From Anatilimnocola aggregata (GTDB lineage: Bacteria > Planctomycetota > Planctomycetia > Pirellulales > Pirellulaceae): a stretch of DNA of 64,000 bases. The DNA lies in the NCBI RefSeq assembly GCF_007747655.1, contig NZ_CP036274.1:1178001-1242000 (forward strand), given 5' to 3'. A model generated the notes under the pieces. It was not told the origin of the DNA. It did not search any database and saw only the letters and a list, made by a program, of their open reading frames with translations. Shown one piece after another: positions 1 through 64,000 of the stretch. Made by a program: the position numbers and the translations under genes. Positions within the stretch are counted from its first letter, which is position 1. The number at the start of each line of letters is the position of its first letter.

Positions 1-587
1 CTGGTGAGTGCCAAAGCCAGTCGTTGCGGAACGAGCAACGACTGGCCATCACGAAACGTATCGCCGATGTTGATCCAGAGCGTGCCGGTTCGCCGCAGGG
101 TGCGGCGAACCTCGTCGAAGACCTTCGCAAGTCTGGCGATGTACTGATCGACGCTTTGCTCCTGTCCGATCTGCTGGTCGGCGCAGACATCCATTTGCAA
201 AAAATACGGCGGCGATGTTACGCAGCAATCCACAGAATCATCGTCCAACTTTCGCAGTTGCTGCTCGGCATCACCACAGAGCAGGGTCACTTGCGGCTGG
301 AAGTCATCAGCGACATCGGCTCTTGGAATCTTCCTCCCTTGCCGTAGCTTTCCATCTAGCCCAACTCGCCGATTTAACTGGGGCAACGCCCCAGTTGAAA
401 TAAGCTCCCCTACTCGCCGCCCAACACGTTTGTGATCGGCCTTGATCCAAGCAGGGAGCATCGAAGCAATCGCTCGATGCGATGTTGGCGAGTGAGGGTC
501 GAGATAAGCAGCCCGGATCGTGGCATCGATCACGGCGTCTTGCTGGTCTTTCGAGGTGAGCGGGCACTCTTCGCATTGCGGCTTCAT
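1..587 (-). CDS. DNA methyltransferase (TSPPY type), C-terminus beyond window
   Basis: The minus strand is open from an ATG at 587 to the window edge (195 codons), so the C-terminus is missing. The N-terminal 90 or so residues contain a Cys-rich start (CEECPL) and a helical segment resembling a winged-helix DNA-recognition part (THRAIASMLPAW...). From about residue 100 the catalytic domain begins with VTLLCGDA and L..LDDDSVDCCVTSPPYFLQ. TSPPY is motif IV of amino-methyltransferases acting on N4-cytosine or N6-adenine. The following segment (RRTLRRTGTLWINIGD) is the usual motif V/VI region of this family. No nuclease gene is visible beside it, so it may be an orphan or island methylase, or its partner may lie outside the window. 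Family assignment is secure; target base and site are unknown. Confidence 0.85.
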   Translation of the reverse strand, partial: MKPQCEECPLTSKDQQDAVIDATIRAAYLDPHSPTSHRAIASMLPAWIKADHKRVGRRVGELISTGALPQLNRRVGLDGKLRQGRKIPRADVADDFQPQVTLLCGDAEQQLRKLDDDSVDCCVTSPPYFLQMDVCADQQIGQEQSVDQYIARLAKVFDEVRRTLRRTGTLWINIGDTFRDGQSLLVPQRLALALT

Positions 588-978
588 GGATCGTCCCTGA
601 GTTGTTTTACTGCCGCTAATGATCGCAAATATCGTTGCCTGATGCGAGTAGGATCGCTGCCTGTGTGTTCACGGAATGGCATCGTCAGATTGCTGAAAAA
701 TCAACCGATAACTGCGCTGCCGGCGTTCATTGCTCTTTTTCAAAAAATCGAGTGAAGCAAACCAAACCGACTTGGTGCAAAGCGTGGTCGGATCGAGCTA
801 ATCAGTGCAGGTTTTTTAGGCGCTAAACAGACCGCAGAGACTGATATCAGATTTCAGGGACGAGGGCGGTAGCTTCGGAGCGTGCGGTCGACTTCCTGAA
901 CCACAGTTCAGCCCCAAAACTGGCAGTGCCGCACGTCGACTAGAGCGGCGGGGCTGGTTCTATTGGCAAGGTGAATCC
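588..978. other. Intergenic region between divergent genes, nothing assigned
   Basis: This stretch of about 390 bases separates the leftward methyltransferase from the rightward small genes. Several short open frames cross it, but none has a convincing ribosome binding site or recognisable protein. It should contain the methyltransferase promoter, but no clear -35/-10 pair was found. Confidence 0.4.
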
Positions 979-1074
979 ATGAAAGCGAGAATAGCCGTTT
1001 TGGTAGACTCCTGGGAATCTCTTTTGCCGGAACAAGTGATATCCGGTTTTCTAACTGCCATCAGTAGACTTTGA
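979..1074 (+). CDS. Possible 31-residue peptide
   Basis: An ATG at 979 is preceded by AAGGTG at a spacing of about 6 to 7 bases and opens a 31-codon frame (MKARIAVLVDSWESLL... ending in LTAISRL, stop TGA). The peptide is short and unrecognised. Its last codons contain the 12-base motif GCCATCAGTAGA that also opens the two large structured repeats further right, so the ORF could instead be the degenerate head of a third repeat copy. The Shine-Dalgarno sequence is the only positive evidence for translation. Confidence 0.25.
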   Translation: MKARIAVLVDSWESLLPEQVISGFLTAISRL

Positions 1075-1136
1075 CCATAGCAAGCCGTGATTGCGGTTTG
1101 TGGAATTCGATCACCCTACTTAAAGAGGTTTGACAG

Positions 1137-1406
1137 ATGATCTGCAATATTGAGAAATGTAAAGATGCGATAGGCGATGCCGCAACGATCAAGAAGCTGG
1201 AAGACTTAAATGCTCTTGGCGAGCATTTCGGGCGCTACGTTGACAGGCGGATAGGTGAGGCGGCACGAAGGAAGGCGGGCTTAAGCCACTTGCCCGCTTT
1301 CGATCTCGCCGATAATCATGCAGTAGCCTACGCTGCCAAGGAGCAGAAATTCGACGAGTTTGTAACGCAGTTTCTAGCGTGGGCAGACAAGGAGTACGAA
1401 AACTAA
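1137..1406 (+). CDS. Hypothetical 89-residue protein
   Basis: An AAAGAGGTT ribosome binding site sits about 6 bases before the ATG, which supports this start. The protein (MICNIEKCKDAIGDAATIKK...) is soluble and mostly helical, with no signal peptide or membrane segment. It begins with a Cys-x-x-x-x-x-Cys pattern in MICNIEKC and ends in a Trp-rich helix (FLAWADKEYEN). No family is recognised. It lies in a group of small island genes, and the structured repeat copy 1 follows within 60 bases. Being real is likely; function is unknown. Confidence 0.6.
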   Translation: MICNIEKCKDAIGDAATIKKLEDLNALGEHFGRYVDRRIGEAARRKAGLSHLPAFDLADNHAVAYAAKEQKFDEFVTQFLAWADKEYEN

Positions 1407-1461
1407 ATCGCTTCGTGTTTTCTTCCTAAACAGTAACGACCACAACTTATCTTAGGTTCCT

Positions 1462-1640
1462 TCCAGCCATCAGTAGAATTGATGCCGTGCTGGTTTGGTC
1501 CGCCTTTGAGATATGGGCGTTAGGCGGTTTTCATATTTTCCACCAAGCATGGTCGTACGTTGTAAACGTGAACCGGCGCACGTTTGGAAGTTTGTTTTGG
1601 CCCAATCCCTTGGCATCGCCAAGGGATTGGGGTTTCTGAT
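1462..1640 (+). repeat. Structured intergenic repeat, copy 1
   Basis: This copy starts with the motif GCCATCAGTAGA (1466-1477) and is closely similar along about 175 bases to 3883-4060. It ends in a 14-bp perfect stem, 1601-1614 pairing with 1618-1631, with a three-base loop ATC. Two smaller helices are possible: CCGCC/GGCGG around 1500-1525 and ACGT/ACGT around 1557-1569. The copy lies 26 bases before the ribosome binding site of the next gene, so it may be a 5' leader or a mobile repeat. Compared with copy 2, the terminal stem has a compensatory change (A1605:T1627 becomes C:G), which suggests selection on pairing. There is no U tract here, so it does not look like a terminator in this copy. 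Confidence 0.7.
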
Positions 1641-1656
1641 TTGTGAGGTGATAAAG

Positions 1657-2028
1657 ATGTCTGATGAAAATACGCTAACTGTTGAACAGGTTGCCTTACT
1701 CGAAGCGATTCCCGGTTGGATAGAGTTCTGCGAGGAAGAAGACGAACAATGCGACCACGATGACGGCGATTCGTGTCACCTTTGCGAGCGGGACAACGAA
1801 GACAAGATGGATGCCGCCCACGCCGATGTGTGGAACGCTATTTCCTGCTTTGTTGGGATTGATGCAAATAGTGAGGTTGTCGCCAAGGAACTAGGCACCG
1901 AGGAAGCCGAGGTAACCAACGCCATAAAACCGCTAAAGGAATTGGCGGCGAAGGTGGATGCTTGGCAAATTGCCGTGGCGTTGGAGGGATGGCCGAGCGG
2001 AGTAGCCGAGGAGGTGGCTGATGAGTGA
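1657..2028 (+). CDS. Acidic Cys/His-containing protein, unknown function
   Basis: The start ATG at 1657 has a GTGAGGTG ribosome binding site 7 bases upstream. The frame is open further upstream, but that part lies in the structured repeat. The 123-residue product is strongly acidic. Residues 20 to 50 carry a cluster FCEEEDEQCDHDDGD..CHLCERD, with Cys and His spaced like a metal-binding site. The C-terminal half (VVAKELGTEEAEVTNAIKPL) resembles a helix-turn-helix or small helical bundle. It overlaps the next gene by 8 bases, which suggests translational coupling and a shared task. No family is recognised. Confidence 0.6.
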   Translation: MSDENTLTVEQVALLEAIPGWIEFCEEEDEQCDHDDGDSCHLCERDNEDKMDAAHADVWNAISCFVGIDANSEVVAKELGTEEAEVTNAIKPLKELAAKVDAWQIAVALEGWPSGVAEEVADE

Positions 2029-2539
2029 ACTACTCAATCCGCCGCCGCTAAAAGACCCTGCATGTCGTGCTAATCACTGCTGGCAGAATGTCGCAGGACG
2101 TATCAAACAGTTCGGCGGCGAGGCTGTCAGGGGATGGGCGGTCGCATACAAAGGCGACATTATCCACCTAGTCCCGCACGTTGTTTGGCGTTCGCCCGAG
2201 GGTACGCTATACGAGATAACGCCGATCACGATTCTGAATAGGGATGGCTCGGCGGGTGTCAGGTTCTCCGAAACAAAGCGTTTCTTAGTTGATTCCACCG
2301 TACGGCCACAAACGTCGTCACAATACTTGTACGATGGCAAAGATCGGCGTTACCTCGATGCAGTGAAGGCGTTCCGAAACGCCGAAAAGTGGATTGAGCG
2401 TGGAAGGCCACAAACGTTCCTTCACCATTTCAATCGGGGCGTGCGGAAAGTCTGTGAGGCGTGCAATATCAGTGATACTGATCTGAAAGAGGCGTACGAT
2501 TCTGGCAACAAGTCGGCCTATGGAATTCTGAGTGCTTAA
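2021..2539 (+). CDS. Hypothetical 172-residue protein coupled to the acidic gene
   Basis: The ATG at 2021 lies inside the end of the previous gene, an 8-base overlap typical of coupled translation. The N-terminal 110 residues (CRANHCWQNVAGRIKQFGG, GWAVAYKGDIIHLVPHVVW, EGTLYEITPI) resemble an uncharacterised family in which a Cys-His pair is followed by a beta-rich core with a conserved HVVW-type His. These proteins are sometimes found with SEC-C metal-binding proteins; that link is from memory and not tested. The C-terminus (RKVCEACNISDTDL) adds a second CxxC-like pair. A bidirectional terminator follows immediately. Function is unknown. Confidence 0.6.
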   Translation: MSELLNPPPLKDPACRANHCWQNVAGRIKQFGGEAVRGWAVAYKGDIIHLVPHVVWRSPEGTLYEITPITILNRDGSAGVRFSETKRFLVDSTVRPQTSSQYLYDGKDRRYLDAVKAFRNAEKWIERGRPQTFLHHFNRGVRKVCEACNISDTDLKEAYDSGNKSAYGILSA

Positions 2540-2543
2540 CAAA

Positions 2544-2573
2544 CAAAGCCCCGGCGAACTCGGCGGGGCTTTG
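2544..2573. terminator. Bidirectional intrinsic terminator
   Basis: CAAAGCCCC (2544-2552) pairs perfectly with GGGGCTTTG (2565-2573), flanked by A-rich sequence on one side and T-rich on the other. It lies between the convergent genes ending at 2539 and 2619, so it can serve both. Confidence 0.75.
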
Positions 2574-2618
2574 ATATTTGCACATCTTGTATGGCTGATC
2601 GAACCCAAAATTTTGGGT

Positions 2619-2828
2619 TTACTTCTTGAGCTTCCTGGCCTCGATTTCTCTTGCCTCTTGTCGCTCTTGAGCTTTCCGAACCGCTTCCATCGCTGACGCT
2701 CCCGTGAAGCCAATCATCACGCAGCCGCTGCAACCGCAAACCGGTAGCATGCCGATGTGCGAGAACGTGATCACTAGCCCGATGCCCATGCCTTGTTTTA
2801 CCGAATTCCCGCCGTCGTCGTTGCTCAA
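2619..2828 (-). CDS. Small membrane protein, unknown
   Basis: The frame begins at a TTG (2828) with GGCAAGGG just upstream; an internal ATG giving GMGIGLVITF... is an alternative start. The 69-residue product has one hydrophobic stretch (residues 14 to 45, rich in Gly and Ile with a CGCSGC motif) and a charged helical tail (AVRKAQERQEAREIEARKLKK). The shape suggests a single or hairpin membrane anchor with a cytoplasmic coiled tail. The 18-bp palindrome at 2602-2619 abuts its stop codon. No family is recognised. Confidence 0.45.
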   Translation of the reverse strand: MSNDDGGNSVKQGMGIGLVITFSHIGMLPVCGCSGCVMIGFTGASAMEAVRKAQERQEAREIEARKLKK

Positions 2829-2898
2829 CCCTTGCCGTATTAGTTGTGAATCGAAAAACGGCTGATCAACCTAACTCCAGTGCAAGTAGCTAGCAAGG

Positions 2899-2928
2899 TA
2901 AAGCCCCGCCGAGTTCGGCGGGGCTTTA
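2899..2928. terminator. Intrinsic terminator hairpin
   Basis: A 13-bp perfect stem (2899-2911 with 2916-2928, loop AGTT) of AAAGCCCCGCCG type. It resembles the hairpin at 2544 and lies between the leftward genes starting at 2828 and ending at 2991, so it most likely ends transcription of the latter. Confidence 0.75.
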
Positions 2929-2990
2929 CTGCTTCCATTTCAAAAACTCGATTTCAACCTGCGTGCCTCATGCACGAAAAACAAACCTAT

Positions 2991-3575
2991 TCAACTCCAA
3001 GTAGTTGTGTCTCGGCGGGTCTCAATTTTGCCCTGCGGCGTGACGAATCGACTGACAACAACATAAGTACAATCTTCGCCTCTTCTTGGGCTGACGGTCT
3101 GATTGTTAATCTCCTGATCTTGGCCCGTTGCTGCGGCGAGTGCCGTCAATTGTCCAATGATGTCTTTGCCTTCGGCGATGATCTTCGCCCGCTGGGTTTC
3201 AATTTCCGCCAAGTGTTTTGCGATGCTCTGGTAATGATCCTTTCGTTGCTTGGCATCGGCTAAGAGAATCGCCAGCGTGTCGCCATCTAAGCCACATTCC
3301 CCCGCTTCGAGCCGTGCGACTAGGCTGGCAATGGTTGCGCCGTATGCCTTGCTATTTGTGGCGGCATCAATTCCCCAGCAATGCCATTCGTCAGCCTTAC
3401 CGCTCGGAGGCTTGACGAAATAGCACAAGTGGCCAAACCAGTTATTGCGGCGTGTCAGTTTGTAGCCTTTGTGATCTTTGGGTTGTGATCGGCGGGCCAA
3501 GGTTATCCGGCGCTCGGCGGCTCGCTTCGCTTTATCCTCTTCCGCCCATCGTTTCGGGTCAGCGTAAATTGTCAT
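2991..3575 (-). CDS. Hypothetical 194-residue protein with coiled-coil segment
   Basis: The ATG at 3575 is chosen because GAGGTCAAG lies just upstream; the frame extends to 3668 but that part is poor. Residues 1 to 35 are very basic (KAKRAAERRITLARRSQ). A central part with KPPSGKADEWHCWGIDAATNSKAYG looks like a small folded domain, and residues 90 to 160 form a long amphipathic helix (LAEIETQRAKIIAEGKDIIGQL). The end is beta-like (CTYVVVSRFVTPQGKIETRR). There is no signal peptide. It stands alone on the minus strand of island A and no family is recognised. Confidence 0.55.
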   Translation of the reverse strand: MTIYADPKRWAEEDKAKRAAERRITLARRSQPKDHKGYKLTRRNNWFGHLCYFVKPPSGKADEWHCWGIDAATNSKAYGATIASLVARLEAGECGLDGDTLAILLADAKQRKDHYQSIAKHLAEIETQRAKIIAEGKDIIGQLTALAAATGQDQEINNQTVSPRRGEDCTYVVVSRFVTPQGKIETRRDTTTWS

Positions 3576-3882
3576 TGTCTTGACCTCACTCAAGAAAGCA
3601 AAAGACCCGCCGCAACAATCCCTGATTGTGAGGTCGGGGGCCAAATAAATTGCGGCGGGGCGGATCATTTCGTTGTACTGACCTCACGCCCTCTATTTTA
3701 CCAACTGAAGAATAGTCGTCAATTTATGTTCTAAAAAATCCTTAGGAGGTATGCCTTATATGATCGTTTATATATGGCAATTGCTTCCCCAAAATTTTGG
3801 CTCATCCAGTTGTTGTATGGCTATTAGGCTGGCGGCTCTTTTGTTCCTAAATCCGCCGCCCTCGAAACGGTATTAGACTTTC

Positions 3883-4060
3883 CGCCGCCATCAGTAGAAT
3901 TGATGTCGTGCTGATTTGGCCCGCCGTCCTAATGCGGCGTCAGGCGGTTTTTCAAATTGTCCGCCAAACATGGGCGAACGTTCTGTACGTGAACCGGCAC
4001 AAGTTTGGAAGTTTGTTTCGGCCCACTCCCTTGGCATTGCCAAGGGAGTGGCTTTTTATA
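3883..4060 (+). repeat. Structured intergenic repeat, copy 2
   Basis: This is the second copy of the element at 1462-1640, again opening with GCCATCAGTAGA (3887-3898). It ends in a 13-bp stem (4023-4035 with 4039-4051, loop ATT) followed by C and TTTTT, so this copy could terminate transcription. C4026:G4048 replaces the A:T pair of copy 1. The loops and the central segment differ by several substitutions and a compensating pair of one-base indels, while the ends and the terminal stem are preserved. Confidence 0.7.
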
Positions 4061-4074
4061 CGTGAGGGTGTGGC

Positions 4075-4096
4075 ATGACGCCAAGATCGGCGTCAT
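4075..4096. promoter_or_regulatory. Inverted repeat, possible operator
   Basis: ATGACGCC (4075-4082) and GGCGTCAT (4089-4096) form a perfect 8-bp inverted repeat with a 6-base spacer, about 100 bases before the small gene at 4197. Spacing and symmetry fit a dimeric repressor site; no regulator is identified. Confidence 0.35.
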
Positions 4097-4196
4097 AGTC
4101 GAAACAACTGGCCTTAGACTTTAGGATGTAAACGTTAAAGTCGAGTGAATGTGCGTTGCCGAGAAAGTCCGTCAATCCCTTGCCATCAAAGGCAAG

Positions 4197-4331
4197 ATGA
4201 ACCTTGATTCAATCTGGGTTCGGATTCAGGCGGGCGAAGCAACGAGAGATGAACTCGATTGGTTCAAGCGGCTTTGTGAAGAATACAAAGCCGAACAAAT
4301 GGCCGTCCAAGTACCTCACAAGCCACGCTAG
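4197..4331 (+). CDS. Possible 44-residue protein
   Basis: The ATG at 4197 is preceded by GGCAAG close to the start. The short product (MNLDSIWVRIQAGEATRDEL...) has helical character with alternating acidic and aromatic residues (DELDWFKRLCEEYKAEQ). Its stop overlaps the end of the convergent integrase by 4 bases. A frame continuing 48 bases upstream begins MCVAEKVRQSLAIKGK and is an alternative start. No homologue is recognised. Confidence 0.4.
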   Translation: MNLDSIWVRIQAGEATRDELDWFKRLCEEYKAEQMAVQVPHKPR

Positions 4332-5632
4332 GACGCCTTTTTCTTCTTTCCGAGAATTAACACCCGTAAGGCGTTCACCGCCGTATCTAGTTCGGGTTGC
4401 GTCGGGTCAATGTAGTGCTTCAAAACTACGCCCGAGGGGACATCGGCCAAAAACTTTACTTGCAGACTGAGTTGGTTCGTTTGGATTGCGCCGGAGGGGT
4501 TGAGCAGGTTCGCAGCCGAACCCCGAATAAACTTGGCGGCGTGCGGCTGCGGATTGGTGGCGATAAAATCCCGCCAAAGCCCAGTGAAATTGTCATCTCG
4601 TTTTCGGCGGTCGTTCTCGTTTAGTTCGTCGTCCAAGACCCACGGCTTGCCGTTCTCTTGTACGAACAACAAATCATCGCCCTTGCCCTTCGTTCGGAAT
4701 TGCTCGATGAGTTCAATAGTTTCGGGCCAAAGTTTGTGGGAGACCTTCGGAGCGTTGGGCGTCGTGTTGATCGTCTTCCCACGTTTGCGGGTGATGTAGC
4801 CGTCCTTGTACATGGCGTGAGTGATTGAACTGACATCTTTTTGCCGCATGCCGCAATTTGCAAAAAGGAAAACAAACAACTTCAAATGACCGTCAGCCTT
4901 GGTTAACAGCGCCCGAAGTTCGTTTGCGGAGAAGTGTTTTTGCTCACGGTCGACCACCCGTACTTTCAGGCTATCCAAGTTGCGAAGTTCCTCTTTGATC
5001 GCTCGATTCTGCCAAAGGAAGTTGACGAACGTTTTCACGTCCCGCACCGTGTCCCGAGTGAAGTAATCGGAATGCCCTGCCTTCATTATCGAAGAATAGA
5101 ACTTACGGTAGTTTTCCTCGGTCACCGCTGCCACTGGCGCACCATCGCCGAGGCTTGCGCAGAAACGATCAACTGAACGCTTCAAGTTGTCGTATCGGCC
5201 TGACCGTCGCTGGCCGTCGCTCTTCTTCAAATCGAGAAACTCTTTTTGCCAATGGGCGATCCCCTTGTTGCTGGCAACTTTGGGAATCGCTGGCAGGACT
5301 TCCCAGAGATTTTTGGCCTCGGGGGCTTCGAGCGACACCCCGAGAGTAGCGGCAACGTTTTTGAATTGCTCGGCCTTGGCCATCAGTTCAAAAGCGCCAA
5401 CAGGAAGTTCAACCGCTCGGATGGCGTTTGTTTCCCACCATGCATTGGCAGCCGCCCAAGAGTCTTCTTTTGTCCACTGCGCTTCAGGCAAGCCGAGCCA
5501 ACCGGTATTCGGCTTATCTTCGCCCAGCATTTTCGGACGGCAAAGCAACCGCCAACGAACACCACGAACCATGCGAGTCCAGCGATAGGCGGGCGCACCT
5601 TCAAACGTTCCGGGGGTCTTCTTTCGGGGCAT
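4328..5632 (-). CDS. Tyrosine recombinase of island A (intA)
   Basis: This 434-residue protein is a phage-type integrase that would catalyse strand exchange between attachment sites. The N-terminal 130 residues include an arm-binding-like part. A SAM-like core-binding region lies at about 125-215 (IAHWQKEFLDLKKSDGQ...). The catalytic domain follows: Arg263 in CGMRQKDV (box I), a beta hairpin with Lys near 282-287 (ITRKRGKTI), Arg370 in KFIRGSAAN (box II), and Tyr407 in LKHYID. The usual HxxR of box II is not canonical. It is read leftward with its start next to the TTTGGGTAAA iterons, a common layout for integrases and their arm sites. The length is normal. Its own attachment site is inferred to be at 5768. 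Confidence 0.85.
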   Translation of the reverse strand: MPRKKTPGTFEGAPAYRWTRMVRGVRWRLLCRPKMLGEDKPNTGWLGLPEAQWTKEDSWAAANAWWETNAIRAVELPVGAFELMAKAEQFKNVAATLGVSLEAPEAKNLWEVLPAIPKVASNKGIAHWQKEFLDLKKSDGQRRSGRYDNLKRSVDRFCASLGDGAPVAAVTEENYRKFYSSIMKAGHSDYFTRDTVRDVKTFVNFLWQNRAIKEELRNLDSLKVRVVDREQKHFSANELRALLTKADGHLKLFVFLFANCGMRQKDVSSITHAMYKDGYITRKRGKTINTTPNAPKVSHKLWPETIELIEQFRTKGKGDDLLFVQENGKPWVLDDELNENDRRKRDDNFTGLWRDFIATNPQPHAAKFIRGSAANLLNPSGAIQTNQLSLQVKFLADVPSGVVLKHYIDPTQPELDTAVNALRVLILGKKKKAS

Positions 5633-5647
5633 CTTTTAGCATCCCGC

Positions 5648-5699
5648 TTTGGGTAAAAATTTGGGTAAATCGGGAAGGCTAAACGGAAATTTACCCAAA
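5648..5699. repeat. TTTGGGTAAA iterons, left cluster
   Basis: TTTGGGTAAA occurs at 5648-5657 and 5660-5669 in direct orientation 12 bases apart, and inverted at 5690-5699. The cluster ends about 70 bases from the tRNA-derived core and starts 16 bases upstream of intA. The helical spacing suggests integrase arm-type sites. A matching direct cluster lies beyond the other core at 22851-22885. Confidence 0.6.
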
Positions 5700-5743
5700 G
5701 GCATATCGCTAAACAAGCGAACTACGCATATTTTAAAGAGACA

Positions 5744-5791
5744 ATCACTCTTACACAGTGGATGTCGTGGGTTCGAGTCCCCCACCGCCCA
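5744..5791 (+). pseudogene. 3' half of a tRNA-Val(UAC) gene
   Basis: An anticodon stem TCACT/AGTGG encloses the loop CTTACAC (5750-5756), giving anticodon UAC. The variable loop ATGTC follows, then a T arm (GTGGG, loop TTCGAGT, CCCCC with one mismatch) and the acceptor 3' strand ACCGCCC plus A. No D arm and no 5' acceptor strand (expected GGGCGGT) are present upstream, so this is a fragment, as is usual in an attachment site. The stop codon of intB (5751-5753) lies within the anticodon loop on the opposite strand. Confidence 0.75.
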
Positions 5792-7052
5792 TTAGAGGGG
5801 TTTTGCCTAAGTGAGCCAGAGTGCGACTTGGTGCGAAATCTTCCTTGTTTTTCGATGCTTCTGCCGACCGGGATGCCCTGGCTGGCGTGCTCAGTCCGGG
5901 GTTGTCGCATCCTGGTTGCACCGGATTTTGCAGCGCGCTATCAAGTGGCGTTGCTGCTGCCTTCTCAAAGTCGGTGTCCGTTGTCTGCCAGTAATGCTTT
6001 TGAGCAATCAGTGTGCTGTGCCCCAGCCACTCGGCGGCGACATGCCCCGGAAACTGACCGGCTAACTCTGTTGCTCGGGTTGCGCGAAGATTTGCGAACA
6101 GTTTCGGCCACGGTTTGAGGCCCGCGCGGGCGATGATCTTGAGAAGCGTCGTTCGCCAGTTCACCCCCGGCTCGCGTGATTTGGTGATAACGAATTCCGT
6201 GCCCGGTGCCGCTTGATCAAACATGCGTTCCAGAAGCACCCGAAGCTCCGGGAACAACGGAATGACACGGCTTGCGCCGCCAGCGTGATGTTCGGTTTTA
6301 GGCGAGTGAACGGTGATGCGGTTGCGCGCCCAGTCAATGTCACCCCACCGCAGGCCTAGGTGTTCGCTCGGGCAGCGCAGGCCGCCGAATCGACTGAGAG
6401 CAAAGATCATTTGCCATTCATCGCTGTTGCAGGCATCCAGCACCTTCTGAGCATCGGCGCGGGTGATGAAGTAGTCTTTCGAGTCATTCACTTGATCGCC
6501 AGATTTTAGATCTGCAAACGGGCTTTCCTCGACCAGTCGCTTCCTTACAGCCCATCGAAAAAATTGCTTTGCGATGCCGGCACGACGGCGGGCTGTGCTG
6601 AGCGATAGCTTCTGGTTTTGCTCGAGCCAGATTCGCCACGCTTCGGCATCGGCTGGCGTTACATCGCGCAGTGGCTTGCTATTGCCCAAAAACTCTCGCA
6701 AGCAGCGCATTGTGTGGCCGTAGACAATTTTCGTCGCGCGTTTAACATCCGGCCGGGCCTTGTCGTACAGGTCCAGCAACTCGCCCACGGTAACCGCCTC
6801 GCGCTCGGCAACTAGTCCGACGGCAACTAGTTTGTCGCGCAAGATCCCATCGATTTCATTCAGCCAACGGGCAGTACCATCGTCGATTGCATGGCCCGTG
6901 ATTGCCGCGGCGGCGAGAATCTCTACTCGGAACTTCACCGACTTAGCCATGGCTAATGGCACCGGGCCCAGGCGGATCGTCTTGCGACGCCGATTGGCTG
7001 CTTTGAACTGAATCGTCTTGTTGCCATTCTTGTCGGTAGCGAGAGATGCCAT
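5751..7052 (-). CDS. Tyrosine recombinase of element B (intB), C-terminus supplied by tRNA DNA
   Basis: The start ATG at 7052 has GAAAGG 8 bases upstream; an earlier in-frame ATG at 7118 is less likely. The 433-residue product has an N-terminal DNA-binding part (IQFKAANRRRKTIRLG), a SAM-like core-binding domain (TVGELLDLYDKARPDVKRAT) and the catalytic domain with box I Arg in SRFGGLRCPSEHLGLRWGD, FANLRATRATEL as box II (Asn where His is usual), WLGHSTLIAQKHYWQ with the His and the Tyr nucleophile, then a low-complexity tail. The last 13 residues (MGGGGLEPTTSTV) are encoded by the tRNA-Val fragment and end at a stop in its anticodon loop. The probable native tail is at 22574-22785. In the excised circle the protein would be about 498 residues. 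Activity of the integrated form is uncertain because this tail is lost. Confidence 0.88.
   Translation of the reverse strand: MASLATDKNGNKTIQFKAANRRRKTIRLGPVPLAMAKSVKFRVEILAAAAITGHAIDDGTARWLNEIDGILRDKLVAVGLVAEREAVTVGELLDLYDKARPDVKRATKIVYGHTMRCLREFLGNSKPLRDVTPADAEAWRIWLEQNQKLSLSTARRRAGIAKQFFRWAVRKRLVEESPFADLKSGDQVNDSKDYFITRADAQKVLDACNSDEWQMIFALSRFGGLRCPSEHLGLRWGDIDWARNRITVHSPKTEHHAGGASRVIPLFPELRVLLERMFDQAAPGTEFVITKSREPGVNWRTTLLKIIARAGLKPWPKLFANLRATRATELAGQFPGHVAAEWLGHSTLIAQKHYWQTTDTDFEKAAATPLDSALQNPVQPGCDNPGLSTPARASRSAEASKNKEDFAPSRTLAHLGKTPLMGGGGLEPTTSTV
5768..5793. other. Attachment core of element B, left copy
   Basis: A 26-base direct repeat identical to 22786-22811. It begins TGGGTTCGAG and ends CCGCCCATT, which is the T-loop and acceptor end of a tRNA gene, the classic target of tyrosine recombinases. 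Sequence on both sides diverges immediately. The core is inside the intB reading frame. Confidence 0.85.
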
Positions 7053-7197
7053 TCGTATACCTTTCAAAAAACTGAGTTCGTCGGTCGGAATCATACGGGG
7101 CGATGCAAGGGCTAGCAAGACTTCGCATTTCGTTTTTGCGATTCCCCTGTGCCCATTGAAGCCATCGGTTTGGAATTAAGGGAGGAAGGCCGGTCCG

Positions 7198-7308
7198 GGG
7201 TGGTCACCCTGACCCACCATTGCGGGTTGAATGGCAGCATGAATTGGCGAGTTAAACACCTTTTTTACGCATGCAGTTTCAGGTCACCCTGACCACCCCT
7301 GACCACCC
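7198..7308. repeat. GGTCACCCTGACC repeats downstream of the primase gene
   Basis: GGTCACCCTGACC, itself a short palindrome (GGTCA/TGACC), occurs at 7202-7214 and 7282-7294. CTGACCACCC occurs twice in tandem at 7289-7308. The repeats fill the gap between the primase stop and the intB start. They could be a replication origin recognised by the adjacent primase, or terminator/operator sites; position is the only support. Confidence 0.35.
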
Positions 7309-7312
7309 AGGA

Positions 7313-9478
7313 CTAGAAGCCCTCTAGTGAAAGCAATCGCACCCCGACATAGGTGTGCCACCGTTTGTCGCCTTCTCTGCGGCGAACGGGACGGACCGCT
7401 GGGCAAGCGGCATAAAGGTCGCGAGCGAACGTGGCATCGTTCACTGCCTTGCTGTTGTTCGCCAGCATCCAGGCGACGTAAGCGGCGTAGAGGCTCTTCG
7501 TCGGCTCTTCCACAAGGGGCGATAGTTCGCACCGTTCCCGCACAAAATGTCCAACGGGCGAAGTGAGGTCTTCCATCTGTTCTCGCATTTGGTCACCAGC
7601 CGCGGGCTGCAGGAGATACCCGCGCTCCCTGAGCCGCCGCCAGCCTCGGATTGCCCACAGCATAATTCCCGCGCGCTCTTCCAAAAGCTTTTCGGTAAGC
7701 TTTCGATCCTCGGCTCCGTAGAACGACTTGGTCATCCGCAGGATGATCAATCGACCTGCTAAAGCACCCGACGAATCGCCGAGCCGCGGGAGTTCGTTTG
7801 TCAATATCATCAACCGTGTCAATAGCTTAGTTGAGTTGACCGGGGGCAAATGCTTGCGATCAACGTCGATCCCATCTTCGCCGCTGATCGACAACAACCG
7901 TTCGGTTACCACGGCCGAATCCGTCCTGCCGCTCAATCGCGCGTCGCTGATGATGGCAACAGTTTTGTGAAGTAAGGACTGCAAACCGAAATTGGTTCCT
8001 AGCCCGCTCATCGTCGGGCCGCAACAGTTGTACTCACCGACGACGGATCGCAGTACCCGCGCGAGCGTACCTTTGCCGCTACGCTTCGGGCCGAGAATGA
8101 GTAGAATTTTCTGGAACGATGTATCTGGGGTAAGGCAAAGACCGAACCATTCCTGCAGCATGTCGACGCTCTCTTGGTCGTCTTCCCAAAGTTGAGCCAT
8201 GAATTGCAACCAGTGCTCCGGACTGGGCGCGTTCGGATCGAATTCAAAGTCAATCGCAGCCGGGCTGAAGAACAACGGTGTTGCCGGTATTGAGTAAAGA
8301 ATCGGCTCATTGGGATTGTTCAACACTGTTGCGAACGATGGCAAATGCACAATTGCGTTTTTTGTCGCCAGCAGGTCACGCGGTTCCCACGCCTCGCAGC
8401 CGTTCGGTTGTTCCAGCCAGCAAGGGGGACTATAGCTGACCGGTAAGATTGCTTGCGCTTTTACTTGGTCAAGCACATTGTTGGTGATTCCAGTCGACAG
8501 ATGGTTAAAGTCCTGATTGATTTGGTTCACCAAGCGCGCCCGTACCTCACACGGCGGGATCTCCACATAGCGGCCAGCAGTCCAAAGGACAAACCCACCC
8601 CGATGGAAGCGAACTCGATAGACTCCATCCTGTTCGCCGGTTTCCAGGAATTGTTTTGCTACTATTGCGGGGTCCAACTTGCTCGCAGTTAACTTTTCGC
8701 TATCCGGCGCAACCGGCAATGGTTCAATCGCATCGTCGATCAACTGCCGGAGTCGCCGTTTGCCATCGTCGCCGGCTGCAACCAGTAGGTCGTCCAGTCC
8801 TTGCTTAGCGCCTTCAATACCGTGAGGAATGCGTAGGCAACGAACGATAGCCCCTTGAGCGGCAAGTGCTGCGGCTAATCGAGACTCAGCATTCTGCACT
8901 CCCTCTTTTTCTTCGAGGTCGCTGTCAAACGCGATGAAGACCTTTCGGCCATGCCAAGCGATCTCGGCCAATTCCGGCAGCAAACATTCTTGTTTCGCAT
9001 GTTTCCAACCATAGACTCCCACTAGGCCTAGACAAGGAAAGCCTTCTTGGGTTGCCTTGGCAGATTTCTTTTCGCCTTCGGTGAACAGCAATTCCTGGCG
9101 AACGTCCTGCAGATAATCTGCAACGCCGGGGGGAAGATAAACTTGGTTCGGCTCGCCGCGAGGTGATTCGTACTTAATCTTTTTTTCGTTCCGATCGACG
9201 CGCGGATTGTCCGGCTTCACGCGGGAGTAGCCATTACTGCCGTCGGCACGAGCGAAGGGGAAAACGATGGCCGGTACCAGCTTCTTCACCCACCGTTCGT
9301 CAAGTTTCAAAATTCGGCCGAGCTTCGCCGGCGTCCACTCGGAATAGATGCCAGCTGCTTTTATAGTTTCGGCAGACAGGCCACTTCCTTCCATGAGTTC
9401 CCGCTCATGGTGCGGCATCAGTCCCTTGCCATCAGCTACTTGAGTGCTGGCGGTGGCAGGAGAGCGCGGGGCGGTCAT
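7313..9478 (-). CDS. Primase/SF3 helicase of element B (P4/D5-like)
   Basis: The start at 9478 is set by the ATGA overlap with the upstream HTH gene; a longer frame to 9808 runs over both HTH genes and is rejected. The 721-residue product begins with a DUF3854-type TOPRIM-like region (LLFTEGEKKSAKATQEG at about 120-140 and VFIAFDSD near 180). A linker follows, then a superfamily 3 helicase domain with Walker A LGPKRSGKGTLARVL, Walker B TVAIISDARLSG, and a sensor region LMILTNELPRLGD. The C-terminal domain resembles the D5/P4 winged-helix region. It would unwind and prime DNA at the element's origin, allowing autonomous replication after excision. Third gene of a coupled operon with two HTH proteins. 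Confidence 0.88.
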   Translation of the reverse strand: MTAPRSPATASTQVADGKGLMPHHERELMEGSGLSAETIKAAGIYSEWTPAKLGRILKLDERWVKKLVPAIVFPFARADGSNGYSRVKPDNPRVDRNEKKIKYESPRGEPNQVYLPPGVADYLQDVRQELLFTEGEKKSAKATQEGFPCLGLVGVYGWKHAKQECLLPELAEIAWHGRKVFIAFDSDLEEKEGVQNAESRLAAALAAQGAIVRCLRIPHGIEGAKQGLDDLLVAAGDDGKRRLRQLIDDAIEPLPVAPDSEKLTASKLDPAIVAKQFLETGEQDGVYRVRFHRGGFVLWTAGRYVEIPPCEVRARLVNQINQDFNHLSTGITNNVLDQVKAQAILPVSYSPPCWLEQPNGCEAWEPRDLLATKNAIVHLPSFATVLNNPNEPILYSIPATPLFFSPAAIDFEFDPNAPSPEHWLQFMAQLWEDDQESVDMLQEWFGLCLTPDTSFQKILLILGPKRSGKGTLARVLRSVVGEYNCCGPTMSGLGTNFGLQSLLHKTVAIISDARLSGRTDSAVVTERLLSISGEDGIDVDRKHLPPVNSTKLLTRLMILTNELPRLGDSSGALAGRLIILRMTKSFYGAEDRKLTEKLLEERAGIMLWAIRGWRRLRERGYLLQPAAGDQMREQMEDLTSPVGHFVRERCELSPLVEEPTKSLYAAYVAWMLANNSKAVNDATFARDLYAACPAVRPVRRREGDKRWHTYVGVRLLSLEGF

Positions 9479-9738
9479 TTGGCACCGCCTTGCGCTGTCG
9501 TAACGCGTTGACCAGGCCGCGGGCAGCCGGCGGCAATCCAAGCGCGTAGTTCGTTCGGGCAGTAGCGGGTCAAACGGCCGATGCGCCGGCACGGGATTGC
9601 CCCCTCGGCAACCAATCGATTGATGGTTCGGATCGAGATGCCAAGCAAATCGCCGGCGTCCAGGCCGTCGATCAACAATGGCTCTGGCTTCGTCGGCTCG
9701 GGCAGTTGCTGCCGCGGTGGAAGCAGGTGTCGGTTCAC
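9475..9738 (-). CDS. Excisionase-like HTH protein, second of two
   Basis: An 87-residue protein starting at a GTG (9738) that overlaps the previous stop (GTGA); its own stop overlaps the primase ATG by 4 bases. Residues 24 to 75 (LIDGLDAGDLLGISIRTINRLVAEGAI) form a MerR/HTH_17 winged helix with the usual PCRRIGRLTRYCPNELRAWI wing. Such proteins bind DNA to direct excision or control the operon. Pairing of two such genes before a primase fits a role in excision and replication control. Confidence 0.85.
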   Translation of the reverse strand: MNRHLLPPRQQLPEPTKPEPLLIDGLDAGDLLGISIRTINRLVAEGAIPCRRIGRLTRYCPNELRAWIAAGCPRPGQRVTTAQGGAK

Positions 9739-9947
9739 TTCGCCACCTCTTCACGCTGGGCAATCCAGGCTTGAAGTGCCGTTGGGGAGTACAGTACCCG
9801 TCGCCCAACTCGCACGAACGGAATCTGGCCCGAGTTGGTCAACGTCCAGAGTGTGCGGGAAGAAATGCTCAGCCGTCTGGCAGTTGCACGAGCGTCGAGT
9901 AGGAGCCGGTCGTTAAAGGTGATCGGGACCGACTGAGAAGTAGACAT
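9735..9947 (-). CDS. Excisionase-like HTH protein, first of two
   Basis: A 70-residue protein with one HTH_17 domain: LLLDARATARRLSISSRTLW (helix-turn-helix), then GQIPFVRVGRRVLYSPTALQAWI (wing and last helix). It heads the operon and overlaps the next gene by 4 bases. It could be the recombination directionality factor for intB or the operon regulator. No clear ribosome binding site was found, and inverted repeats that could be its operators lie just upstream. Confidence 0.85.
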   Translation of the reverse strand: MSTSQSVPITFNDRLLLDARATARRLSISSRTLWTLTNSGQIPFVRVGRRVLYSPTALQAWIAQREEVAK

Positions 9948-10240
9948 TTTCTAACCTCACTGCGATTTTATGTTCCAAAACATGCCAGATGCTCGGTCGC
10001 AGTATTTCGTTTGGCGCGCACGCGCACGGATTTCGCTGATTTTCGTGCGCGCTTCTGCAAGGAATTGAACGGCAACGTGCCGATCGGAATTGGGTTGCAA
10101 GAAAACGGCGTACGAAATTAAATGCCGCTTGACACAATTCCGATGCAGTGCGGAAGCGCACAAATTGCACTCGCGCCGAACTTAGCACTTTCCGACTATT
10201 TGCTTGGGAAGCTCAACGTTTGAAGGCCGGCATGAAGCAC
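9948..10240. promoter_or_regulatory. Control region of the HTH-primase operon
   Basis: The leftward operon starts at 9947, so this holds its promoter. Two inverted repeats stand out: GCGCGCACG (10014-10022) with CGTGCGCGC (10044-10052), and TCGGAATTG (10084-10092) with CAATTCCGA (10135-10143). A small ATGTT/AACAT palindrome lies at about 9969-9981. These could be operators or part of a replication origin. No gene is seen before the integrase remnant begins. Confidence 0.35.
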
Positions 10241-10620
10241 CTTGCGCCGTCCCTTCTACTGGAAATCTCGCAAAAGCAGGTTTATCAAAGTCAAGCAACC
10301 AGGTCGGTTCACGCCGAAATGTACTGCACCGCCAGGACGAGCAAACGGCGCCCAAGAAGTGGGCTGAGTTGGCGGCGGTCGATCGACCCGAGGCGCCGAC
10401 TGCCCAGATGTTTGCCTTTGCCGAGGCGTTGCTCCGCTGGGGCCGTCTCTAATGTCACGCCCAAGACTTACCGCGATTGCCAGGACTTCATTGTGTCCTT
10501 CTGCAAAATGCATCGCCACTCCGTCGTTCGCGATCTGAAGCCGTTTCCCTTGACTCGCTGGCATGCGACAGCGGATGGAATCCCTGGTCCATTTCTCTCC
10601 AAGGCTGTTAAGAAAAAGCG
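10240..10620 (+). pseudogene. Decayed tyrosine integrase, N-terminal part
   Basis: Three reading frames together resemble the N-terminal part of planctomycete integrases. The first has a PFYWKSRKSRFIKVKQPGRF-like stretch around 10240-10300. The second reads QDEQTAPKKWAELAAVDRPE around 10335-10400. The third reads TPKTYRDCQDFIVSFC followed by VRDLKPFPLTRWH around 10460-10565, the usual core-binding domain pattern. At least two frameshifts and the absence of a catalytic domain make it a relic, probably of an earlier occupant or an ancestral integrase. It is read opposite to intB. Confidence 0.6.
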
Positions 10621-11020
10621 GTCCCTTGATTCGCAGGGGAAGTGCGATGCGCGTGAGGGTCTGGCTGGTCGGCTTCACTTACTTCTGCGGCCACGCGGAG
10701 TCGCTCTGACGTCCCGCACCTTCGCCAACGGCAAACATCACGCCCCGGTATAAATCGCTGCAAAATCACCTCGGGAATCTCCATCCTGGGGCTTCCGTTT
10801 CATGGCTAGACACAATGTCTGCTGCGGTGGCAAAAAAACTAGCAGCCTAAGCGGTTGCTACGGAAGCATTTGCGCGCTGGCTCAAGAGATTTCGTGCGCA
10901 GACGGAGATTTTTGTCGCCAGAGAGCCCCGCGAAGTCCACTTATGGATTGAAGCCACACGACTACGCGAACTGCATGTCGCAGTTGGGTAGCAGTGGCAA
11001 AACCAAACAGGAGTCTTTCT
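10621..11020. other. Intergenic region, nothing assigned
   Basis: Between the integrase relic and the next gene there are only short frames in several registers without ribosome binding sites. A promoter for the gene at 11021 is expected but none was defined. Confidence 0.35.
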
Positions 11021-11392
11021 ATGTACAAGGTTGTTGTTGAGGTATCCCCTCGCGATTACCACGAGGTCGCCGCCGAGCTGGCAGTACCTGATTACGGGGG
11101 GGCGTGGATTGTCGCCTCGTGTAATTCAGTTGCCCAGACCGAATCGTCATCCGACACCTTCGGAATGGCATTCAAAGTCGTGTTGGCATTCGACTGCATC
11201 GCAAGCGAGTGCCTCCAGGCGTGGGTTGTGGGGGAACCTTGGTTTCTTGCAATCGACACGTCAGGAAATCAGGTGGCCCGCAGCGAATGCCGAGCATCGC
11301 GTCAGGGAACCAGCTCGTCTGGTTTCATTCTCCCTCTCGCGCCAAACGATTGGGTTACGTGCTTACCTCCAGCGGAGGCAATCGCGGCCTAG
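11021..11392 (+). CDS. Hypothetical 123-residue protein of element B
   Basis: The ATG at 11021 has CAGGAG about 8 bases upstream. An upstream GTG at 10994 is in frame but lacks a site. The protein (MYKVVVEVSPRDYHEVAAEL) begins with a beta strand and an amphipathic helix. It continues as a mainly beta-rich domain without Cys clusters or membrane segments and ends APNDWVTCLPPAEAIAA. No family is recognised. It is read rightward, apart from the primase operon, with two further rightward genes behind it. Confidence 0.5.
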   Translation: MYKVVVEVSPRDYHEVAAELAVPDYGGAWIVASCNSVAQTESSSDTFGMAFKVVLAFDCIASECLQAWVVGEPWFLAIDTSGNQVARSECRASRQGTSSSGFILPLAPNDWVTCLPPAEAIAA

Positions 11393-11538
11393 TCACACAC
11401 CAAACCCAGAAGATCCCTCGCGGCCACGCTTTTTTCCAGACGGGAAGACGCAGTGGTAGTGCTGAACATTCAGTCATTGTGGCCCGAGTCTAAGCTATCC
11501 ACTGCGACTTCTCCGTCTCGAAGAGACGAAGAAGCAGA

Positions 11539-12138
11539 ATGAAGGATTTGCAAGCTAATAAGTTTCAGCGGACGCTGAAACGCCTTGTGAGAAACGCAAT
11601 TGGAGGACGGTTCCTCCCGCAAGGTGCAACCGAAGATGAGATTTCGCAACAAGCATGTTTGCTGCTTGTGCTCCTCTTGGGGGTGGAAAAATGTGAACAA
11701 CTCATTGATCAAGAGAGCCTTGCAGCCGAAGACATCCGGATGATGACTTTGGCCGCAAAGCGAGCGGCAGGTAACGCTATGTGGGCCACCCAGAAGCGTA
11801 ACCAGCGGAGCAAGCAGCGCAAGTTGGCAGAACTCAAGCAGTGGTTTCCGGAAGCTTCCGCGGCTGAACTTCAGGTTCGTCTGGGTAAGCTTGCCGAATT
11901 CGATCGCTTGAGCCTAGCGGAAGAGCAACCCGCTCGACCGGAATTAAACGTCGAAGTTGTCGCCGACCTTCGAGATGCTTTTTTTCACATGTCATCGATT
12001 GAGCGTCGCTTGATCGACTTGCTGCGGAAACGCATTTCCAGAACAGCGATCCGAAAGCGACTTCAAGTTACGAGAGAGGAGCTGGTAGTGCTCATCGATT
12101 CGCTCGAACAAAAGTTGCTAAGCATCATTAAACCATGA
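11539..12138 (+). CDS. Sigma-factor-like or helical DNA-binding protein
   Basis: A 199-residue, mostly helical protein. The N-terminal part (RTLKRLVRNAIGGRF...) and middle (RSKQRKLAELKQWFPEA) are basic. The C-terminal 60 residues (LRDAFFHMSSIERRLIDLLR, ISRTAIRKRLQVTREELVVL) have the spacing of a sigma-70 region 4-type helix-turn-helix. Family membership is not certain. It could regulate element genes. The next small gene begins 8 bases after its stop, so the two are probably co-transcribed. The ribosome binding site is weak. Confidence 0.5.
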   Translation: MKDLQANKFQRTLKRLVRNAIGGRFLPQGATEDEISQQACLLLVLLLGVEKCEQLIDQESLAAEDIRMMTLAAKRAAGNAMWATQKRNQRSKQRKLAELKQWFPEASAAELQVRLGKLAEFDRLSLAEEQPARPELNVEVVADLRDAFFHMSSIERRLIDLLRKRISRTAIRKRLQVTREELVVLIDSLEQKLLSIIKP

Positions 12139-12145
12139 GAGCAGC

Positions 12146-12367
12146 ATGAAAACCAAAAAGATCGTTAGTGGCCATGGGGGGAAGGACGATGCCAAGCAAC
12201 TGCTTGCCATTCGTTCCTTCTTAGGCCTACTAACACCCCGACAAATTGCTGAGACAAAGCTCCGCACTGTCTCAGACCCCGAATTGGGAGCGATGCTTAA
12301 CGCTCTCGAAACGGGGTGGAAACTAGGTTCCGTGCTTCGCTCGGAACCGGCCAGCCCTCGTGAGTAG
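12146..12367 (+). CDS. Hypothetical 73-residue protein
   Basis: This lies 7 bases downstream of the sigma-like gene, with GAGAG just ahead of the ATG. The product (MKTKKIVSGHGGKDDAKQLL) is helical and partly basic. Its middle, LGLLTPRQIAETKLRTVSDP, might form a short helix-turn-helix. There is no membrane segment. It probably works with the preceding gene. Confidence 0.45.
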   Translation: MKTKKIVSGHGGKDDAKQLLAIRSFLGLLTPRQIAETKLRTVSDPELGAMLNALETGWKLGSVLRSEPASPRE

Positions 12368-12531
12368 TCAACAGGTTCGCCTCCGCCCGCAATGATGCGG
12401 CGGGGGGCGGAACTTGTCGTCGCTCGATAGGGAACCAGTAGACGCTCGGTACCAATACCGAGACCCAACATCATCGAGCGACGCTGCTAACGCTGCGTCG
12501 CTTTTTTCATGTGCCGTCCGCTCCCGCTGAC
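12368..12531. other. Short gap between the small genes and the decayed cluster
   Basis: It contains a GC-rich stretch with no recognised gene or clean terminator. Confidence 0.3.
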
Positions 12532-14300
12532 TCATCGCCGCAGCAGATTGATCGTCGGCACTTCCCAGCGTTGATAATCGGTCGGCGGATCTGCGCCCTG
12601 GCCGACGATATCCAGTTTCAACACGTGCGTTCGTTTCCCCTGCGATAGCAGCGACCCATCGCCCGATGGTGTCGTATATTCGAAGTTGAATGCGAAGAAC
12701 CCACCGAGACGGTTCCGGCTTTGCAGCGGAGTCAATCGTCCAGCCGCGACCGTATTGTAAGGTGTCGAAGATCACCTCCGTCTTGTCGAGCGTGATGCTA
12801 CTGACGACATTCACCGGATCCGTCAGATCGTAGACATGGTGCTTGATGGCGCTGATGTCCGCCTGCTGAAGCGCTACCGCATCGCAATCTTCCAACCTAG
12901 CCATCAATTTGACTCTGCCACTTCGAAGACAGCCGGAAGCTGAATAACCTTCACGGATTTCTCCTTCGACGGCTCGAGCACCAGTGATCAAACCAACCGC
13001 CGCTGCGACACCAGGAGCGATATGCGCGACGGCGACGGACCCCGGCATTTAGTAACCCACCGCAGTAACGCGAATCGTGGTGGCAATCGACACGAAGAAG
13101 GTCACGGTTGACGGCAGACTCGCGTTGCCGGGACCAACCGCAACAGCTTCAGGACTTCGAGCGACCGGGCGGGGCGCTGAGATTGGCTTTGAGTGGCATC
13201 GAACCGTTGTCGATCGCCGCTTTGAAGCTGTCGAACTCGTCGAGATCGAGGGGGCCGCCATCGACCACGACACCCCGCGGCACTTTGTCCGCCGGCCGGT
13301 TGTGGCAATTCAAGCACGTCAGAGCGCCGAGCTGGAATGCACCTTTACAAGCGCGGGGCACGCCCTGCGGTTCATCCAGATGCGTGACATCGTTGTTCCG
13401 TCCTCGCGCACGGTGACTTTGAGTGATCGCGTCTGCGCCCCACAGGCGTCCGGCCTTACCGCCCGGCAGGCGGCTTCCACAGCCCGACCTTGGGCGTCGA
13501 TGGTTGCCGCCTGCAGCATCTCGCCATCGAGACCGTGGGCGGAGGATGTGAACTCGCTGGAAACTTCCAACGCCCGCCGCGCGTTGTCGAGATACAACGC
13601 CGAGTTAGGCGCGTAGTACTCGAGTGCTCGCGCCAGTCCATAAACGGTCGGAGCCTTCGGCGCGAGATCGCCGGCCGGAGCAATTTTGTTGAAGATAAAG
13701 TTCTGAACCGCCCGCTCGGGAACGACCGGCGTGGCGCCTGTAACAACGGGGCAGCGAGGTCGCTTCGGTGGGGGTGATCGTCTGCAGGTTTTCCATTTCA
13801 GCAATGATCGGTTCCGCAGTCACGCGAAACCGCTTAATGCCCCTACGCGGCGCGGACCTGCTTGCTGTTGCATGCGCAGCATTTGTGCCTCGGCCGACAG
13901 TACCGGAGCGAGCGCCGGGTTCTCCGCCCAACTCCGCAAGTGCCGCGAGTCCTTCCTCTTTTCCCAAGCCCAAGTCGTCGAACTCGCGGACATTCCGCGC
14001 GGCATTCAAACACACATTCACAACGTTCGCTTCTTGTTCGCGCGCGAGCCGTTTGCAGCTCCCAGTGCTTCCGTCCCCCTTCAGCCGCGCGTCGAAGAGG
14101 CGGGCGACGGTAGGTCAAACGATCGGTCTGCACTTCGGTCGCCTGGGCGCCGGCCCAGTTTCCCCAAGTGTCTTTTCGCCCGGCGACGCCATGCTTGCGC
14201 GCGAGATCGCTGCCCATCGGTTGGTTCCGATCGGAGATCTCCCGGCCGACGGAGCATACCGCATTTTGGCGACAGGATCGCTTGCGGGGGCAGCGCAGGA
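12532..14300 (-). pseudogene. Decayed gene cluster, several frames
   Basis: Gene-like peptide segments appear on the minus strand in different frames without any intact ORF. They include ADISAIKHHVYDLTDPVNVV with ITLDKTEVIFDTLQYG (about 12745-12880), FFAFNFEYTTPSGDG with THVLKLDIVGQGADPPTDY ending at 12532, LARALEYYAPNSALYLDNAR (about 13590-13640), and MENLQTITPTEATSL near 13760-13800. One pair of frames is joined as stop-start TAA-ATG near 13048. This pattern fits a run of phage-structural-like or element genes that have lost their frames through indels. What they were is not known. Confidence 0.4.
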
Positions 14301-14626
14301 GCCTGCGCCCAGCGAGGGAAGCGTGAGTGGGTCGACTTAATAACCGGCCATGCAGCAGCCCTTCGCCCCGATTAAAGGTGCGCGGGGGTCGCGCTCGACG
14401 CGCCCTTTTCGTCACTCCAGACCAAAGAAGGACGGGCGGATGCGGGTGCGCGCGGAGCAAACAGCGAAAGCAGAGTCCGCATTATCGATTTGTTTGCCGG
14501 AAAGTTGCAAACGAAATCAACTTTGCGTACTCTGCCTATTGGCCTCTGGCTGCGGGAACCGATATGATTCCCACAGAGGCGGCACGATTCTGACAGTTGT
14601 CCCTGATCAACGTCGCTGAGCGGAAC
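14301..14626. other. Intergenic region, nothing assigned
   Basis: Short open frames exist here on both strands, but none shows a ribosome binding site, a recognisable fold or a neighbour relation. Confidence 0.3.
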
Positions 14627-14707
14627 TTAGTGGCTTGCGGCCATGACCAGGTGAACAACGGCCAGCGCTAGGTATAGCCCGGCGATTCCCGCATGGAATG
14701 GGTCCAT
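14627..14707 (-). CDS. Predicted 26-residue membrane microprotein
   Basis: The ATG at 14707 is preceded by AAAGGAGGAG at about 5 bases, one of the strongest Shine-Dalgarno sequences in the window. The product is MDPFHAGIAGLYLALAVVHL followed by VMAASH: a single hydrophobic helix with a short N-terminal lead and a final His, enough to span a membrane once. It is much shorter than typical annotation cut-offs. It stands alone between decayed DNA and the restriction operon. A small hydrophobic regulator or toxin is possible but not shown. Confidence 0.5.
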   Translation of the reverse strand: MDPFHAGIAGLYLALAVVHLVMAASH

Positions 14708-14967
14708 TGTCTCCTCCTTTCTTGGTAAGGGGTGGCGGTGGAACAACAGGCTCGGCGAGGCTGCAACCTTGCCGGGCCGTTTTCGTTTTCTCGCGAAGAC
14801 AAACCCTCTAATAAACAGGTGGACATGGACCGGTTGTTCCGTCCATTTTTTGCCCCGCCATCCCCGGAAATCCACTTGCGGCGGGCTTCTTTCTGCTTGC
14901 TTTTTGCCCACCATATTTTCAGGGTCGGGCGTCGCTTCTTGCCTAGTCTTGCTGCAGAACTTCTCCG
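14708..14967. other. Intergenic region, nothing assigned
   Basis: The longest frames here overlap the microprotein's neighbourhood in other registers and look like shadows. Confidence 0.3.
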
Positions 14968-15159
14968 ATGGCCAGCACTGACAAACCTCGCAAAACCGGC
15001 TGCCTCACGTAGCTCACCTGGACCGTCGTGATCGGCAGCGGCCTTTGGGCCTGGCGCCTGCTCGATCGGCCGCGCTACACCGGTCCCAAATACGAGAACC
15101 GCGAAGACAATCCCAACGACGACGCCCCAGGGGCGTCTGACAATCCGCGGCCATACTGA
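14968..15159 (+). pseudogene. Small membrane protein gene with an in-frame amber codon
   Basis: From the ATG at 14968 the frame reads MASTDKPRKTGCLT, then TAG (15010-15012), then LTWTVVIGSGLWAWRLLDR and a hydrophilic Pro/Asp-rich end to TGA at 15159. The sequence on both sides of the TAG reads as one protein: a short cytoplasmic start, a membrane helix and an acidic tail. A single base change would restore it. The simplest reading is a recent nonsense mutation; no suppression or recoding signal was seen. No strong ribosome binding site precedes it. Confidence 0.35.
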
Positions 15160-15349
15160 TTGAAACCTCGAAGCGCGCATGCGCTTCGGCAACTCTCTGG
15201 TGAGTCCGCAAACTTGCGAGAAGTTCGCAATCAGCTCACGTTTGGCGTGATTTGCAACTAAGTAGTCTGCCTCATCACCACATGACCAGATTTTGGCAGG
15301 GTCATTACAAAACCTCACTTGACCGAATGCAAAACAGCGAACCGTTATT

Positions 15350-16081
15350 TTAGTCGGCGTTTTTCTTTCGCTGTCGCCCGCGCATCGCCCGCACTTTCCC
15401 TTGTAGCCGCGTCAATTCCCGAACCTTAATTCCGTGGGCATCGCAAAACTCTTTTCGTGACGTCCCTTGCCGACGTGCGGCCTCGTAGTGCCTGAGTAAT
15501 TGCAATTCGCTGGGCAAAAGGGGATGGGGTTTTGACTTTCGTCCGCGGCCATTTGCTTTCGCAGCTGGCTGGGTGGAACCAAGCGTATCCAAACGGTGAC
15601 AAAGCACGCCTTCAAAGTCCTCATAGACGCCAGTCAGCCCGCGGATCGCTTCTTGTGCCTCGCGGACGTGGTTGCCGTATCGGTGAGCAAAGTCGTCGGT
15701 TGACAGCGGGGCACAAGAGTCCTTTTCGATCGCATTTCTACACTCGCGCACAATGTCGCGATGCGACTCCATGTCGTGGCGCAAGGCGTCCGGAAGATGC
15801 TCGTTGACGCGCTGCCATCGCGCAGCGGGTAACTCTTGCAGCGGACGGAAAGCAGCGACATTCTTGGCAAGCCAGGTCGCGTACTTTCCGATCTTGTGGC
15901 GGACAACGGAGATTTTTGCGAGAGATAGGGATTCGAGCCTCACTGCATCGTCGACATCGATACAGCCGGCGTAGAACGCGATCAGGTTTTGTGTTTCCCG
16001 CAGGAGAGTTCGCAGGCCGGCGCGTGAATCGAGCATCGAAATTACGGCGCTGACGTCTTGTTTCGCGCTTTTGCGTTTCAT
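15350..16081 (-). CDS. Third gene of the restriction operon, helical with C-terminal HTH
   Basis: A 243-residue protein whose ATG overlaps the stop of the methyltransferase by 4 bases. The first 150 residues are helical (MLDSRAGLRTLLRETQNLIA) with a negatively charged middle. A Lys/Arg-rich hinge follows, then residues 195 to 240 (EAARRQGTSRKEFCDAHG, REGKVRAMRGR-like end) with the pattern of a helix-turn-helix. It is the last gene of the operon, so it may regulate or assist the system, for example as a modification-linked control protein. No known subunit is recognised. Confidence 0.55.
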   Translation of the reverse strand: MKRKSAKQDVSAVISMLDSRAGLRTLLRETQNLIAFYAGCIDVDDAVRLESLSLAKISVVRHKIGKYATWLAKNVAAFRPLQELPAARWQRVNEHLPDALRHDMESHRDIVRECRNAIEKDSCAPLSTDDFAHRYGNHVREAQEAIRGLTGVYEDFEGVLCHRLDTLGSTQPAAKANGRGRKSKPHPLLPSELQLLRHYEAARRQGTSRKEFCDAHGIKVRELTRLQGKVRAMRGRQRKKNAD

Positions 16082-18900
16082 TTCACGGAGTAAACCTTCA
16101 GCACTTCATCGCCGTAGTGGTTGATTACCTTCACGGCGATTTTCCCCTTCTTCGCCGGCACGGGGAAAGGTTGGCTGCGGGTGGAGTAGAGCGAGGCCCA
16201 GGCGGATTCGTCGATTTCGGCGCGGAGGGCGCGCTTCAGCTTTTCGTAGGGCTCGCCGGCGCCAGTGAAGTAGGCGTGGCGGACGAAGAACGCTTCGTCA
16301 TCGTAGTCGGTATCGATGAACCAGCAGGCGATGTCGTCGGTCGAACTGTTGCGAATCACGCCGGTCGTCGGGTCGTAGACGTCTACGCCGTGAATCTCGA
16401 CAACCACCCTCTCGTCGCCAGACTTTTTGTCTTTCGTCCGTTTGATTGCAATGTCCGGCTCGCCGAAAACCATGAACAGGTTGCCAGCCCCGGTTTTCTT
16501 GAGCAACTCATCGCCCATGGACAGGTCGGGGTTCATCCGGCAGATCTGCACGTTCAGCTTGCCGTATCGCTTGGCCTCTTCGTTGACGTGCGGATCGAAT
16601 GAGAAGCCGCAGACATAGAGCAAGTCGAAGCCCACGCCGCGGACAGCTTCCTTGGCAGCTTCTTTGATGAGCTCTGGGCCGACGGTGCCGTGCTCGGGGC
16701 CGATGCAAACGGCGACGCGTTTCTGCTTGCCGTCGGCATCGGTGAAGTCACCCGCGGCGTGGATCCACTCGCCAGCATAGGGTTCCAGGTGGTCGAACTT
16801 CAGGCGTTCGCGTTTCTCGCGAGCTTGAATGCCGGCCTTCTTCAGATTCTCGATGATCATGGTCCCAAAGCGGTCGGGGCCGATGATCTGCGTCTTGAAG
16901 CCGGGGACGAACTTGGTCCCTTCGATCTTCTCTTGCACGGTCAGCCGGCGATGCGGCGAGAGGCTTTCAACAGTGAAAGGGCCGGTCACGCGCACCCGGC
17001 TGTTGTCTTCATAAGGCTGATCGAACAGCAACTCGTGGTCGGCCCGCTTGGCAATGGCGGCGTCGATGTCCTGCTGACGACTACGGAGATTGGTCCACCA
17101 GTCGGCCAATTTCTTTTTAGCAGTCGCGGGCCATTTCTCTTCCGGCTCGCGGGGGATTTCCCATTCTTCCCATTTCGTTTTGAGGATCTTGTTTAACTCG
17201 GCCCGCAGCGTTTCGAGTTCCTCCTGCCAGCGGGCGTGAATCACGTCGATCGCTTCATTGTTGGCAATCGACTTGAGCGTGACGTGAGGGACCCGCTTGT
17301 AGACAAAACCCTTCTTCACGTCCGCTTCGGTTTGATACGGCGGCGGGAACCGGCCGGTGACCTCCGCTTCCTTCTTCAGCCCCTCCGGCGAATCGGAAAG
17401 GAGATAATACGGAAACCGCCCCGCCATCAGCCGCGTCCGCGCCAAGGCAATTGCCACGCGACTCGTATCGCACGTGATCCACCGGCGGCCCCATTGCTCG
17501 GCGACATAAGCGGTCGTCCCACTGCCGCAGGTCGGATCGAGGACGAGATCGCCGGGATCGGTGGTCATGAGGAGACAGCGCGCAATTACGAGTGGACTCG
17601 TCTGTACGACGTAAGCTCTCGCCTCGGCGAATCCAGAAACAGCGGTGTCGGTCCACGTATTGGTAAGTGGGAAAACTGGGAAATCGTCAAGAAAGCGAAC
17701 ATAGGAAAGCGTGTTTCCAATAGCAATTAAGCGGTTAGCAGATGCCAATCGCTTTAGGCCATCCGGGCTTGTCGACCAATACCTTGCGTTCGGCGAAAAC
17801 GACCTACCCTCAAATACGTAATCTCCTTTGCCCAGGCTGTACTCGTGACTGGACGTCAAGTTGTCGCCGCGGAATGGACGTGACATGACAGGCAACTGTC
17901 CATCGCCCTTAACTTCAGAAGATGTCATTCGACGGCGTTGACCATCTGGAAGTTCGATGGATGAGTATTGTGCTGCTCCTTCGCCTCCCAATTCTTTGGA
18001 AATCCAAACCTGCCGAACTTTGACGTTTGACTTGTCTTTTGCAAACCAAAGTATGTAGTCGACGACGCCAGGTATAACGCCGCTCGTCGAAACACTTGTT
18101 TTCTTGAACGCAAGTTGCGCGCACTGGTTCTCAGTTCCAAAGACTTCATCCATCACCGCTCGCACCAAATGCACATTCTCATCCCCAATCTGCACAAACA
18201 CGCTGCCTGACTCCGTTAGCAGGTCACGGGCAACGATGAGCCGATCGCGCAGGTAAGGCAAATACGAATGAATGCCTAACTGCCAAGTATCTCGAAACGC
18301 CTGCACCTGTTCCGGCTGGCGGCTGGCGTCTTCGGCCTTGCCGTCTTTCACATCCCGCTTGCGGGTGCTCACCTGCCAGTTACTGCCAAACTTGATGCCG
18401 TAGGGCGGGTCCATGTAAATGCATTGCACCTGACCTTTGAGCCCTTCTTTCTCCGCGAGGCTCGTCATCACGTGGAGCGAGTTCCCCAGTATCATCCGGT
18501 TGGTCCAGTGGGCGTCGTGCTGATAGAACTCGACCTTCTTTTCGAACGTATCAATGCCATTGAAATCGGCGAACAGATCGAGCTGCTGCTGCGCCGGCTT
18601 GACCGCAAACCGGTTTTTTAAATCGTCGACGATTACCTGCGGATGAATTTTTTCCTGGATGTAAATCGGTACTACCGGCACTTCGAGCGCGCCGCGGTCC
18701 TGCTCGTCCTTCCCCTTCCAAACCAATTGCGGGTCCAGCGACGGATCGCGTGGATAGAGCATGGCCCGCGGTTCGTCCTGGTAGAAATCTCGCAGTTCTT
18801 CCGTCGGAATGTTCTTCCGCCGGTCTTGCTTGTGCTTGATGACTTCCACCGCGGAATCGGCTGCTGCCGCCACGGATTTGCTTTTTGCCTTCTTGGCCAT
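16078..18900 (-). CDS. Type III-like DNA methyltransferase (Mod)
   Basis: A 940-residue protein that would methylate the host DNA at the system's site. Motif IV is DPPY (residues 164-167 in IYMDPPYGIKFGSNW), characteristic of N6-adenine methyltransferases. Motif I, the AdoMet-binding DPTCGSGTT, comes later (about 455-463), so the order IV-I is that of the beta class. The region between them, residues 200 to 440, is the variable target-recognition domain. The C-terminal 450 residues include several domains seen in Type III-related Mod proteins of the BPTD_3080-type systems. It ends 4 bases into the next ORF and starts 28 bases after Res, so Res, Mod and the third gene form one operon. Length and motifs look intact. 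Confidence 0.88.
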   Translation of the reverse strand: MAKKAKSKSVAAAADSAVEVIKHKQDRRKNIPTEELRDFYQDEPRAMLYPRDPSLDPQLVWKGKDEQDRGALEVPVVPIYIQEKIHPQVIVDDLKNRFAVKPAQQQLDLFADFNGIDTFEKKVEFYQHDAHWTNRMILGNSLHVMTSLAEKEGLKGQVQCIYMDPPYGIKFGSNWQVSTRKRDVKDGKAEDASRQPEQVQAFRDTWQLGIHSYLPYLRDRLIVARDLLTESGSVFVQIGDENVHLVRAVMDEVFGTENQCAQLAFKKTSVSTSGVIPGVVDYILWFAKDKSNVKVRQVWISKELGGEGAAQYSSIELPDGQRRRMTSSEVKGDGQLPVMSRPFRGDNLTSSHEYSLGKGDYVFEGRSFSPNARYWSTSPDGLKRLASANRLIAIGNTLSYVRFLDDFPVFPLTNTWTDTAVSGFAEARAYVVQTSPLVIARCLLMTTDPGDLVLDPTCGSGTTAYVAEQWGRRWITCDTSRVAIALARTRLMAGRFPYYLLSDSPEGLKKEAEVTGRFPPPYQTEADVKKGFVYKRVPHVTLKSIANNEAIDVIHARWQEELETLRAELNKILKTKWEEWEIPREPEEKWPATAKKKLADWWTNLRSRQQDIDAAIAKRADHELLFDQPYEDNSRVRVTGPFTVESLSPHRRLTVQEKIEGTKFVPGFKTQIIGPDRFGTMIIENLKKAGIQAREKRERLKFDHLEPYAGEWIHAAGDFTDADGKQKRVAVCIGPEHGTVGPELIKEAAKEAVRGVGFDLLYVCGFSFDPHVNEEAKRYGKLNVQICRMNPDLSMGDELLKKTGAGNLFMVFGEPDIAIKRTKDKKSGDERVVVEIHGVDVYDPTTGVIRNSSTDDIACWFIDTDYDDEAFFVRHAYFTGAGEPYEKLKRALRAEIDESAWASLYSTRSQPFPVPAKKGKIAVKVINHYGDEVLKVYSVK

Positions 18901-18928
18901 GATGCGTGCTTTGCCCGTGCTATAGGAA

Positions 18929-21900
18929 TCAGGTCGTTGCCAACTCTTTGGTTTCGCGCAGGAATTGGCGCAGGATCGTTTTCAAGTTCCAAGGGTCGCT
19001 AGTTTCCAGGAATGCCCAGCGGCCGAATTCGCCGGCGTTGTTCACCGCGGGAATCCACAGGTTGCGGGCTGTCGCTACCTTCGCCGATTTTTCCTTCTTC
19101 GCCTCGCCGGAACATTCAAGCACCAGATTGAGCAAATCATCCGGTCCCTGCCCATCGTCAATGCGAACCAGAAAGTCCGGGAAGTAGCGGCGCTCGATGC
19201 CGTTGATGGTGTAGGGGATGGTGAAGCCAAGCCCCTGATTCTTGACGTAGTGAATAACCTCCCGAAGATCTTCGAGCACGTCCGCGACCTTTTGCTCCCA
19301 GGTCTTGGTGTCGGCGACCATGTGCGAAATATGGCACTTCGCTGGGCTGGTCGGCATTGTGGGTCGCACGGTACTGAAATCAACGCAATCGGTACTGCCC
19401 AGCGGATCGTAGGGCTGCATGATCGGCAGCAAAATCTTGCGGCCGGCGTCGTTGTTGTCGCCGCTGACGATGGCGAGATAAATCCGGTCGGCGGCATCGT
19501 GGGCGAACTCGACCAACAGCAGTAGTTGCTTGAATGCGTCATCGCTGACGTCGACACATTGGTCGAGCCACTCCTGGGCGATTTGCAGCAGTTGCGGAAA
19601 TCGCCAGGCTTGGACCTCATTGTTCCAAGTATGGGCCGCGGGGCGGTCGGTCTGCTTCTCGTTGTCGGCGCGGAAGTACTTTTCCAGCGTTAGCTTGGCG
19701 AGGAGGAAAGCGACTTCCTTTTCCCTGCGTTGCTTCAGGTCGTCGAGCGTGTGAATTACGGATTGACCGACGATCGGCGCGTTCTCGGTCTTAGTCGGAA
19801 TGTCCTTCGTCGAGAGTTTTAGCCGGCAATCACGGGTGAAGCGGTATTTGAGCTCCGGCTCCGCAATGTCATACCGGTAGCCGAGCAGCCGGGGGAAGGA
19901 AATCGCGCATTCCTTTCGTTCGGACAAAGCGCGGACGCGGGTGGGCTGCGGCGTTGGCTTGGGGTTCGCGCTGCCGGTGCTGGCAATGAAGGAGAACGGC
20001 ACGCCGTAGACTTCGGCGTATTCGGGCTCGAATTTACCTTCCGAATTGAGGCTGTAGCTCATGCGCCGCAGGCCGCGGCCGACTACCTGCTCGCAGAGAA
20101 GCTGTGTGCCGAAGGCTCGCACTCCCAGAATGTGCGTGACCGTGTTGGCGTCCCAGCCCTCGGTGAGCATCGAGACGCTGACGACGCACTTGATGTTCTC
20201 GCCCAGCTTGCCGGCTTTGCCGACGGTGTTCATCACTTCGCGGAGAAGTTCTTCGTCGGTCACCTTGTCGGCATCGCGGCCGGGGAAGCGGGCGCGGTAC
20301 TCGGCTTTGAATTCCTCGATCTCCGCGCCAGCGAGGGCTTTGAACTCCGGACTGAGGGACTCGCCCGATTCAAGCTGCTCGCTGTCGATCAGGACGGTAT
20401 TGGGGCGATGCGTCCACTCGCCCCCTTGCTCATTGCTGAAGATCGGCAATGCGCCGGGAACCACGACTTCGGATCCGTCCGGAAGCTCTTTCTCCCAGCC
20501 CGCAATAAAGTCGAAGACCATCTTGGAAACGTTGGTGTTGTTGCAAACGACGATGAAGACCGGCGGCGTCAATCCTCGGGCTCGAGCCTCGGCGTTCTGC
20601 TCCCAGCGCTCGTAGGACTTCTGGTAATTCTGATAGAGGCTGAGTAGCGCCCCTTGGAGCTTGGCCGGCAGGTGGGGCGGGCCGGTTTTCGCGTCGGTCT
20701 TGCGTCCCTTCTTGGGAAGGTCGTCGCGGATGGCGTGCCAGATATCGCGATAGGCCAGCACTTCGCTACTGCCGGAATCGTCCGCAACGGGGACGCGGGG
20801 GATTTTGACGATGCCGGCTTCGATGGCGTCGATGAGGGAGAAATCGGAAACTACCCAGGGGAAGAGTTTTCCTTCGCCGTAGCCGCTCCCTTTCAGAAAG
20901 AAGGGTGTCGCGGACAAATCGTAAACCGAGCGGATGCCGATCTTTTGCTTGATGGCTTCCAGGCCGGTAATCCAGACGCGGGCTTCCTCGTTCCGCTTGG
21001 CAGCTTCCTTGCGATCGTCGCCGGTGAGTTTTTCCGTCGCTTCATCGGCGGCCGCGGCCTCATTCGCCTCATCGTCGGCGATGGCCGCCGGCTTGCCACG
21101 GTAACAGTGATGCGCTTCGTCGTTGATAACGACAATGTTTTTCTTGGTTCCCAGTTCTCGCAACACGCGGCGGACCATTTCGTCCGGGGATTCGGTGAAG
21201 GGACTCGGCCCCCCTTGGGCCAACAGCTTTTTCGTCAGGCTCGCGGCAGATTCCTTTTCCCGGAGCAGAAATCCGTGGTAATTCGCGATGATGATCTTGG
21301 CCTTCTGCAAATCGTCCATTTGCCAGGAGGGGACAATATCGCGCTGCCGGTAGTAACTGTTGGGATCGCTGGGCAGTAACACTCGCAACCGGTCGCGGAT
21401 GGTAATGCCCGGGGCGACAAGTAAGAAGGCATCGGCAAATTTCGGGTTCTGCCGGTCGGCAATCTTGTTGAGCGTGTGCCAGGCAATGAGCATGGCCATG
21501 ACCACCGTCTTGCCGCTACCAGTCGCCATCTTGAATGCGATGCGATCAAGCAGCGGGTTGTGGGCGTCGTTGAAGCTTTTGAGCTCGGTGGCAATCCACT
21601 GGTCGCCGCAGCGGGCCGCCGCTTCGGTCAGATAGATGACGGTTTCCAGGGCTTCGATCTGGCAGAAGAAGAGGGGCTTGTCGCGGTCTGGATCGGTCCA
21701 GTACTCCAGCAGACGCCGGGAAGTGGGGGTGATACTCGGGTAGCGACCTTCCCGCCATAGCCTCACCCGCTCGCGAACGTCGTTGATGAATTTACTTTCG
21801 ACCTTTCGGTCATCCGTCCAATCGGTGTCGAAATACTTTTGCTTTTCCTTTTTCTTCTGCTGGGGGATCGGAAGAAAATAAGCGCTGGGTCGGCGACTGG

Positions 21901-22003
21901 AAATGATTTCTTCCGTGATGCCGTCGTCGTCAAACTTGAAATGACGGCTCGGTTCCTCAAAAGGGCCGTTGAGGATCGGATTTTCGATGTTAACTGCCGC
22001 CAT
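18929..22003 (-). CDS. Restriction endonuclease subunit Res, BPTD_3080-like
   Basis: A 1024-residue SF2 DNA translocase. Walker A ATGSGKT is at residues 160-166, DEAH at 295-298 (NDEAHHCY), SATPFFLKGSGY lies near 370, and a helicase C-terminal part follows (SVSMLTEGWDANTVTHI, ARG finger-like QVVGRGLRRM). The C-terminal nuclease-like domain has FPDFLVRID with Asp943 and VLECSGEAKK with Glu963. The third position expected in PD-(D/E)xK enzymes is Ser965 rather than Lys. The sequence resembles the BPTD_3080 family in overall layout. It is first in the operon, ahead of Mod. Its own promoter would lie in the AT-rich region shared with the divergent HTH gene at 22234. Confidence 0.85.
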   Translation of the reverse strand: MAAVNIENPILNGPFEEPSRHFKFDDDGITEEIISSRRPSAYFLPIPQQKKKEKQKYFDTDWTDDRKVESKFINDVRERVRLWREGRYPSITPTSRRLLEYWTDPDRDKPLFFCQIEALETVIYLTEAAARCGDQWIATELKSFNDAHNPLLDRIAFKMATGSGKTVVMAMLIAWHTLNKIADRQNPKFADAFLLVAPGITIRDRLRVLLPSDPNSYYRQRDIVPSWQMDDLQKAKIIIANYHGFLLREKESAASLTKKLLAQGGPSPFTESPDEMVRRVLRELGTKKNIVVINDEAHHCYRGKPAAIADDEANEAAAADEATEKLTGDDRKEAAKRNEEARVWITGLEAIKQKIGIRSVYDLSATPFFLKGSGYGEGKLFPWVVSDFSLIDAIEAGIVKIPRVPVADDSGSSEVLAYRDIWHAIRDDLPKKGRKTDAKTGPPHLPAKLQGALLSLYQNYQKSYERWEQNAEARARGLTPPVFIVVCNNTNVSKMVFDFIAGWEKELPDGSEVVVPGALPIFSNEQGGEWTHRPNTVLIDSEQLESGESLSPEFKALAGAEIEEFKAEYRARFPGRDADKVTDEELLREVMNTVGKAGKLGENIKCVVSVSMLTEGWDANTVTHILGVRAFGTQLLCEQVVGRGLRRMSYSLNSEGKFEPEYAEVYGVPFSFIASTGSANPKPTPQPTRVRALSERKECAISFPRLLGYRYDIAEPELKYRFTRDCRLKLSTKDIPTKTENAPIVGQSVIHTLDDLKQRREKEVAFLLAKLTLEKYFRADNEKQTDRPAAHTWNNEVQAWRFPQLLQIAQEWLDQCVDVSDDAFKQLLLLVEFAHDAADRIYLAIVSGDNNDAGRKILLPIMQPYDPLGSTDCVDFSTVRPTMPTSPAKCHISHMVADTKTWEQKVADVLEDLREVIHYVKNQGLGFTIPYTINGIERRYFPDFLVRIDDGQGPDDLLNLVLECSGEAKKEKSAKVATARNLWIPAVNNAGEFGRWAFLETSDPWNLKTILRQFLRETKELATT

Positions 22004-22233
22004 TGGATACCGCTGCCCTGCGGAGTGCTGATAGATGCAAGGGTTTGCAAGCTGGTGCAGATTCTAGCGGCGAATAGGAGGGGCCGCCACAAGTAAGAGA
22101 ACCCTTTGGACTGGGGAACCGGTCGGCTATAAGTGTGCAACAAATCGAGGAGCAAAATTTTTTGAGCATGCCGTTTTTCTTACGGGCGATAAAATAAAAA
22201 ATATTCGACGATTCGTAGCATCAGGATTCAGCC
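22004..22233. promoter_or_regulatory. Divergent promoter region between Res and the HTH gene
   Basis: This 230-base spacer is AT-rich toward its right side (for example ATAAAATAAAAAATATTC). It serves the leftward restriction operon and the rightward HTH gene, so the HTH protein may act here. No exact promoter was assigned. Confidence 0.4.
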
Positions 22234-22533
22234 ATGGCTCTCGCAGAATGGACCGACAGCATCAGCAATGACGAAGCTCGTCGTCGGGCCGGCGGCCGGC
22301 GGCGGTACAATGCACTCCGACAGTTTCAGGCGGATCATCGCCAGATGTTGGTGGCAAAGATGATTCAAGCGAGCGGATTCCGGCGAGGAGTTCAGTCCGA
22401 AATTGCCCGCAAGCTGGGCGTCGATCGCGCGACGATCAGCCGTGACGTGAAGGAACTGCGCACCGAGTGGCTGAAGGAAGAGGAATTTCGTCAGTTCTTA
22501 GCAGCATGCGTCGCCGAGACCGTTGCTCGATGA
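22234..22533 (+). CDS. HTH DNA-binding protein divergent from the restriction operon
   Basis: A 99-residue basic protein. Residues 18 to 80 contain a long basic helix (RRRAGGRRRYNALRQF) followed by a helix-turn-helix (QSEIARKLGVDRATISRDVKEL), the motif seen in many small regulators and controller proteins of restriction systems. It is transcribed away from Res, a frequent arrangement for a controller that binds in the shared spacer. A weak CAGGATTC precedes the ATG. A controller role is inferred. Confidence 0.75.
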   Translation: MALAEWTDSISNDEARRRAGGRRRYNALRQFQADHRQMLVAKMIQASGFRRGVQSEIARKLGVDRATISRDVKELRTEWLKEEEFRQFLAACVAETVAR

Positions 22534-22573
22534 TGGCTCAAAAATTCGCTGAGCGACACTTGGGAAGATGCAA

Positions 22574-22785
22574 CTACGATGCTTTGCGAACAAGGGCCAG
22601 CACCTTAGCGCGATCCTGCGGCGAAAGGGCCGGCCACGCAGCAATTATCGCCGCCAAATCAGGATCGCTGGTTCCCGCTGGAGTCGTGCAATTCGGGCAG
22701 CTGTTTTCATCACTTGCACCGGATTCTGCAGCGCGCGAATTCGGCGATTGCCGTAAGTTGCTGTCCTGACAATCGCTTAGAGGAT
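22574..22785 (-). pseudogene. Stranded C-terminal tail of intB
   Basis: The minus strand frame runs from the right attachment core (reading MGGGGLEP across the core) through NPLSDCQDSNLRQSPNSR and ends PQDRAKVLALVRKAS at 22574, 70 residues beyond the core. It is in the same frame as the intB body at the left core. The end (SDPDLAAIIAAWPALSPQDR) resembles the C-terminus of planctomycete integrases. It has no start of its own outside the core, so it is not an independent gene. Joining the two cores in the excised circle would restore it to intB. Confidence 0.8.
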
Positions 22786-22811
22786 TGGGTTCGAGTCCCC
22801 CACCGCCCATT
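22786..22811. other. Attachment core of element B, right copy
   Basis: Identical 26 bases to 5768-5793. Left of it lies element B's integrase tail; right of it lie TTGGGTAAA iterons. There is no anticodon arm here, so the tRNA-derived sequence is limited to the core. Confidence 0.85.
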
Positions 22812-22850
22812 TTTAAACCTTCTGCCGCAACGACTTGCGATTGCTAAACT

Positions 22851-22885
22851 TTTGGGTAAATCGCTTGGGTAAAATGTTGGGTAAA
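22851..22885. repeat. TTGGGTAAA iterons, right cluster
   Basis: Three direct copies at 22851-22860 (TTTGGGTAAA), 22864-22873 (CTTGGGTAAA) and 22876-22885 (GTTGGGTAAA), 12 to 13 bases apart. The same unit flanks the left core at 5648-5699. In both cases the clusters are outside element B, so they look like arm sites of island A's recombinase rather than of intB. Confidence 0.6.
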
Positions 22886-22895
22886 AAGGGACAGC

Positions 22896-22939
22896 AAAAA
22901 CGAAAAAGCCCGCCGAACTCGGCGGGCTTTTTCGTTTTT
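22896..22939. terminator. Strong intrinsic terminator
   Basis: A 20-bp perfect stem (22896-22915 with 22920-22939, loop AACT) of AAAAACGAAAAAGCCCGCCG type, with A and T tracts on its flanks so that it can work in both directions. It resembles the hairpins at 2544 and 2899 in island A and marks the right edge of the island-type DNA. Confidence 0.75.
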
Positions 22940-23520
22940 AGTGCAACTAGCGTCTTAGTTGACTAGGACATTGGGCCACAGCGTGATGAACATTCACCCA
23001 CTGATAGGAATGTTCGAAAAAACCAGCCTCGGATTTACACCGGTTTCATTGGCGAACAATTCGTAGCGTGAAGTGGTTACCATCCGATTGCCATAACCGC
23101 CGCACAGCTTCGAGGACGAAATTCTCCGGTCCCGCAATTAACTAACCACCACGGATGGATTGTTGGAACTCATCCCGGAAACTGAGGTTAACGATAAGTA
23201 AGCCTTCACAAAAGTCTCGCATACCTGCGCCCAGCCCACCATTCGAGCTTGAACGTTGACCTCCGGGGATTGGGTATTTCTTGAAGCAGAGTTGACGCAC
23301 GACAAACGCGAGGCTGGCAAGGCTCCTGCCTCGTTTTGCTATCACTGCGTGCGCCAGCAACAGGGCGATTTTCGGGCAACAACGTTGAAGTCCGCAGATT
23401 CATTCGATCCCGAACAACCGGTCGCCGATGCTAATGAAGTCGTGCCCTCCCAGTGCGCGACCCAGCATCGCTCCCCGTGGTGCTGGCACGCCTAGCCAGA
23501 TCCCGCCAGAACGATACCTC
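22940..23520. other. Intergenic region before the efflux operon, nothing assigned
   Basis: About 580 bases with only short frames lacking ribosome binding sites. The efflux operon promoter must lie toward the right end; it was not defined. Confidence 0.4.
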
Positions 23521-25146
23521 ATGCGTTCAAGCCAATCTCTATTGCCGCCTGTATGTACCGCTGCGCTTTTGGCGCTTGCGTGCATCACTGCCTGCGCTGC
23601 GTCGGGCTGTGCAACGTCTCGTCCGAAATCCATTGCAGCGCCAGTCGCGGCGCCGAACCCCGCAGCGCCGTCACCGGGAAGCAACACCTCACAGCGCCCA
23701 GTCGACCCTTCAATCGCACCGACGCGACCAGCCGTGCAGCCCGCGGGTTCTGCTATTCAGCAAGTTTCGTTAAATGAGCCTGAAGCGGTCCCTGCGCCGC
23801 AACCCTGGCCCGAGCCTTCGCGCGGCGTGCCGATGAATTTGGTCTCGGCGCTGGCTGCGACCGATGCGCAGAACCCGCAAGTCGAGTTTGCTCGCTGGCG
23901 CGTCCAAGAAGCTTATGCGCAGGCCCAGCGTGCGAATGTCCTGTGGTTGCCTCATCTCCGTTTGGGCATCGCTTACAACCGGCACGAAGGGGCGATTCAA
24001 GATGTCGCCGGGACGGTGTTCGATACCAGTCGCGGCGGCTATCAGGCCGGCCTCGGTCCCCATGCGGTGGGCCAAGGTTCGCCCAGCATTCCTGGCGTCT
24101 TGATGAACTTTCACGCTGCCGATGCCATCTTCCAGCCCAAGATTGCCGCCAGTGCGGCACAAGCTCGCAGTTGGGGAGCCCAGCAGGCGTCGAGCGATGA
24201 AATGCTCGACTCCGCGGTCCTTTACTTGGAACTATTGCGGGCAGAAGAAGAAGCCGAGATTGCTCGCGAGGTGACCGCGCACACCAAGCGTCTGGTCGAA
24301 CTCACCGGGGCCTATGCTCGCGCGGGACAAGGCCTGGAATCGGACTTCGATCGCGCGCAGACCGAACTATCGCTGCGCGAGACCGACCTTCTGCGGGCGC
24401 AAGAAACGGCCCAGGTCGCCTCGGCTCGTCTTGCGACTCAATTGCGACTCGATCCGGCGGAGCCAATTCTGGTGCAAGAGCCCGTGCCATTGCCAATTCG
24501 GCTTTTCGGACCCGATCATCCCACAGCTGACTTGGTTGCTGAGGGGTTGTCGTCTCGCCCCGAGTTGGCCGAAAGTCGCTGGCTGGTAACTGAGGCCGCT
24601 GAGCGACTACGCCGCGAGAAGTATGCTCCTTTGCTGCCGAGCCTGCTACTGGGCGTCAGCTACAACGGCATAAGTGGTGGACAAGGAACCAACTTCACTC
24701 CCTTCAAGGATCGCCTCGATGCCGATGCGATTGCTTACTGGGAACTGCGCAACTTCGGTTTTGGCGATCGGGCCGCACGCAACGAAGCAGGCGCGCGCGT
24801 TGAACAAGCCCGCTGGCGCGAAGTGGCAGCGCTCGATCGCGTGGCGGGTGAAATTGTCGAAGCGCACGCGCGGGTTCGCTCGCGCACTCAGCAGATTGTC
24901 ATCGCTGAAAAAGGAGTCGCTTCGGCCGTCGAATCGTACCGCCGCAATCTGCTCCGGATCGAAAACTCGCAAGGACTGCCCATTGAAACGCTGCAAGCGA
25001 TCCAAGCTTTGGGGCTCGCGCGACGCGACTACTTGCGGACGGTCATCGACTTCAACATTGCCCAGTTTCAGCTGCTGCGTGCCATTGGCGGCGGTAGTCC
25101 GCGTTTCTTAGGTGTCGAGGCGACTGCTCCTCCTGCTGGACAATAA
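23521..25146 (+). CDS. TolC-family outer membrane efflux lipoprotein
   Basis: The start at 23521 is chosen because it gives a lipoprotein signal (MRSSQSLLPPVC..., lipobox AASGC at about residues 28-32); the frame opens earlier at 23428 without one. The 541-residue product has two TolC repeats: an early helical hairpin (ARWRVQEAYAQAQRANVLWL) and long coiled segments (about 200-260 and 430-500), with PELAESRWLVTEAAERL in the second. It forms the outer-membrane channel of a tripartite pump and precedes the RND permease and adaptor. Length is normal for the family. Confidence 0.88.
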   Translation: MRSSQSLLPPVCTAALLALACITACAASGCATSRPKSIAAPVAAPNPAAPSPGSNTSQRPVDPSIAPTRPAVQPAGSAIQQVSLNEPEAVPAPQPWPEPSRGVPMNLVSALAATDAQNPQVEFARWRVQEAYAQAQRANVLWLPHLRLGIAYNRHEGAIQDVAGTVFDTSRGGYQAGLGPHAVGQGSPSIPGVLMNFHAADAIFQPKIAASAAQARSWGAQQASSDEMLDSAVLYLELLRAEEEAEIAREVTAHTKRLVELTGAYARAGQGLESDFDRAQTELSLRETDLLRAQETAQVASARLATQLRLDPAEPILVQEPVPLPIRLFGPDHPTADLVAEGLSSRPELAESRWLVTEAAERLRREKYAPLLPSLLLGVSYNGISGGQGTNFTPFKDRLDADAIAYWELRNFGFGDRAARNEAGARVEQARWREVAALDRVAGEIVEAHARVRSRTQQIVIAEKGVASAVESYRRNLLRIENSQGLPIETLQAIQALGLARRDYLRTVIDFNIAQFQLLRAIGGGSPRFLGVEATAPPAGQ

Positions 25147-25229
25147 CGGTCCATCTGCAATCATCAGGGTGTCGCCAGGCACGAGGCTTCCCTTCTCGCC
25201 TCGCCCCCAGCCCTCCGATGTGGTGAATC

Positions 25230-28200
25230 ATGAATCCTGTAATCTTTGCGATGCGTCGACCGCTCACGGTCATCGTCGCAATCATCGCGGTGCTGCTGGC
25301 AGCCGGCGTGGCGGTGCGACCCAAAGCAGTCGATCAATACCTGGCGAAGTACAACATCGAGTTGCCCCTCAAGCGGATGCCGGTCGATATCTTTCCCGCG
25401 CTGAACCTGCCGGTGATCTACGTCTGCCAACCATACGGCGGCATGGACCCAGCCCAGATGGAAGGGCTGATTACCAACTATTACGAGTATCACTTTCTCT
25501 ACATCAGCGGCATTCATCACGTCGAGAGCAAGAACGTGCAAGGGAATGCGCTGATGAAGCTGCAGTTCCATCCGGGCACGAACATGGCCCAGGCAATGGC
25601 CGAGACGATTAACTACGTCAATCGCTCGCGGGCGTTCATGCCGCCGGGAACCGTGTCGCCGTTTGTGATGCGTTTCGACACCGGCAGCGTGCCGGTGGGC
25701 TACCTGGTACTTTCCAGCGAATCGCGCACCATCTCCGAGATTCAGGACATTGCGCTATTCAAAGTGCGGCCGCTGTTTTCGGCTTTGCCCGGGGTTTCGG
25801 CCCCGCCTCCCTTCGGCGGCAGTGCGCGAACCGTGGTGCTGCGCGTCGATCCCGACCGGCTGCGAGCCTACGGTGTCTCGGCCGATGACGTCATCAATTC
25901 GCTGGTCTCGGGCAACACGATCAGCCCTTCGGGCAACTTGCACGTCGGCGATTCTTACCCCATCGTCCCGATGAACGCGATGGTCCGTGAGCCGCGCGAA
26001 CTGGGGAACATTCCCATTCGGGCGGGGACGACGCCTTCGGTCTATCTGCGCGATCTGGCCACCATTGAAGACGCTGCCGACATCGCCGCGGGCTACGCTT
26101 TGGTAAATGGCCGTCGCGCCGTCTATATCCTTGCCACCAAGCGGGCAGACGCTTCGACGATGAGCGTGATCGATGAAATCAAACGCGCACTGCCGAGCAT
26201 GCAAAAGGAATTGCCCGACGATATCAAGGTGTCGTTTGAATTCGATCAATCACCGTACGTGACTCGCGCCATTGAAAGCCTGCTTAGTGAAGGAGCGCTT
26301 GGCGCACTGCTCACCGGGCTGATGGTCTTGGTCTTCTTGCGCGATTGGCGCAGTGCGCTCGTTGTGGTTCTGAATATTCCGCTGGCGATTGCGGCCTCGA
26401 TTGTCGGGCTCTGGCTCTGTGGCCAAACCATTAACTTAATGACGCTCGGCGGGCTGGCGCTCGCCGTGGGCATTCTGGTCGACGAAGCGACGGTGGAAAT
26501 CGAGAACATTCACGCGCAACTAGAAGGAACCGATTCGGTTGCCTTGGCCGTGCGCAGGGGGAACTCGCAAACGGCCGTACCTCGCCTGCTCGCGATGCTC
26601 TGCATCCTTGCGGTGTTTGTTCCCAGTTTCTTCATGACCGGCGCCGCCCGCGAACTGTTCGTGCCACTCTCGCTGGCCGTGGGCTTTGCGATGATCGCCT
26701 CCTACATTCTCTCCAGCACCTTTGTGCCCGTGTTATGCACCTGGCTGCTCAAGCATCACGCGCCTCGTGCAGCGACTGAACCGCGAACAGCGCTCGGCAA
26801 ACGGTTGAGTTCGATCGGTCGGTTATTGTCGTTCAATTTCTATCGCGATCTCTATGCTCGGTTTCTCGGCGGCGTGGTGGCGATTCGTTGGCTGGTGATA
26901 CCAGTCTACTTCGTAGGGACGATTCTCTTGATCGCGTTCTTCGGCAATCGCTTGGGGGTCGAAATCTTTCCGCAGACCGATGCCGGCGAATTTCGCTTGC
27001 GCCTGCGTGCCGCCGATGGGACGCACATCGAGAAGACCGAGCAGATTTCGCTCGAAGTGCTGGAGCATATCAAGCAGAAGGTCGGGCCAGATAATGTCGC
27101 GCTCACGCTCGGCTATGTCGGCATGATTCACTCGAACTTTCCGATCAACGCCGTCTATCAATTTTCGCGCGGGCCGGAAGAAGCGATTCTGCGCGTCGCC
27201 TTGCGACCCCACAGCGGCATCAACACCGAACAATTGAAAGAAGAACTGCGGCGCGAATTGCCCGACCGCTTGCCCGGTGTCCGCTTTTCCTTCGAACCGG
27301 CCGATATCGTCAGCGAAGTGATGAGCTTTGGTTCGCCGACGCCCATCGAAATTGCCGCTCGCGGGGGTTCTGTCGCAGAAAATCGCGCCTATCTCGATAA
27401 AGTGCAAAAGGGATTGGCCACCCTCCCTGAGTTGCGCGATACGCAGTTGTATCAATCGCTCGACTATCCCACGGTCGATATCAAACTCGACCGCGAGAAG
27501 GCGGGCAAAGCAAATGCGACAGCCGGCCAGGTCGCGCGATCGGTCTTGGCAGCAACCGCTTCAAGCCGCTTCGTCGTGCCGAACTACTGGCCCGATCCCA
27601 AGTCGGGCATTGGCTACCAGGTGCAAATTGAAGTGCCGCAACCGTTGCTTACGAGCTTGGATGACTTAGGCGCAATCCCCGTCCGGCAATCGGCTTCGCC
27701 ACTGTTGCTGCGCGATGTAGCCACTCTCAGCAGTGGGACGATGCCCGGGCAATACGACCGTTACAACATGAAGCGCGAGGTGAGTTTGACTGCGAATCTG
27801 GCGGGTGCCGATCTTGGGCGCGCTGCGGGCCGAATTACAAAAGTGCTCGACCAGGTGAAGCGCGAACATGAAGCGGCGATGGCGGAAGTAGCCAAGACGG
27901 GAACGAAGCCTCCCGCGATTTCGCACGAACTACGCGGACAGATTCCGCCGATGCGACAAATGATCAGCGGGCTGGGAATCGGGCTGCTTCTCGCGATTCT
28001 GGTGATCTTCCTGCTACTGACCGCCAACTTTCAATCGCTGCGGCTGGCCTTTGTGGCCGTCGCTGCCGCGCCGGCCGTGGTTGCCGGTGTGTTGGCCGCA
28101 CTCTACTTCACGGGCTCGACGCTCAACATTCAATCGTTCATCGGCGCGATCATGGCCATTGGTGTGGCAATGGCGAACGCGATTCTCCTCATCACGTTTG

Positions 28201-28526
28201 CCGAGAAAGCACGTCGTGAAGGGGCGGATGCTCGGGCGGCTGCCATCGACGGTGGTACGCATCGTCTGCGGGCGATTCTGATGACTAGCCTGGCAATGCT
28301 CGCGGGCATGCTTCCGCTGGCCTTAGCGCTCGGCGAAGCGGGCCCGCAAACGGCTCCCCTGGGACGCGCCGTCATGGGGGGCCTGCTGGCTGCGACCGTC
28401 ACCACGCTCATCGTCCTGCCTGCACTCTTCGCCATGTTGCAGTCGAGCGCCACGCGCGCAAGTGCATCGCTGGACCCTGCAGATGAACAGAGCCGGCACT
28501 TTGTCGCTGGATCGGAGAGTTTCTAA
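25230..28526 (+). CDS. RND-family efflux permease
   Basis: A 1098-residue inner-membrane pump with the usual first helix (MNPVIFAMRRPLTVIVAII), a periplasmic porter domain, and TM clusters at about 345-540 and 905-1080. TM4 reads AVGILVDEATVEIEN, so the paired acidic residues are Asp-Glu where AcrB has Asp407-Asp408. TM10 reads IGVAMANAILLITF, so the Lys940 position of AcrB is Ala. The adaptor ATG overlaps its stop by one base. Order TolC-pump-adaptor suggests one operon. Substrate is unknown; its nearest functional class (drug versus metal) cannot be told from these motifs. Confidence 0.88.
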   Translation: MNPVIFAMRRPLTVIVAIIAVLLAAGVAVRPKAVDQYLAKYNIELPLKRMPVDIFPALNLPVIYVCQPYGGMDPAQMEGLITNYYEYHFLYISGIHHVESKNVQGNALMKLQFHPGTNMAQAMAETINYVNRSRAFMPPGTVSPFVMRFDTGSVPVGYLVLSSESRTISEIQDIALFKVRPLFSALPGVSAPPPFGGSARTVVLRVDPDRLRAYGVSADDVINSLVSGNTISPSGNLHVGDSYPIVPMNAMVREPRELGNIPIRAGTTPSVYLRDLATIEDAADIAAGYALVNGRRAVYILATKRADASTMSVIDEIKRALPSMQKELPDDIKVSFEFDQSPYVTRAIESLLSEGALGALLTGLMVLVFLRDWRSALVVVLNIPLAIAASIVGLWLCGQTINLMTLGGLALAVGILVDEATVEIENIHAQLEGTDSVALAVRRGNSQTAVPRLLAMLCILAVFVPSFFMTGAARELFVPLSLAVGFAMIASYILSSTFVPVLCTWLLKHHAPRAATEPRTALGKRLSSIGRLLSFNFYRDLYARFLGGVVAIRWLVIPVYFVGTILLIAFFGNRLGVEIFPQTDAGEFRLRLRAADGTHIEKTEQISLEVLEHIKQKVGPDNVALTLGYVGMIHSNFPINAVYQFSRGPEEAILRVALRPHSGINTEQLKEELRRELPDRLPGVRFSFEPADIVSEVMSFGSPTPIEIAARGGSVAENRAYLDKVQKGLATLPELRDTQLYQSLDYPTVDIKLDREKAGKANATAGQVARSVLAATASSRFVVPNYWPDPKSGIGYQVQIEVPQPLLTSLDDLGAIPVRQSASPLLLRDVATLSSGTMPGQYDRYNMKREVSLTANLAGADLGRAAGRITKVLDQVKREHEAAMAEVAKTGTKPPAISHELRGQIPPMRQMISGLGIGLLLAILVIFLLLTANFQSLRLAFVAVAAAPAVVAGVLAALYFTGSTLNIQSFIGAIMAIGVAMANAILLITFAEKARREGADARAAAIDGGTHRLRAILMTSLAMLAGMLPLALALGEAGPQTAPLGRAVMGGLLAATVTTLIVLPALFAMLQSSATRASASLDPADEQSRHFVAGSESF

Positions 28527-29890
28527 TGTTTGCCAGATATCGCTGCCGCTCATTCGTTTCTGCTGTGGCCTTAGCCACCTGCGCCGGCTGTACACCACCG
28601 CCGACCTCCGGCCTCAGTCATGGCGAGCCAAGTGCAACCCTCGCAGCAACCACCACGACCAGTGGTAGTTCGGTAATGCGCGTGGCAACGATCAAGCCCG
28701 TGCGTAAGACACTTGTACGTCGCGTCGAACAGCCCGGCGAGATACATGCCTTTGAACAAACTCCTCTGTATTCGAAGGTCACCGGCTTCGTTAGCACTAT
28801 TCATGTCGATATTGGCGATCGTGTGAAAACTGGCCAGTTGCTCGCTGAAATCTCCATTCCCGAGTACGAGCAGGAGTTGAAGCAGAAGCAGGCCCTCGTG
28901 GCGCAGGCCGCCGCCGAAACGACGCAAGCCCAAGCTTCGATCAAGGTTGCCAAATCGTCGCTGCAATCGGCTCAAGCGCTAGCCGCCGAAGCGGAAGCGG
29001 GGCAAGAACGACTCGAAGCAGAGTTTCAACGAGCCACTTCGGAACTCGAACGCTTCACGGCGCTATTCGCAGAAAAAGCGATCACCCAGAAAACGCTCGA
29101 CGAGACACAGGCCACCCATCGCGCCGCGAACGCGGCCCGTAGTGAAGCGAAGGCCCGCATCATCTCGGCCCAGGCAGTCGTCGCCGAAAAGCAAGCTGGC
29201 GTTGAGCAGGCCCAGGCCGATGCGTTGGCCATCGCCTCGAAGGAAGACGTCGCGAAAGCCGACGAACAACGGCTCCGCGCGGTTCACGAATACACGCGGA
29301 TTCTCGCCCCCTACAACAGCATCGTCACCGAGAGGAACATCGACGCGGGGCACCTGGTGCAGCCAGGCAAAAGCGCCAGTGATAAACCTCTGTTTGTGGT
29401 GGTGCAGGCCGATACCGTGCGAGTGTTTGTCGATGTCCCCGAGGCTGATGCCGGCTTCGTCTCCAAGGACTGCGAAGCGTCGATTCGCATTCCTTCGGCT
29501 GGCAATCGCACTATTGCCGGCAAAGTCACGCGTACCGCTTGGCTGCTTCATCCCACCACGCGCACGCTCCGCGCGGAAATCGACATGCCGAACGAAGACG
29601 GCACACTGCGACCAGGCATGTACGTGATTGCCGATTTGAAAGTCGCCGAACGGCCCGATACGTATGCCTTGCCGCGAACTGCAATCCTGTGGAAAGATCA
29701 GCAGGCATCGTGCCTCACGGTGAATGCGGACAACGTCATCGTCCGCATCCCCATCGTCACGGGCATCCGCGCTGGCGAAGAAGTGGAAATTGTCTCGGGT
29801 CTCACCGGCGACGAACGGATTATCGCCGGCAACGTGGCTGCCTATCGCGAAGGCCAGTCCGTGGAAGTGGTCTCAATACCGCCCAAGTAA
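28526..29890 (+). CDS. HlyD/AcrA-type periplasmic adaptor lipoprotein
   Basis: The ATG overlaps the pump stop (TAATG). The 454-residue protein starts with a lipoprotein signal (VSAVALATCAGCTPP). It then has the lipoyl-like barrel-sandwich half (KVTGFVSTIHVDIGDRVKTG), a long alpha-helical hairpin (QALVAQAAAETTQAQASIK...), the second barrel-sandwich half (ILAPYNSIVTERNIDAGHLV) and a beta barrel with a membrane-proximal domain (GTLRPGMYVIADLKV). It links the pump to the outer-membrane channel. All parts are present. Confidence 0.9.
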   Translation: MFARYRCRSFVSAVALATCAGCTPPPTSGLSHGEPSATLAATTTTSGSSVMRVATIKPVRKTLVRRVEQPGEIHAFEQTPLYSKVTGFVSTIHVDIGDRVKTGQLLAEISIPEYEQELKQKQALVAQAAAETTQAQASIKVAKSSLQSAQALAAEAEAGQERLEAEFQRATSELERFTALFAEKAITQKTLDETQATHRAANAARSEAKARIISAQAVVAEKQAGVEQAQADALAIASKEDVAKADEQRLRAVHEYTRILAPYNSIVTERNIDAGHLVQPGKSASDKPLFVVVQADTVRVFVDVPEADAGFVSKDCEASIRIPSAGNRTIAGKVTRTAWLLHPTTRTLRAEIDMPNEDGTLRPGMYVIADLKVAERPDTYALPRTAILWKDQQASCLTVNADNVIVRIPIVTGIRAGEEVEIVSGLTGDERIIAGNVAAYREGQSVEVVSIPPK

Positions 29891-29914
29891 TTTGCTGCGG
29901 TTTTTGAGACACAA

Positions 29915-32263
29915 TTAGTACAGATAGCTGACAGTGGCCCGCACGTTGAACGGTGCGCCCTGGTAGATCTGATAAGAGTTGGAAGAGCCGAGGGCGTATT
30001 GAATGTTGCCTAGATTTTCCAAGTAGACGCCGGTGTTGAACTGTCCCTTTTGATAGTACAGTCCCGCATCAAACCGGCTGTAGCTGGGCAAATCGACAGC
30101 ATTGGGCGCGTTGGGATCCAAATCCGCTTGCCGTTCGCCGACATATACCCAGCCGAGGGCGGCACCCCAGGTTTGATAGCCGTCGTTAACCAGGTTGTAG
30201 CGCGACCAGATATTCGCGTTGTTGTACGGCACATTGCGTGCTCGCGCGCCATCCAACATGAGTAGCGGGTCGTTGTTAAACACCGCAGAATCGCAGTAGC
30301 AGTAGTTGGCAATCATGCTCCAGTCGCTCGTGATGTTGCCGATCAGGTTGATTTCGGCACCTTGGGTTTCGACCTCACCAACTTGGACGAAGACGCCGGG
30401 ATTCGGGTTGAACGTGTCGTTTTGCCGCACGGTGCGATAGCCGCAGGCCGTCAAACTCAAGCCGTCGACGAGCAAGGTCTTAATGCCCGCTTCGTGGCTT
30501 TCGCCGAGAACCGGACGGAGCGTTTGTCCAGGCAGCAGGAAGTACGCACCACCACCAGGCGGGCTGAACGACTGAGTGTAGCTGTAGTAGAAGGCCAGGC
30601 TTTCATCGGCCCAGGGTTGATAGATCAAGCCGCCACGTGGTGAAGCGCGATTGAAGTTCTGTTCAGTGACTTGATCTGGCCCGAACCCGCTACCATCGCC
30701 CACATCAATTGAACGGTTGAAGTAGAAATCAACCGTGTCGACGCGAACGCCGCCGAGTGCCTTCCAGTAGGGAGTAATTTCAACCAGGTCCTGGACGTAG
30801 CCACCCACTCGCTGTTGCCGGAAGTCATTGGTCCGGATCCCAAACAACTGCTGAGTGGGCAGGTTGTTGTAAACCGGGTTCGTTACGTCGAATTGTTCGA
30901 AAATCGGAATGAACGGAGGCAGCATCGGAATGCCTGGGTTCGGAATAGCCCCCACAACCGCCGAATTAGAGGTGAACTCCGAATTCGAGTTCAGGTAGGC
31001 GTACTCCATGCCCACCAGGAACTTGTGCTTCATCTCCCCGGTCCAGAACTCGCCTCCCAAGTTGGTGACCAGCGAGTGTGTTTCTTCGTCGTTGTAAGGC
31101 GAATTACTGCGGACGCGATTAAAAAATGGATCGACTGGCGAGACTGGAGGCCCGATCGGAATAAATGGCGCGGCAGCTGCTGTTGTCGACGATGGCGTTT
31201 CGACAAACAGCGAGTAGCCACCAATGCTGAAGAACCAGTCGTCGTTGATCTGGTGATTCAACACCAGCGATTGGCGAAATTCTTCCCCAGCAAAGAAATC
31301 GTTCGCGGGTTCCCCGACATAGACATTGGGCTCCAGGAAGAGCGGATCGCCGAAGACGGCTGGCGTTCCTTGATTGCCACGACGATGATCTTTGTGCCAC
31401 TCGCCGTTCCAGGTGAGCGTGGTGTCTTGATCGAGCAGGAACGTCACTACCGGTGCGATTTGCGTGCGATGGGTATAGTCGAAGTCGACAAAGCCGTTCA
31501 CGTCTTCCTGGGCCGCGTTCAAGCGAAACAGGATGTTGCCAGAAGTGCTGACGTTGTTCGCATCGACTGTGAACCGGCTTTGCTCGTAAGCGCCGAAGGT
31601 ATAGCCAAAGTTAGCGAATTGAGCGTCGAGTGGTTTCTTCGTAATCAGATTGACGAGACCAGCAGCATCGCCGGCTCCGTACAGGATTGACGCGGGGCCT
31701 TTCAGAATTTCGATTCGTTCGACGTTCTGAAAATCGCGCGGTACCCCCGTGCGATCGAGAAAGCCGTCTTTGCGGAAGTTGCTCGAAGTGAGCTGCTGAC
31801 CGCGAATAAGAATTCGATCGAAGAATTGGCTATCCCCCTGAAACACGACGCCGCCGGCATTTCGGATCACGTCTTGAAATCGCAAGGCACTTTGATCGTT
31901 CAGCGTATCGCGGGTGATCGTGTTCACTGTTGCCGGCAGGTCGGCGTCGGGAATGGCGATGATCGTGCCCGTAGTCGACGTTTCAGCTCGGTAGCCTTCA
32001 GTCGGTTGATTGCTGAAGATCGTGCCATCCAAGATCGATCGAGACAGGTCCCCTTGTTCAAAACCGTCCATTACCGGCTGCGTCGGTGGAGCAGCTTTCA
32101 CTTCTGTCGGCGGCAACGTTGGCGGCTGACCAGCTTCCTGCGCGAACGACCGCGGCAAATCACCAACTGCCGACCAGCCCAAGAGCCCCATTGCTGCCAG
32201 CGAGAGGTACCAGGGAGCACGGCTCGTGGATTCATGGCGTTGCAGGATGGAGAGGACTTTCAT
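29915..32263 (-). CDS. TonB-dependent siderophore-type receptor
   Basis: A 782-residue outer-membrane receptor, convergent with the efflux operon. A signal peptide (LSLAAMGLLGWSAVG... SFAQ) precedes a Pro-rich TonB-interacting linker. The plug domain follows (TVNTITRDTLNDQSALRFQD, RILIRGQQL, ERIEILKGPASILYGAGDAAG LVNLITKKP), then a 22-strand barrel ending NVRATVSYLY with the C-terminal aromatic residue needed for outer-membrane assembly. It resembles FhuA/FpvA-like siderophore receptors. No TonB or siderophore gene is adjacent, and no Fur site was recognised upstream. Confidence 0.9.
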   Translation of the reverse strand: MKVLSILQRHESTSRAPWYLSLAAMGLLGWSAVGDLPRSFAQEAGQPPTLPPTEVKAAPPTQPVMDGFEQGDLSRSILDGTIFSNQPTEGYRAETSTTGTIIAIPDADLPATVNTITRDTLNDQSALRFQDVIRNAGGVVFQGDSQFFDRILIRGQQLTSSNFRKDGFLDRTGVPRDFQNVERIEILKGPASILYGAGDAAGLVNLITKKPLDAQFANFGYTFGAYEQSRFTVDANNVSTSGNILFRLNAAQEDVNGFVDFDYTHRTQIAPVVTFLLDQDTTLTWNGEWHKDHRRGNQGTPAVFGDPLFLEPNVYVGEPANDFFAGEEFRQSLVLNHQINDDWFFSIGGYSLFVETPSSTTAAAAPFIPIGPPVSPVDPFFNRVRSNSPYNDEETHSLVTNLGGEFWTGEMKHKFLVGMEYAYLNSNSEFTSNSAVVGAIPNPGIPMLPPFIPIFEQFDVTNPVYNNLPTQQLFGIRTNDFRQQRVGGYVQDLVEITPYWKALGGVRVDTVDFYFNRSIDVGDGSGFGPDQVTEQNFNRASPRGGLIYQPWADESLAFYYSYTQSFSPPGGGAYFLLPGQTLRPVLGESHEAGIKTLLVDGLSLTACGYRTVRQNDTFNPNPGVFVQVGEVETQGAEINLIGNITSDWSMIANYCYCDSAVFNNDPLLMLDGARARNVPYNNANIWSRYNLVNDGYQTWGAALGWVYVGERQADLDPNAPNAVDLPSYSRFDAGLYYQKGQFNTGVYLENLGNIQYALGSSNSYQIYQGAPFNVRATVSYLY

Positions 32264-32572
32264 GGTGGGATCAATTCTCGTGGGTAGCAGGAATTGGCTA
32301 CCTATGACAATCGTCCCATCGGCCGAAGCAAATAAAGACTCATTCGTTGGAATGTCAGAATGTTAAGCTCTACCGAATCGCTAGCACCCGAACCACAGAA
32401 ATCGTTTGATGGCTTGATCCTTTTCGGGTCTGCGGCTGGCTTCTGCCTTCGGATTGCAGGTGGGTTTGAACCTTAAGTAGACCGTTTTGCAGCACTTTTG
32501 ATTGCGGGTTGAACGCCGCCAACAGTTACAATTTCGTCGCAGTGGAGACATTCGCTCCCACCTTCCTCTCCG
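32264..32572. other. Divergent intergenic region
   Basis: About 310 bases between the receptor and the sensor kinase. It should carry both promoters. No Fur box or other known operator was found by eye. Confidence 0.4.
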
Positions 32573-34387
32573 ATGATCGGGACGAAATGCCGCCGAGGCG
32601 ATCACCGCCTTCCGGCGCAACGACGACTTAGTCTCGACGAAAGCCCGTTGATGTTCGACTTCTTTGAATTCTGCAACGAGATGCTGTGCGTGGCCGATAA
32701 CCGGGGTTATTTCACCCGGGTCAATCAGGCTTGGACCAGCACCCTGGGATGGTCTGCGGAAGAACTTACCAGCCGTCCGTATTTTGAATTCGTGCACCCC
32801 GACGATCTCGCTGCGACGATTCGAGAGTCACAAATGCTGCGCAGCGGCACTTATGAAACTGTTGCGTTCGAGAATCGCTACCGTTGTCGAGATGGGTCGT
32901 ATCGGTGGTTGTCGTGGCGCGTCAAGTTTGCGCCGGGCACCAAGGAGTTGGTGGCTGCCGCTCGCGATGTCACCACAGACAAGCTTCAGGCCGAAGCCTT
33001 GCGGGAAGCCAAGGAACGGTTTGCGGTCCTTGCCACCCAGGCCCCAGTCGGTATTTTTCAATCCGACCGGAATGCTCAATGTGCTTTCGTTAATCAGCAC
33101 TGGACGGAACTGACAGGACTAACCAGCGAAGAGTCTCTGGGCCACGGGTGGATGCGTGCGATTCACCACGAAGACTTGCCCCGAGTGATGGCAAAGTGGC
33201 AAAACTGTATCGAGAACCAGCTTGAGTATCGCGATGAGTATCGGCTGGTACAAAGCAGTGGAGGTGTTCGTTACGTCATCGCGGTCGCCCGGGCTACCGC
33301 CGACGCGGACGGAAACCTCGTCACTTACATTGGCACGTTGCTCGATATTACCGAGCGAAAGGAAGCAGAAGAACGATTTCAGGCCTACATGAACAACAGT
33401 CCCGCTATCGCCTGGGCGAAGGATGAAGCGGGGCGGATCGTCTACATCAATCGGACGTGCGAGAACCGTTTTGGTATTCGGCTGGCCGATTGGCAGGGGA
33501 AGACCGACTTCGATATTTGGCCACCGGAGGTGGCTCAGCCGTTGTGGGACAACGATCGAAAGGTGTTCGCCGGTGGTAATCCCATCACCGTCATCGAAAA
33601 AAAGTCGAATGGTGACGATGAGCAATCGTATTGGATGAATATCAAGTTTCTCTTTCGCGACCGCTCGAATCGGCAGTTTATCGGTGGAATTGGCATCGAT
33701 ATCACGGAAATCAAACAGACGACGAACGATCTGAAGAGCAAGCAGGATTTGCTCCGCAATTTGATTGAAGTCCAGGAGCAAGAAAAACAGTTCCTGTGCC
33801 GCGAGTTTCACGATGGTTTGATTCAGTACGTCTTTGGCGCGGTGATGCTGCTGGAGAGTTGCCTGAACAAACCGAATGCCCCAGAGAATATGGCGAAGAT
33901 CAGTTCGGCAATTAGCACGTTGCGGCGAGGAATCGAAGACGGCAGGCGCGTGATCAGTGGCATTCGCCCCGACGTGCTGGACGACATGGGGCTCGAAGCC
34001 GCCATGCAAGACCTGGTCGGCCAGTTTGAGAACTCGGGCATTCACATCACCAGCAGGTGCGACCCGGAAATCGGTCGTTTGCCGAATACCCTGCAGACCG
34101 CCGTCTATCGCGTGGCCCAGGAGGCGCTGAACAACGCCAAGAAATATAGTGGCACCGATGTCATTCGCATCAAGCTGACGAAAGATAACGGCAACCTGCA
34201 TCTGGAAGTGCGGGATTTTGGCAACGGCTTCGATGTCGAAGAGGCCCGCAAACGCGGCTTCGGACTGCTCGGTATGAACGAGCGAGTACGCTTGTTGGAC
34301 GGCGAATTCCTGATCCAGAGCGATCCCGATGAGGGGACGTGCATTTCAGTTCGCTTGCCGATTCCGAAGAGCAGCGAGGCATCTTGA
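32573..34387 (+). CDS. Three-PAS sensor histidine kinase (NarL-type output)
   Basis: A protein of up to 604 residues without membrane segments. An internal ATG at 32651 (MFDFFEFCNEMLCVADNRGY) is likely the true start because similarity to PAS domains begins there; neither start has a clear ribosome binding site. Three PAS domains follow in order (each with a YR.DGS..W- or GR..YIN-type core). Then comes a HisKA_3 dimerisation segment with the phospho-accepting His in LCREFHDGLIQYV, and an HATPase domain with N box AQEALNNAKKYS, DFGNGFD (G1) and FGLLGMNERV (G2). HisKA_3 kinases work with LuxR-type response regulators, none of which is adjacent. It is likely a soluble, redox- or ligand-sensing orphan kinase. 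Confidence 0.85.
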   Translation: MIGTKCRRGDHRLPAQRRLSLDESPLMFDFFEFCNEMLCVADNRGYFTRVNQAWTSTLGWSAEELTSRPYFEFVHPDDLAATIRESQMLRSGTYETVAFENRYRCRDGSYRWLSWRVKFAPGTKELVAAARDVTTDKLQAEALREAKERFAVLATQAPVGIFQSDRNAQCAFVNQHWTELTGLTSEESLGHGWMRAIHHEDLPRVMAKWQNCIENQLEYRDEYRLVQSSGGVRYVIAVARATADADGNLVTYIGTLLDITERKEAEERFQAYMNNSPAIAWAKDEAGRIVYINRTCENRFGIRLADWQGKTDFDIWPPEVAQPLWDNDRKVFAGGNPITVIEKKSNGDDEQSYWMNIKFLFRDRSNRQFIGGIGIDITEIKQTTNDLKSKQDLLRNLIEVQEQEKQFLCREFHDGLIQYVFGAVMLLESCLNKPNAPENMAKISSAISTLRRGIEDGRRVISGIRPDVLDDMGLEAAMQDLVGQFENSGIHITSRCDPEIGRLPNTLQTAVYRVAQEALNNAKKYSGTDVIRIKLTKDNGNLHLEVRDFGNGFDVEEARKRGFGLLGMNERVRLLDGEFLIQSDPDEGTCISVRLPIPKSSEAS

Positions 34388-34410
34388 GTTTGCTGCGCTA
34401 CGCGAGCGCT

Positions 34411-35358
34411 TTACTGGGCGACTTCGCCGCCATCGAGCGTAGCTTGCGCGCGATAAGTCCCCAGCGGTATTGAATCGGCAACAAAGCGGACGGAGCCATC
34501 GCAATAAGCAAACTGCACTCCGCCGGGGTGCCGACTGCGAAAGCCGTTGTGCCCCATCCAATCGTCATCGGCATAGGGAGTGCCGTCGGGGCGTTTTGCA
34601 TTCGGCGGAATCGCAGCAATGGCGTTGGCTTCCACCGGATGAGCCCACGAATAGCCGAGCCCGGGGCCGGTTGAATTCGCCCGCTTCTCGTTCCAGATAT
34701 CTTCGCCAGCCAGATAGGTGTTGCTGGTGCCGTCCTTGACTGCTGCCAGGCTCTTGGGAGTTTGCCAGTCCATGGGGTACAGAATGCCGTCCCCTTTCCA
34801 CCAAGGTTCGCAATCGCCCCCCGTCGAATTGCCGTTGGCCCAATCGCCCCAACAAAAATTGGCTCCTTGCACTCCCTTGTAATTCGTCAGTCCCGTCTTT
34901 AATCCGCGCAAGTAACGGGTCTGCTCGAAGTACACGCGAATCCGACCAAGCTCGTCGCTAGGGCAGTGAAAAACCGCGATCGGCGTTTCGATAATCGGGG
35001 TTTGATTCAGCTGGCGATTCGGAATGTCACCCGTGCGAGTGATGTTGATTTGCTCGAGGTAGGGCAGAATCGCCGATAGCCAACTCCACGAACTGCTGTT
35101 TTCGTATGCGCCGCCGAAGGCCGTCCAATCGTCGTAGTCGCCATAGCGATTAACGGGCAGTTTGAGATTGGAGTCTTCGAACAAATGCACGGCGATGCCG
35201 ATCTGCCGCAGATGATTCTGGCACTTGGTACGCCGCGCCGCTTCGCGGGCCGATTGCACGGCGGGCAGAAGCAGCGCCATCAAGACGCCGATGATGGCAA
35301 TCACCACGAGCAGTTCGACGAGCGTGAAGCCGCGCCGAGGTGAGTCTTCCTTCGTCAT
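34411..35358 (-). CDS. DUF1559 prepilin-like protein
   Basis: The start at 35358 is preferred because AAGGCGAGG lies upstream; the frame extends 12 codons further. The 315-residue product begins RRGFTLVELLVVIAIIG, a type IV prepilin cleavage and N-methylation site, followed by the family signature LLLPAVQSAREAARRTKCQN. It ends with SRHPGGVQFAYCDGSVRF, the H-x-GG- family C-terminal motif. The DUF1559 family is strongly expanded in Planctomycetota and thought to be surface pseudopilins. It lies 42 bases after a small lipoprotein gene on the same strand. Confidence 0.92.
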   Translation of the reverse strand: MTKEDSPRRGFTLVELLVVIAIIGVLMALLLPAVQSAREAARRTKCQNHLRQIGIAVHLFEDSNLKLPVNRYGDYDDWTAFGGAYENSSSWSWLSAILPYLEQINITRTGDIPNRQLNQTPIIETPIAVFHCPSDELGRIRVYFEQTRYLRGLKTGLTNYKGVQGANFCWGDWANGNSTGGDCEPWWKGDGILYPMDWQTPKSLAAVKDGTSNTYLAGEDIWNEKRANSTGPGLGYSWAHPVEANAIAAIPPNAKRPDGTPYADDDWMGHNGFRSRHPGGVQFAYCDGSVRFVADSIPLGTYRAQATLDGGEVAQ

Positions 35359-35399
35359 TTCAGCCTCGCCTTCTGTGCGAGCCAGGGACATCAATCAGA

Positions 35400-35867
35400 T
35401 TAGGGTGCTGCCCGGGTAAGTTGCAGGTTATAGCTGCCGGCAGCAGCATCGGGTTTAACTTCGAACGCTAAGGGAGAGGAGATGGCATCATTGTAGCGTT
35501 TGGGAATCAACGATTTGGGAAGACCGGGATGAACTTTACTCAAATCAATGGCTGGCTCGTTGGCAAACACGACCACGCGATAAAAGCCCGGCGGTGCTCC
35601 GGGGCGGCCAGCGGTGTAGAGACGATAGTTGCCTTGGCTGTCGATCAAGCCGGTCGGCTGATGCCGCGTTTCGTTCCCGTTCTCAGCCCGCAGAGAAACG
35701 ACCCCCGTCGTCAGCGGTTCTTGTTCCAGCTGAACGGTCCCGCGGACATCGAGGAGCGCTTCACCCGGTTCAGAACACCCCGCCGCAAAAAACAGCGGCC
35801 AACTTCCGAGCGCAAGGGCGCTGAAAGCTAGCGAACAGCACAGCGAATTGCGACCAGCAGAGAGCAC
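35400..35867 (-). CDS. Small lipoprotein, transthyretin-like fold
   Basis: A 155-residue protein with a lipoprotein signal (ALGSWPLFFAAGCSEPG), then a beta-rich domain (LDVRGTVQLEQEPLTTGVVSL, GNYRLYTAGRPGAPPGFYRV) typical of carboxypeptidase-regulatory-like or transthyretin-like domains. Planctomycete genomes often pair such a lipoprotein with a DUF1559 gene, and here the two are adjacent in one direction, so they may act on the same surface structure. Confidence 0.8.
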   Translation of the reverse strand: MLSAGRNSLCCSLAFSALALGSWPLFFAAGCSEPGEALLDVRGTVQLEQEPLTTGVVSLRAENGNETRHQPTGLIDSQGNYRLYTAGRPGAPPGFYRVVVFANEPAIDLSKVHPGLPKSLIPKRYNDAISSPLAFEVKPDAAAGSYNLQLTRAAP

Positions 35868-36043
35868 AGACGAAGTCTCTCAGCGACAGGGATGAAAGCA
35901 AGTCGCCATTAATTTACCCGCGAGGCAACTTCGGCTGCTAGTCGAAGTTGCCGCAGAATTGCCGGCGCGCACTTATCTGCAGAGCCCCCGAAATTATGAG
36001 AAGATAAATTGCACACCCTCGATTCATTCACGGAGCCTCTTCC

Positions 36044-36964
36044 ATGTCTGCTTCTTTCTCCCGCCGCGATCTGCTCCGCACTACCACCGGCGCTTTGGCG
36101 CTCGGTTCGGCCGCCGGCTGGCACGCATCAGCGCAGGCGGATGAGAAGCGGAGGGAGAAACTTGTCGAGCCGGACTTTAAGGTCAAGCATGGTCGCATTC
36201 GCCAGTCGGTCATGGGCTGGTGCTTCAATCCCCTGCCCGCCGTGGAACTGGCGAAGCACTGTCGCGAGATCGGCATTGTAGGAATCGAAGGAATTGGTGC
36301 CGATCATTACCCGGCAGTCCGCAAACTCGGGCTGAAGATTTCGCTCGTCGGCAGTCATGGTTTTGCCAAGGGGCCGTTCAATCGAGATAACCACGAGTTC
36401 TGCCTGGCCAAGCTCCGCACGGGCATCGATCTGGCCGTCGAGAACGAGTGCGAGAATGTAATTACGTTCACCGGCATGCGCGAGCAGGGGATCTCGGACG
36501 AACAAGGAGCGAAGAATTGCCTCGACCTATGGAAGCAGGTGATTGGCTATGCGGAAGAGAAGAAGGTGAATCTCTGTCTCGAACATTTGAACTCGCGCGA
36601 CGGCAGCCATCCGATGAAGGGGCACCCGGGGTATTTTGGCGACGACGTCGACTTCTGCGTCGACCTGATTAAGCAAGTCGATTCGCCGCGAATGAAACTG
36701 CTGTTCGATATCTACCACGTGCAGATTATGAACGGCGATGTCATTCGCCGTCTGCGGCAATACAAAGACGTCATCAGTCACATTCACACCGCCGGCAACC
36801 CGGGGCGCTGCGAACTCGATGACAAGCAAGAGATCAATTATCCGGCCGTGATGCAGGCAATCATCGACATCGACTTTCGCGGTTTTGTGGCGCAGGAATT
36901 CATTCCCACCTGGCCCGATAAGATCGAAGCACTGCGCCACGCCGCAAAAGTTTGCGACGTGTAA
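36044..36964 (+). CDS. Tat-exported sugar isomerase/epimerase-like TIM barrel
   Basis: A 306-residue protein that begins with a twin-arginine signal (SFSRRDLLRTTTGALALGSA). The rest matches the xylose isomerase-like/hydroxypyruvate isomerase family: ELAKHCREIGIVGIEGIGAD, LCLEHLNSRDGSHPMKGHPG, and MKLLFDIYHVQIMNGD with His and Asp metal ligands. Glu and Asp residues expected at the metal site are present. Substrate is not clear from sequence. It is convergent with a TPR gene and has no obvious operon partner. Confidence 0.82.
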   Translation: MSASFSRRDLLRTTTGALALGSAAGWHASAQADEKRREKLVEPDFKVKHGRIRQSVMGWCFNPLPAVELAKHCREIGIVGIEGIGADHYPAVRKLGLKISLVGSHGFAKGPFNRDNHEFCLAKLRTGIDLAVENECENVITFTGMREQGISDEQGAKNCLDLWKQVIGYAEEKKVNLCLEHLNSRDGSHPMKGHPGYFGDDVDFCVDLIKQVDSPRMKLLFDIYHVQIMNGDVIRRLRQYKDVISHIHTAGNPGRCELDDKQEINYPAVMQAIIDIDFRGFVAQEFIPTWPDKIEALRHAAKVCDV

Positions 36965-36982
36965 TTCGATGCCCCGTCGATG

Positions 36983-37825
36983 CTACGGCTTCGCTGCTTT
37001 GAGTGTGGCCAACTTTAACTCCGCGGGTTGCCGAAAGGCAGCAGCTGGGGCGCTGGCAATAGCCGCCTCGTACTGTTCGATGCCTCGTTTGGTATCGCCT
37101 GTTTTGGCAAAGACGTCGCCAAGTCCGACGTGCCAGTAATAGGCGAGGATCGGCGTCCGTTGCTCGGGACCGGTAGCAATCGCTTTGTTCGCCGCGGCAA
37201 CAGCTTTCACTTTGTCGTTGGCCTCCAGCCAGGCAGTGGCGGCTTCTTTCCAATTCCAGGCGGCAAGTTTCATCGAATCGGCTGCTGCCTTCTCGAAGCG
37301 TTCGGCCACCTTCGCAGCCAAGACGAGATTGAGCTCCTTCGCCTTCTGCTCATAGATGGCTTCCTTCTGTGCCTGATCGGGCTTCAAAGCATAAACTCGC
37401 GCCAGAATGCCAACGGCAGCTGGATCGTTGGGATCCTTTTGCACGCGGGCTTCGTAGCGCTCGATCGCCCAATCTGTCTTGCCGCGCTGATGAAGAAAGC
37501 TGGCGACATCGCGACTGGCGAGCGAACGGGCGGCCGTCGTTTCCGCATTTCGCAAGATAAACTCCTGAGCCTCGAGCATTTTGTCGGCATCAGGCAACAA
37601 TCGATAAGCGCCGAGCAGCGCTTGATACGCCTTCAACCGGTCTTTGTCGGTCGTGGCCAACTTCACCGCGGCTTCAAAGGGCTCTTGTGAAGCGGCGACC
37701 TGCTTCTCTCGCAGCGAGATGCCTCCCGCGCGCATCGCGGCGTCATAATCCTTGTATTCCGCTGCCTGCAGGGGCCACGCGAAAAACAGCAACACGTACA
37801 CCGAGGGGAGGATTCGGTTCCACAT
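36983..37825 (-). CDS. Exported TPR-repeat protein
   Basis: The ATG at 37825 has GGAGCAAGCGAG upstream and gives a signal peptide (MWNRILPSVYVLLFFAWPLQ); the longer frame to 37924 is rejected. The 280-residue product is built of helical repeat pairs of TPR type (for example TDWAIERYEARVQKDPNDPA and GDTKRGIEQYEAAIASAPAA). No catalytic domain is seen. It lies just downstream of the SIS isomerase gene on the same strand and ends 19 bases from the convergent isomerase gene. Confidence 0.75.
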   Translation of the reverse strand: MWNRILPSVYVLLFFAWPLQAAEYKDYDAAMRAGGISLREKQVAASQEPFEAAVKLATTDKDRLKAYQALLGAYRLLPDADKMLEAQEFILRNAETTAARSLASRDVASFLHQRGKTDWAIERYEARVQKDPNDPAAVGILARVYALKPDQAQKEAIYEQKAKELNLVLAAKVAERFEKAAADSMKLAAWNWKEAATAWLEANDKVKAVAAANKAIATGPEQRTPILAYYWHVGLGDVFAKTGDTKRGIEQYEAAIASAPAAAFRQPAELKLATLKAAKP

Positions 37826-37851
37826 CTCGCTTGCTCCGAGTTTGGTTGTCG

Positions 37852-38463
37852 TTACTTCTTCGCGTATCGCCCTTCGTGATTGATGCGGGCGAAAACATCG
37901 TTGAGCACCCAATGAAAAACGCACAGGTGCAGACTCTCGACCATGCCCATGTCATCCAAGGCAACGTGCAGCCCATGCTGCTGCATGCCCTTGAGCTTGC
38001 CACCAGAGTAACCCGTGAGACCATAGGTCGTGAGTCCGTGGCGATTGGCCCAATCAACGGCAGCCAGAATATTTGGGCTGTTGCCGCTGCCACTGATTGC
38101 GATGACCAGATCCCCCTTGCGTCCGTAATTCATTAGCTGCTGCAAAAAGATGTGCTCGTACGAGACATCGTTGCCGACCGCCATGATCCAGCCCAGATTG
38201 TCGGTCAAGCTGAGAACCTTCAAACGCTTTTTTGATTCGTCCTTGAGGTCTTCGGGCCGGAGCGTACTCTTGCCGAGATCCTCGGCCATGTGCGACGCCG
38301 TTGTGCCGCTGCCGCCGTTGCCAAAAATGTAAACGAACTTGTCGTTCTCCCAAGCCTGGTAAATCAAATCGGCCAGCTTGACCAGTTCAGCCTGATCGAG
38401 CCGGGCTGTTTCCGTTTGCAGGCGAGTGATATAAGTCGGCAAATCGAGCGTAGCACCGAGCAT
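37852..38463 (-). CDS. SIS-domain phosphosugar isomerase (GmhA-like)
   Basis: The start at 38463 (MLGATLDLPTYITRLQTETA) is preferred; the frame upstream passes through repeat DNA. The 203-residue product has the SIS fold: FGNGGSGTTASHMAEDLGK (phosphate binding loop), KVLSLTDNLGWIMAVGND, and VIAISGSGNSPNIL (second loop). GmhA enzymes make D-glycero-D-manno-heptose 7-phosphate for lipopolysaccharide; a related phosphosugar isomerase or a binding protein is possible. Repeat elements begin just upstream. Confidence 0.85.
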   Translation of the reverse strand: MLGATLDLPTYITRLQTETARLDQAELVKLADLIYQAWENDKFVYIFGNGGSGTTASHMAEDLGKSTLRPEDLKDESKKRLKVLSLTDNLGWIMAVGNDVSYEHIFLQQLMNYGRKGDLVIAISGSGNSPNILAAVDWANRHGLTTYGLTGYSGGKLKGMQQHGLHVALDDMGMVESLHLCVFHWVLNDVFARINHEGRYAKK

Positions 38464-38506
38464 GATTCGTGAAGTCCGTTGACGTGAAGGAGACTGAGAA
38501 AGACCG

Positions 38507-38630
38507 GGGTCGGGGCAATTTTCGGGTTCGTTGATCACTGCCTTGGCCGAACAGTTCCGCCCCGAAACATTGTCCTGACCCACTGGGGTGAACGCTAGTG
38601 CGCGAGTTGCCGGCTTTTTGATCGTCAACG
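38507..38630. repeat. Repeat unit B, copy 1
   Basis: An imperfect palindrome with GGGTCGGGGCAATTTTCGGG on the left and CCCCGAAACATTGTCCTGAC on the right, followed by a conserved tail (GAACGCTAGTGCGCGAGTTG and on). It is closely similar to 38730-38852 and related in core sequence to unit A. Confidence 0.7.
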
Positions 38631-38636
38631 CTATTT

Positions 38637-38708
38637 GGGTCAGGAAGATTTTCGGGCCGACCGTTGAGTGCGTAAAGAGTCACCGAGCCCGAAAAACTTC
38701 CCGACCCT
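38637..38708. repeat. REP-like unit A, copy 1
   Basis: 72 bases with GGGTCAGGAAGATTTTCGGG on the left and GCCCGAAAAACTTCCCGACC on the right forming an imperfect inverted repeat around GAGTGCGTAAAGAGTC. Copies lie at 38860-38931 and 39659-39730. Confidence 0.75.
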
Positions 38709-38729
38709 GAAGTTAGCGATGCAAGACCC

Positions 38730-38852
38730 CGGGTCGGGGCAATTTTCGGGCAGCGAAAGACTGCCTTTAGCTGGCTGAGGTCGCCCCGAAACATTGTCCT
38801 GACCCACTGGGTGAACGCTAGTGCGCGAGTTGCCGGCTTTTTGATCGTCAAC
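38730..38852. repeat. Repeat unit B, copy 2
   Basis: Second copy of the unit at 38507-38630, with a different loop but the same palindromic ends and conserved tail. Confidence 0.7.
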
Positions 38853-38859
38853 ACAATTA

Positions 38860-38931
38860 GGGTCAGGAAGATTTTCGAGCCGGCAATTGAGTGCGTAAAG
38901 AGTCACCGAGCCCGAAAAACTTCCCGACCCT
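38860..38931. repeat. REP-like unit A, copy 2
   Basis: Second 72-base copy of unit A; it ends 3 bases before the stop codon of the transposase gene, forming its downstream flank. Confidence 0.75.
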
Positions 38932-38934
38932 GGG

Positions 38935-39603
38935 CTATTCGGGACGGCGAGGGCGGCCACGGCGGCCTTCTTCGCTGGAGAGACCGAGTTGTTGGGATGT
39001 CGTCGATCGCCATTCCGAGCCACCGAAGGGAATACCAAGGCGAATGCACTTTCGCAGCTGATCTAGCTCCGCTTCTGTTTGCGGTTGATTCACAAAGCCG
39101 CACCAGTCTGCGGGCAACGGCAGCGGCCAATTTGATAATGTTACGTCGGCCCGCTGCTGTTGGCGTTGCCACAGGCTCGACCAACGCCAATCCTCAGCGC
39201 GCGAGACAAGCGAGGCTCTCAGAGCATTTCGTTCGACGTAGCGACATACCGTGTAAAAGTGATCGTCATCCTGAACCGGGAAAGCCTTAAACCTGCCTTG
39301 GTAAAGTGCTCCGCGACCTTGCGTGCCGTGAGTTTGGTGCCAGCGCTGTGCATGAACGGTAGTCGCTCGCTGCATAAAGTCGGTCAATTGCTCGTCGGTC
39401 TGTGGCCACACAATCAGGTGCCAGTGATTAGGCATCAGGGCGTACGCGAGAAGCCTGAGCGGCTCCAGTTGTTGAGTTTCGGCGATCACGCGCAGAAACG
39501 CCTGATAGTCATCATCAGTGTCAAAAGGCTTCCAGCCACCCGCAGCGCGATTAAGTACATGGAAGACAAATCCTGCCGATCCGGAGCGCTTTCGCCGAGG
39601 CAT
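38935..39603 (-). CDS. REP-associated tyrosine transposase (RAYT, Y1 family)
   Basis: The start at 39603 (MPRRKRSGSAGFVFHVLNRA) fits the family; the frame continues upstream into the flanking repeat, which is not protein-like. The 222-residue product carries the HUH metal-binding motif HWH in ALMPNHWHLIVWP and a catalytic Tyr in TVCRYVERNALRAS. These enzymes cut single-stranded DNA at REP hairpins. All key residues are present, and the REP copies on both sides are its likely substrate. Confidence 0.88.
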   Translation of the reverse strand: MPRRKRSGSAGFVFHVLNRAAGGWKPFDTDDDYQAFLRVIAETQQLEPLRLLAYALMPNHWHLIVWPQTDEQLTDFMQRATTVHAQRWHQTHGTQGRGALYQGRFKAFPVQDDDHFYTVCRYVERNALRASLVSRAEDWRWSSLWQRQQQRADVTLSNWPLPLPADWCGFVNQPQTEAELDQLRKCIRLGIPFGGSEWRSTTSQQLGLSSEEGRRGRPRRPE

Positions 39604-39658
39604 ACGAACCGTCATCATTACGAAAGGTGTGAGGGCGACGAGTTGAACTACGCAATTA

Positions 39659-39730
39659 GGGTCAGGAAGATTTTCGGGCCGGCGATTGAGTGCGTAAAGA
39701 GTCACCGAGCCCGAAAAACTTCCCGACCCT
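39659..39730. repeat. REP-like unit A, copy 3
   Basis: Third 72-base copy of unit A, upstream of the transposase start; it ends 3 bases before the stop codon of the WYL regulator at 39734. Confidence 0.75.
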
Positions 39731-39733
39731 GAG

Positions 39734-40687
39734 CTAGGTGGGCCTTTTGTAGACGGCGAGCAGGCGCTCGGCGCGCTGGCGAATGATCTCGCGCAGTTCG
39801 AGTGGTTCGATCACTTCGGCCTCGTCGGCATAGCCGAGGATCCACCAGGAGATTTCTTGCAGGCCGGAGACCGTCACGGTGAAGTCGAGCGCGCCGTCTT
39901 CCAGACGTTGCGTCTGCTGCGTCTTATGCCACTGGACTTCTTCGACGTTACGCGCGACTTTCGGCGAGAAGCGAATCTTCACGTTTCGATCGGGGCCCGG
40001 TTCGGGATTCAAACGCCAGGCATTGCGCAGGTGACTCTCGATGCGGAAGTTCTTGGGCATCCGCAGCGGTTCTTCGAGGATTTGAATCTTACGAATGCGG
40101 CTGACGTTGAACGTGCGCACTTCGCGATGGACCGACGAACGGCCAATGACGTACCAACTGTGTTGGTGAAACAGCAGGCGATAGGGATGCAGCTTTGTTT
40201 GAATCTGCCGCTGCTCGTGCAGGCTTTCGTAGCGCATGCGCACGCAGCAGCGCGACGAAATGGCGGCCAGCAGTTGCTCGTAGATCCGTTCCTGCCCGAC
40301 GAGCGAATTCGTCGCATCAAGCCGAATCCGAACGGCGCTCGTCACGCTGCGCAGATAAGCGACAAAACGCTGCGGCAGCGTGTTGGCCAGCTTATCGGCC
40401 GCGGATTGAGCGGCGGCATAGAAGGGAATCGAGCGCCGGTCACCCATTTGCCGGCTGAGGACCAGCATCGCAAACGCTTCCTCGGTGGTGAACTGCGTCG
40501 GCGGTAGAAAGAAGTGACCAGGGATTTGATAACTGCCCCGCTGCTCGTCGTATTGCAGCGGGACATCGGCATCGCGAAGCGCCTCCAGATCGCGGAAGAT
40601 CGTTCGCCGTGTTACTCCGCACAGCTCGGCGAGGGCTTGTGCGTTGTAGGCTTGTCCCCCTTGCAGCATTCCGAGCAGTTTCACCAC
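39734..40687 (-). CDS. WYL-domain transcriptional regulator
   Basis: The start is placed at a GTG (40687), where similarity to the HTH domain begins; the open frame continues 36 codons into the end of the TolC-like gene and is probably not used. N-terminal HTH: LGMLQGGQAYNAQALAELCG and VTRRTIFRDLEALRDADVPL. The WYL domain follows with QTKLHPYRLLFHQHSWYVIG and a C-terminal WCX region. Such proteins sense ligands or nucleic acids through the WYL barrel and are often linked to DNA damage or stress. Its partner or target is not visible. Confidence 0.8.
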   Translation of the reverse strand: MVKLLGMLQGGQAYNAQALAELCGVTRRTIFRDLEALRDADVPLQYDEQRGSYQIPGHFFLPPTQFTTEEAFAMLVLSRQMGDRRSIPFYAAAQSAADKLANTLPQRFVAYLRSVTSAVRIRLDATNSLVGQERIYEQLLAAISSRCCVRMRYESLHEQRQIQTKLHPYRLLFHQHSWYVIGRSSVHREVRTFNVSRIRKIQILEEPLRMPKNFRIESHLRNAWRLNPEPGPDRNVKIRFSPKVARNVEEVQWHKTQQTQRLEDGALDFTVTVSGLQEISWWILGYADEAEVIEPLELREIIRQRAERLLAVYKRPT

Positions 40688-40691
40688 TCGT

Positions 40692-43109
40692 CTAATTTTT
40701 GTCAGCGATGGTGTCTTGACCACGGAAATAGGCTTCGTAATTCGGTGCGGCGTCGCTGTTGGCTTGAGTATATCCGGCTGGAGATACGTTAGCATCCGTC
40801 TTGGCCGCTGGCGAATTCGCGACGGCAGATTTCACACTGGCCGTCTCACGGCGGAGCGAAGCGGTGGCTGCACCCCGCAGTGGATTGCCAGTCTTGCCAG
40901 TGGCCGGTTGAACCGAAGTTGCGTCGCCCAGGTTGGGCTGAGCGGGCAACGAAGCCGGTGGCAAGGCCGGAACCGATTCAATCGTCGGAGCAGGATCGGC
41001 CTGCATCATGGGAGCAGCATCCTGGCTCGAACCCGTTTCGATAGCCTGCACGCGGCTGCTGCCCGGCAGTTCTTCGAATCCGACTTCGCTCGGCATGCCT
41101 TCCATGGTGGTCGAGTGCAGGGCACCGGACGAGTTTGGTGTTTCGCCGCGGCTAATCACGCTGGGGCGAGTCCAACCATAATCGAAGTAGATACCTGCGT
41201 CACGTTCGCGAGCACGTTGCAACGCATCGAAGTAAGCCTTCTCTGGCCAAGGGCCTTCTTCCATGCTGATGCCGTTGTATTCGAGGATCGAACCCTTGCG
41301 AGTGTGCAGGTCCGCGATCGACTTGTTGTATTCAGCCACCGAAACCCAGAACGCGTTTTGAGCTTGGGCCCGACGACGCTGAGCTTCGAGCACCAGGTCG
41401 AGCGTGACCTTGTCGAGTTCGTACTGGTTCTGCACCACTTCGACTTCTGTCTGAGCGGCCACCCAACGGTTGGCGTTGGTCTGAGCCAGCTGATAGTTGG
41501 CGTCGAGGTTTCGCACGGCCTTCGAGAGACCGACGTTAACGTCGAGTTCCATATCGTCGAGCGAGGCCTTTTCACGAGCGAGACGCAACTGAGCGTGACG
41601 CACACCGGCCAGTTCGCGGCGGAAACCGATCGGCATGGTGAACGACCCGAACAAGCCCCATTCCTGATAGTTGCCTTCCGTCAGTTCGTCGACAGCGGTC
41701 GAACCAGGAGCAGGGAAGTTCAAACCGTTGCGGTCCGCGTTGATCAAGTCATCGCCCAGACCGACCCAGCGATACACACCACCGACATCCAACTGCGGCA
41801 GCAGGCGGTTGCGGGCGAGGATCAATTCCAATTCACGCTGCTTGATTTCCCAACGCTTGCTGATCAGTTCTGGACGACGAGCGATCGACTCGGCCATGAT
41901 CTCGGTCCAATCGAAATTGACGCGAGCCAGGTTCGGATCATCCTTCGGGCGGATCAGGCGGCCATCGGTGGCAGCCAGGCCCATCAGCAGGCGAAGTTCG
42001 TTTTCGTTGTTGTAGAGTTCCCGCAGGGCCGTTTCGACCTGAGCGCGGAAGGCGTAGTACTGTTCGCGAGCCTGAGCTTCGGCTTGCAAGTCTTCGACAC
42101 CACCCTTGTACTTGGCATACACGATGCGCCAGGTGATGAGGGCACTATCGCGACCGACCTTGGCGGTTTCCAGGTTGCGATAGGAGAGATACAAGTCCCA
42201 GTAACGGACTTCGATGTTGTTGAGCATGTCCTGCAACTGGCCTTGCAGGTTGAGGATTTCGATATCGTTGCCGATACGGGCAATCACCACAGGCATGCGG
42301 TTGATGAGCGTGCCACGACCACGGAGCAGCGGGTGACGAGCTTCGACCTCCATCGTTGTCGTCCAGGTGCTGACGAGGGGTTGCACGTTCTGGCCGAAGT
42401 TGAAACCGCGGTTGTAAGCAGTGTTGTTGCGGACGGTGTAGGTCGTGCCTTCTGCCGATTGCTTGCTGATCGAGCTGGTCAAACCGCCATCGACGGTCTT
42501 GGTGATGAAGGGAAAGGTCGGGTTGGCCGAAGCGATGTTACGAGGACGATCGGTGTAGTTGAGGAAAGCGTTGGCTCCACCAGGACCATTGCCGACGATG
42601 CTCAGCTGAGCATCAAAGGCCGAGAGAGCGGCTTCCACACCGAGCTGCGAGTTGTTCACGCCGCCGTCGACCGTGGCGCCATCGTTCTGAAAGCCGGGAT
42701 TCGATTCTTGAATGGCGGGGCTGTAGATCGAAGCGAACGACCGGGTGCCGAGTTGCAGCAAGTTACCTTCTTGCGTACCGGCGAACAGGGTGCCATTTTG
42801 CAACCGTACGGGCTGGCCACCGCGAATGAGCTTGGTATTCGCCAGCGAGATCGAGACGACCTCTTCCAGCGAGAGTTCCCAAATCTCTTTGTACTCGGGA
42901 TTGCTGAGCGTGAACGGCGCGTGTGAGAGCGCTGCATCGGCCAGCGGAGCTTGCTGCAAGTCGGGCGTTTCCTGTTGAGTCGCCTTACCGATGTAATGCG
43001 ACAGGTCGCCATCATCGTGCAGATAGAAGGGTTGGGTGGGATGGCAGCCCGACAACGCGAGCAGCATTCCCACTAACACCCAGCGCCAAGATTGATTGTG
43101 GCGGGTCAT
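40692..43109 (-). CDS. Large TolC-family outer membrane lipoprotein
   Basis: An 805-residue protein starting with a lipoprotein signal (WVLVGMLLALSGCHPT). The middle part is two TolC-type repeats with long coiled helices (MLNNIEVRYWDLYLSYRNLE, KRWEIKQRELELILARNRLL, QYELDKVTLDLVLEAQRRRA). It is longer than usual because of a Gly/Ser-rich N-terminal insert (about 120-240) and a low-complexity Pro/Ala-rich C-terminal tail of about 130 residues. No pump or adaptor gene is adjacent, so partners must be elsewhere. Confidence 0.85.
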   Translation of the reverse strand: MTRHNQSWRWVLVGMLLALSGCHPTQPFYLHDDGDLSHYIGKATQQETPDLQQAPLADAALSHAPFTLSNPEYKEIWELSLEEVVSISLANTKLIRGGQPVRLQNGTLFAGTQEGNLLQLGTRSFASIYSPAIQESNPGFQNDGATVDGGVNNSQLGVEAALSAFDAQLSIVGNGPGGANAFLNYTDRPRNIASANPTFPFITKTVDGGLTSSISKQSAEGTTYTVRNNTAYNRGFNFGQNVQPLVSTWTTTMEVEARHPLLRGRGTLINRMPVVIARIGNDIEILNLQGQLQDMLNNIEVRYWDLYLSYRNLETAKVGRDSALITWRIVYAKYKGGVEDLQAEAQAREQYYAFRAQVETALRELYNNENELRLLMGLAATDGRLIRPKDDPNLARVNFDWTEIMAESIARRPELISKRWEIKQRELELILARNRLLPQLDVGGVYRWVGLGDDLINADRNGLNFPAPGSTAVDELTEGNYQEWGLFGSFTMPIGFRRELAGVRHAQLRLAREKASLDDMELDVNVGLSKAVRNLDANYQLAQTNANRWVAAQTEVEVVQNQYELDKVTLDLVLEAQRRRAQAQNAFWVSVAEYNKSIADLHTRKGSILEYNGISMEEGPWPEKAYFDALQRARERDAGIYFDYGWTRPSVISRGETPNSSGALHSTTMEGMPSEVGFEELPGSSRVQAIETGSSQDAAPMMQADPAPTIESVPALPPASLPAQPNLGDATSVQPATGKTGNPLRGAATASLRRETASVKSAVANSPAAKTDANVSPAGYTQANSDAAPNYEAYFRGQDTIADKN

Positions 43110-43414
43110 CGCTTCCCCATTCCTCAGGAGTTACCGTCGAGCAGCCAACGGAGTCGTTCAGTCAGGCCTATTGCCGGCGAGCGCACTGCGATTGCAGTGC
43201 GTGCTGGCAGAATCTTGTACTCAGGCCCCCCTGAGCGATCTCACGTCGGACCACGCGCACAGCGCACTTCCGAATCTGGGAAATCGTTGGAGGAGTTATC
43301 GTCCCCCTAACCGGCAAACTTTGACTAAACGACGAAATCGTCAGGAATTTCGCGAGCGGGCAGCAAGCGGGCTTGCCTAGATTGCGAGCATTACCGAGAT
43401 GCTTGCTAGCAGCG
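43110..43414. other. Intergenic region, promoter of the TolC-like gene expected
   Basis: About 305 bases with no gene. No defined operator or promoter was seen. Confidence 0.35.
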
Positions 43415-44878
43415 CTAGGCCAGGAGCTCGCGGACGACGTTGCCAGCAACGTCGGTCAGGCGGAAGTCGTGTCCTTGCGAGCGATGGGTCAGCTGCAGAT
43501 GGTCGATCCCCAGCAGATGCAGCAGGGTTGCATGCAGGTCGTGAATACGCACCGGTTGATCGATGACATTATAAGAGAAGTCGTCTGTGCGACCGTGAAC
43601 ATAGCCGGGGCGAGTCCCTCCTCCGGCCAACCACAGGCTGAAGCAGCGGGGATGATGATCGCGACCATAAGTGGGCGAATCGAGCGCGCCCTGGCTATAG
43701 GCAGCCCGGCCGAACTCTCCACCCCAGATCACGAGCGTATCGTCGAGTAAGCCACGCTGCTTGAGATCTTGCACGAGTGCTGCCGACGGCTGATCGGTGG
43801 CGGCAGTCTGTTTTTTCAATCCGGCTTCGACCTTCGTGTGGTGGTCCCAGTCGCGGTGATACAACTGCACGAACCGGACGCCGCGCTCGACCAGTCGCCG
43901 CGCTAGCAAGCAGTTGCGCGCATACGAACCGGGGCGTTGCACATCGGGACCATAAGCGGCCAGTGTTTCCGGCTTCTCCTGCGAAAAATCGGCCAGCTCC
44001 GGCACAGCCGCCTGCATGCCGGCAGATAGCTCGTACTGCTGCACGCGCGCCAGTGTTTCTAGGTCGCCATGTTGCGTTTGCGCCAGGCGATTCATCGCTG
44101 CGAGCGTATCAAGCGTGCGGCGACGAGTGGCGACATCGACTCCCGGCGGGCTGGATAAATAAGGAATCAAATCGCCTTCACCGCGCAGACGCACTCCCTG
44201 ATGCTGCGACGGCAGAAAGGCCGAACCCCACAGGCGGCCATAGAGAGGCTGATCGCCTGGTTCACCACCAGAGATCATCACCACGAATGCTGGCAGGTTT
44301 TCGTTGTCGGTCCCCAAGCCATAGCTGAGCCAGGATCCAAAACTGGGGCGGCCTGGCTGCTGGCTGCCCGTTTGCAGCAGCGTGAGTCCCGGGTCGTGAT
44401 TGATGGCTTCGGTCTGGGCCGTGCGGATCAAGCAAATGTCGTCGGCCAGTTTGGCGGTGTGCGGCAGCAGTTCGCTGAACTCCATTCCACACTTGCCATG
44501 CCTGGCAAACGCAAACGGCGAAGCAGCAATTGGCCAGCTTCCTTGCTGCGAGGTCATGGTCGTCAGGCGTTGACCTTGTCGAATCGATGCCGGCAACTCT
44601 TCGCCATGACGAGCCCGCAGCCCCGGCTTGGGGTCGAACAGATCGAGTTGCGAAGGTCCGCCCGACTGGCACAAAAAGATGACTCGCTTGGCGCGCGGCG
44701 GATGATGCGTCGGCTGCCCGCCAACTGCAACGTGTTTTTCTGCTGCTTGCGTGGAGGTTCGCAGCAACGTCGCCAACGCGGCAAGCCCCACGCCATAGCC
44801 GGCGGTCGTCAGCCAATGCCGTCGCGCGCTCAGTTGCTGCAGCGTTAGCTCGGGGCAACTTGGCGAAAGTGCTGGCAT
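43415..44878 (-). CDS. DUF1501 family protein
   Basis: The ATG at 44878 begins MPALSPSCPELTLQQLSARR, a Tat-like signal (SARRHWLTTAGYGVGLAAL); the frame is open for 11 more codons. The 487-residue product belongs to the DUF1501 family (sulfatase/phosphatase-like fold): KRVIFLCQSGGPSQLDLFDP, GVRFVQLYHRDWDHHTKVEA, WGGEFGRAAYSQG, and the closing DLHATLLHLLGIDHLQLTHR. In Planctomycetota such genes typically accompany a planctomycete-cytochrome gene, and here one is divergent at 45047. Substrate unknown. Confidence 0.9.
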   Translation of the reverse strand: MPALSPSCPELTLQQLSARRHWLTTAGYGVGLAALATLLRTSTQAAEKHVAVGGQPTHHPPRAKRVIFLCQSGGPSQLDLFDPKPGLRARHGEELPASIRQGQRLTTMTSQQGSWPIAASPFAFARHGKCGMEFSELLPHTAKLADDICLIRTAQTEAINHDPGLTLLQTGSQQPGRPSFGSWLSYGLGTDNENLPAFVVMISGGEPGDQPLYGRLWGSAFLPSQHQGVRLRGEGDLIPYLSSPPGVDVATRRRTLDTLAAMNRLAQTQHGDLETLARVQQYELSAGMQAAVPELADFSQEKPETLAAYGPDVQRPGSYARNCLLARRLVERGVRFVQLYHRDWDHHTKVEAGLKKQTAATDQPSAALVQDLKQRGLLDDTLVIWGGEFGRAAYSQGALDSPTYGRDHHPRCFSLWLAGGGTRPGYVHGRTDDFSYNVIDQPVRIHDLHATLLHLLGIDHLQLTHRSQGHDFRLTDVAGNVVRELLA

Positions 44879-45046
44879 GGGGGGTTCACCGAATGTTCGC
44901 ATTAACTTCACAATGGAGGCTTCAAGTGGTGCGGCTGTTACGCCACATCGCGATCACCACCTATTCGATTGTATCCCCGCTCGCGCCCGCGGCGAAGTAT
45001 TTTGCCTTCGCCTGGTCGAGTTTGCGACAGCAGGAACTGAACCAGC

Positions 45047-46456
45047 GTGTTTGCGCGTCATAAACCGAACCTGCTAGCCACCTGCGGCTATTTTTTCTGT
45101 TTCCTGCTGGTGAGTGCCACTGCGCAGGGCGAAGACATGGTCGATTTTGTTCGCGACGTGCAACCGATCCTGAACGAGCACTGCTGGAAGTGTCACGGCG
45201 AACAGCAGGCGGCCGGCGGCTTGCGGCTCGATCAAAGGGAACTCGCCGAACGAGGTGGAGGTTCTGGTAAGAACTCGCTCGAACTGCCGATTTCGCGCAA
45301 CGAACTAATGCGCCGCATCCGGTCGACGAAAGATGGCGTGCGCATGCCCCTGGAAGGACCGCCACTGGCTGCTGACCAAATTGAAACCCTCACGCACTGG
45401 ATCGAACAAGGAGCGACCTGGCCCGCTCACGAGGTGGAAGCGGCCAAGAGTTTTGGCCCACCACCATCGTCCGTCGACATTTGGATTAAGCGCTGGGAAG
45501 CGGTTGCCGCGCCACAGTACCGTCCCGTTTATTGGTCAACCATCGGCCTGCTCGTGCTGGTGCTTGCAATCGAGCGGACCAAGGATTTTGTTCGCAAGAT
45601 GAAGAAGCGTGCGACGGAGAGCGACGCAGGAAGCACCACGGCGCGACCTCTGCTCCCTCAACTCGCCGGCGTTTCGCGAATGTGGTACCTCGTGGGACTC
45701 ATGGGTCTCGCACTCTGGATCACGAACTTGTACTGGAGCAGCGAGGTGACGCGGCTGAATGCCAGTCTGCTCAGTTCCTCGCGCGGCAGCAGCTCGACGC
45801 TCGGCAGTGGCACTACCACTAAAAGCCATTTGCACGATCCGCTGCGGCCACAGCATCCACCGCGCTTGGGCGGTGCCTATTATCGCGGGAATGACGAACG
45901 AGGCGCGGAGTTGTTCAACGGCGGTAACTATCGAACCGCGACGTTTAACGTCCATCTGGCCGACGCCGACGGAAACAAATTGGGCTGGGATGATGCGATT
46001 CCCGAGCGGATCTTCATTCGCTTCGAGATCATTCGTGCTCCACACTCTTCGCCCACGCTGTTCAGCCCCGATATTATGGCCCAGATCGGGATTTCGCCCG
46101 TACAGCCCGAACAAGTGGAAACGGCCGCAGAGATTCCGCTGGTCCGGCTAACGACCGTCGAAACAGGGGAACGCTGGAGCGCGCTTTATCCGCTCGATCA
46201 CATTCCCGATCAAGGGCGACTCGCCGGTAAGTTGTATGTCTATCGCAACACCAATGGCCAAGGCGCGCAGACCCTGTCTGAACCTTCCTACTTGATTGGC
46301 TACGAGCTTTCGGCCACCGAAGGACTCGTCTCGCGCGAGTCGCAAATCTGGATGGCCTCGGTCTACAATGTCCACTCGGTTCAGTGGCCAGAACCTGGGC
46401 GCATTCAGCCCAACGAATGGTTCGACTACCGGCCCATTCCAGAGATCCAGAAGTAG
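45047..46456 (+). CDS. Membrane-anchored planctomycete-type cytochrome c protein
   Basis: The 469-residue protein starts at a GTG. A signal peptide (LLATCGYFFCFLLVSATAQ) is followed by a planctomycete cytochrome C (PSCyt1-like) domain with a single heme motif CWKCH, FVRDVQPILNEH ahead of it and RIRSTKDGVRMPLEGPPL after it. Two membrane helices come later (YWSTIGLLVLVLAIE, and MWYLVGLMGLALWIT). The C-terminal half is a beta-rich domain of unknown role (WSALYPLDHIPDQGRLAG). The usual DUF1549/DUF1553 partner domains are absent; the neighbouring DUF1501 gene is divergent. Confidence 0.8.
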   Translation: MFARHKPNLLATCGYFFCFLLVSATAQGEDMVDFVRDVQPILNEHCWKCHGEQQAAGGLRLDQRELAERGGGSGKNSLELPISRNELMRRIRSTKDGVRMPLEGPPLAADQIETLTHWIEQGATWPAHEVEAAKSFGPPPSSVDIWIKRWEAVAAPQYRPVYWSTIGLLVLVLAIERTKDFVRKMKKRATESDAGSTTARPLLPQLAGVSRMWYLVGLMGLALWITNLYWSSEVTRLNASLLSSSRGSSSTLGSGTTTKSHLHDPLRPQHPPRLGGAYYRGNDERGAELFNGGNYRTATFNVHLADADGNKLGWDDAIPERIFIRFEIIRAPHSSPTLFSPDIMAQIGISPVQPEQVETAAEIPLVRLTTVETGERWSALYPLDHIPDQGRLAGKLYVYRNTNGQGAQTLSEPSYLIGYELSATEGLVSRESQIWMASVYNVHSVQWPEPGRIQPNEWFDYRPIPEIQK

Positions 46457-46650
46457 GTTCAGTGAGTCGCTAGACGAGAGTCTCCCAACCGTCACGATCG
46501 CCCCAATCTGCCTGTGCTAATTGCACAGAGTATTCATTCCACGCGAATGGGTTTTTGACACCACTAGTTGGCAATCTAGGTTTGTGCGACCGCCATTCCC
46601 CACAAGGGGCGTGACCATTACTGTCGCTTGCCAAGAACGACTGACTGATT

Positions 46651-48198
46651 ATGACTACACTGATTGTGGAAGCTGCCGTCGCCCTTACTGCAGCCTCAGC
46701 GGGTGCTGCCGCTGGCTGGTGTTTTCGCCGTTCGACCGAGGCCAAAGCGAAGGCCTCGCCGGAACACGCTCCCATGACGTCGGTCGATAGCGAACAAGAC
46801 GCTGAAAGTAATCGCCAGGCTGCCAAGCAGTTGCTGACGCAGGTCCACGCGTTGACGACGAAAGTGTCGTCGCAAGTCGGCGAGCACAACTTGCGCGTGC
46901 AAGCGATCAACGACCAACTCAACTCGGGCGAAGCCCTCGATCTGGATACGATCAATAGCGCCGTCAATCGCCTGGTCGAAGCCAATGCCTGGATGCAGCA
47001 ACAGCTCGACTCGGCCGAATCGAAATTGGAAAGCCAAGCGCGCCTGATCGAATCGCACGTGAACGAAGCTCGAACCGATGCCCTCACCTGCATCGCCAAT
47101 CGCCGTGCCTTCGACGAAGAGATGCAACGCTGCCTCGATCTCCTCCGCATCGAACGAGTTCCCTCGTGCGTGATGATGATCGACGTCGACTTCTTCAAGA
47201 AATTCAACGACACCCACGGCCACAAGGCGGGGGACGAAGTGCTGCGGCATGTGGCCCGCGCGCTCAAGCAGGCCGCTGGCGGATCTGGCCTTGTCTGTCG
47301 TTACGGCGGCGAAGAGTTTGCCGTCATCATGTCTGGCCTGCATGCCAAAGATGCCTTGCCCATTGCCGAACGCTGCCGGGCCGCCATTGGCACCGAGAGC
47401 ATCGCCTACGAAGGGAAGACGCTGCACGTCAACGCTAGTGCTGGCCTGTCGGAATTCACCTCGCGCGACACGATGGAGACCGTCCTCGAGCGATCTGACG
47501 AAGCGCTGTACGCCAGCAAACGGGGTGGCCGCAATTGTGGACATTGGCACAACGGCGAATCCTTCGTGCCATTCGTCCAGGCGATGCAAACCGCTCCGGA
47601 AGAAGCAAAGCCTGCTGCCGCCGCAGTCGCCACGGAAACGTCCGCGAAGCCGGTCGCTGCTGGCCCCACACTGACTGACTCGACAACCGGTCTGAGCACT
47701 CGCGAGGCGCTCCGCGACGATCTGCAACGTCGGCTCGCCAGCATGCAACGCGAACCGCATCACTTGAGTCTGCTCGTGGTGCAAGTCGATCGCTTGCTCG
47801 ATTGGACGACCAAGGGTGGCGAAGAAGCCTGCACGATGGCTCTGCGTACCGTGGCAATTGCCTTACGCGGCGTCACTCGCGAAATGGATCATGCCGCCCG
47901 CTTCGAAGACGACGCCTTTGCGGTCGCCATTCACGGGTCCAGCATCGAAGCTGCCATCGAAGTGGCCCAGCGGTTGCGTCACTCGCTGCAATCGGCCCGC
48001 CCGAAGTTAGCGGGAACACCCTCGCAGATCACGCTCAGCATTGGCATTTGCGAGGCAATGCCCGGCGACGACAGTGCCCGCATGTTCCTCCGTTCGCAGG
48101 CCGCACAAAACACCTCGGCGAACCTGGGTGGCAATCAAATCGCCACGCACGACGGCAAACGAATTCGCCTGTTCGAAGAATCACAGGCGCTGGCTTAG
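46651..48198 (+). CDS. Tandem-GGDEF protein, second domain degenerate
   Basis: A 515-residue protein with an N-terminal membrane helix (AAVALTAASAGAAAGWC), a coiled region, and a first diguanylate cyclase domain with CVMMIDVDFFKKFNDTHG and the active-site GGEEF (CRYGGEEFAVI). A second GGDEF-like domain near residues 345-500 (DSTTGLSTREALRDD, RFEDDAFAVAI) has lost the signature, so it probably binds GTP or has a regulatory role. The first domain would make cyclic di-GMP. The start ATG at 46651 is not preceded by a strong ribosome binding site. Confidence 0.85.
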   Translation: MTTLIVEAAVALTAASAGAAAGWCFRRSTEAKAKASPEHAPMTSVDSEQDAESNRQAAKQLLTQVHALTTKVSSQVGEHNLRVQAINDQLNSGEALDLDTINSAVNRLVEANAWMQQQLDSAESKLESQARLIESHVNEARTDALTCIANRRAFDEEMQRCLDLLRIERVPSCVMMIDVDFFKKFNDTHGHKAGDEVLRHVARALKQAAGGSGLVCRYGGEEFAVIMSGLHAKDALPIAERCRAAIGTESIAYEGKTLHVNASAGLSEFTSRDTMETVLERSDEALYASKRGGRNCGHWHNGESFVPFVQAMQTAPEEAKPAAAAVATETSAKPVAAGPTLTDSTTGLSTREALRDDLQRRLASMQREPHHLSLLVVQVDRLLDWTTKGGEEACTMALRTVAIALRGVTREMDHAARFEDDAFAVAIHGSSIEAAIEVAQRLRHSLQSARPKLAGTPSQITLSIGICEAMPGDDSARMFLRSQAAQNTSANLGGNQIATHDGKRIRLFEESQALA

Positions 48199-48218
48199 TT
48201 CGTTAGTGACGCCCTCTG

Positions 48219-49307
48219 TTAATCCCCGCATTCCATCGTCGCGCGATGCACGGCGGGATCGGGATAGCAGCCCGGCAGATCTTCTGCATACCAGTGGTTG
48301 AGCACTGTTTCCCACTCGGCCAGGTCTTTGATCCGCGCGAACGATTCGCGCACCAGCAGATGCTGCGGATGAGAGGCAGCGAACTTGATGCCAAACTTGC
48401 GCATTTGTGGTCCCGCGCGCTGCGGGCCGTAAAGCTGTTCGGCTAAGACAAAATGCTCGCGCAGCACGTCGCGCTGCTCGAAGAGCGACGGCGGCGGTGG
48501 CAGCGGTTGACCAGCAGCCAGCGCCCGGCACTGTGAAAAGATCCACGGGTTGCCGATGCAACCGCGGGCGACAGTCACTCCATCGACGCCCGTCTGCCGC
48601 ATCATGTTCAGGCAGTCCGCAGCTGTGAAGAGATCGCCGCTGCCGAGAATCGTCCTCTGCGGGTACAGCTTCTTCACTTCGGTGAGGAAGTCCCACTTGC
48701 TGGGGCCGATGTACCGCTGCTTAACGGTGCGCCCATGCACGGTGATCGCATCCACGCCCAACTGCCAGGCACCTTCGATGATTGTGAAGAAGTTGTCGCG
48801 GCTCTCTTGTGTATCATCAAGCCCGCGCCGCATCTTCACAGTGACGGGAATGTGCGCGGGGACTGATTCGCGCGTGCGGCGAATAATCTCCAAGGCTACC
48901 GGGGGCTGGCTCAAGTGAAAGCCGCCGCGGCAACGACCGAGCACCTTCTTCACCGGGCAACCGAAGTTGATGTCGATGACATCGAAGCCCGCCTCTGCCA
49001 ATCGCACAGCCCCTTGCGCGAATTGCTCGGGCTCGGCTCCCATCAGTTGGCCAGCGACGGGGCGCTCTTCGTCGGTCAGATACAAAAAGTGCTTGTTCTT
49101 GTGCCGGTCTTTGAAGGTCACCAGAAACTGATCGAGCATCACTTCGCACAGCGTGTACGAAGCCCCGTGCCGCCGCGCGATCAGCCGCATCGGCCAATCG
49201 CTGTACCCCGACAGGGCCGCCTGCACCACGGGAAAGCCAATATCGAGCGGACCGATTTTTAGCTGCGGGGTTTGGAAGGTCGTGGAGTTGGATAGGGGCG
49301 CGATCAT
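48219..49307 (-). CDS. dusB: tRNA-dihydrouridine synthase (DusB-like)
   Basis: A 362-residue TIM-barrel flavoprotein that reduces uridines in tRNA. The N-terminus reads PVVQAALSGYSDWPMRLIAR. The characteristic DINFGCPVKKVLGRCRGGF holds the Cys-Pro motif. ITVHGRTVKQRYIGPSKWDF and GVDGVTVARGCIGNPWIF bind FMN and tRNA. The C-terminal helical domain is present. The usual G-S-A-L-L after the GCP motif is replaced by GRCRGGFHLSQPP, which may be a subgroup feature. No operon partner. Confidence 0.88.
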   Translation of the reverse strand: MIAPLSNSTTFQTPQLKIGPLDIGFPVVQAALSGYSDWPMRLIARRHGASYTLCEVMLDQFLVTFKDRHKNKHFLYLTDEERPVAGQLMGAEPEQFAQGAVRLAEAGFDVIDINFGCPVKKVLGRCRGGFHLSQPPVALEIIRRTRESVPAHIPVTVKMRRGLDDTQESRDNFFTIIEGAWQLGVDAITVHGRTVKQRYIGPSKWDFLTEVKKLYPQRTILGSGDLFTAADCLNMMRQTGVDGVTVARGCIGNPWIFSQCRALAAGQPLPPPPSLFEQRDVLREHFVLAEQLYGPQRAGPQMRKFGIKFAASHPQHLLVRESFARIKDLAEWETVLNHWYAEDLPGCYPDPAVHRATMECGD

Positions 49308-50014
49308 CCCTCGATTTTAGAGTGGAGGGGTTGAGAGGGAGAGGGGGAGAGGGGGAGAGAAAAATTGGCCGCGAGGAGAAACTTCTGCGGCAAGAAATAA
49401 AAAAAGCCCCCGGACGGCTGCTTCAATCCCAGGGGGGCAAGGATTTGGCTGCTGTACCGGGAGCGATTGGACGGTTAGCGGCTTCGCATCCATGCTGGCC
49501 GCGCCGCAAACGACAAACTCACTTACGAAGCGCGCTGTCAGCATCCATGCCAACCCGCTCATTCGCGGTCCGCAAGCCTTCGAGGCCGAAGCCCGGAAGG
49601 CCACCATGCGGACGCCGCAAGTCTGTCGCGATCTACGTGATTCGTGCTCAGTCAACAAGAGCAATCTGGCTCGTTGCCAACCGATTTTTCTTCGCCAGTG
49701 CGACTGACGTGGCGGGAGAATAGGCCATGCGGAAAAGAGGGTCAAGGTCGATTTTTGAGGTTCACTTTTGCGAACCAGAATTTTCGGAACTCTGCCGCGA
49801 ATTCCCACATCCAAATGCCTCCGTCATTCGTTTCAACCCTTAGAGGCTGTCCGCACGCCCCCGAAGCGGATCGACTCGCAGTTTTCCGCACTCCAAGTAA
49901 GTGTTGCGACCGCGGGGCTTTACGTTTACTGTAGATCATGGTGAGCCATTGCCCCCTCTGGTTGGGGCTGCCTGAATTTCTGCGACTACCTGCGAACTGC
50001 TGAAAGTGCCACTC
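49308..50014. other. Long intergenic region, nothing assigned
   Basis: About 700 bases. A purine run of GGGAGA type (around 49330-49360) and a C-rich stretch (AAGCCCCCGGACGG) near 49405 stand out. Several open frames, including one of 165 codons on the minus strand, lack ribosome binding sites and look like shadows. No gene is called. Confidence 0.4.
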
Positions 50015-52411
50015 ATGGCCGATCCCTTCAATCCCTATGCTGAATGGCTGGAACTGCCGAGGGATCTGGCTGAACCGAATCACTATCAACTGCTGGGACT
50101 CGAAGCGTTTGAAAGCGATCCCGCGCGGATTGCCAAGGCCGCTGAAACGGCGATGAACAAAGTTCGCAGCTTTCGCCCGGGCGCGAATGCCCGCGCCTGG
50201 TCGAAACTGCTCGATGAGTTGCTGCTGGCGAAAGGAAAACTTCTTGATGGCGATCGGAAACGCGAATACGACGAAGAACTGAAAGAACTGGGGACTGCCG
50301 AGCCGCCCGAAAAAGATGCGCTCGACTCGCTTCCCCCGATGACGACCAGTGCGGCACCGCCGACCGGTGAGAAGCGAAAGTTCAACCCGATGTTCCCACC
50401 CGGCATGGGGCCCAACGTCGGCCTCACGGGGCCCGAGAGTTCGCCCGCTGAATCGCCGCCGCCAGCAACCAGCAAGCCAGTCGAGCGGCCAGCAGCGGCC
50501 AACCTGAATCCTCCTGCTGCGGCACCCAAGCCGGCAGCGTCTGCACCTGCGCCAAAACCAGCGGCCCCTGCGCCGGCGAGTGCACCACCCAGTTATCAAC
50601 CGCCGACTGCTCCTGCACCCAGCGCGCAGCCAGCCCCCGTTGCGCAGGCCGTGCCGGCGGCTGCCTGGAATTCATCAGCGGCACAGGCTCCTGCGGCAGT
50701 ACAGCAGGGGTATGGTGGTCAGCCAGCGCCGCTGCAGCACAATCCCCTGCAACCGGCGATGGGACAGCAGCCCATGATGCAGCCCGGCTATGCTCAGCCG
50801 ATACAGCAGGGACCGATGCAGAATCCCATGGCTGCGCCGGTCTATCCGCAGGCGATGCAACCGGGCAACTATCAACCGGGCATGCCGGCCTACGGCATGC
50901 CTCAGCAACCCTATCAACAACCGACGCAGTCGTATCAGCAGCCCACTTACGACTACGCACAACAACCGTATGCCCAGCCTGTAGCACCCTACGCGCAGCC
51001 GCAGTCTCCGTATGGTCAACCGCAGTCGCAATATGGTCAACCGCAGTCGCAATATGGTCAACCGCAGTCGCAATATGGTCAGCCCCAATATCCGGCGAAC
51101 CAATACGGTGGCATGCCATACGCTCAGCCAGCTGTGCCGATGGCGATGCCCACGGCAGAACCACCGCTGGCCGGTTATGGAGCGCACGGCGGCTACGGCG
51201 CAGCGGCACCTTCTTACGATCCAATGGCACCTGTCGCGATGCCGGTGGCGGTTCCCGCAACTCCAGCCCCTGCAGTACCCGCGGCCATTCCCACGGGCAA
51301 AGCGGTCGCTGCGCCGGTTCGTCCGGTGACTGCGGCGACTGAGCAGCCGCGCAATCCGATGACGAGCCCCATTCCCACGGCAACTGGCGCTGGCCCCCTG
51401 TCGGCACCCGCGAGTTCGCCTGCGAACTCGGCTTACTCGGCCAGCCTCGCAGCGGCTGGTCAACAGAATTCGTCGGACAAGATGGTGTTCTGGGGAGCCG
51501 CAGTCGCGGTGGTGATGCTCGTCGGTGCAGTTGGTTTTGCCATCGTGCAGGCTAACCGCCGGAGTGCCGAAGCGGAGTTGGCCGAAAATCCAGCTCCCGA
51601 CGTTACGCCGATCACACCGGCCGTTACGCCGAAAGTCGAGCCACCCAAAATCAAGCAACCCGCGATTGTGACGCCACCGCCAGTCGTCATGCCTCCGGTG
51701 GTCAAACCACCAGAACCACCTGAGGTGAAGAAACCAGTTCCGGAGCCAGCAATGCCGGCTCCCATGCCCAAGCCCCCCGAGCCGAAGCCGGAACCGACAC
51801 CCATGCCGATTCCGACTCCTCCGCCGCCGATGCCGCCACCACCGACAGAAACCAAGCTGACACCGGTCGAGGCAGCCAGTTTAGCGAAGGCGATGACGAC
51901 CGTTCGCGATGCGCTGTCCGAACGTAATTTTGAAGAGGCGGAGAAGCAACTGGAAATTGCCAAGCAATTGGCACGATCGCCCGAACAAAAGGCCATGCTC
52001 AATCGCTTGAAAGTCTTGAGCGAATACGTCAAACAGTTCGAACGGTCGATCAAGACGCTGATGGCTGACCCGAACTTTGACGCTGGTGCCGAACTGCTGA
52101 TTGGTTCGAGCACGCGCGTGGTGGTGGTCGAGCGGTCTCCCGAGACGCTCGTGATTCGCATTAATGGCATGAATAAGAGTTACTCGCTCAACAGCCTACC
52201 TGAAGGGCTGGCGATGGCACTCATTAACAAACGGCTGGATGCGAACGATCCCGTTTCGAAATTGGTGAAGGGCGCGTATTACGCTGTGTCCAAAAACCGA
52301 AGTAGCGACACGGACACCAAGGCCAAAGACCTGTGGGCCGAAGCCACGCGCGAGGGAGCAGATGCGGCCGACCTGCCCCAAGTGTTGACCGACAAGTATG
52401 AATTCCAATAA
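50015..52411 (+). CDS. Proline-rich membrane protein with J-like N-terminal domain
   Basis: The ATG at 50015 is favoured over a GTG three codons earlier. Residues 1 to 90 resemble a DnaJ-like helical domain (NHYQLLGLEAF, RKREYDEELKEL) but the HPD motif is missing, so it should not stimulate Hsp70. Residues 110 to 490 are Pro/Ala/Gln-rich, including repeats of YGQPQSQ type. One membrane helix follows (MVFWGAAVAVVMLVGAVGF at about 490-510), then a Pro-rich linker and a helical C-terminal domain (ALSERNFEEAEKQLEIAKQL). The likely topology places the C-terminal domain outside the cytoplasm. Function unknown. Confidence 0.75.
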   Translation: MADPFNPYAEWLELPRDLAEPNHYQLLGLEAFESDPARIAKAAETAMNKVRSFRPGANARAWSKLLDELLLAKGKLLDGDRKREYDEELKELGTAEPPEKDALDSLPPMTTSAAPPTGEKRKFNPMFPPGMGPNVGLTGPESSPAESPPPATSKPVERPAAANLNPPAAAPKPAASAPAPKPAAPAPASAPPSYQPPTAPAPSAQPAPVAQAVPAAAWNSSAAQAPAAVQQGYGGQPAPLQHNPLQPAMGQQPMMQPGYAQPIQQGPMQNPMAAPVYPQAMQPGNYQPGMPAYGMPQQPYQQPTQSYQQPTYDYAQQPYAQPVAPYAQPQSPYGQPQSQYGQPQSQYGQPQSQYGQPQYPANQYGGMPYAQPAVPMAMPTAEPPLAGYGAHGGYGAAAPSYDPMAPVAMPVAVPATPAPAVPAAIPTGKAVAAPVRPVTAATEQPRNPMTSPIPTATGAGPLSAPASSPANSAYSASLAAAGQQNSSDKMVFWGAAVAVVMLVGAVGFAIVQANRRSAEAELAENPAPDVTPITPAVTPKVEPPKIKQPAIVTPPPVVMPPVVKPPEPPEVKKPVPEPAMPAPMPKPPEPKPEPTPMPIPTPPPPMPPPPTETKLTPVEAASLAKAMTTVRDALSERNFEEAEKQLEIAKQLARSPEQKAMLNRLKVLSEYVKQFERSIKTLMADPNFDAGAELLIGSSTRVVVVERSPETLVIRINGMNKSYSLNSLPEGLAMALINKRLDANDPVSKLVKGAYYAVSKNRSSDTDTKAKDLWAEATREGADAADLPQVLTDKYEFQ
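51011..51073 (+). repeat. Three 21-base tandem repeats inside the proline-rich gene
   Basis: TATGGTCAACCGCAGTCGCA plus A occurs three times exactly (51011-51031, 51032-51052, 51053-51073), with partial copies before and after. It encodes YGQPQSQ heptads and is prone to length variation. Confidence 0.8.
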
Positions 52412-52425
52412 GCATCTTGCGTTTC

Positions 52426-52598
52426 ATAACTTCCCGGAACGAGTCGTTGGGTAGCTGTGTTCTGCAGTTCGTTGACCTCGCGTTTCTGGGGTATGCCGCG
52501 GTCGATTCGCGGGCTGTTCCCAACCTGCAGAACACAGTCGAAACGGGTTCCAGGCGGCAAACCCCAGGCACCCAGTGCCGCTGAAATCGGGAAGTTAT
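52426..52598. repeat. Interleaved inverted-repeat element (pseudoknot topology)
   Basis: Outer arms ATAACTTCCCG (52426-52436) and CGGGAAGTTAT (52588-52598) are perfect 11-bp complements. Inside, TGTGTTCTGCAG (52456-52467) pairs with 52525-52536 over 12 bp. CTGGGGTATGCCGC (52486-52499) pairs with 52554-52567 with 13 of 14 matches. The order is b, c, b', c', so the last two helices cross as in a pseudoknot. It begins 15 bases after one gene stop and ends 3 bases before the next start. It could be a structured RNA or a mobile repeat. Confidence 0.65.
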
Positions 52599-52601
52599 TA
52601 A

Positions 52602-53093
52602 ATGCTTGATGCTAAGTCGCATGGTGGTGCGGTTCGCATCGAGATCGTCAACGATCCTGCCGCGGAACTGCGCGAAGCGGTCAACGTCGAACTTCGAACA
52701 TTCAACCGGGAGCAAAATCCCGCCTGGTATGCCGCCCGCGCGGCTACCGAGAACGATGCTCAGCCCCTCCACATCTTTGCCTTCAGTCCGGGCGGCCAGG
52801 TCTGCGGCGGCCTGTTTGCCGAGACACAGTTCCACTGGCTGAAGATATCGATTCTCGCCGTAAACTCTGCCCTGCGCGGGCATGGCATCGGCACTCGCCT
52901 GGTGCAGCAGGCTGAAGCGACCGCACTCGCCCGCGGTTGCCGATACGCTTATCTCGATACGATGGAATACCAGGCTCCGATTTTCTATCAGCGGCTTGGC
53001 TATCAAATTGCCGGCACACTTCCCGATTGGGATTCGCACGGGCATGCGAAGTTCTTCCTGACGAAGAAGCTGGCTTCGATGATGCTGGTCTAG
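52602..53093 (+). CDS. GNAT-family acetyltransferase
   Basis: A 163-residue protein with the acetyl-CoA-binding signature ILAVNSALRGHGIGTRLVQQ at about 87-106 (R-x-x-G-x-G type), then an amphipathic helix (AEATALARGCRYAYLDTMEY) and the C-terminal strand with FYQRLGYQIAGTLPD. The substrate is unknown; the small-molecule class of GNAT acetyltransferases is likely. The start codon lies 3 bases after the interleaved repeat, so folding of that repeat could control translation. Confidence 0.85.
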   Translation: MLDAKSHGGAVRIEIVNDPAAELREAVNVELRTFNREQNPAWYAARAATENDAQPLHIFAFSPGGQVCGGLFAETQFHWLKISILAVNSALRGHGIGTRLVQQAEATALARGCRYAYLDTMEYQAPIFYQRLGYQIAGTLPDWDSHGHAKFFLTKKLASMMLV

Positions 53094-53155
53094 ATGATGC
53101 CTCATCGCGCGAGACCGATGTGACAACGCGGCATACAGACCGCAAATCGGGGGGT

Positions 53156-53182
53156 GTTCAATTAAGGGTTCCTTAATTGAAC
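53156..53182. repeat. 12-bp hairpin GTTCAATTAAGG
   Basis: GTTCAATTAAGG (53156-53167) pairs perfectly with CCTTAATTGAAC (53171-53182), loop GTT. No U tract follows, so terminator function is doubtful; it could be an operator. Confidence 0.6.
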
Positions 53183-53220
53183 AGCAGATAGCGCAACTCT
53201 CGGGTTTGGCTGGGGGGTAG

Positions 53221-53249
53221 TGTTCAACAATAGGGGGCTATGTTGAACA
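53221..53249. repeat. Hairpin TGTTCAACA
   Basis: TGTTCAACA (53221-53229) pairs with TGTTGAACA (53241-53249), extended by ATAG/CTAT with one bulged base. It shares TGTTCAA with the hairpin at 53156, and the two may be paired binding sites for the same regulator. Confidence 0.5.
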
Positions 53250-53422
53250 TTTACGACAAAAATAACGTCGCGATTTCCTCGCGGTCGCTGCTGCCGGTCA
53301 GGCCTGCTTGTTCGTCCAGCGCGCCTAGCCTCGCCTGCGGCAGTTGGCTATGCTGGGCGGTTCGCCTCAGCGCTTAGACTGTCGCTGAGAAACTCCCTTT
53401 CCCGCCTGATGAGTGCTCTGTT

Positions 53423-54673
53423 ATGCGTAGTCTCCTTTCGCTGTTCTTGCTTCCTGTACTGTGCACGGCCTCGCTGGCTGCTGCCGAAACCTTCAGCCCC
53501 GAGTTTGAAGTAGCGGCGGGTAACGTCGACCGCACCGGCCAGCCGATTCGCGTTCCCGTCGTCCTGCCCGCTGCCTTCAAAGCGGCCGACGCCACGCTGA
53601 CGATCAATGGCCAGAAGATTCCGGCTCAAGTGACGCAGCCTTCGTTGCTCTCGAAGCCCGCGGCTGCTCCGACTGGTGGACAGAACGCGGAACTGGTCTT
53701 CATCGCTCCTGCCTTCAAAGCGGGCGATACGCTGAAGGGGACCGCGACCATCAGCACTGCTACCAGCATTGAAAAGCCCGTGACGGAGTGGAAGGACACG
53801 CCCGGCGAATACATGGACCTGATCATGGCGGGCAAGCCGGTGCTGCGCTATATGTACGCCAAGCTCGACGAGACGAACAAAGACACGCGCTCGGCCACGT
53901 TCAAGCCTTATCACCATGTGTTCGATCCCGAAGGGAAGCGGCTGATTACCAAAGGCCCCGGCGGCAAGTTCCCGCATCATCGCGGCTTGTATTTCGGCTT
54001 CAACCGCATCAGCTATGGCGAGAAGCAAACCGCTGACACGTGGCACTGCAACAACGGCGAGTTTCAATCGCACGAGAAGGTGCTGGCCAGTGAAGCGGGA
54101 CCGGTGCTAGGCCGGCACACAGTGCAAGTCGATTGGCACGGCAAAGATGGCAAGGCGTTTGCGCAAGAGACTCGCGAGATGACGGCTTACAACACGGCGG
54201 GCGGCACGCTGATTGAATTCGCTACGCGGCTCGATTCTCTGGCTGGCCCGGTGAAACTGGATGGCGACCCGCAGCACGCGGGCTTTCAGTTCCGCGCCAC
54301 ACAAGAAGTGCCCGACAAGACCGCTGCCCAGACGTATTATCTGCGTCCCGATGGCAAGGGGGATGCAGGCAAGTTCCGCAATTGGCCTGCCGACAAGGCG
54401 CACGTCGATTTGCCTTGGAACGCCCTGTCGATCGTGCTCGACGATCAGCGGTACACCATCGGCATGCTTGACCGCCCGCAGAATCCAAAAGAGGCCCGCT
54501 TCAGCGAGCGCGACTACGGCCGCTTTGGTTCGTATTTCGAATACGAAATCGATGCGCAGAAGTCGCTGGAACTGAACTATCGCGTGTGGGTGCAAAAGGG
54601 AGAAATGACCGTCGCGGAAGTGACTCGCCTCGACGACGCTTTCGTTTATCCGGCTGAAGTGAAAGTGAAGTAG
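53423..54673 (+). CDS. DUF6807/PmoA-family exported protein
   Basis: A 416-residue protein with a signal peptide (LLSLFLLPVLCTASLAAAE). It has the family pattern KAYHH-like FKPYHHVFDPEGKRLITKGP and HHRGLYFGFNRI, DTWHCNNGEF, and YFEYEIDAQKSLELNYRVWV. The family is common in Planctomycetota and Bacteroidota and was named after methane oxygenase PmoA, a name not shown to reflect activity. No adjacent oxidase gene is seen. Role probably in carbohydrate or surface metabolism; uncertain. Confidence 0.85.
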   Translation: MRSLLSLFLLPVLCTASLAAAETFSPEFEVAAGNVDRTGQPIRVPVVLPAAFKAADATLTINGQKIPAQVTQPSLLSKPAAAPTGGQNAELVFIAPAFKAGDTLKGTATISTATSIEKPVTEWKDTPGEYMDLIMAGKPVLRYMYAKLDETNKDTRSATFKPYHHVFDPEGKRLITKGPGGKFPHHRGLYFGFNRISYGEKQTADTWHCNNGEFQSHEKVLASEAGPVLGRHTVQVDWHGKDGKAFAQETREMTAYNTAGGTLIEFATRLDSLAGPVKLDGDPQHAGFQFRATQEVPDKTAAQTYYLRPDGKGDAGKFRNWPADKAHVDLPWNALSIVLDDQRYTIGMLDRPQNPKEARFSERDYGRFGSYFEYEIDAQKSLELNYRVWVQKGEMTVAEVTRLDDAFVYPAEVKVK

Positions 54674-54728
54674 TCGATTGTATTCTCGCTGTCACCCTGT
54701 TCCTTTGGCTTCTAGTTAAAAGTTCCCC

Positions 54729-55694
54729 ATGCCGCGACGCTTCATCAATCAGTTGGCCGAACGCGATCAAATCAACGAGGTCTTCCTGATTGCTGACAAG
54801 CAGTTGCGGGCGAATCGACAGGGGAACTTGTACTTGCAACTTCGGCTGGCAGATAAATCGGGCCAGCTGACGGGAATGCTGTGGAACGCAACCGAGGCCA
54901 CGGCGAACCTGATTGAAAGTGGTCAGTACGCGCGAATTCACGGCACCATGCAGCTGTACAACAATCAGCTGCAAATGATTGTGACGAAGGTCGAGCGCGT
55001 GCCGAGCGAGCAGATCGACGAAGCGGACTTCGCGACGCTACAAACGGCCGATGTCGATCGACTGGCCAAACGCCTGGTTGAAATGCTGCGTGAAGTGCGC
55101 AACGTACACCTCCGCAGTCTGGCCGAGAGTTTTCTGGTCGATGAAGCGTTCATGACCAAGTTCACCACGGCTCCGGCAGGAGTGAAGAATCATCACGCCT
55201 TTCGTGGCGGCCTGCTCGAACACGTCGTCAGCTTGATGGAGCTGTGCTCGTCGGTTGCGCCGCACTATGCCGAGCTCGACCCCGACCTGCTGCGGATGGG
55301 GGCGTTCCTGCACGATGCGGGGAAGATCGACGAACTCACCTACGAGAAGGAACTAGGCTACAGCGACGAAGGTCAGCTGATCGGCCACGTGGTGATGGCT
55401 GTCGGCATGGTCGCCGAAAAGTCACTGGAAGCGGCCAAGCTTTCCGGCGAGGCCTTCCCGCGCGAACTCCTCCTGCGTCTGCAGCACATGATCGTCAGCC
55501 ATCATGGCGAGTACGCCTTCGGCAGTCCGAAGCTGCCAATGACCCTGGAGGCAATGGCGCTGCATTATCTGGACAATCTCGATGCCAAGATGCACGCCGT
55601 GAAACAACTGCTGCAAGAAGACAGCGGCAGCGAAAGCCATTGGACCAGTTATAACGCGCCCCTTTCGCGTAAGTTCTTTAAGGGTACGCGTTAA
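54729..55694 (+). CDS. YhaM-like 3'-5' exoribonuclease (OB + HD)
   Basis: A 321-residue protein with an OB-fold nucleic-acid binding domain (LYLQLRLADKSGQLTGMLWN, YARIHGTMQLYNNQLQM) and an HD phosphohydrolase domain (FRGGLLEHVVSLMELCS, MGAFLHDAGKIDEL, HHGEYAFGSPKLPMTLEAMA) holding the His and Asp metal ligands. YhaM family enzymes degrade RNA from the 3' end with Mn2+. The order and length fit the family. The start ATG at 54729 has no strong site. Confidence 0.85.
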   Translation: MPRRFINQLAERDQINEVFLIADKQLRANRQGNLYLQLRLADKSGQLTGMLWNATEATANLIESGQYARIHGTMQLYNNQLQMIVTKVERVPSEQIDEADFATLQTADVDRLAKRLVEMLREVRNVHLRSLAESFLVDEAFMTKFTTAPAGVKNHHAFRGGLLEHVVSLMELCSSVAPHYAELDPDLLRMGAFLHDAGKIDELTYEKELGYSDEGQLIGHVVMAVGMVAEKSLEAAKLSGEAFPRELLLRLQHMIVSHHGEYAFGSPKLPMTLEAMALHYLDNLDAKMHAVKQLLQEDSGSESHWTSYNAPLSRKFFKGTR

Positions 55695-55758
55695 GGATTC
55701 CGCAACGTCCAGCATTAGGGCCGCTGCCAGCAGTCCAGCAGGGGCAATCTCTTCTGTC

Positions 55759-55956
55759 TCAGTAAGCGCGCACCAGTAGCGCCTGTGGCCAGCCTATTTC
55801 ATCAAGCGTAGGCTCGAGAAAAATGTTACGCGATTCTTGGCAACTGCGGGAAATCCGTCGCGATAACTGTCTAGCTTCCTGACGAACCCATCGCGTGATC
55901 TGGTTTAAGTCGGCCTGCAATCTGGTCGGCCGGCGAACTTGGCTCCGCGGTTTCAC
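55759..55956 (-). CDS. Possible 65-residue protein (weak)
   Basis: An open frame from a GTG (55956) on the minus strand in an otherwise empty 285-base gap. It is helical and basic at the start (KPRSQVRRPTRLQADLNQIT) and has no recognisable family and no good ribosome binding site. It may be a shadow; reported only because no other gene accounts for the gap. Confidence 0.2.
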   Translation of the reverse strand: MKPRSQVRRPTRLQADLNQITRWVRQEARQLSRRISRSCQESRNIFLEPTLDEIGWPQALLVRAY

Positions 55957-55980
55957 CCAACTTAGACGCGAGACCCCAAC

Positions 55981-56925
55981 ATGCCCAGTTCACAACGCAC
56001 CGCCTTTGAGGCCGCTGCTTTCAAAAAAGATTGGAAAGTTGCTTACAACAACTTTCGCATCCTCAGCATGAGCGAAATGTGCAAAGGCCTTCATGCTCTG
56101 GGCAAGTTTACTCGCGAAGCATTCTGGAATGAACGACACGACAATTTGAACTTCCAAGTGGAACTGGAACGCTGGGAATACGCCTATACCGTCGTACGTT
56201 TCCACACCCTTCCCGCGAACCCTCCCAACTCGGGGCAGGAGCAGGAAGCCAAGGACTTTTTGAAGGGGATTTTAAAGAAGCCCGTCTCGACGATCGAGAA
56301 AAACTTGGGCTACTCCATGCAGGCGGTCAACTACACGCTGACCAAGAACAATATCAAAGGGGCAAACTGGGACTTTTATACCCCCGCCACGAAGTCCAAC
56401 TCGTACGAATACTATGCCCGCAAGGCCGCGGCCGAGACGGACCCGAAGGAAAAGGCGAAGCTGCAAGCCCTCGCCGACAGCCACAAAAACGCGACCGACA
56501 TTTGCGTGTACGACAAAACACGCCCCGACAGCGATGCCGAGTTTGCGACTCAGGCCAAGACAAAGGCGATGACGGTTCTCGATGAATACCGCATTATCGC
56601 CGCCAATGCCAAGAAGAATGGCTGCGGCAATTGCGGCGAAAATTCCATTGTCGCCTTCATGTTTTTGTACGACATGGGAGTTCGCCCCATCGAACGTGTC
56701 GCCGCTTTCGAAGATCATGCGTTCGTGATCATTGGCCGGGCCAATGTGAAAATCAACGATTACGCCAATTGGGGCCCCCATGCCGTCCTCTGCGATCCTT
56801 GGGCGCAGGGATTTCGCAGTGGCCAGCCGGGCTCGGGAACTTACTCCGGTGCTCGTTACGTGGAGGTTATGGGGACGTTGCTGAGCAGTGTCAAGATTCG
56901 CCCCGACTTCTATCGAGCGTCGTAG
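55981..56925 (+). CDS. Putative papain/transglutaminase-like cysteine protease or deamidase
   Basis: A 314-residue soluble protein without a signal peptide. Its first 200 residues are helical and unrecognised. The C-terminal part has GCGNCGENSIVAFMFLYDMG (Cys218, Cys215 nearby), EDHAFVIIG (His246) and HAVLCDPWAQGF (Asp272), the Cys-His-Asp spacing of papain- or transglutaminase-like catalytic triads. This pattern is seen in secreted effectors and toxins of several bacteria. No immunity or secretion gene is adjacent. The activity is inferred from motif order only. Confidence 0.5.
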   Translation: MPSSQRTAFEAAAFKKDWKVAYNNFRILSMSEMCKGLHALGKFTREAFWNERHDNLNFQVELERWEYAYTVVRFHTLPANPPNSGQEQEAKDFLKGILKKPVSTIEKNLGYSMQAVNYTLTKNNIKGANWDFYTPATKSNSYEYYARKAAAETDPKEKAKLQALADSHKNATDICVYDKTRPDSDAEFATQAKTKAMTVLDEYRIIAANAKKNGCGNCGENSIVAFMFLYDMGVRPIERVAAFEDHAFVIIGRANVKINDYANWGPHAVLCDPWAQGFRSGQPGSGTYSGARYVEVMGTLLSSVKIRPDFYRAS

Positions 56926-56958
56926 GCTGGAGAGTTGTCCACGAACGCCTGAACGGGT

Positions 56959-58389
56959 TCACTCGATCTCATATCGAATATGCCCGTGCTGCTGCGAGCG
57001 GCTAATACGGTCGAGCGAGTAGAGTCCGGCGAGGACGAACTCAACGCACGAAGCGCGGACGGCCGGATCGCTGGCGGCGTTCACTTCAAAGGCCTTATCC
57101 CAAACTGGCGGCACACGTTTGAGTCGATCGGCATAGTGCGCCGAAGGAAGCATATCGCCCACTTCGATCTTTACCCCTTTGCCAAAGATTTCGGCAATCT
57201 CTTGCAGTCCATGCTCTTCGACGTATTGATTGAAGACGTTGCGAATCGCTTCAGCAATCACGGCATCGAGTACCTGTCGTTCCGACATTTGATGGCTTCC
57301 CATCATGTCGAGTTCCAGTTTGCCCAGCGACGATGAATAGAGATGCCCCAGGTCGCTGATTCGCGGCACGGCGGGCTTCTCACCCAGCAGTACCGATCGT
57401 TGCCTGGCGGAAGCGATCATGGTGCCGTAATTGGCGATGCTGAACCGCGCGCTCACCCCCGATTGCTGGTCGATGTACTTGCTCTTGCGAGCCTGAATGG
57501 TGATCTGTTCGATCAGTTCCTTCATGAAGTACGGCACAACCACTGGGTAATCGCCGCCCAGATCGACCTTGGCCTCTTGCTCGAGAATCTTGATTCCCAA
57601 GTCGCGCTCGCGCGGATAGTGCGTGTGGATAACACTGCCGATCCGGTCCTTCAACTGCGGAATCACCTTGCCGCTGCGGTTGTAGGTCGACGGGTTCGCA
57701 CTGAACAGGATCAGCACGTCGATTTCGAAGCGGACGGGAAAGCCGCGAATCTGCACATCGCGTTCTTCGAGAATATTGAACAGGCCGACCTGCACCAGCT
57801 CATCGAGTTCCGGCAATTCGTTCATCGCGAAAATGCCGCGATGCATCCGCGGAATGAGCCCGAAGTGCAGCGCCTCTTCGGTCGACATGCTCACACCCGA
57901 GGCGAGCTTCGAGGGATCGATTTCGCCGATGATGTCGGCAAACTTCGTTCCCGGTGAAAGACGCTCGGCGTAGCGATCTTCGCGCTTCCACCATTTGATC
58001 GGAGTTTCTGCCGGCGAATGCTCGGCCAGGAAGCGTTTAGCGACCGTGGTAACGGGCGAGCAAGGATCTTCGTGCAAAGGGACGCCGGGAATATCGAGGT
58101 ACGGAACTTCCTCGTCGAGAAAACGGACCAATGTGCGCATCAACCGGCTCTTGCCTTGCCCCTTTTCGCCGAGGAAGAGCATGTCGTGACTGGCGAGTAG
58201 GGCAATGTTCACTTCGGGAACAACGGTATCTTCGTAGCCCACGATGCCAGGAAACAGATCCTCGCCGCTGGCGAGTGCTTTCAGGAAATTGTCGTGCAGT
58301 TCGCGTTTGACCGGTTTCGAAACCCAGCCACTTTCGCGCAGTTGTTGCAGATTGGCGGGACGATGGTGGGTTGGACTGGCCTCTGTCAT
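56959..58389 (-). CDS. MoxR/magnesium-chelatase-type AAA ATPase
   Basis: The ATG at 58389 ([20 protein letters not shown]) is preferred; the frame is open for 46 more codons upstream. The 476-residue product has Walker [15 protein letters not shown], a chelatase-like inserted region ([20 protein letters not shown]), sensor motifs and [19 protein letters not shown]. Closest in layout to magnesium chelatase subunit I and MoxR-type ATPases that load or remodel protein complexes. The expected von Willebrand (VWA) partner is not adjacent. Function inferred from fold only. Confidence 0.8.
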
Positions 58390-58585
58390 CAGGATTCTCG
58401 CTGGAGCGATGGTGCTTTGGTTCGTTCTGGTAGTGATCGCATTATACGGGGGCGGCCAAGGGGCAAGGGTTGGAGCAGAATCAGCGCAGTCGCTGTTATC
58501 TGTTGCGGGTAACCACGGTTGAAGCATTGCCTCGATGCATCGCCGGCAGAAACAAATCGCAACCGTTCACATAGGAGTGCTTGAA

Positions 58586-59395
58586 ATGAAGCGCAACGGA
58601 CTGCACTTGAAGCTGCAAGCCTGGCGAGTCGAAGGAGAGAAGTTAGCGGGGTCGCTGACGCAATTAGCCCAGCGAGCATCGGTCTATCGGCACATTTATC
58701 GGGCTTCGGGTGGGAATCACATTTTCCCACTCATCGCAGCGCACGGTGCGTTGTGGGCCCGGGGCTACTTTCGCTGGGCCCTCGATCTGGGGCAGAAGCT
58801 CGCCTGGCAGTATGCGTTCCAACCAGAGCTAAAGGCCAGCCAGCTCGCCTCGCTGGACAGTTTCGCTAACGCGTTTCGCGATATCAATCGCCGCGTCTGT
58901 GCCGACACGTACGCCAATTTTCATTTCACCGCCGAACATGGCGAAGAGGCCGCCGCGACCGACCTCGTTCCGCTCGACTTACTGCAATCGCTGAATAAAG
59001 TGCATGCCGCCCAGCGCACCGGGCGAGTGCTCACGGATGCGGAAAAACAGGAGATCTTTACCGCTCATTTTTTGTATGAACAGGAACATGTGGTCGGCCC
59101 CAGCCTGCAAGCCGCGGTGGACGCCTTCGATTGGCCAGCTGCCAAATTCATCGCCCTCCGACCGGTGATTCATTTTGCCTACTTTCCCGAGCGGACTTCG
59201 TATTGGTTTCGGAACTTTGCCGACCGCTCAGAGCGCATCAGCCGCGGGCAGCAAGCCTTTCAACTGGCCGCCGCAGCAGGCTTTCCAAGGGTCGAGGCCG
59301 CCCTGCGTAAGTACGAAATGCTCCCCGAGGCCTTCTTTGCGCAACCCAGCGAATACTTCGCCTCGCTCCGGCAACAAGTGCTGGGAGTTGCCTGA
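58586..59395 (+). CDS. Hypothetical 269-residue protein
   Basis: The start at 58586 is favoured because AGGAGTGCTT lies upstream; a longer frame begins at 58535. The protein is helical without signal or membrane segments (AYRHIYRASGGNHIFPLIAA-like N part, GYFRWALDLGQKLAWQYAFQ, AAHFLYEQEHVVGPSLQAAV). It contains many aromatic and His residues but no metal motif is certain. Divergent from the AAA ATPase and upstream of nrdJ; no family recognised. Confidence 0.6.
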   Translation: MKRNGLHLKLQAWRVEGEKLAGSLTQLAQRASVYRHIYRASGGNHIFPLIAAHGALWARGYFRWALDLGQKLAWQYAFQPELKASQLASLDSFANAFRDINRRVCADTYANFHFTAEHGEEAAATDLVPLDLLQSLNKVHAAQRTGRVLTDAEKQEIFTAHFLYEQEHVVGPSLQAAVDAFDWPAAKFIALRPVIHFAYFPERTSYWFRNFADRSERISRGQQAFQLAAAAGFPRVEAALRKYEMLPEAFFAQPSEYFASLRQQVLGVA

Positions 59396-59926
59396 GACTC
59401 AGTGCTCGAACGGCAATTTCCAGTTGCCAGAGTGTCTTGCTCGCGGGGAGCATCGAAAAGTGAAAGTAGGGAAGCTCGGAGGGGCTGGCAGCTGGCACTA
59501 ACTTGCCAGCAAAGATTTGGCGAAGAGAATTTGAAAAATTAGCGCCTCAAAAACGCGCCCAGCTCAAATCCACGAGGTAATCCCGAACCTCATTGCTGAG
59601 AATGACTTGCGTCACACTTGTTGAAACGGGAGTCTTTTCGTTCAACCCGTTCATCCAACCCCAAGTCTTGTGCTGGCAATGACCTGCGAGCACAAGACTA
59701 TCATCGATTGACGCTTCGCGCAAGATTCGTAAACTGCCTTTCAGCCACTAATAGTTGTGGCTGCACACGTAACACCTACAATGGATGGTATGGGGCTCGG
59801 TTTCATACCCGCGCCAGGTCACTTTTCTTTTGACCCAGCTTTGGAAGGCAATTCTTGGCAAGTTACGCGTGTCTGGCGGACGATCAGTAACAATGGCTAC
59901 CATACTGTACACCTGTTTAGTAGCAT
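59396..59926. other. Leader and intergenic region upstream of nrdJ
   Basis: About 530 bases without a gene. No cobalamin riboswitch-like box and no NrdR box was recognised by eye. The nrdJ promoter is somewhere here. Confidence 0.35.
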
Positions 59927-59961
59927 GAGGCTGGCGTCCCTATTCCGGGATGCCTCTTTTT
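59927..59961 (+). terminator. Terminator-like hairpin in the nrdJ leader
   Basis: GAGGC (59927-59931) and GCCTC (59952-59956) close a hairpin with an inner GTCCC/GGGAT part, followed by TTTTT (59957-59961). It sits 10 bases before the nrdJ ribosome binding site (CAAGGAGC), so if transcribed it could attenuate expression. An end for a small upstream transcript is the other possibility. Confidence 0.5.
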
Positions 59962-59985
59962 CGTTTTCAGCAAGGAGCTGATTGA

Positions 59986-62900
59986 ATGGCGACCGTGTCT
60001 TCCCCCCGTTCCCGTGCGCAGTCCAAAGTTTCAAATCGTGCGAGCAATGCGCGCGACCTGTCGCAAGGCCTGCAGGTGCAGCCCTTATTCTGCCCCACCA
60101 GTGCCGTCGATCCGTTCGATACGGTGAAGTGGACGCACCGGAGTGCGCAGATCAAGGACGAGAGCGGCAAGCTGATGTTCGAGCAGAAGGACGTCGAGAT
60201 TCCAGAGAACTGGACTCAGCTCGCGACCAACGTCATCGTCAGCAAGTACTTCTACGGCGAGAACGGCACTGCGGAACGGGAAAACAGCGTTCGCCAACTG
60301 ATCAATCGCGTTACGCGCACAATCGCCGACTGGGGCATCGCCGACGGCTACTTCGCCTCGCCCGAAGATGGCGAGAACTTCTATCGCGAATTGACCTGGC
60401 TCTGCTTGCACCAGCACGGGGCCTTCAACTCGCCCGTGTGGTTCAACGTCGGTTTACACCACATGTACGGTGTGACCGGTTCCAAGTGCAATTGGCGCTG
60501 GAACACCGAGACGATGGATGTCGAACAGCCTGAAAATCCCTACGAATATCCACAGGGCTCGGCGTGCTTCATTCAAAGCGTCGACGACAATATGGAAGCG
60601 ATCATGCGTCTCGCCACCAGCGAGGCCATGCTCTTCAAGTTCGGCAGCGGGACCGGCACCGATCTTTCGACCCTCCGCTCACATCGCGAAAAGCTCTCGG
60701 GAGGCGGCAAGCCCTCCGGTCCTTTGTCGTTCATGCGAGTCTATGACCAAATCGCAGCGGTCGTGAAGAGCGGCGGCAAGACTCGCCGCGCGGCGAAGAT
60801 GCAATCGCTGAAGGTCTGGCATCCAGACATTCTCGAATTCATCGAGTGCAAGTGGAAGGAAGAGCAAAAGGCTCACTGCCTCATCGAGAAGGGCGGCTAT
60901 GAATCGAACTTCAATGGCGAAGCATACAGCAGCATTCTGTTTCAGAACGCCAACCTCTCGGTCCGCTTGACCGACGAGTTCATGCACGCCATCGAGCAGG
61001 ATCAAGTCTGGCAGACCCACTGGGTCACCGACCAGAAGACGGAAGGGCCTTCGTGGCCAGCCAAACAACTCCTCACGCGGATGGCCGAATGCGCCTGGCA
61101 GTGCGGCGATCCTGGTGTGCAGTACGACACCACGATCAACCGTTGGCACACCTGCCCGAATAGCGGCCGAATCAACGCGAGCAATCCTTGCTCGGAATAC
61201 ATGTTCCTCGATGACACGGCCTGCAACCTGGCCAGCATCAACCTGATGAAGTTCCGCCATCCCGATGGTTCGTTCGACGTCGAGCGTTTCCAGACTGCTT
61301 GCCGGATCTACTTCATCGCTCAGGAAATCCTCGTCGATCACGCCAGCTATCCGACTGCGGACATCGCACGCAACAGCCATGCGTTCCGCCCGCTGGGCCT
61401 GGGTTACTCCAATCTTGGCAGCCTGATCATGAGCGAAGGGCATGCTTACGATTCCGAAGCAGGTTATGGCCTGTGCGGCGCGATCACCGCGTTGTTGCAC
61501 GGATCTGCTAACCTGGCCAGCGCCGAAATGGCGGCTGTGATGGGCCCGTTCGATGGCTACGCAATCAATCGAGAACCGATGTTGCGGGTCATGCAAATGC
61601 ACCGCGACGCCGTCGAGAACATCAACGATGCCGGCCCGCAGAACCTGAAAGAAGCGGCCCGTCAGACTTGGGACGACGTCCTCGCCCTCGGTCGCAAGGT
61701 TGGCTTCCGCAATGCTCAGGCCACGGTTCTCGCGCCGACTGGCACTATCAGCTTCATGATGGACTGCGATACTACCGGCATCGAGCCGGACATCGCGCTA
61801 GTGAAGTACAAGCAACTCGCTGGTGGCGGCATGCTGAAGATTCTCAATAACACCGTGCCCCTCGCCTTGAACAAGCTGGGCTATGACGATACCCAGATCA
61901 AGGCGATCTGCGAGTACATCGACAAGCAAGACACCATCGAAGGGGCCCCGCAACTGCAAGACGATCACCTCTCGGTGTTCGACTGTGCCTTCAAGCCCGC
62001 CAGTGGCGTGCGCAGCATCAATTGGAAGGCCCACGTCCGCATGATGGCCGCCGCTCAGCCCTTCCTGAGTGGTGCGATCAGCAAGACGGTGAACATGCCA
62101 ACCGATGTCACGCCGCAAGACATTGCCGATGCGTACTTCTGGGGTTGGCAGCTCGACCTGAAGGCCCTCGCGATCTATCGTGATGGTTCGAAGCAGAGCC
62201 AACCACTCAACACCTCAAGCAGCGAAAAGAAGGAAGCGATCGTCGAGAAGATCGTCTATCAGCCTCGTCGCGAACGATTGCCCGACACCCGTGCTTCGAT
62301 CACGCACAAGTTCAACGTCGGCGGTCACGAAGGCTACATCAACGTCGGCCAGTTCCCCGATGGCCGCCCTGGTGAGCTGTTCATCACGATGGCGAAAGAG
62401 GGGAGCACCGTTGGCGGCATGATGGACGCCTTCGGCACTTCGATTTCGATCGCACTCCAGTACGGCGTGCCGCTCGAAGCACTGGTCAACAAGTTCTCGC
62501 ACATGCGGTTCGAACCGATGGGTCACACGACCAATCCGGACATTCGCATTGCCAAGAGCGTGGTCGACTACATCTTCCGCTGGATGGGAATGCAGTTCCT
62601 GGCCGGCTTCCGTGAGGCGAGCCGCGGTGATTACTCCGGCAAGAGCGAGGGTGACGAGACCAAGGCCATTGCTCCTGCTGCACCGGCCGCTGTTGTCACT
62701 GCCACCGCCACACCGGCCGTGAAGTCGGTTGCACCTCCTGCTCCGTCGGCCAAAGTGGCCGAAAAGAACGGCGCTAACGGCAATCATCCCCCTGCAGCCA
62801 GGCCGAAGATCGATATCGAGATGCTGGAGCGGGCTGGGTTGTCGATGAAGGTCGATGGCAATGGCCCGGCGACGCGCAACGAACAGTTCGCCCGCTTCCA

Positions 62901-63000
62901 ACTCGATGCACCCAGCTGCGACAACTGCGGCTCGATCACGGTGCGTAATGGCAACTGCTACCTGTGCCACAACTGCGGCAACAGCATGGGCTGTTCGTAA
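59986..63000 (+). CDS. nrdJ: Class II (vitamin B12-dependent) ribonucleotide reductase
   Basis: A 1004-residue enzyme that reduces ribonucleotides to deoxyribonucleotides using adenosylcobalamin. The AAGGAGC ribosome binding site sits 8 bases before the ATG. The catalytic part carries AFNSPVWFNVG and NPCSEYMFLDDTACNLASIN (active-site Cys), and ILAPTGTISFMMDCDTTGIEPD-like sequence in the barrel. The C-terminal tail after a Pro/Ala linker has CDNCGSITVRNGNCYLCHNC, a zinc/redox Cys cluster. The length is normal and all parts appear intact. It is a single gene; a hairpin terminator follows. Confidence 0.93.
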   Translation: MATVSSPRSRAQSKVSNRASNARDLSQGLQVQPLFCPTSAVDPFDTVKWTHRSAQIKDESGKLMFEQKDVEIPENWTQLATNVIVSKYFYGENGTAERENSVRQLINRVTRTIADWGIADGYFASPEDGENFYRELTWLCLHQHGAFNSPVWFNVGLHHMYGVTGSKCNWRWNTETMDVEQPENPYEYPQGSACFIQSVDDNMEAIMRLATSEAMLFKFGSGTGTDLSTLRSHREKLSGGGKPSGPLSFMRVYDQIAAVVKSGGKTRRAAKMQSLKVWHPDILEFIECKWKEEQKAHCLIEKGGYESNFNGEAYSSILFQNANLSVRLTDEFMHAIEQDQVWQTHWVTDQKTEGPSWPAKQLLTRMAECAWQCGDPGVQYDTTINRWHTCPNSGRINASNPCSEYMFLDDTACNLASINLMKFRHPDGSFDVERFQTACRIYFIAQEILVDHASYPTADIARNSHAFRPLGLGYSNLGSLIMSEGHAYDSEAGYGLCGAITALLHGSANLASAEMAAVMGPFDGYAINREPMLRVMQMHRDAVENINDAGPQNLKEAARQTWDDVLALGRKVGFRNAQATVLAPTGTISFMMDCDTTGIEPDIALVKYKQLAGGGMLKILNNTVPLALNKLGYDDTQIKAICEYIDKQDTIEGAPQLQDDHLSVFDCAFKPASGVRSINWKAHVRMMAAAQPFLSGAISKTVNMPTDVTPQDIADAYFWGWQLDLKALAIYRDGSKQSQPLNTSSSEKKEAIVEKIVYQPRRERLPDTRASITHKFNVGGHEGYINVGQFPDGRPGELFITMAKEGSTVGGMMDAFGTSISIALQYGVPLEALVNKFSHMRFEPMGHTTNPDIRIAKSVVDYIFRWMGMQFLAGFREASRGDYSGKSEGDETKAIAPAAPAAVVTATATPAVKSVAPPAPSAKVAEKNGANGNHPPAARPKIDIEMLERAGLSMKVDGNGPATRNEQFARFQLDAPSCDNCGSITVRNGNCYLCHNCGNSMGCS

Positions 63001-63032
63001 GCAACTTTGTTCCGGCAGACGACGAAGTGAAA

Positions 63033-63059
63033 ATGCCCGAGACTCAATGTCTCGGGCAT
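63033..63059. terminator. Bidirectional intrinsic terminator after nrdJ
   Basis: ATGCCCGAGAC (63033-63043) pairs with GTCTCGGGCAT (63049-63059), loop TCAAT, followed by CTTTCT. It lies between convergent nrdJ and the TPR membrane protein. Confidence 0.8.
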
Positions 63060-63105
63060 CTTTCTGCGCAGATGAAATCAGGCCGCGGAAGAATTGCTTC
63101 GCCGC

Positions 63106-64000
63106 TTATTTTTTCACTTCCACCGTGGCCAGGTAGTTCGCCAGAAACTGCGAAGCGATGATGCCGAGAGGAAACAACCCTTGAACGCTGGAGACCAGGT
63201 CAGAGAGGGGCTTGTTGTTCAGCCCAACGACAAGACTATCGGGGATCATCATCGCGAGGCCGAGCAGCAAGAGTCCGCCCGTACACGCAAACATTGTGTT
63301 GCGCGGCCAGCCGGCTTCAATCAAATAGATGGCAGAGACCGGCAGTGAAAGCAGGCCAAAGACCAGGGCAGAAAGCAAAGGAACTGGATGCCCCGTGACG
63401 AAGAAGGCGACCAGGCTGACAATCGCAATCAGCAGCGTCGTGCCCAGCAGATTCGCCCCTTTTCGCTGATCAACAGAGAGAGCGTGCCGGCCGAAGCGAT
63501 CGAGCCGCAGCATTAAGTTGAACAGGGGATAGGCCAGCCAAGACATCACAGCAAAACTGATCAGCACAGCCAGGATCGGCCAGACGAATGGAGCGAAGTC
63601 CGGATTGTTTCTGGCGAATTGGCCAAGGAAACGCTGGGCCAGGAAGATGCCAATCACAATTCCCCAGCGCGCTTGCGAGGGCAATCTCGCCATCCAAAGG
63701 AAATATTGCAGCATGCCGCGATAGACAAAGTTGCGTGCCTTGAGGGCTTCGATGATGCCCGCGCGGGCGAGTTCCATATCGGGGTCGAGCCTGAGCGTCT
63801 CACGAAAGTGCTCCGCAGCCTTGAGTGGTTCATTCGCATGCAAGCTGGCCCAACCTTGATTGGCGTGAATCCAGGGATCGTCGGGATTGTGACGCAGCGC
63901 GTCTTGAACGGTTTGCGCAGCGCCCGCTCGATCGCCCAGCATCGTCAGGGCCTGCGCGCGAACATTCAGACAGACGAGATTCTCGGGATCAATTGCCAGA
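63106..64000 (-). CDS. TPR membrane protein (5' end beyond window)
   Basis: The frame is open to the right edge of the window, so the N-terminus is missing (298 codons seen including stop). The visible part begins with TPR repeats (CLNVRAQALTMLGDRAGAAQ, NPDDPWIHANQGWASLHANE and LKAAEHFRETLRLDPDMELA). Five to six membrane helices follow (WGIVIGIFLAQRF, FVWPILAVLISFAVMSWLA, LLGTTLLIAIVSLVAFFVT, LSALVFGLLSLPVSAIYL, GGLLLLGLAMMIPDS). Topology suggests a membrane anchor for the TPR part. Function unknown. Confidence 0.7.
   Translation of the reverse strand, partial: LAIDPENLVCLNVRAQALTMLGDRAGAAQTVQDALRHNPDDPWIHANQGWASLHANEPLKAAEHFRETLRLDPDMELARAGIIEALKARNFVYRGMLQYFLWMARLPSQARWGIVIGIFLAQRFLGQFARNNPDFAPFVWPILAVLISFAVMSWLAYPLFNLMLRLDRFGRHALSVDQRKGANLLGTTLLIAIVSLVAFFVTGHPVPLLSALVFGLLSLPVSAIYLIEAGWPRNTMFACTGGLLLLGLAMMIPDSLVVGLNNKPLSDLVSSVQGLFPLGIIASQFLANYLATVEVKK

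What the first reader, a model, noticed from the sequence alone, without database searches (positions are those of the whole stretch)
5751..22811. Integrase gene split by its own attachment site: the native tail is 17 kb away
Element B's 26-bp core lies inside the intB frame. On the left, intB ends in residues read from the tRNA fragment. On the right, a minus-strand frame starts in the identical core, in the same register (MGGGGLEP), and runs 70 residues with an end that looks like a planctomycete integrase C-terminus. Excision would rejoin body and tail into one ORF of about 498 codons. Integration would therefore change the integrase C-terminus and could switch off or alter its activity, as in archaeal SSV viruses whose integrase gene is split by integration. 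A bacterial case of this kind, with stop and new tail set by the target tRNA, may be undescribed.
Basis: partly seen in the sequence, partly recalled or inferred. Interest (0 to 1): 0.85.

Follow-up and report, generated by a model that had tools for sequence, protein, structure and literature searches.

The report
Integrases that swap tails on integration
A mobile DNA element in this bacterium carries its docking site inside its own integration-enzyme gene, so inserting at a tRNA gene cuts off the enzyme's tail and gives it a new one; the same arrangement recurs in many Planctomycetota and resembles one described before in a bacterial virus, Mx8.

Summary
Confirmed: intB (5751-7118, minus) runs through a 26-bp core (5768-5793) into a tRNA-Val 3' fragment. 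The identical core at 22786-22811 opens a 78-aa frame in the same register.

The kind is described: phage Mx8 has attP inside int (PMC6070905), and Mx8 Int shows the same anatomy with only remote similarity. It is not SSV-like, because the catalytic tyrosine stays with the body.

What appears new is scale. A tail profile hits 79 of 294 Planctomycetota genomes. Of 28 tail/integrase rows sharing a tRNA-overlapping core, 26 are in phase. Of 80 genome-contig relatives, 65 integrase ORFs end at a tRNA and none carries the tail (3 run off the contig); 11 of 135 viral-contig relatives carry body and tail in one ORF. AlphaFold of one unsplit integrase shows a disordered linker, where the core should lie, before a confident helical hairpin.

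Best reading: integration removes a C-terminal hairpin domain from a catalytically complete integrase. The effect on activity is untested.

The parts
5751..7118 (-). intB, tyrosine integrase, 455 aa from TTG 7118 or 433 aa from ATG 7052; catalytic Tyr at residue 376 of 455; last 13 codons from the tRNA fragment
   Evidence: (PF00589 36.5 bits, cut-off 27.1)
5768..5793 (.). left copy of the 26-bp core (attL), inside the intB frame
5746..5791 (+). 46-nt 3' fragment of tRNA-Val(TAC), identical to the intact gene at G000 1110314-1110387; probably the right end of element A and the attB used by element B
22786..22811 (.). right copy of the 26-bp core (attR)
22574..22810 (-). detached native tail of intB: 78 codons plus stop, in register with the body; conserved module with GAESGA-like linker and D-x-L..AWPxL..I+xxILxxV hairpin
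7313..9808 (-). P4-family primase/helicase (DUF3854, DUF5906) of element B
   Evidence: TIGR01613 146.3 bits, cut-off 108.7
9475..9738 (-). HTH_17 protein, AlpA/excisionase-like candidate (that reading is recalled); overlaps the long upstream extension of the primase frame
   Evidence: 38.3 bits, cut-off 27
16078..18900 (-). type III restriction-modification Mod methyltransferase, cargo of element B
18929..22003 (-). type III-like restriction subunit (BPTD_3080 family), cargo of element B
   Evidence: 1174.6 bits, cut-off 800
22234..22533 (+). small HTH protein near the right end of element B
   Evidence: best HTH_11 24.7 bits, just below its cut-off of 25
4328..5632 (-). intA, presumed integrase of the neighbouring element A (434 aa; no Pfam or NCBIfam match)

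Best explanation
Element B (17 kb; integrase, P4-type primase, type III R-M cargo) is a tRNA-targeting integrative element whose attP lies inside the integrase gene, in a flexible linker between the catalytic domain and a small C-terminal helical-hairpin domain. In the excised circle the gene should be one ORF (body + core + tail). SHOWN by sequence: the gene is split at the core; the body keeps the catalytic residues and ends in a short stretch read antisense from the target tRNA, with the stop codon set by the tRNA (here TAA, complementary to TTA in the anticodon loop); the hairpin is left as an orphan frame at the far end; the same design recurs over many tRNA genes in Planctomycetota, and unsplit versions exist in viral contigs and at array junctions. 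INFERRED: the two forms differ in activity or partner choice, so that integration itself resets the enzyme, the tail favouring integration (or a protein contact needed for it) and its loss stabilising the integrated state or biasing towards excision with an AlpA-like factor, in the manner reported for Mx8.
For: Window. Conserved module: 13 of 199 family genomes with the single sequence and 79 of 294 phylum genomes with a profile, own genome included in both; pS > pN in 35 of 36 tail pairs. Phase test: 26 of 28 rows in phase, binomial P 7e-11; of the 2 misses L102 is an artefact (distance 0) and L110 a real exception. Targets: Met, Ser, Leu, Ala, Asn, Val, Arg, Gly, Lys, Tyr, Cys, His and tmRNA. 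Body-first: 65 of 80 genome-contig relatives end in or within 60 bp of a tRNA; 0 of 80 carry the tail in that ORF, 3 of them running off the contig; 6 of 6 with a second core copy of 16 bp or more in the fetched flank have the in-phase tail; of 10 further bodies compared, 8 share a core of 16 bp or more in phase. Unsplit: 11 of 135 viral-contig integrases (the same 11 with a profile free of viral tails), one (L253) with a terminase about 4 kb away. Structure: residues 382-456 disordered, hairpin 457-473/477-492.
Against: No excision junction, transcript or activity was seen, so the switch is inference. L110 is out of phase; L319 shares a 203-bp stretch with a nearby tail out of phase, and the tails in L327 and L337 share no 14-bp core with their integrase. 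In L272 the body stops 2 nt before its core; L270 and L317 showed no matching tail, and I saw none for L312 and L340 in the table. 45 of 73 tail hits in fetched stretches had no pair in the strict test. 90 of 135 viral-contig relatives had neither tRNA end, tail nor long extension. The unsplit array-junction genes L067 and L321 have partial integrase bodies. A T-loop pattern between body and tail was found in 5 of the 11 unsplit viral ORFs.
Confidence: 0.82

Rival explanations
1. Both forms are equally active; attP sits in the linker only because a disordered linker tolerates tRNA-encoded residues, and the tail serves stability or another role. The split is then a tolerated by-product, not a switch.
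For: AlphaFold gives a long disordered stretch between catalytic domain and hairpin; the catalytic residues stay in the body.
Against: The tail is a conserved domain with pS > pN in 35 of 36 pairs, shared by two diverged integrase groups, which suggests a role in the form that carries it.
Confidence: 0.2
2. Suicidal, SSV-like: loss of the tail inactivates the integrase, so the element is locked until an intact integrase arrives.
For: The tail is absent from the integrase ORF in the 77 of 80 genome-contig relatives whose end is seen; SSV-type integrases are described as working this way (PMC8371274 passages).
Against: The catalytic domain remains in the integrated ORF; the Mx8 integrated form was reported as not inactivated (PMC6070905 passage).
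Confidence: 0.15
3. After integration the tail is translated on its own (ATG at the core, AGAAGG 7 nt upstream) and works in trans with the body.
For: Sequence reading of the minus strand at 22811-22840.
Against: Not examined in relatives; the upstream DNA lies outside the element.
Confidence: 0.06
4. The tail region is kept as DNA (arm-type sites beside attP), not as protein.
For: It adjoins the core.
Against: Protein-level conservation across the phylum, pS > pN in 35 of 36 pairs (pairs were found by protein similarity, which favours this), and phase agreement in 26 of 28 rows.
Confidence: 0.04
5. Chance antisense frames: peptides such as GLEP arise wherever a frame crosses a tRNA 3' end, so the match is an artefact.
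For: Antisense tRNA frames are common (recalled).
Against: Phase agreement and tail conservation, and unsplit ORFs.
Confidence: 0.01

Closest known systems
Myxococcus phage Mx8 integrase (IntP to IntX); Mx9 by a similar principle
   Same: attP in frame inside int; integration gives int a new 3' end (PMC6070905 passages). Mx8 Int reads an antisense T-loop (ARSTGLEPVLLG) near residue 457 of 574, followed by about 110 aa.
   Different: Only remote similarity: integrase profiles 8-10 bits (E about 1e-5 for one sequence), tail profiles about 2 bits, blastp with intB E 1.2 at best. Here a conserved tail module serves many tRNA targets in islands and phage-like contigs across a phylum.
SSV1 / pTN3 / pT26-2 'suicidal' integrases of archaea
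   Same: att site within the integrase gene, gene disrupted by integration.
   Different: There the fragment separated from the N-terminal part carries the catalytic domain (PMC8371274 passages); here the body keeps it. [quoted passage not shown]
P4-type tRNA islands and satellites
   Same: Tyrosine integrase, HTH_17 gene, P4-family primase, tRNA 3'-end target.
   Different: In the usual arrangement int lies beside attP with its own stop (recalled); here attP is inside the gene.
Islander tDNA islands
   Same: tRNA plus displaced fragment signature; its filter allows integrases that extend across attP, naming Mx8 and SSV (PMC4383910 passages).
   Different: The passages seen describe no detachable conserved tail and no planctomycete family.

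Membership tests
Tyrosine recombinase/integrase | Phage_integrase catalytic domain above the curated cut-off | tested here: met
   PF00589 36.5 bits, cut-off 27.1
Tyrosine recombinase/integrase | Conserved catalytic Arg residues and nucleophilic Tyr | tested here: met
   invariant columns R223, R325, Y356 in 53 sequences including intB (which of them are catalytic is recalled); Tyr 376 in intB
Mx8-type C-terminal-swap integrase | att core in frame inside the int ORF, matching a tRNA 3' end | tested here: met
Mx8-type C-terminal-swap integrase | Unsplit form in the free element | tested here: met
   in relatives only: 11 of 135 viral-contig integrases; not seen for element B itself, and whether those contigs are free elements is shown only indirectly (terminase beside L253)
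Mx8-type C-terminal-swap integrase | Sequence homology with Mx8 Int and its tail | tested here: inconclusive
   integrase profiles 8.5 and 9.8 bits, tail profiles 1.8 and 2.3 bits, best blastp E 1.2; works like Mx8, not filed as the same sequence family
Mx8-type C-terminal-swap integrase | Changed activity of the integrated form | not testable with these tools
   needs an assay
SSV-type suicidal integrase | Catalytic domain separated from the N-terminal part by integration | tested here: not met
   catalytic Tyr 376 lies upstream of the core, whose codons start at 443
SSV-type suicidal integrase | Integrated form inactive | not testable with these tools
   needs an assay

The most novel reading that the evidence does not exclude
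A phylum-wide class of bacterial integrases in which the integration event itself acts as the directionality switch: a detachable C-terminal hairpin, encoded beyond attP, defines the 'circle' enzyme, and its replacement by residues read antisense from the host tRNA defines the 'integrated' enzyme, one module serving many tRNA targets in islands and phages.
Probability: 0.4. Interest if true: 0.85.

Novelty: new variant of a known kind. Interest (0 to 1): 0.7.

Why it matters
[quoted passage not shown] Mx8 is a bacterial counter-example. Here the arrangement looks like the norm for a large integrase family of one bacterial phylum, with a conserved, separable tail domain. That makes the question of how integrases tell 'free' from 'integrated' testable by comparing two natural forms. 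It also gives a practical handle: orphan tails mark the hidden far ends of tRNA islands, and tRNA-derived C-termini of annotated integrases should be read as products of integration.

Tried and rejected
SSV-like inactivation as the main reading: set back because the catalytic domain is not split. Mx8: only remote similarity. Tail as a known domain: no Pfam, NCBIfam or PHROG match. Named phages and plasmids: 9 and 1 records matched the unsplit L135 protein, none covering 80% of it. A terminal repeat between the outer ends of the L141 and L142 contigs: none, so circularity stays unproved. Phage genes beside the L142 integrase: none of 6 ORFs matched PHROGs, so that contig is weak as a phage; in L253 2 of 8 ORFs matched, one a terminase. 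Single-sequence AlphaFold was poor (mean pLDDT 41.6) and is not used. Fold searches were not obtained. Whether the design occurs outside Planctomycetota was not tested beyond Mx8. In one search the longest repeat of L104 and of G018 was not the core; one search used the tRNA-overlapping one. One search failed to relocate the tails of L015 and L025.

Papers: PMC6070905, PMC4383910, PMC8371274 and PMC10281127, passages only; Tojo 1996 and one Magrini 1999 paper are not held and are known here through those passages; Julien 2003 was seen only as a reference. Searches for prior description; no listed title or abstract start described a planctomycete case, but most subscription papers are not in the library.

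Full report
1. The observation. The window is G000:C1:1178001-1242000 of a 9.0-Mb single-contig genome. Two identical 26-bp cores lie at 5768-5793 and 22786-22811. Their 23-bp centre occurs once more in the genome, inside the intact tRNA-Val(TAC) gene at 1110314-1110387. The left core belongs to a 46-nt 3' tRNA fragment (5746-5791). That fragment is most simply the right end of a ~73-kb element A between the tRNA gene and 5745 (inference); element B then integrated into it. intB runs through the left core and ends MGGGGLEPTTSTV*; the TAA stop is the complement of TTA in the tRNA anticodon loop. From the right core the frame in the same register is open for 78 codons, against 10 and 32 in the other two.

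2. The tail is a conserved module. The single tail sequence matched 13 of 199 genomes of the family and a profile of ten tails 79 of 294 genomes of the phylum; both counts include the window's genome, and both samples are drawn from larger groups. Many matches are short frames that begin with peptides read antisense from tRNA 3' ends (GLEP, IRTP, DSN and the like) and go on to D-x-L..AWPxLP..I+xxILAxV; a crude motif of that kind precedes the hairpin in 27 of 43 tail frames of loci L011-L054 (L012 and L026 are one place, L014 gave no tail). Among tail pairs with 55-97% protein identity, synonymous exceeded non-synonymous divergence in 35 of 36 (pairs overlap and were found by protein similarity, which favours this result).

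3. Tail-first test. For tails with enough contig I fetched DNA in the reading direction. Among 73 tail hits there, 28 rows had an integrase ORF containing a copy of the same core (14 bp or more) that overlaps an ARAGORN tRNA or tmRNA; 26 were in phase. One miss (L102) is a self-overlap at distance 0; L110 (tRNA-Ser) is a real exception. The window pair is not among the 28, because only tRNA fragments lie there. L079 and L089 are close relatives, and the core of G463 is only 14 bp. In-phase targets were tRNA-Met, Ser, Leu, Ala, Asn, Val, Arg, Gly, Lys, Tyr, Cys, His and tmRNA. In L093 the frame crosses the tRNA in the sense direction, still in phase. Both intB-like integrases and a group that matches the intB-based profile only at E about 1e-12 to 1e-25 (the strongest matches include the seeds) carry the tail.

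4. Body-first test. A capped scan with the intB alignment kept the best 80 genome-contig relatives, titled as Planctomycetota groups or, in two cases, only as bacterium (placement of the named genera is recalled). Their integrase ORFs end in or within 60 bp of a tRNA on the opposite strand in 65, match only a crude tRNA-residue motif in 3, end elsewhere in 9, and run off the contig in 3; none contains the tail. Ten loci also show a tail elsewhere: 7 share a core in phase with the integrase (L281, L291, L306, L311, L321, L329; L333 with only 15 bp), L319 shares a 203-bp stretch out of phase, and L327 and L337 share no 14-bp core. An unbiased look for a second copy of the core region (16 bp or more) found 6, all opening the in-phase tail; L291 is the same contig as L072. 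In L321 that tail is itself fused in frame to a second, partial integrase body, which looks like a tandem junction. For 12 more bodies with room I searched 11 whole genomes. L270 and L317 had no matching core, and for L312 and L340 I saw no tail on the contig.

5. Unsplit forms. Among 135 viral-contig relatives (77 intB-like, 58 of the distant group), 11 have body and tail in one ORF (7 and 4; 9 in all if L129/L130 and L141/L142 are the same viruses) and 6 end at a tRNA; 90 have neither, 22 have another extension and 6 run off. The same 11 were found with a profile that holds no viral tails. A T-loop-like sequence lies between body and tail in L141/L142, L217, L253 and L258; with that pattern none was found there in L129/L130, L135, L143, L150 or L213. 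L253 has a terminase gene about 4 kb downstream. In L067 a tandem array joins an integrase body to the tail of the next element in one 390-residue frame, while the second integrase runs into intact tRNA-Ser; that frame starts inside the integrase, so the body is incomplete. So the split form prevails in genome contigs and the joined form was seen in viral contigs and at array junctions, as expected if integration makes the split.

6. Structure. AlphaFold2 with 53 sequences on the unsplit L135 integrase gives a confident body (ten-residue means of 83 or more up to residue 370), a disordered stretch 382-456 and a helical hairpin 457-473/477-492 (means 78, 93, 91 and 71 over 461-496). The peptide PPRGVEQ begins near residue 423 (counted from the C-terminus); it resembles the PPRGVEP with which relatives run into tRNA-Glu, so I take it as the core, although the T-loop pattern did not mark it. 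The site of exchange thus seems to lie between two folded parts.

7. Mechanism. Shown: the gene is split at its own att core, in phase, leaving a body with its catalytic residues and a tRNA-encoded end. Inferred: in the circle the full ORF is made; the hairpin changes activity or partner contact; integration removes it. The Mx8 literature reports an integrase changed in specificity but not inactivated in the lysogen (PMC6070905 passage), which makes modulation likelier than suicide here. Element B carries an HTH_17 protein that could be its excision factor, a P4-type primase and a type III restriction-modification pair.

8. Comparison. Mx8 Int has the same anatomy with only remote sequence similarity. 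What I did not find in print (in an open-licence library only) is the phylum-wide family with a conserved detachable tail.

Noticed in passing
window 1-5791 and G000:C1:1110388-1178000: A ~73-kb element A seems to lie between the intact tRNA-Val and the tRNA fragment at 5746-5791; its presumed integrase (4328-5632) has no Pfam or NCBIfam match, with its N-terminal end next to the att site.
   Followed up: partly
window 22810-22956 and G000 downstream of tRNA-Val: About 150 bp after element B's right core are 89% identical to those after the intact tRNA-Val gene, including TTGGGTAAA repeats and a terminator-like hairpin. This may be a further A-like end or an arm-site region.
   Followed up: partly
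L002 1573-2013; L003 1656-1781: Two integrase remnants in the same genome: one reading into a tmRNA gene (GIEPASRDLSTAAS), the other into tRNA-Val(GAC) with nearly the same C-terminus as viral contigs L134 and L136.
   Followed up: partly
G000:C1:6850444-6850629 and 8274590-8274682: Two further tail-like orphan frames in the same genome without a detected partner in the fetched 19-kb stretches.
   Followed up: partly
L321 (frame from position 2, 382 aa): A second, partial integrase body fused in frame to a tail, as at a tandem junction.
   Followed up: partly
window 16078-22003: Element B carries a type III restriction-modification pair whose Res belongs to the BPTD_3080 family.
   Followed up: no
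L084 tail region: A 17-bp tandem repeat (CCGTCGCTACTGAGTGC) inside or near the tail of this element.
   Followed up: no

What the first reader, a model, noticed from the sequence alone, without database searches (positions are those of the whole stretch)
5751..22811. Integrase gene split by its own attachment site: the native tail is 17 kb away
Element B's 26-bp core lies inside the intB frame. On the left, intB ends in residues read from the tRNA fragment. On the right, a minus-strand frame starts in the identical core, in the same register (MGGGGLEP), and runs 70 residues with an end that looks like a planctomycete integrase C-terminus. Excision would rejoin body and tail into one ORF of about 498 codons. 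Integration would therefore change the integrase C-terminus and could switch off or alter its activity, as in archaeal SSV viruses whose integrase gene is split by integration. A bacterial case of this kind, with stop and new tail set by the target tRNA, may be undescribed.
Basis: partly seen in the sequence, partly recalled or inferred. Interest (0 to 1): 0.85.

Follow-up and report, generated by a model that had tools for sequence, protein, structure and literature searches.

The report
Integrase that loses its tail integrating
A mobile DNA element, apparently of a planctomycete bacterium, keeps its landing site inside the end of its own integrase gene, so that inserting itself into a tRNA gene cuts a small helical tail off the enzyme and gives it a short end read from the tRNA; many relatives are built the same way.

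Summary
IntB (5751-7118, minus) reads through a 26-bp tRNA-Val core. The identical core 17,018 bp away opens, in the same register, a 70-residue tail. Joined at the core they give one 498-codon ORF. Among relatives fetched, 108 of 159 distinct integrases end at or inside an antisense tRNA, and 33 have a second core of at least 15 nt upstream. The far copy opens a tail of at least 55 aa in the predicted frame in 26 of 33, against 11 of 66 in other frames. A cross-validated tail profile scores at least 8 bits in the predicted frame in 27 of 34 (window 49.9), and in 1 of 170 other frames. Paired repeats, probably integrase arm sites, flank the core inside the coding sequence, so attP seems nested in the int gene; a predicted two-helix hairpin follows it. 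The core is 67 codons past the catalytic tyrosine, so integration exchanges the C-terminus and leaves the catalytic domain whole, unlike archaeal SSV integrases. My preferred reading, that the hairpin serves the circular form when it integrates, is inferred.

The parts
5751..7118 (-). intB as integrated: lambda-type tyrosine integrase (433 aa from the ATG at 7052; TTG start possible at 7118); ends in residues read from the tRNA fragment
   Evidence: PF00589, PF13102, phrog_1 integrase; core 67 codons after Y354
5768..5793 (-). near core (attachment site, antisense of the tRNA-Val T arm and acceptor 3' end) inside the intB frame, codes MGGGGLEP
5746..5791 (+). 46-nt 3' half of tRNA-Val(TAC), the landing site; antisense supplies TTSTV and the stop of integrated intB
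5916..5938 (-). candidate P-arm integrase site, inside intB codons (ALQNPVQ), 23-nt near-repeat of the P'-arm
   Evidence: (family D6); binding not tested
22786..22811 (-). far core, identical to the near core
22574..22785 (-). detached native C-terminal tail of intB (70 residues and stop), in frame with the core
   Evidence: (49.9 bits, window not in the training set)
22714..22736 (-). candidate P'-arm integrase site, inside tail codons (RAAESGA)
   Evidence: binding not tested
22580..22663 (-). two-helix hairpin of the tail (residues 50-77 of the 78-residue frame; PDLAAIIAAWPALSPQDRAKVLALVRKA)
   Evidence: predicted helices 50-61 and 64-77; blocks 51-78 at pLDDT 94-98
7313..9808 (-). primase/helicase-like replication gene of the element
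   Evidence: DUF3854, DUF5906; phrog_6088 DNA primase
16078..18900 (-). Type III DNA methyltransferase (cargo)
   Evidence: MTase_III, 1035 bits
18929..22003 (-). Type III restriction-enzyme-like helicase (cargo)
   Evidence: ResIII; REase_III, 33.6 bits
22234..22533 (+). small HTH-like protein next to the right end
   Evidence: weak

Best explanation
Element B is an integrative element whose attP (P arm, tRNA-derived core, P' arm) lies inside the 3' coding part of its own lambda-type integrase gene. It sits between the complete catalytic domain and a detachable C-terminal two-helix hairpin, in codons for a flexible linker. In the circle the integrase is body-linker-hairpin. Integration into the T arm of a tRNA cuts the hairpin off, leaves it as a separate 3' fragment at the far end, and gives the enzyme a short end and a stop read antisense from the tRNA (five new residues in the window). 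Excision, or a second element landing in tandem, rejoins a body and a tail. The tail is fused to the enzyme only when the core joins them, so selection that keeps it in frame most likely acts in the circular, entering form. Most likely the hairpin helps integration (synapsis with the naked tRNA site, or directionality), and the short integrated form stays catalytically competent for excision but integrates less well. Shown by sequence: anatomy, register, recurrence, paired repeats, conserved tail. Inferred: that excision makes this join, that the repeats bind Int, the hairpin's role, and any difference in activity.
For: Core identity, register and 498-codon join. In 26 of 33 elements with two cores the predicted frame opens a tail of at least 55 aa; other frames 11 of 66. 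Cross-validated profile: 27 of 34 in the predicted frame, 1 of 170 in other frames. Reverse test from tails found by profile: 6 of 9 int/tail pairs that I picked share an exact core of 20-25 nt with the tail in frame (for five; G005, 23 nt). Of the 30 tail loci returned, none carries the IntB-type body in the same ORF, and 21 hold the T-arm antisense upstream in the same ORF (reversed control 0, other-strand control 5; 17 of 23 without loci already used). Same repeated 5-mer on both sides of the core within an element: 20 of 27, shuffled mean 5.2, maximum 11 in 1000. Uncut body-core-tail ORFs: P0059, P0108 (weak tail score, 15.7 bits), L068 1-1461, L081 2-1150 (partial body), L099 (weak, 17.3 bits; T arm seen in its DNA). 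Models: confident lambda-Int-like body of P0059, disordered linker, helical hairpin.
Against: Seven of 33 do not fit cleanly: G104 and G237 have 17-20-residue frames, G067d another tail type (40), G067a 48 residues without the motif, G033 and G136 a 15-nt core with a stop soon after, and L068 an integrase that stops before the core. Dropped before the count, because ARAGORN placed no tRNA there or the position filter failed: L040 and G089 (tails of 74 and 72 with the motif, for) and G067b (42), G021b (14), G187b (9). In the tandem array G041 the second integrase crosses the core in another frame than the tail. Seventy-five of 108 tRNA-ending integrases had no second core in the DNA fetched, 23 of them with over 9 kb upstream. 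The window is not among the 20 of 27 with a shared exact 5-mer repeat. Body and tail similarity do not correlate (rho 0.003, 1020 of 2000 permutations as high, n 27); bodies are all similarly distant (median 49% identity), so power is low, but tail exchange is possible. pN<pS in 17 of 17 pairs used pairs chosen by protein similarity and is biased. No circle junction was observed and no activity measured.
Confidence: 0.7

Rival explanations
1. Passive overlap: attP and the integrase 3' end overlap for compactness. The hairpin is an ordinary C-terminal module, and both forms of the enzyme work equally well, so the exchange has no regulatory meaning.
For: Some relatives end about 20 residues after the body with no tail at all (L090-L093), so the catalytic domain can probably do without one. 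The paired repeats give a DNA reason for the overlap. A Foldseek search finds no solved structure like the hairpin at E<=0.001 that would suggest a function.
Against: The hairpin lies beyond the P' arm and keeps frame and motif in elements whose bodies have a median pairwise identity of 49%, so it is probably used in the circular state at least.
Confidence: 0.3
2. Suicidal integrase, as in archaeal SSV viruses: integration inactivates the enzyme and excision needs another copy.
For: The attachment site is inside the integrase gene, as in SSV-type integrases (PMC8371274, passages).
Against: The catalytic residues lie before the core in IntB, and the lambda-Int-like fold of its relative P0059 is complete before the linker. 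No PF16795 match. Bodies are open in all 108 tRNA-ending integrases, though only by construction of the census.
Confidence: 0.08
3. Degradation switch as in mycobacteriophage BPs: the tail destabilises the long form and integration yields a stable short form.
For: BPs integration shortens a protein at its C-terminus by recombination at an attP inside its gene, and the long form is degraded (PMC4557955, passages).
Against: The last three residues of 27 tails show no common ending and none ends LAA (the ssrA ending is recalled). The conserved part is an internal hairpin, not the terminus.
Confidence: 0.1
4. The detached tail is translated on its own from attR in the integrated state and acts as a separate small peptide, for example on excision.
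For: In the window the core holds an in-frame ATG at its second base, and 19 of 26 tails have some in-frame start nearby.
Against: Only 7 of 26 have an ATG there, and GTG and TTG are common codons. Upstream lies whatever the chromosome holds, so a conserved ribosome-binding site is not expected (inference).
Confidence: 0.06
5. Chance open frame, or a leftover of an unrelated integrase.
For: Frames of 55 or more codons occur in about one in six alternative frames (11 of 66).
Against: Frame-specific profile scores, the reverse test and the paired repeats (23-nt pair in the window).
Confidence: 0.02

Closest known systems
SSV-type (suicidal) archaeal integrases
   Same: Attachment site inside the integrase gene; integration changes the integrase gene (PMC8371274, passages read); tRNA targets (recalled)
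   Different: There integration splits the gene into an N part and a C part that carries the catalytic domain. Here the catalytic domain stays whole and only a C-terminal tail is exchanged. Other Pfam domains, other domain of life.
Integration-dependent immunity of mycobacteriophage BPs and relatives
   Same: attP inside a phage coding sequence; integration shortens a protein at its C-terminus, giving two state-specific forms (PMC4557955, passages read)
   Different: There the altered protein is the repressor and the tail carries a degradation tag. Here it is the integrase, the tail holds a conserved hairpin, and the new end comes from a tRNA.
Lambda integrase (heterobivalent tyrosine recombinases)
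   Same: Fold of the relative P0059, with full-length lambda Int as the top structural match; candidate arm sites on both sides of the core
   Different: Lambda attP lies outside the int reading frame (recalled). Here attP is nested in the coding sequence.
tRNA-targeting genomic islands, and helper-embedded PICIs
   Same: tRNA genes as usual targets (Islander abstract, PMC4383910, listing); doubled motifs at fixed distances on both sides of the attP centre in HE-PICIs (PMC10111431, passages read)
   Different: In the passages seen nothing says that attP lies inside the int coding sequence or that the integrase C-terminus changes.

Membership tests
Lambda-type tyrosine integrases | PF00589 catalytic domain with catalytic R, K, R, Y | tested here: met
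   PF00589 36.7 bits, cut-off 27.1; R226, K252, R323, Y354 located, invariant in the 26-row alignment; their catalytic role is recalled
Lambda-type tyrosine integrases | N-terminal arm-binding domain and arm sites flanking the core | tested here: inconclusive
   N-terminal three-strand-plus-helix region in the P0059 model and paired repeats; binding not tested
SSV-type (suicidal) integrases | attachment site inside the integrase gene | tested here: met
SSV-type (suicidal) integrases | PF16795 (Phage_integr_3) | tested here: not met
   PF00589, PF13102, PF13495 found at E<=0.001, not PF16795
SSV-type (suicidal) integrases | integration separates catalytic from N-terminal part | tested here: not met
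   core begins 67 codons after the catalytic tyrosine
Integration-dependent immunity (BPs-like) | attP inside the repressor gene | tested here: not met
   attP is inside the integrase gene
Integration-dependent immunity (BPs-like) | long form carries a degradation tag | tested here: inconclusive
   no common or LAA ending among 27 tails; stability not measured

The most novel reading that the evidence does not exclude
A widespread planctomycete class of integrases with two state-specific forms. The circular element makes a long enzyme whose tethered C-terminal hairpin licenses integration, and the act of integration removes that hairpin by recombining inside its own coding sequence. Integration thereby ends its own permission, and the host tRNA supplies the stop codon of the resident form.
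Probability: 0.4. Interest if true: 0.9.

Novelty: new variant of a known kind. Interest (0 to 1): 0.8.

Why it matters
[quoted passage not shown] Here a bacterial family appears to have attP, probably with both arms, nested in the integrase coding sequence, and integration rewrites the enzyme's C-terminus. If the hairpin controls integration, directionality would be built into the DNA rearrangement itself. It also explains why so many database relatives end in antisense tRNA peptides (109 of the 120 listed by a broad pattern, 89 by a strict one) while their native ends lie elsewhere: the annotated proteins would mostly be the swapped form.

Tried and rejected
SSV-like inactivation was set aside as the main reading because the catalytic residues stay with the body. 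A protein-database search for the tail region alone scored 1,181 candidates and returned one protein, the query's own full-length record, so the tail is too variable for that tool. Tail against PDB sequences: best E 0.018, not convincing. Against Pfam: 8 families, each matched by one of 24 members, best E 0.028. Tail model against PDB: 3 matches with E<=10, none at E<=0.001. Plasmid and phage collections hold no close relative of P0059 (45 Enterococcus plasmid records and one Synechococcus phage record, all under 60% identity). Body/tail co-divergence: no correlation. pN/pS on tails: 17 of 17 pairs with pN<pS after 7 self-duplicates were dropped, biased by how pairs were chosen. A separate attR peptide: starts not conserved. 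In one search, 3 of 9 int/tail pairs did not match (two about 71 kb apart on one chromosome, one of these with only a 13-nt common string; one on different contigs). Literature: ten paper searches, with at most 20 papers listed each. I read passages of PMC8371274, PMC4557955, PMC10111431 and PMC6035254 only, and saw the rest as listings. In these I saw no bacterial case of attP inside an integrase gene with an exchanged C-terminus. Most subscription papers are not held, so absence from print is not shown; I recall early accounts of int genes overlapping attP (for example phage P22) but could not check them.
Full report
WHAT IS THERE. The 26-bp direct repeat at 5768-5793 and 22786-22811 is exact. 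Its 22-bp centre occurs three times in the 9.0-Mb genome, the third time inside an intact tRNA-Val(TAC) 73 kb to the left. IntB (5751-7118, minus) has PF00589 and PF13102. It reads through the near core and ends MGGGGLEP-TTSTV*; TTSTV and the stop come from a 46-nt tRNA 3' half at 5746-5791. From the far core the same register reads MGGGGLEP plus 70 residues, with the stop at 22574-22576. Joined at the core in a script, body and tail make one ORF of 498 codons from the ATG (the value printed was wrong through an off-by-one slice).

RELATIVES END IN tRNA ANTISENSE. A protein search gave 2,696 homologues with E<=0.001 among 7,997 candidates scored. Of the 120 listed, 109 hold a T-arm antisense peptide such as GDTGLEP in their last 60 residues by a broad pattern, and 89 by a strict one. 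P0059 and P0108 instead carry tails like the window's remote frame.

THE SECOND-CORE TEST. This is a sample of the best matches, not a random one. It holds 159 distinct closed integrases with a complete body; 108 end at or inside an antisense tRNA found by ARAGORN. For 33 of the 108 a second exact core of at least 15 nt lies upstream in the fetched DNA. In the reading frame set by the core the far copy is open for at least 55 codons in 26 of 33 (median 68); in the other two frames 11 of 66 (median 16). The exceptions are G067a, G067d, G104, G237, G033, L068 and G136; they, and five cases dropped by the tRNA or position filter (two for, three against), are set out under evidence against. The other 75 had no second core in the DNA held; 23 of them had more than 9 kb upstream. 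One of these 23, G065, proved to have its core and tail about 46 kb away.

THE TAIL IS ONE CONSERVED MODULE. In five-fold cross-validation a tail profile scores at least 8 bits in the predicted frame in 27 of 34 cases (33 plus the window, which was never in training: 49.9 bits). In the other five frames it does so in 1 of 170; that one is L068, where a neighbouring integrase uses the shifted frame. The consensus of 24 chosen tails is GAESGA...DxxL...AWPxLSExxRxxIL. The tryptophan is present in 24 of 27 tails (26 plus the window) and missing in L062, L241 and G184, three of the four that I had left out of that alignment. Alone, the window tail is predicted as a two-helix hairpin (residues 50-61 and 64-77, blocks 51-78 at pLDDT 94-98) after a low-confidence stretch without secondary structure. 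In the natural long form P0059 the body is confident, residues 382-469 have pLDDT under 50, and helices 472-480 and 486-497 follow at about 72-82. The best structural matches are full-length lambda Int. No convincing PDB or Pfam relative of the tail was found.

REVERSE TEST. Starting from the tail profile, 95 of 392 genomes of the phylum have a match at E<=1e-4. Of the 30 loci returned, none has the IntB-type body in the same ORF; 21 have a T-arm antisense upstream in the same ORF, against 0 in the reversed and 5 in the other-strand control. Seven of the 30 were already in the first set; without them it is 17 of 23. In 10 the T arm begins exactly 51 nt before the start of the profile match, and in 2 at 63 nt. 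I then picked 9 int/tail pairs from the lists. Six (G045, G077, G018, G053, G065, and G005) share an exact 20-25 nt core with the tail in frame (G005, whose longest common string lay elsewhere, shares a 23-nt core read off). Three (G092 twice, G057) do not match. L272 shows what looks like a different PF00589-type integrase with tRNA antisense and the same tail in one ORF (read by eye), so the arrangement may not be confined to this integrase family.

attP SEEMS NESTED IN THE GENE. On both sides of the core lie copies of a repeat made of two 5-mers 12 bp apart (for example GGCGC-N7-GGCGC). The best match before the core lies 129-131 nt from the core start in 13 of 26, the one after it 53-54 or 66 nt from the T arm in 19 of 26. 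The same repeated 5-mer occurs on both sides within an element in 20 of 27 cases; shuffled partners give a mean of 5.2 and a maximum of 11 in 1000. Best 17-mer matches of 15 or more: 23 of 27 within elements, 26 of 108 between, 0 of 77 in random windows. The window itself is not among the 20, but its pair is 23 nt with one mismatch. The variants differ between elements and tend to agree within them (GACGC, AACGC, GGGCC, GGCAC), as expected of arm sites of integrases with different specificity. That they bind integrase is inference. Similar doubled motifs at fixed distances flank the attP centre of helper-embedded PICIs (PMC10111431, passages read).

UNCUT FORMS EXIST. L068 1-1461 and L081 2-1150 are second integrases about 10 kb upstream of a tRNA-proximal one; their ORFs run body-core-tail, as expected when a second element lands in tandem and borrows the neighbour's tail (the L081 body is partial). 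In a third tandem array, G041, the second integrase crosses the core in another frame than the tail. L099 is a viral contig with body, T-arm antisense and a weakly scoring tail in one ORF. P0059 and P0108 come from short contigs (6.3 and 8.8 kb) whose topology I could not see.

HOW IT MOST LIKELY WORKS. The hairpin is attached to the enzyme only when the core joins body and tail, that is in the circle or in a tandem array. What keeps the frame must therefore act there, most simply during integration. After integration the resident gene makes an enzyme with an intact catalytic domain and a short end from the tRNA (median 13 codons inside the tRNA, core included, n 108). Some relatives lack any tail (L090-L093), so the tail is probably not needed for catalysis as such. 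I therefore favour a role in integrative synapsis or directionality, with passive overlap as the main rival. Body and tail similarities do not correlate (rho 0.003), which may reflect low power (median body identity 49%, range 39-65%) or tail exchange between elements at shared tRNA sites. In one search, 17 of 17 pairs had pN<pS, but pairs were chosen by protein similarity and this proves little.

KNOWN KINDS. The archaeal review states that self-disrupting recombinases are found exclusively in archaea (PMC8371274, passages). In BPs-like phages attP lies in the repressor gene and integration removes a degradation tag (PMC4557955, passages). I found no bacterial integrase case in ten paper searches of an open-access library.

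ELEMENT B. It is 17.0 kb and carries a primase/helicase, a Type III methyltransferase, a Type III restriction-like gene and a small HTH-like protein. No structural phage gene was found among the proteins scanned, which are not all of its ORFs. It probably landed in the tRNA half left by a neighbouring element that reaches 73 kb left to the intact tRNA (inference).

Noticed in passing
window about 22788-22956 and L007 from about 2368: The 164 aligned bases from the far core rightwards (core included) match those from the intact tRNA-Val end rightwards, 90 kb away, at 155 positions, so the tRNA's downstream flank with its hairpin is duplicated, probably carried by the neighbouring element.
   Followed up: partly
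window 4328-5632: A second integrase-like gene (phrog_1, 44 bits; no Pfam hit at E<=0.001) starts near the same tRNA fragment and points away from it; perhaps the integrase of the 73-kb neighbour element A.
   Followed up: partly
L287 (G000:C1:6850531-6850629): The same genome holds another detached tail, with AGGACTCGAAC T-arm antisense before it in the same frame (PPPAGLEQ...), a likely remnant attR of another element.
   Followed up: partly
L003 (G000:C1:8290189-8290338): A decayed relative of IntB ends next to what looks by eye like a tRNA-Val(GAC) gene in the same genome; its frame is broken.
   Followed up: no
window 1048-4056: Direct repeats: GCCATCAGTAGAATT blocks about 2.4 kb apart and a 108-nt pair at 84% identity, not explained.
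   Followed up: no
L272 454-1623: What looks like a different PF00589-type integrase carries a tRNA-Ser-like antisense stretch and the same AWPxLP tail in one open frame, suggesting the arrangement in a second integrase family (read by eye, no family search run).
   Followed up: no
G067 loci L165, L168: Two integrases of one genome have another kind of far tail (ALRNALREIL / ALRHALRDLL), so far tails may not all be related.
   Followed up: no
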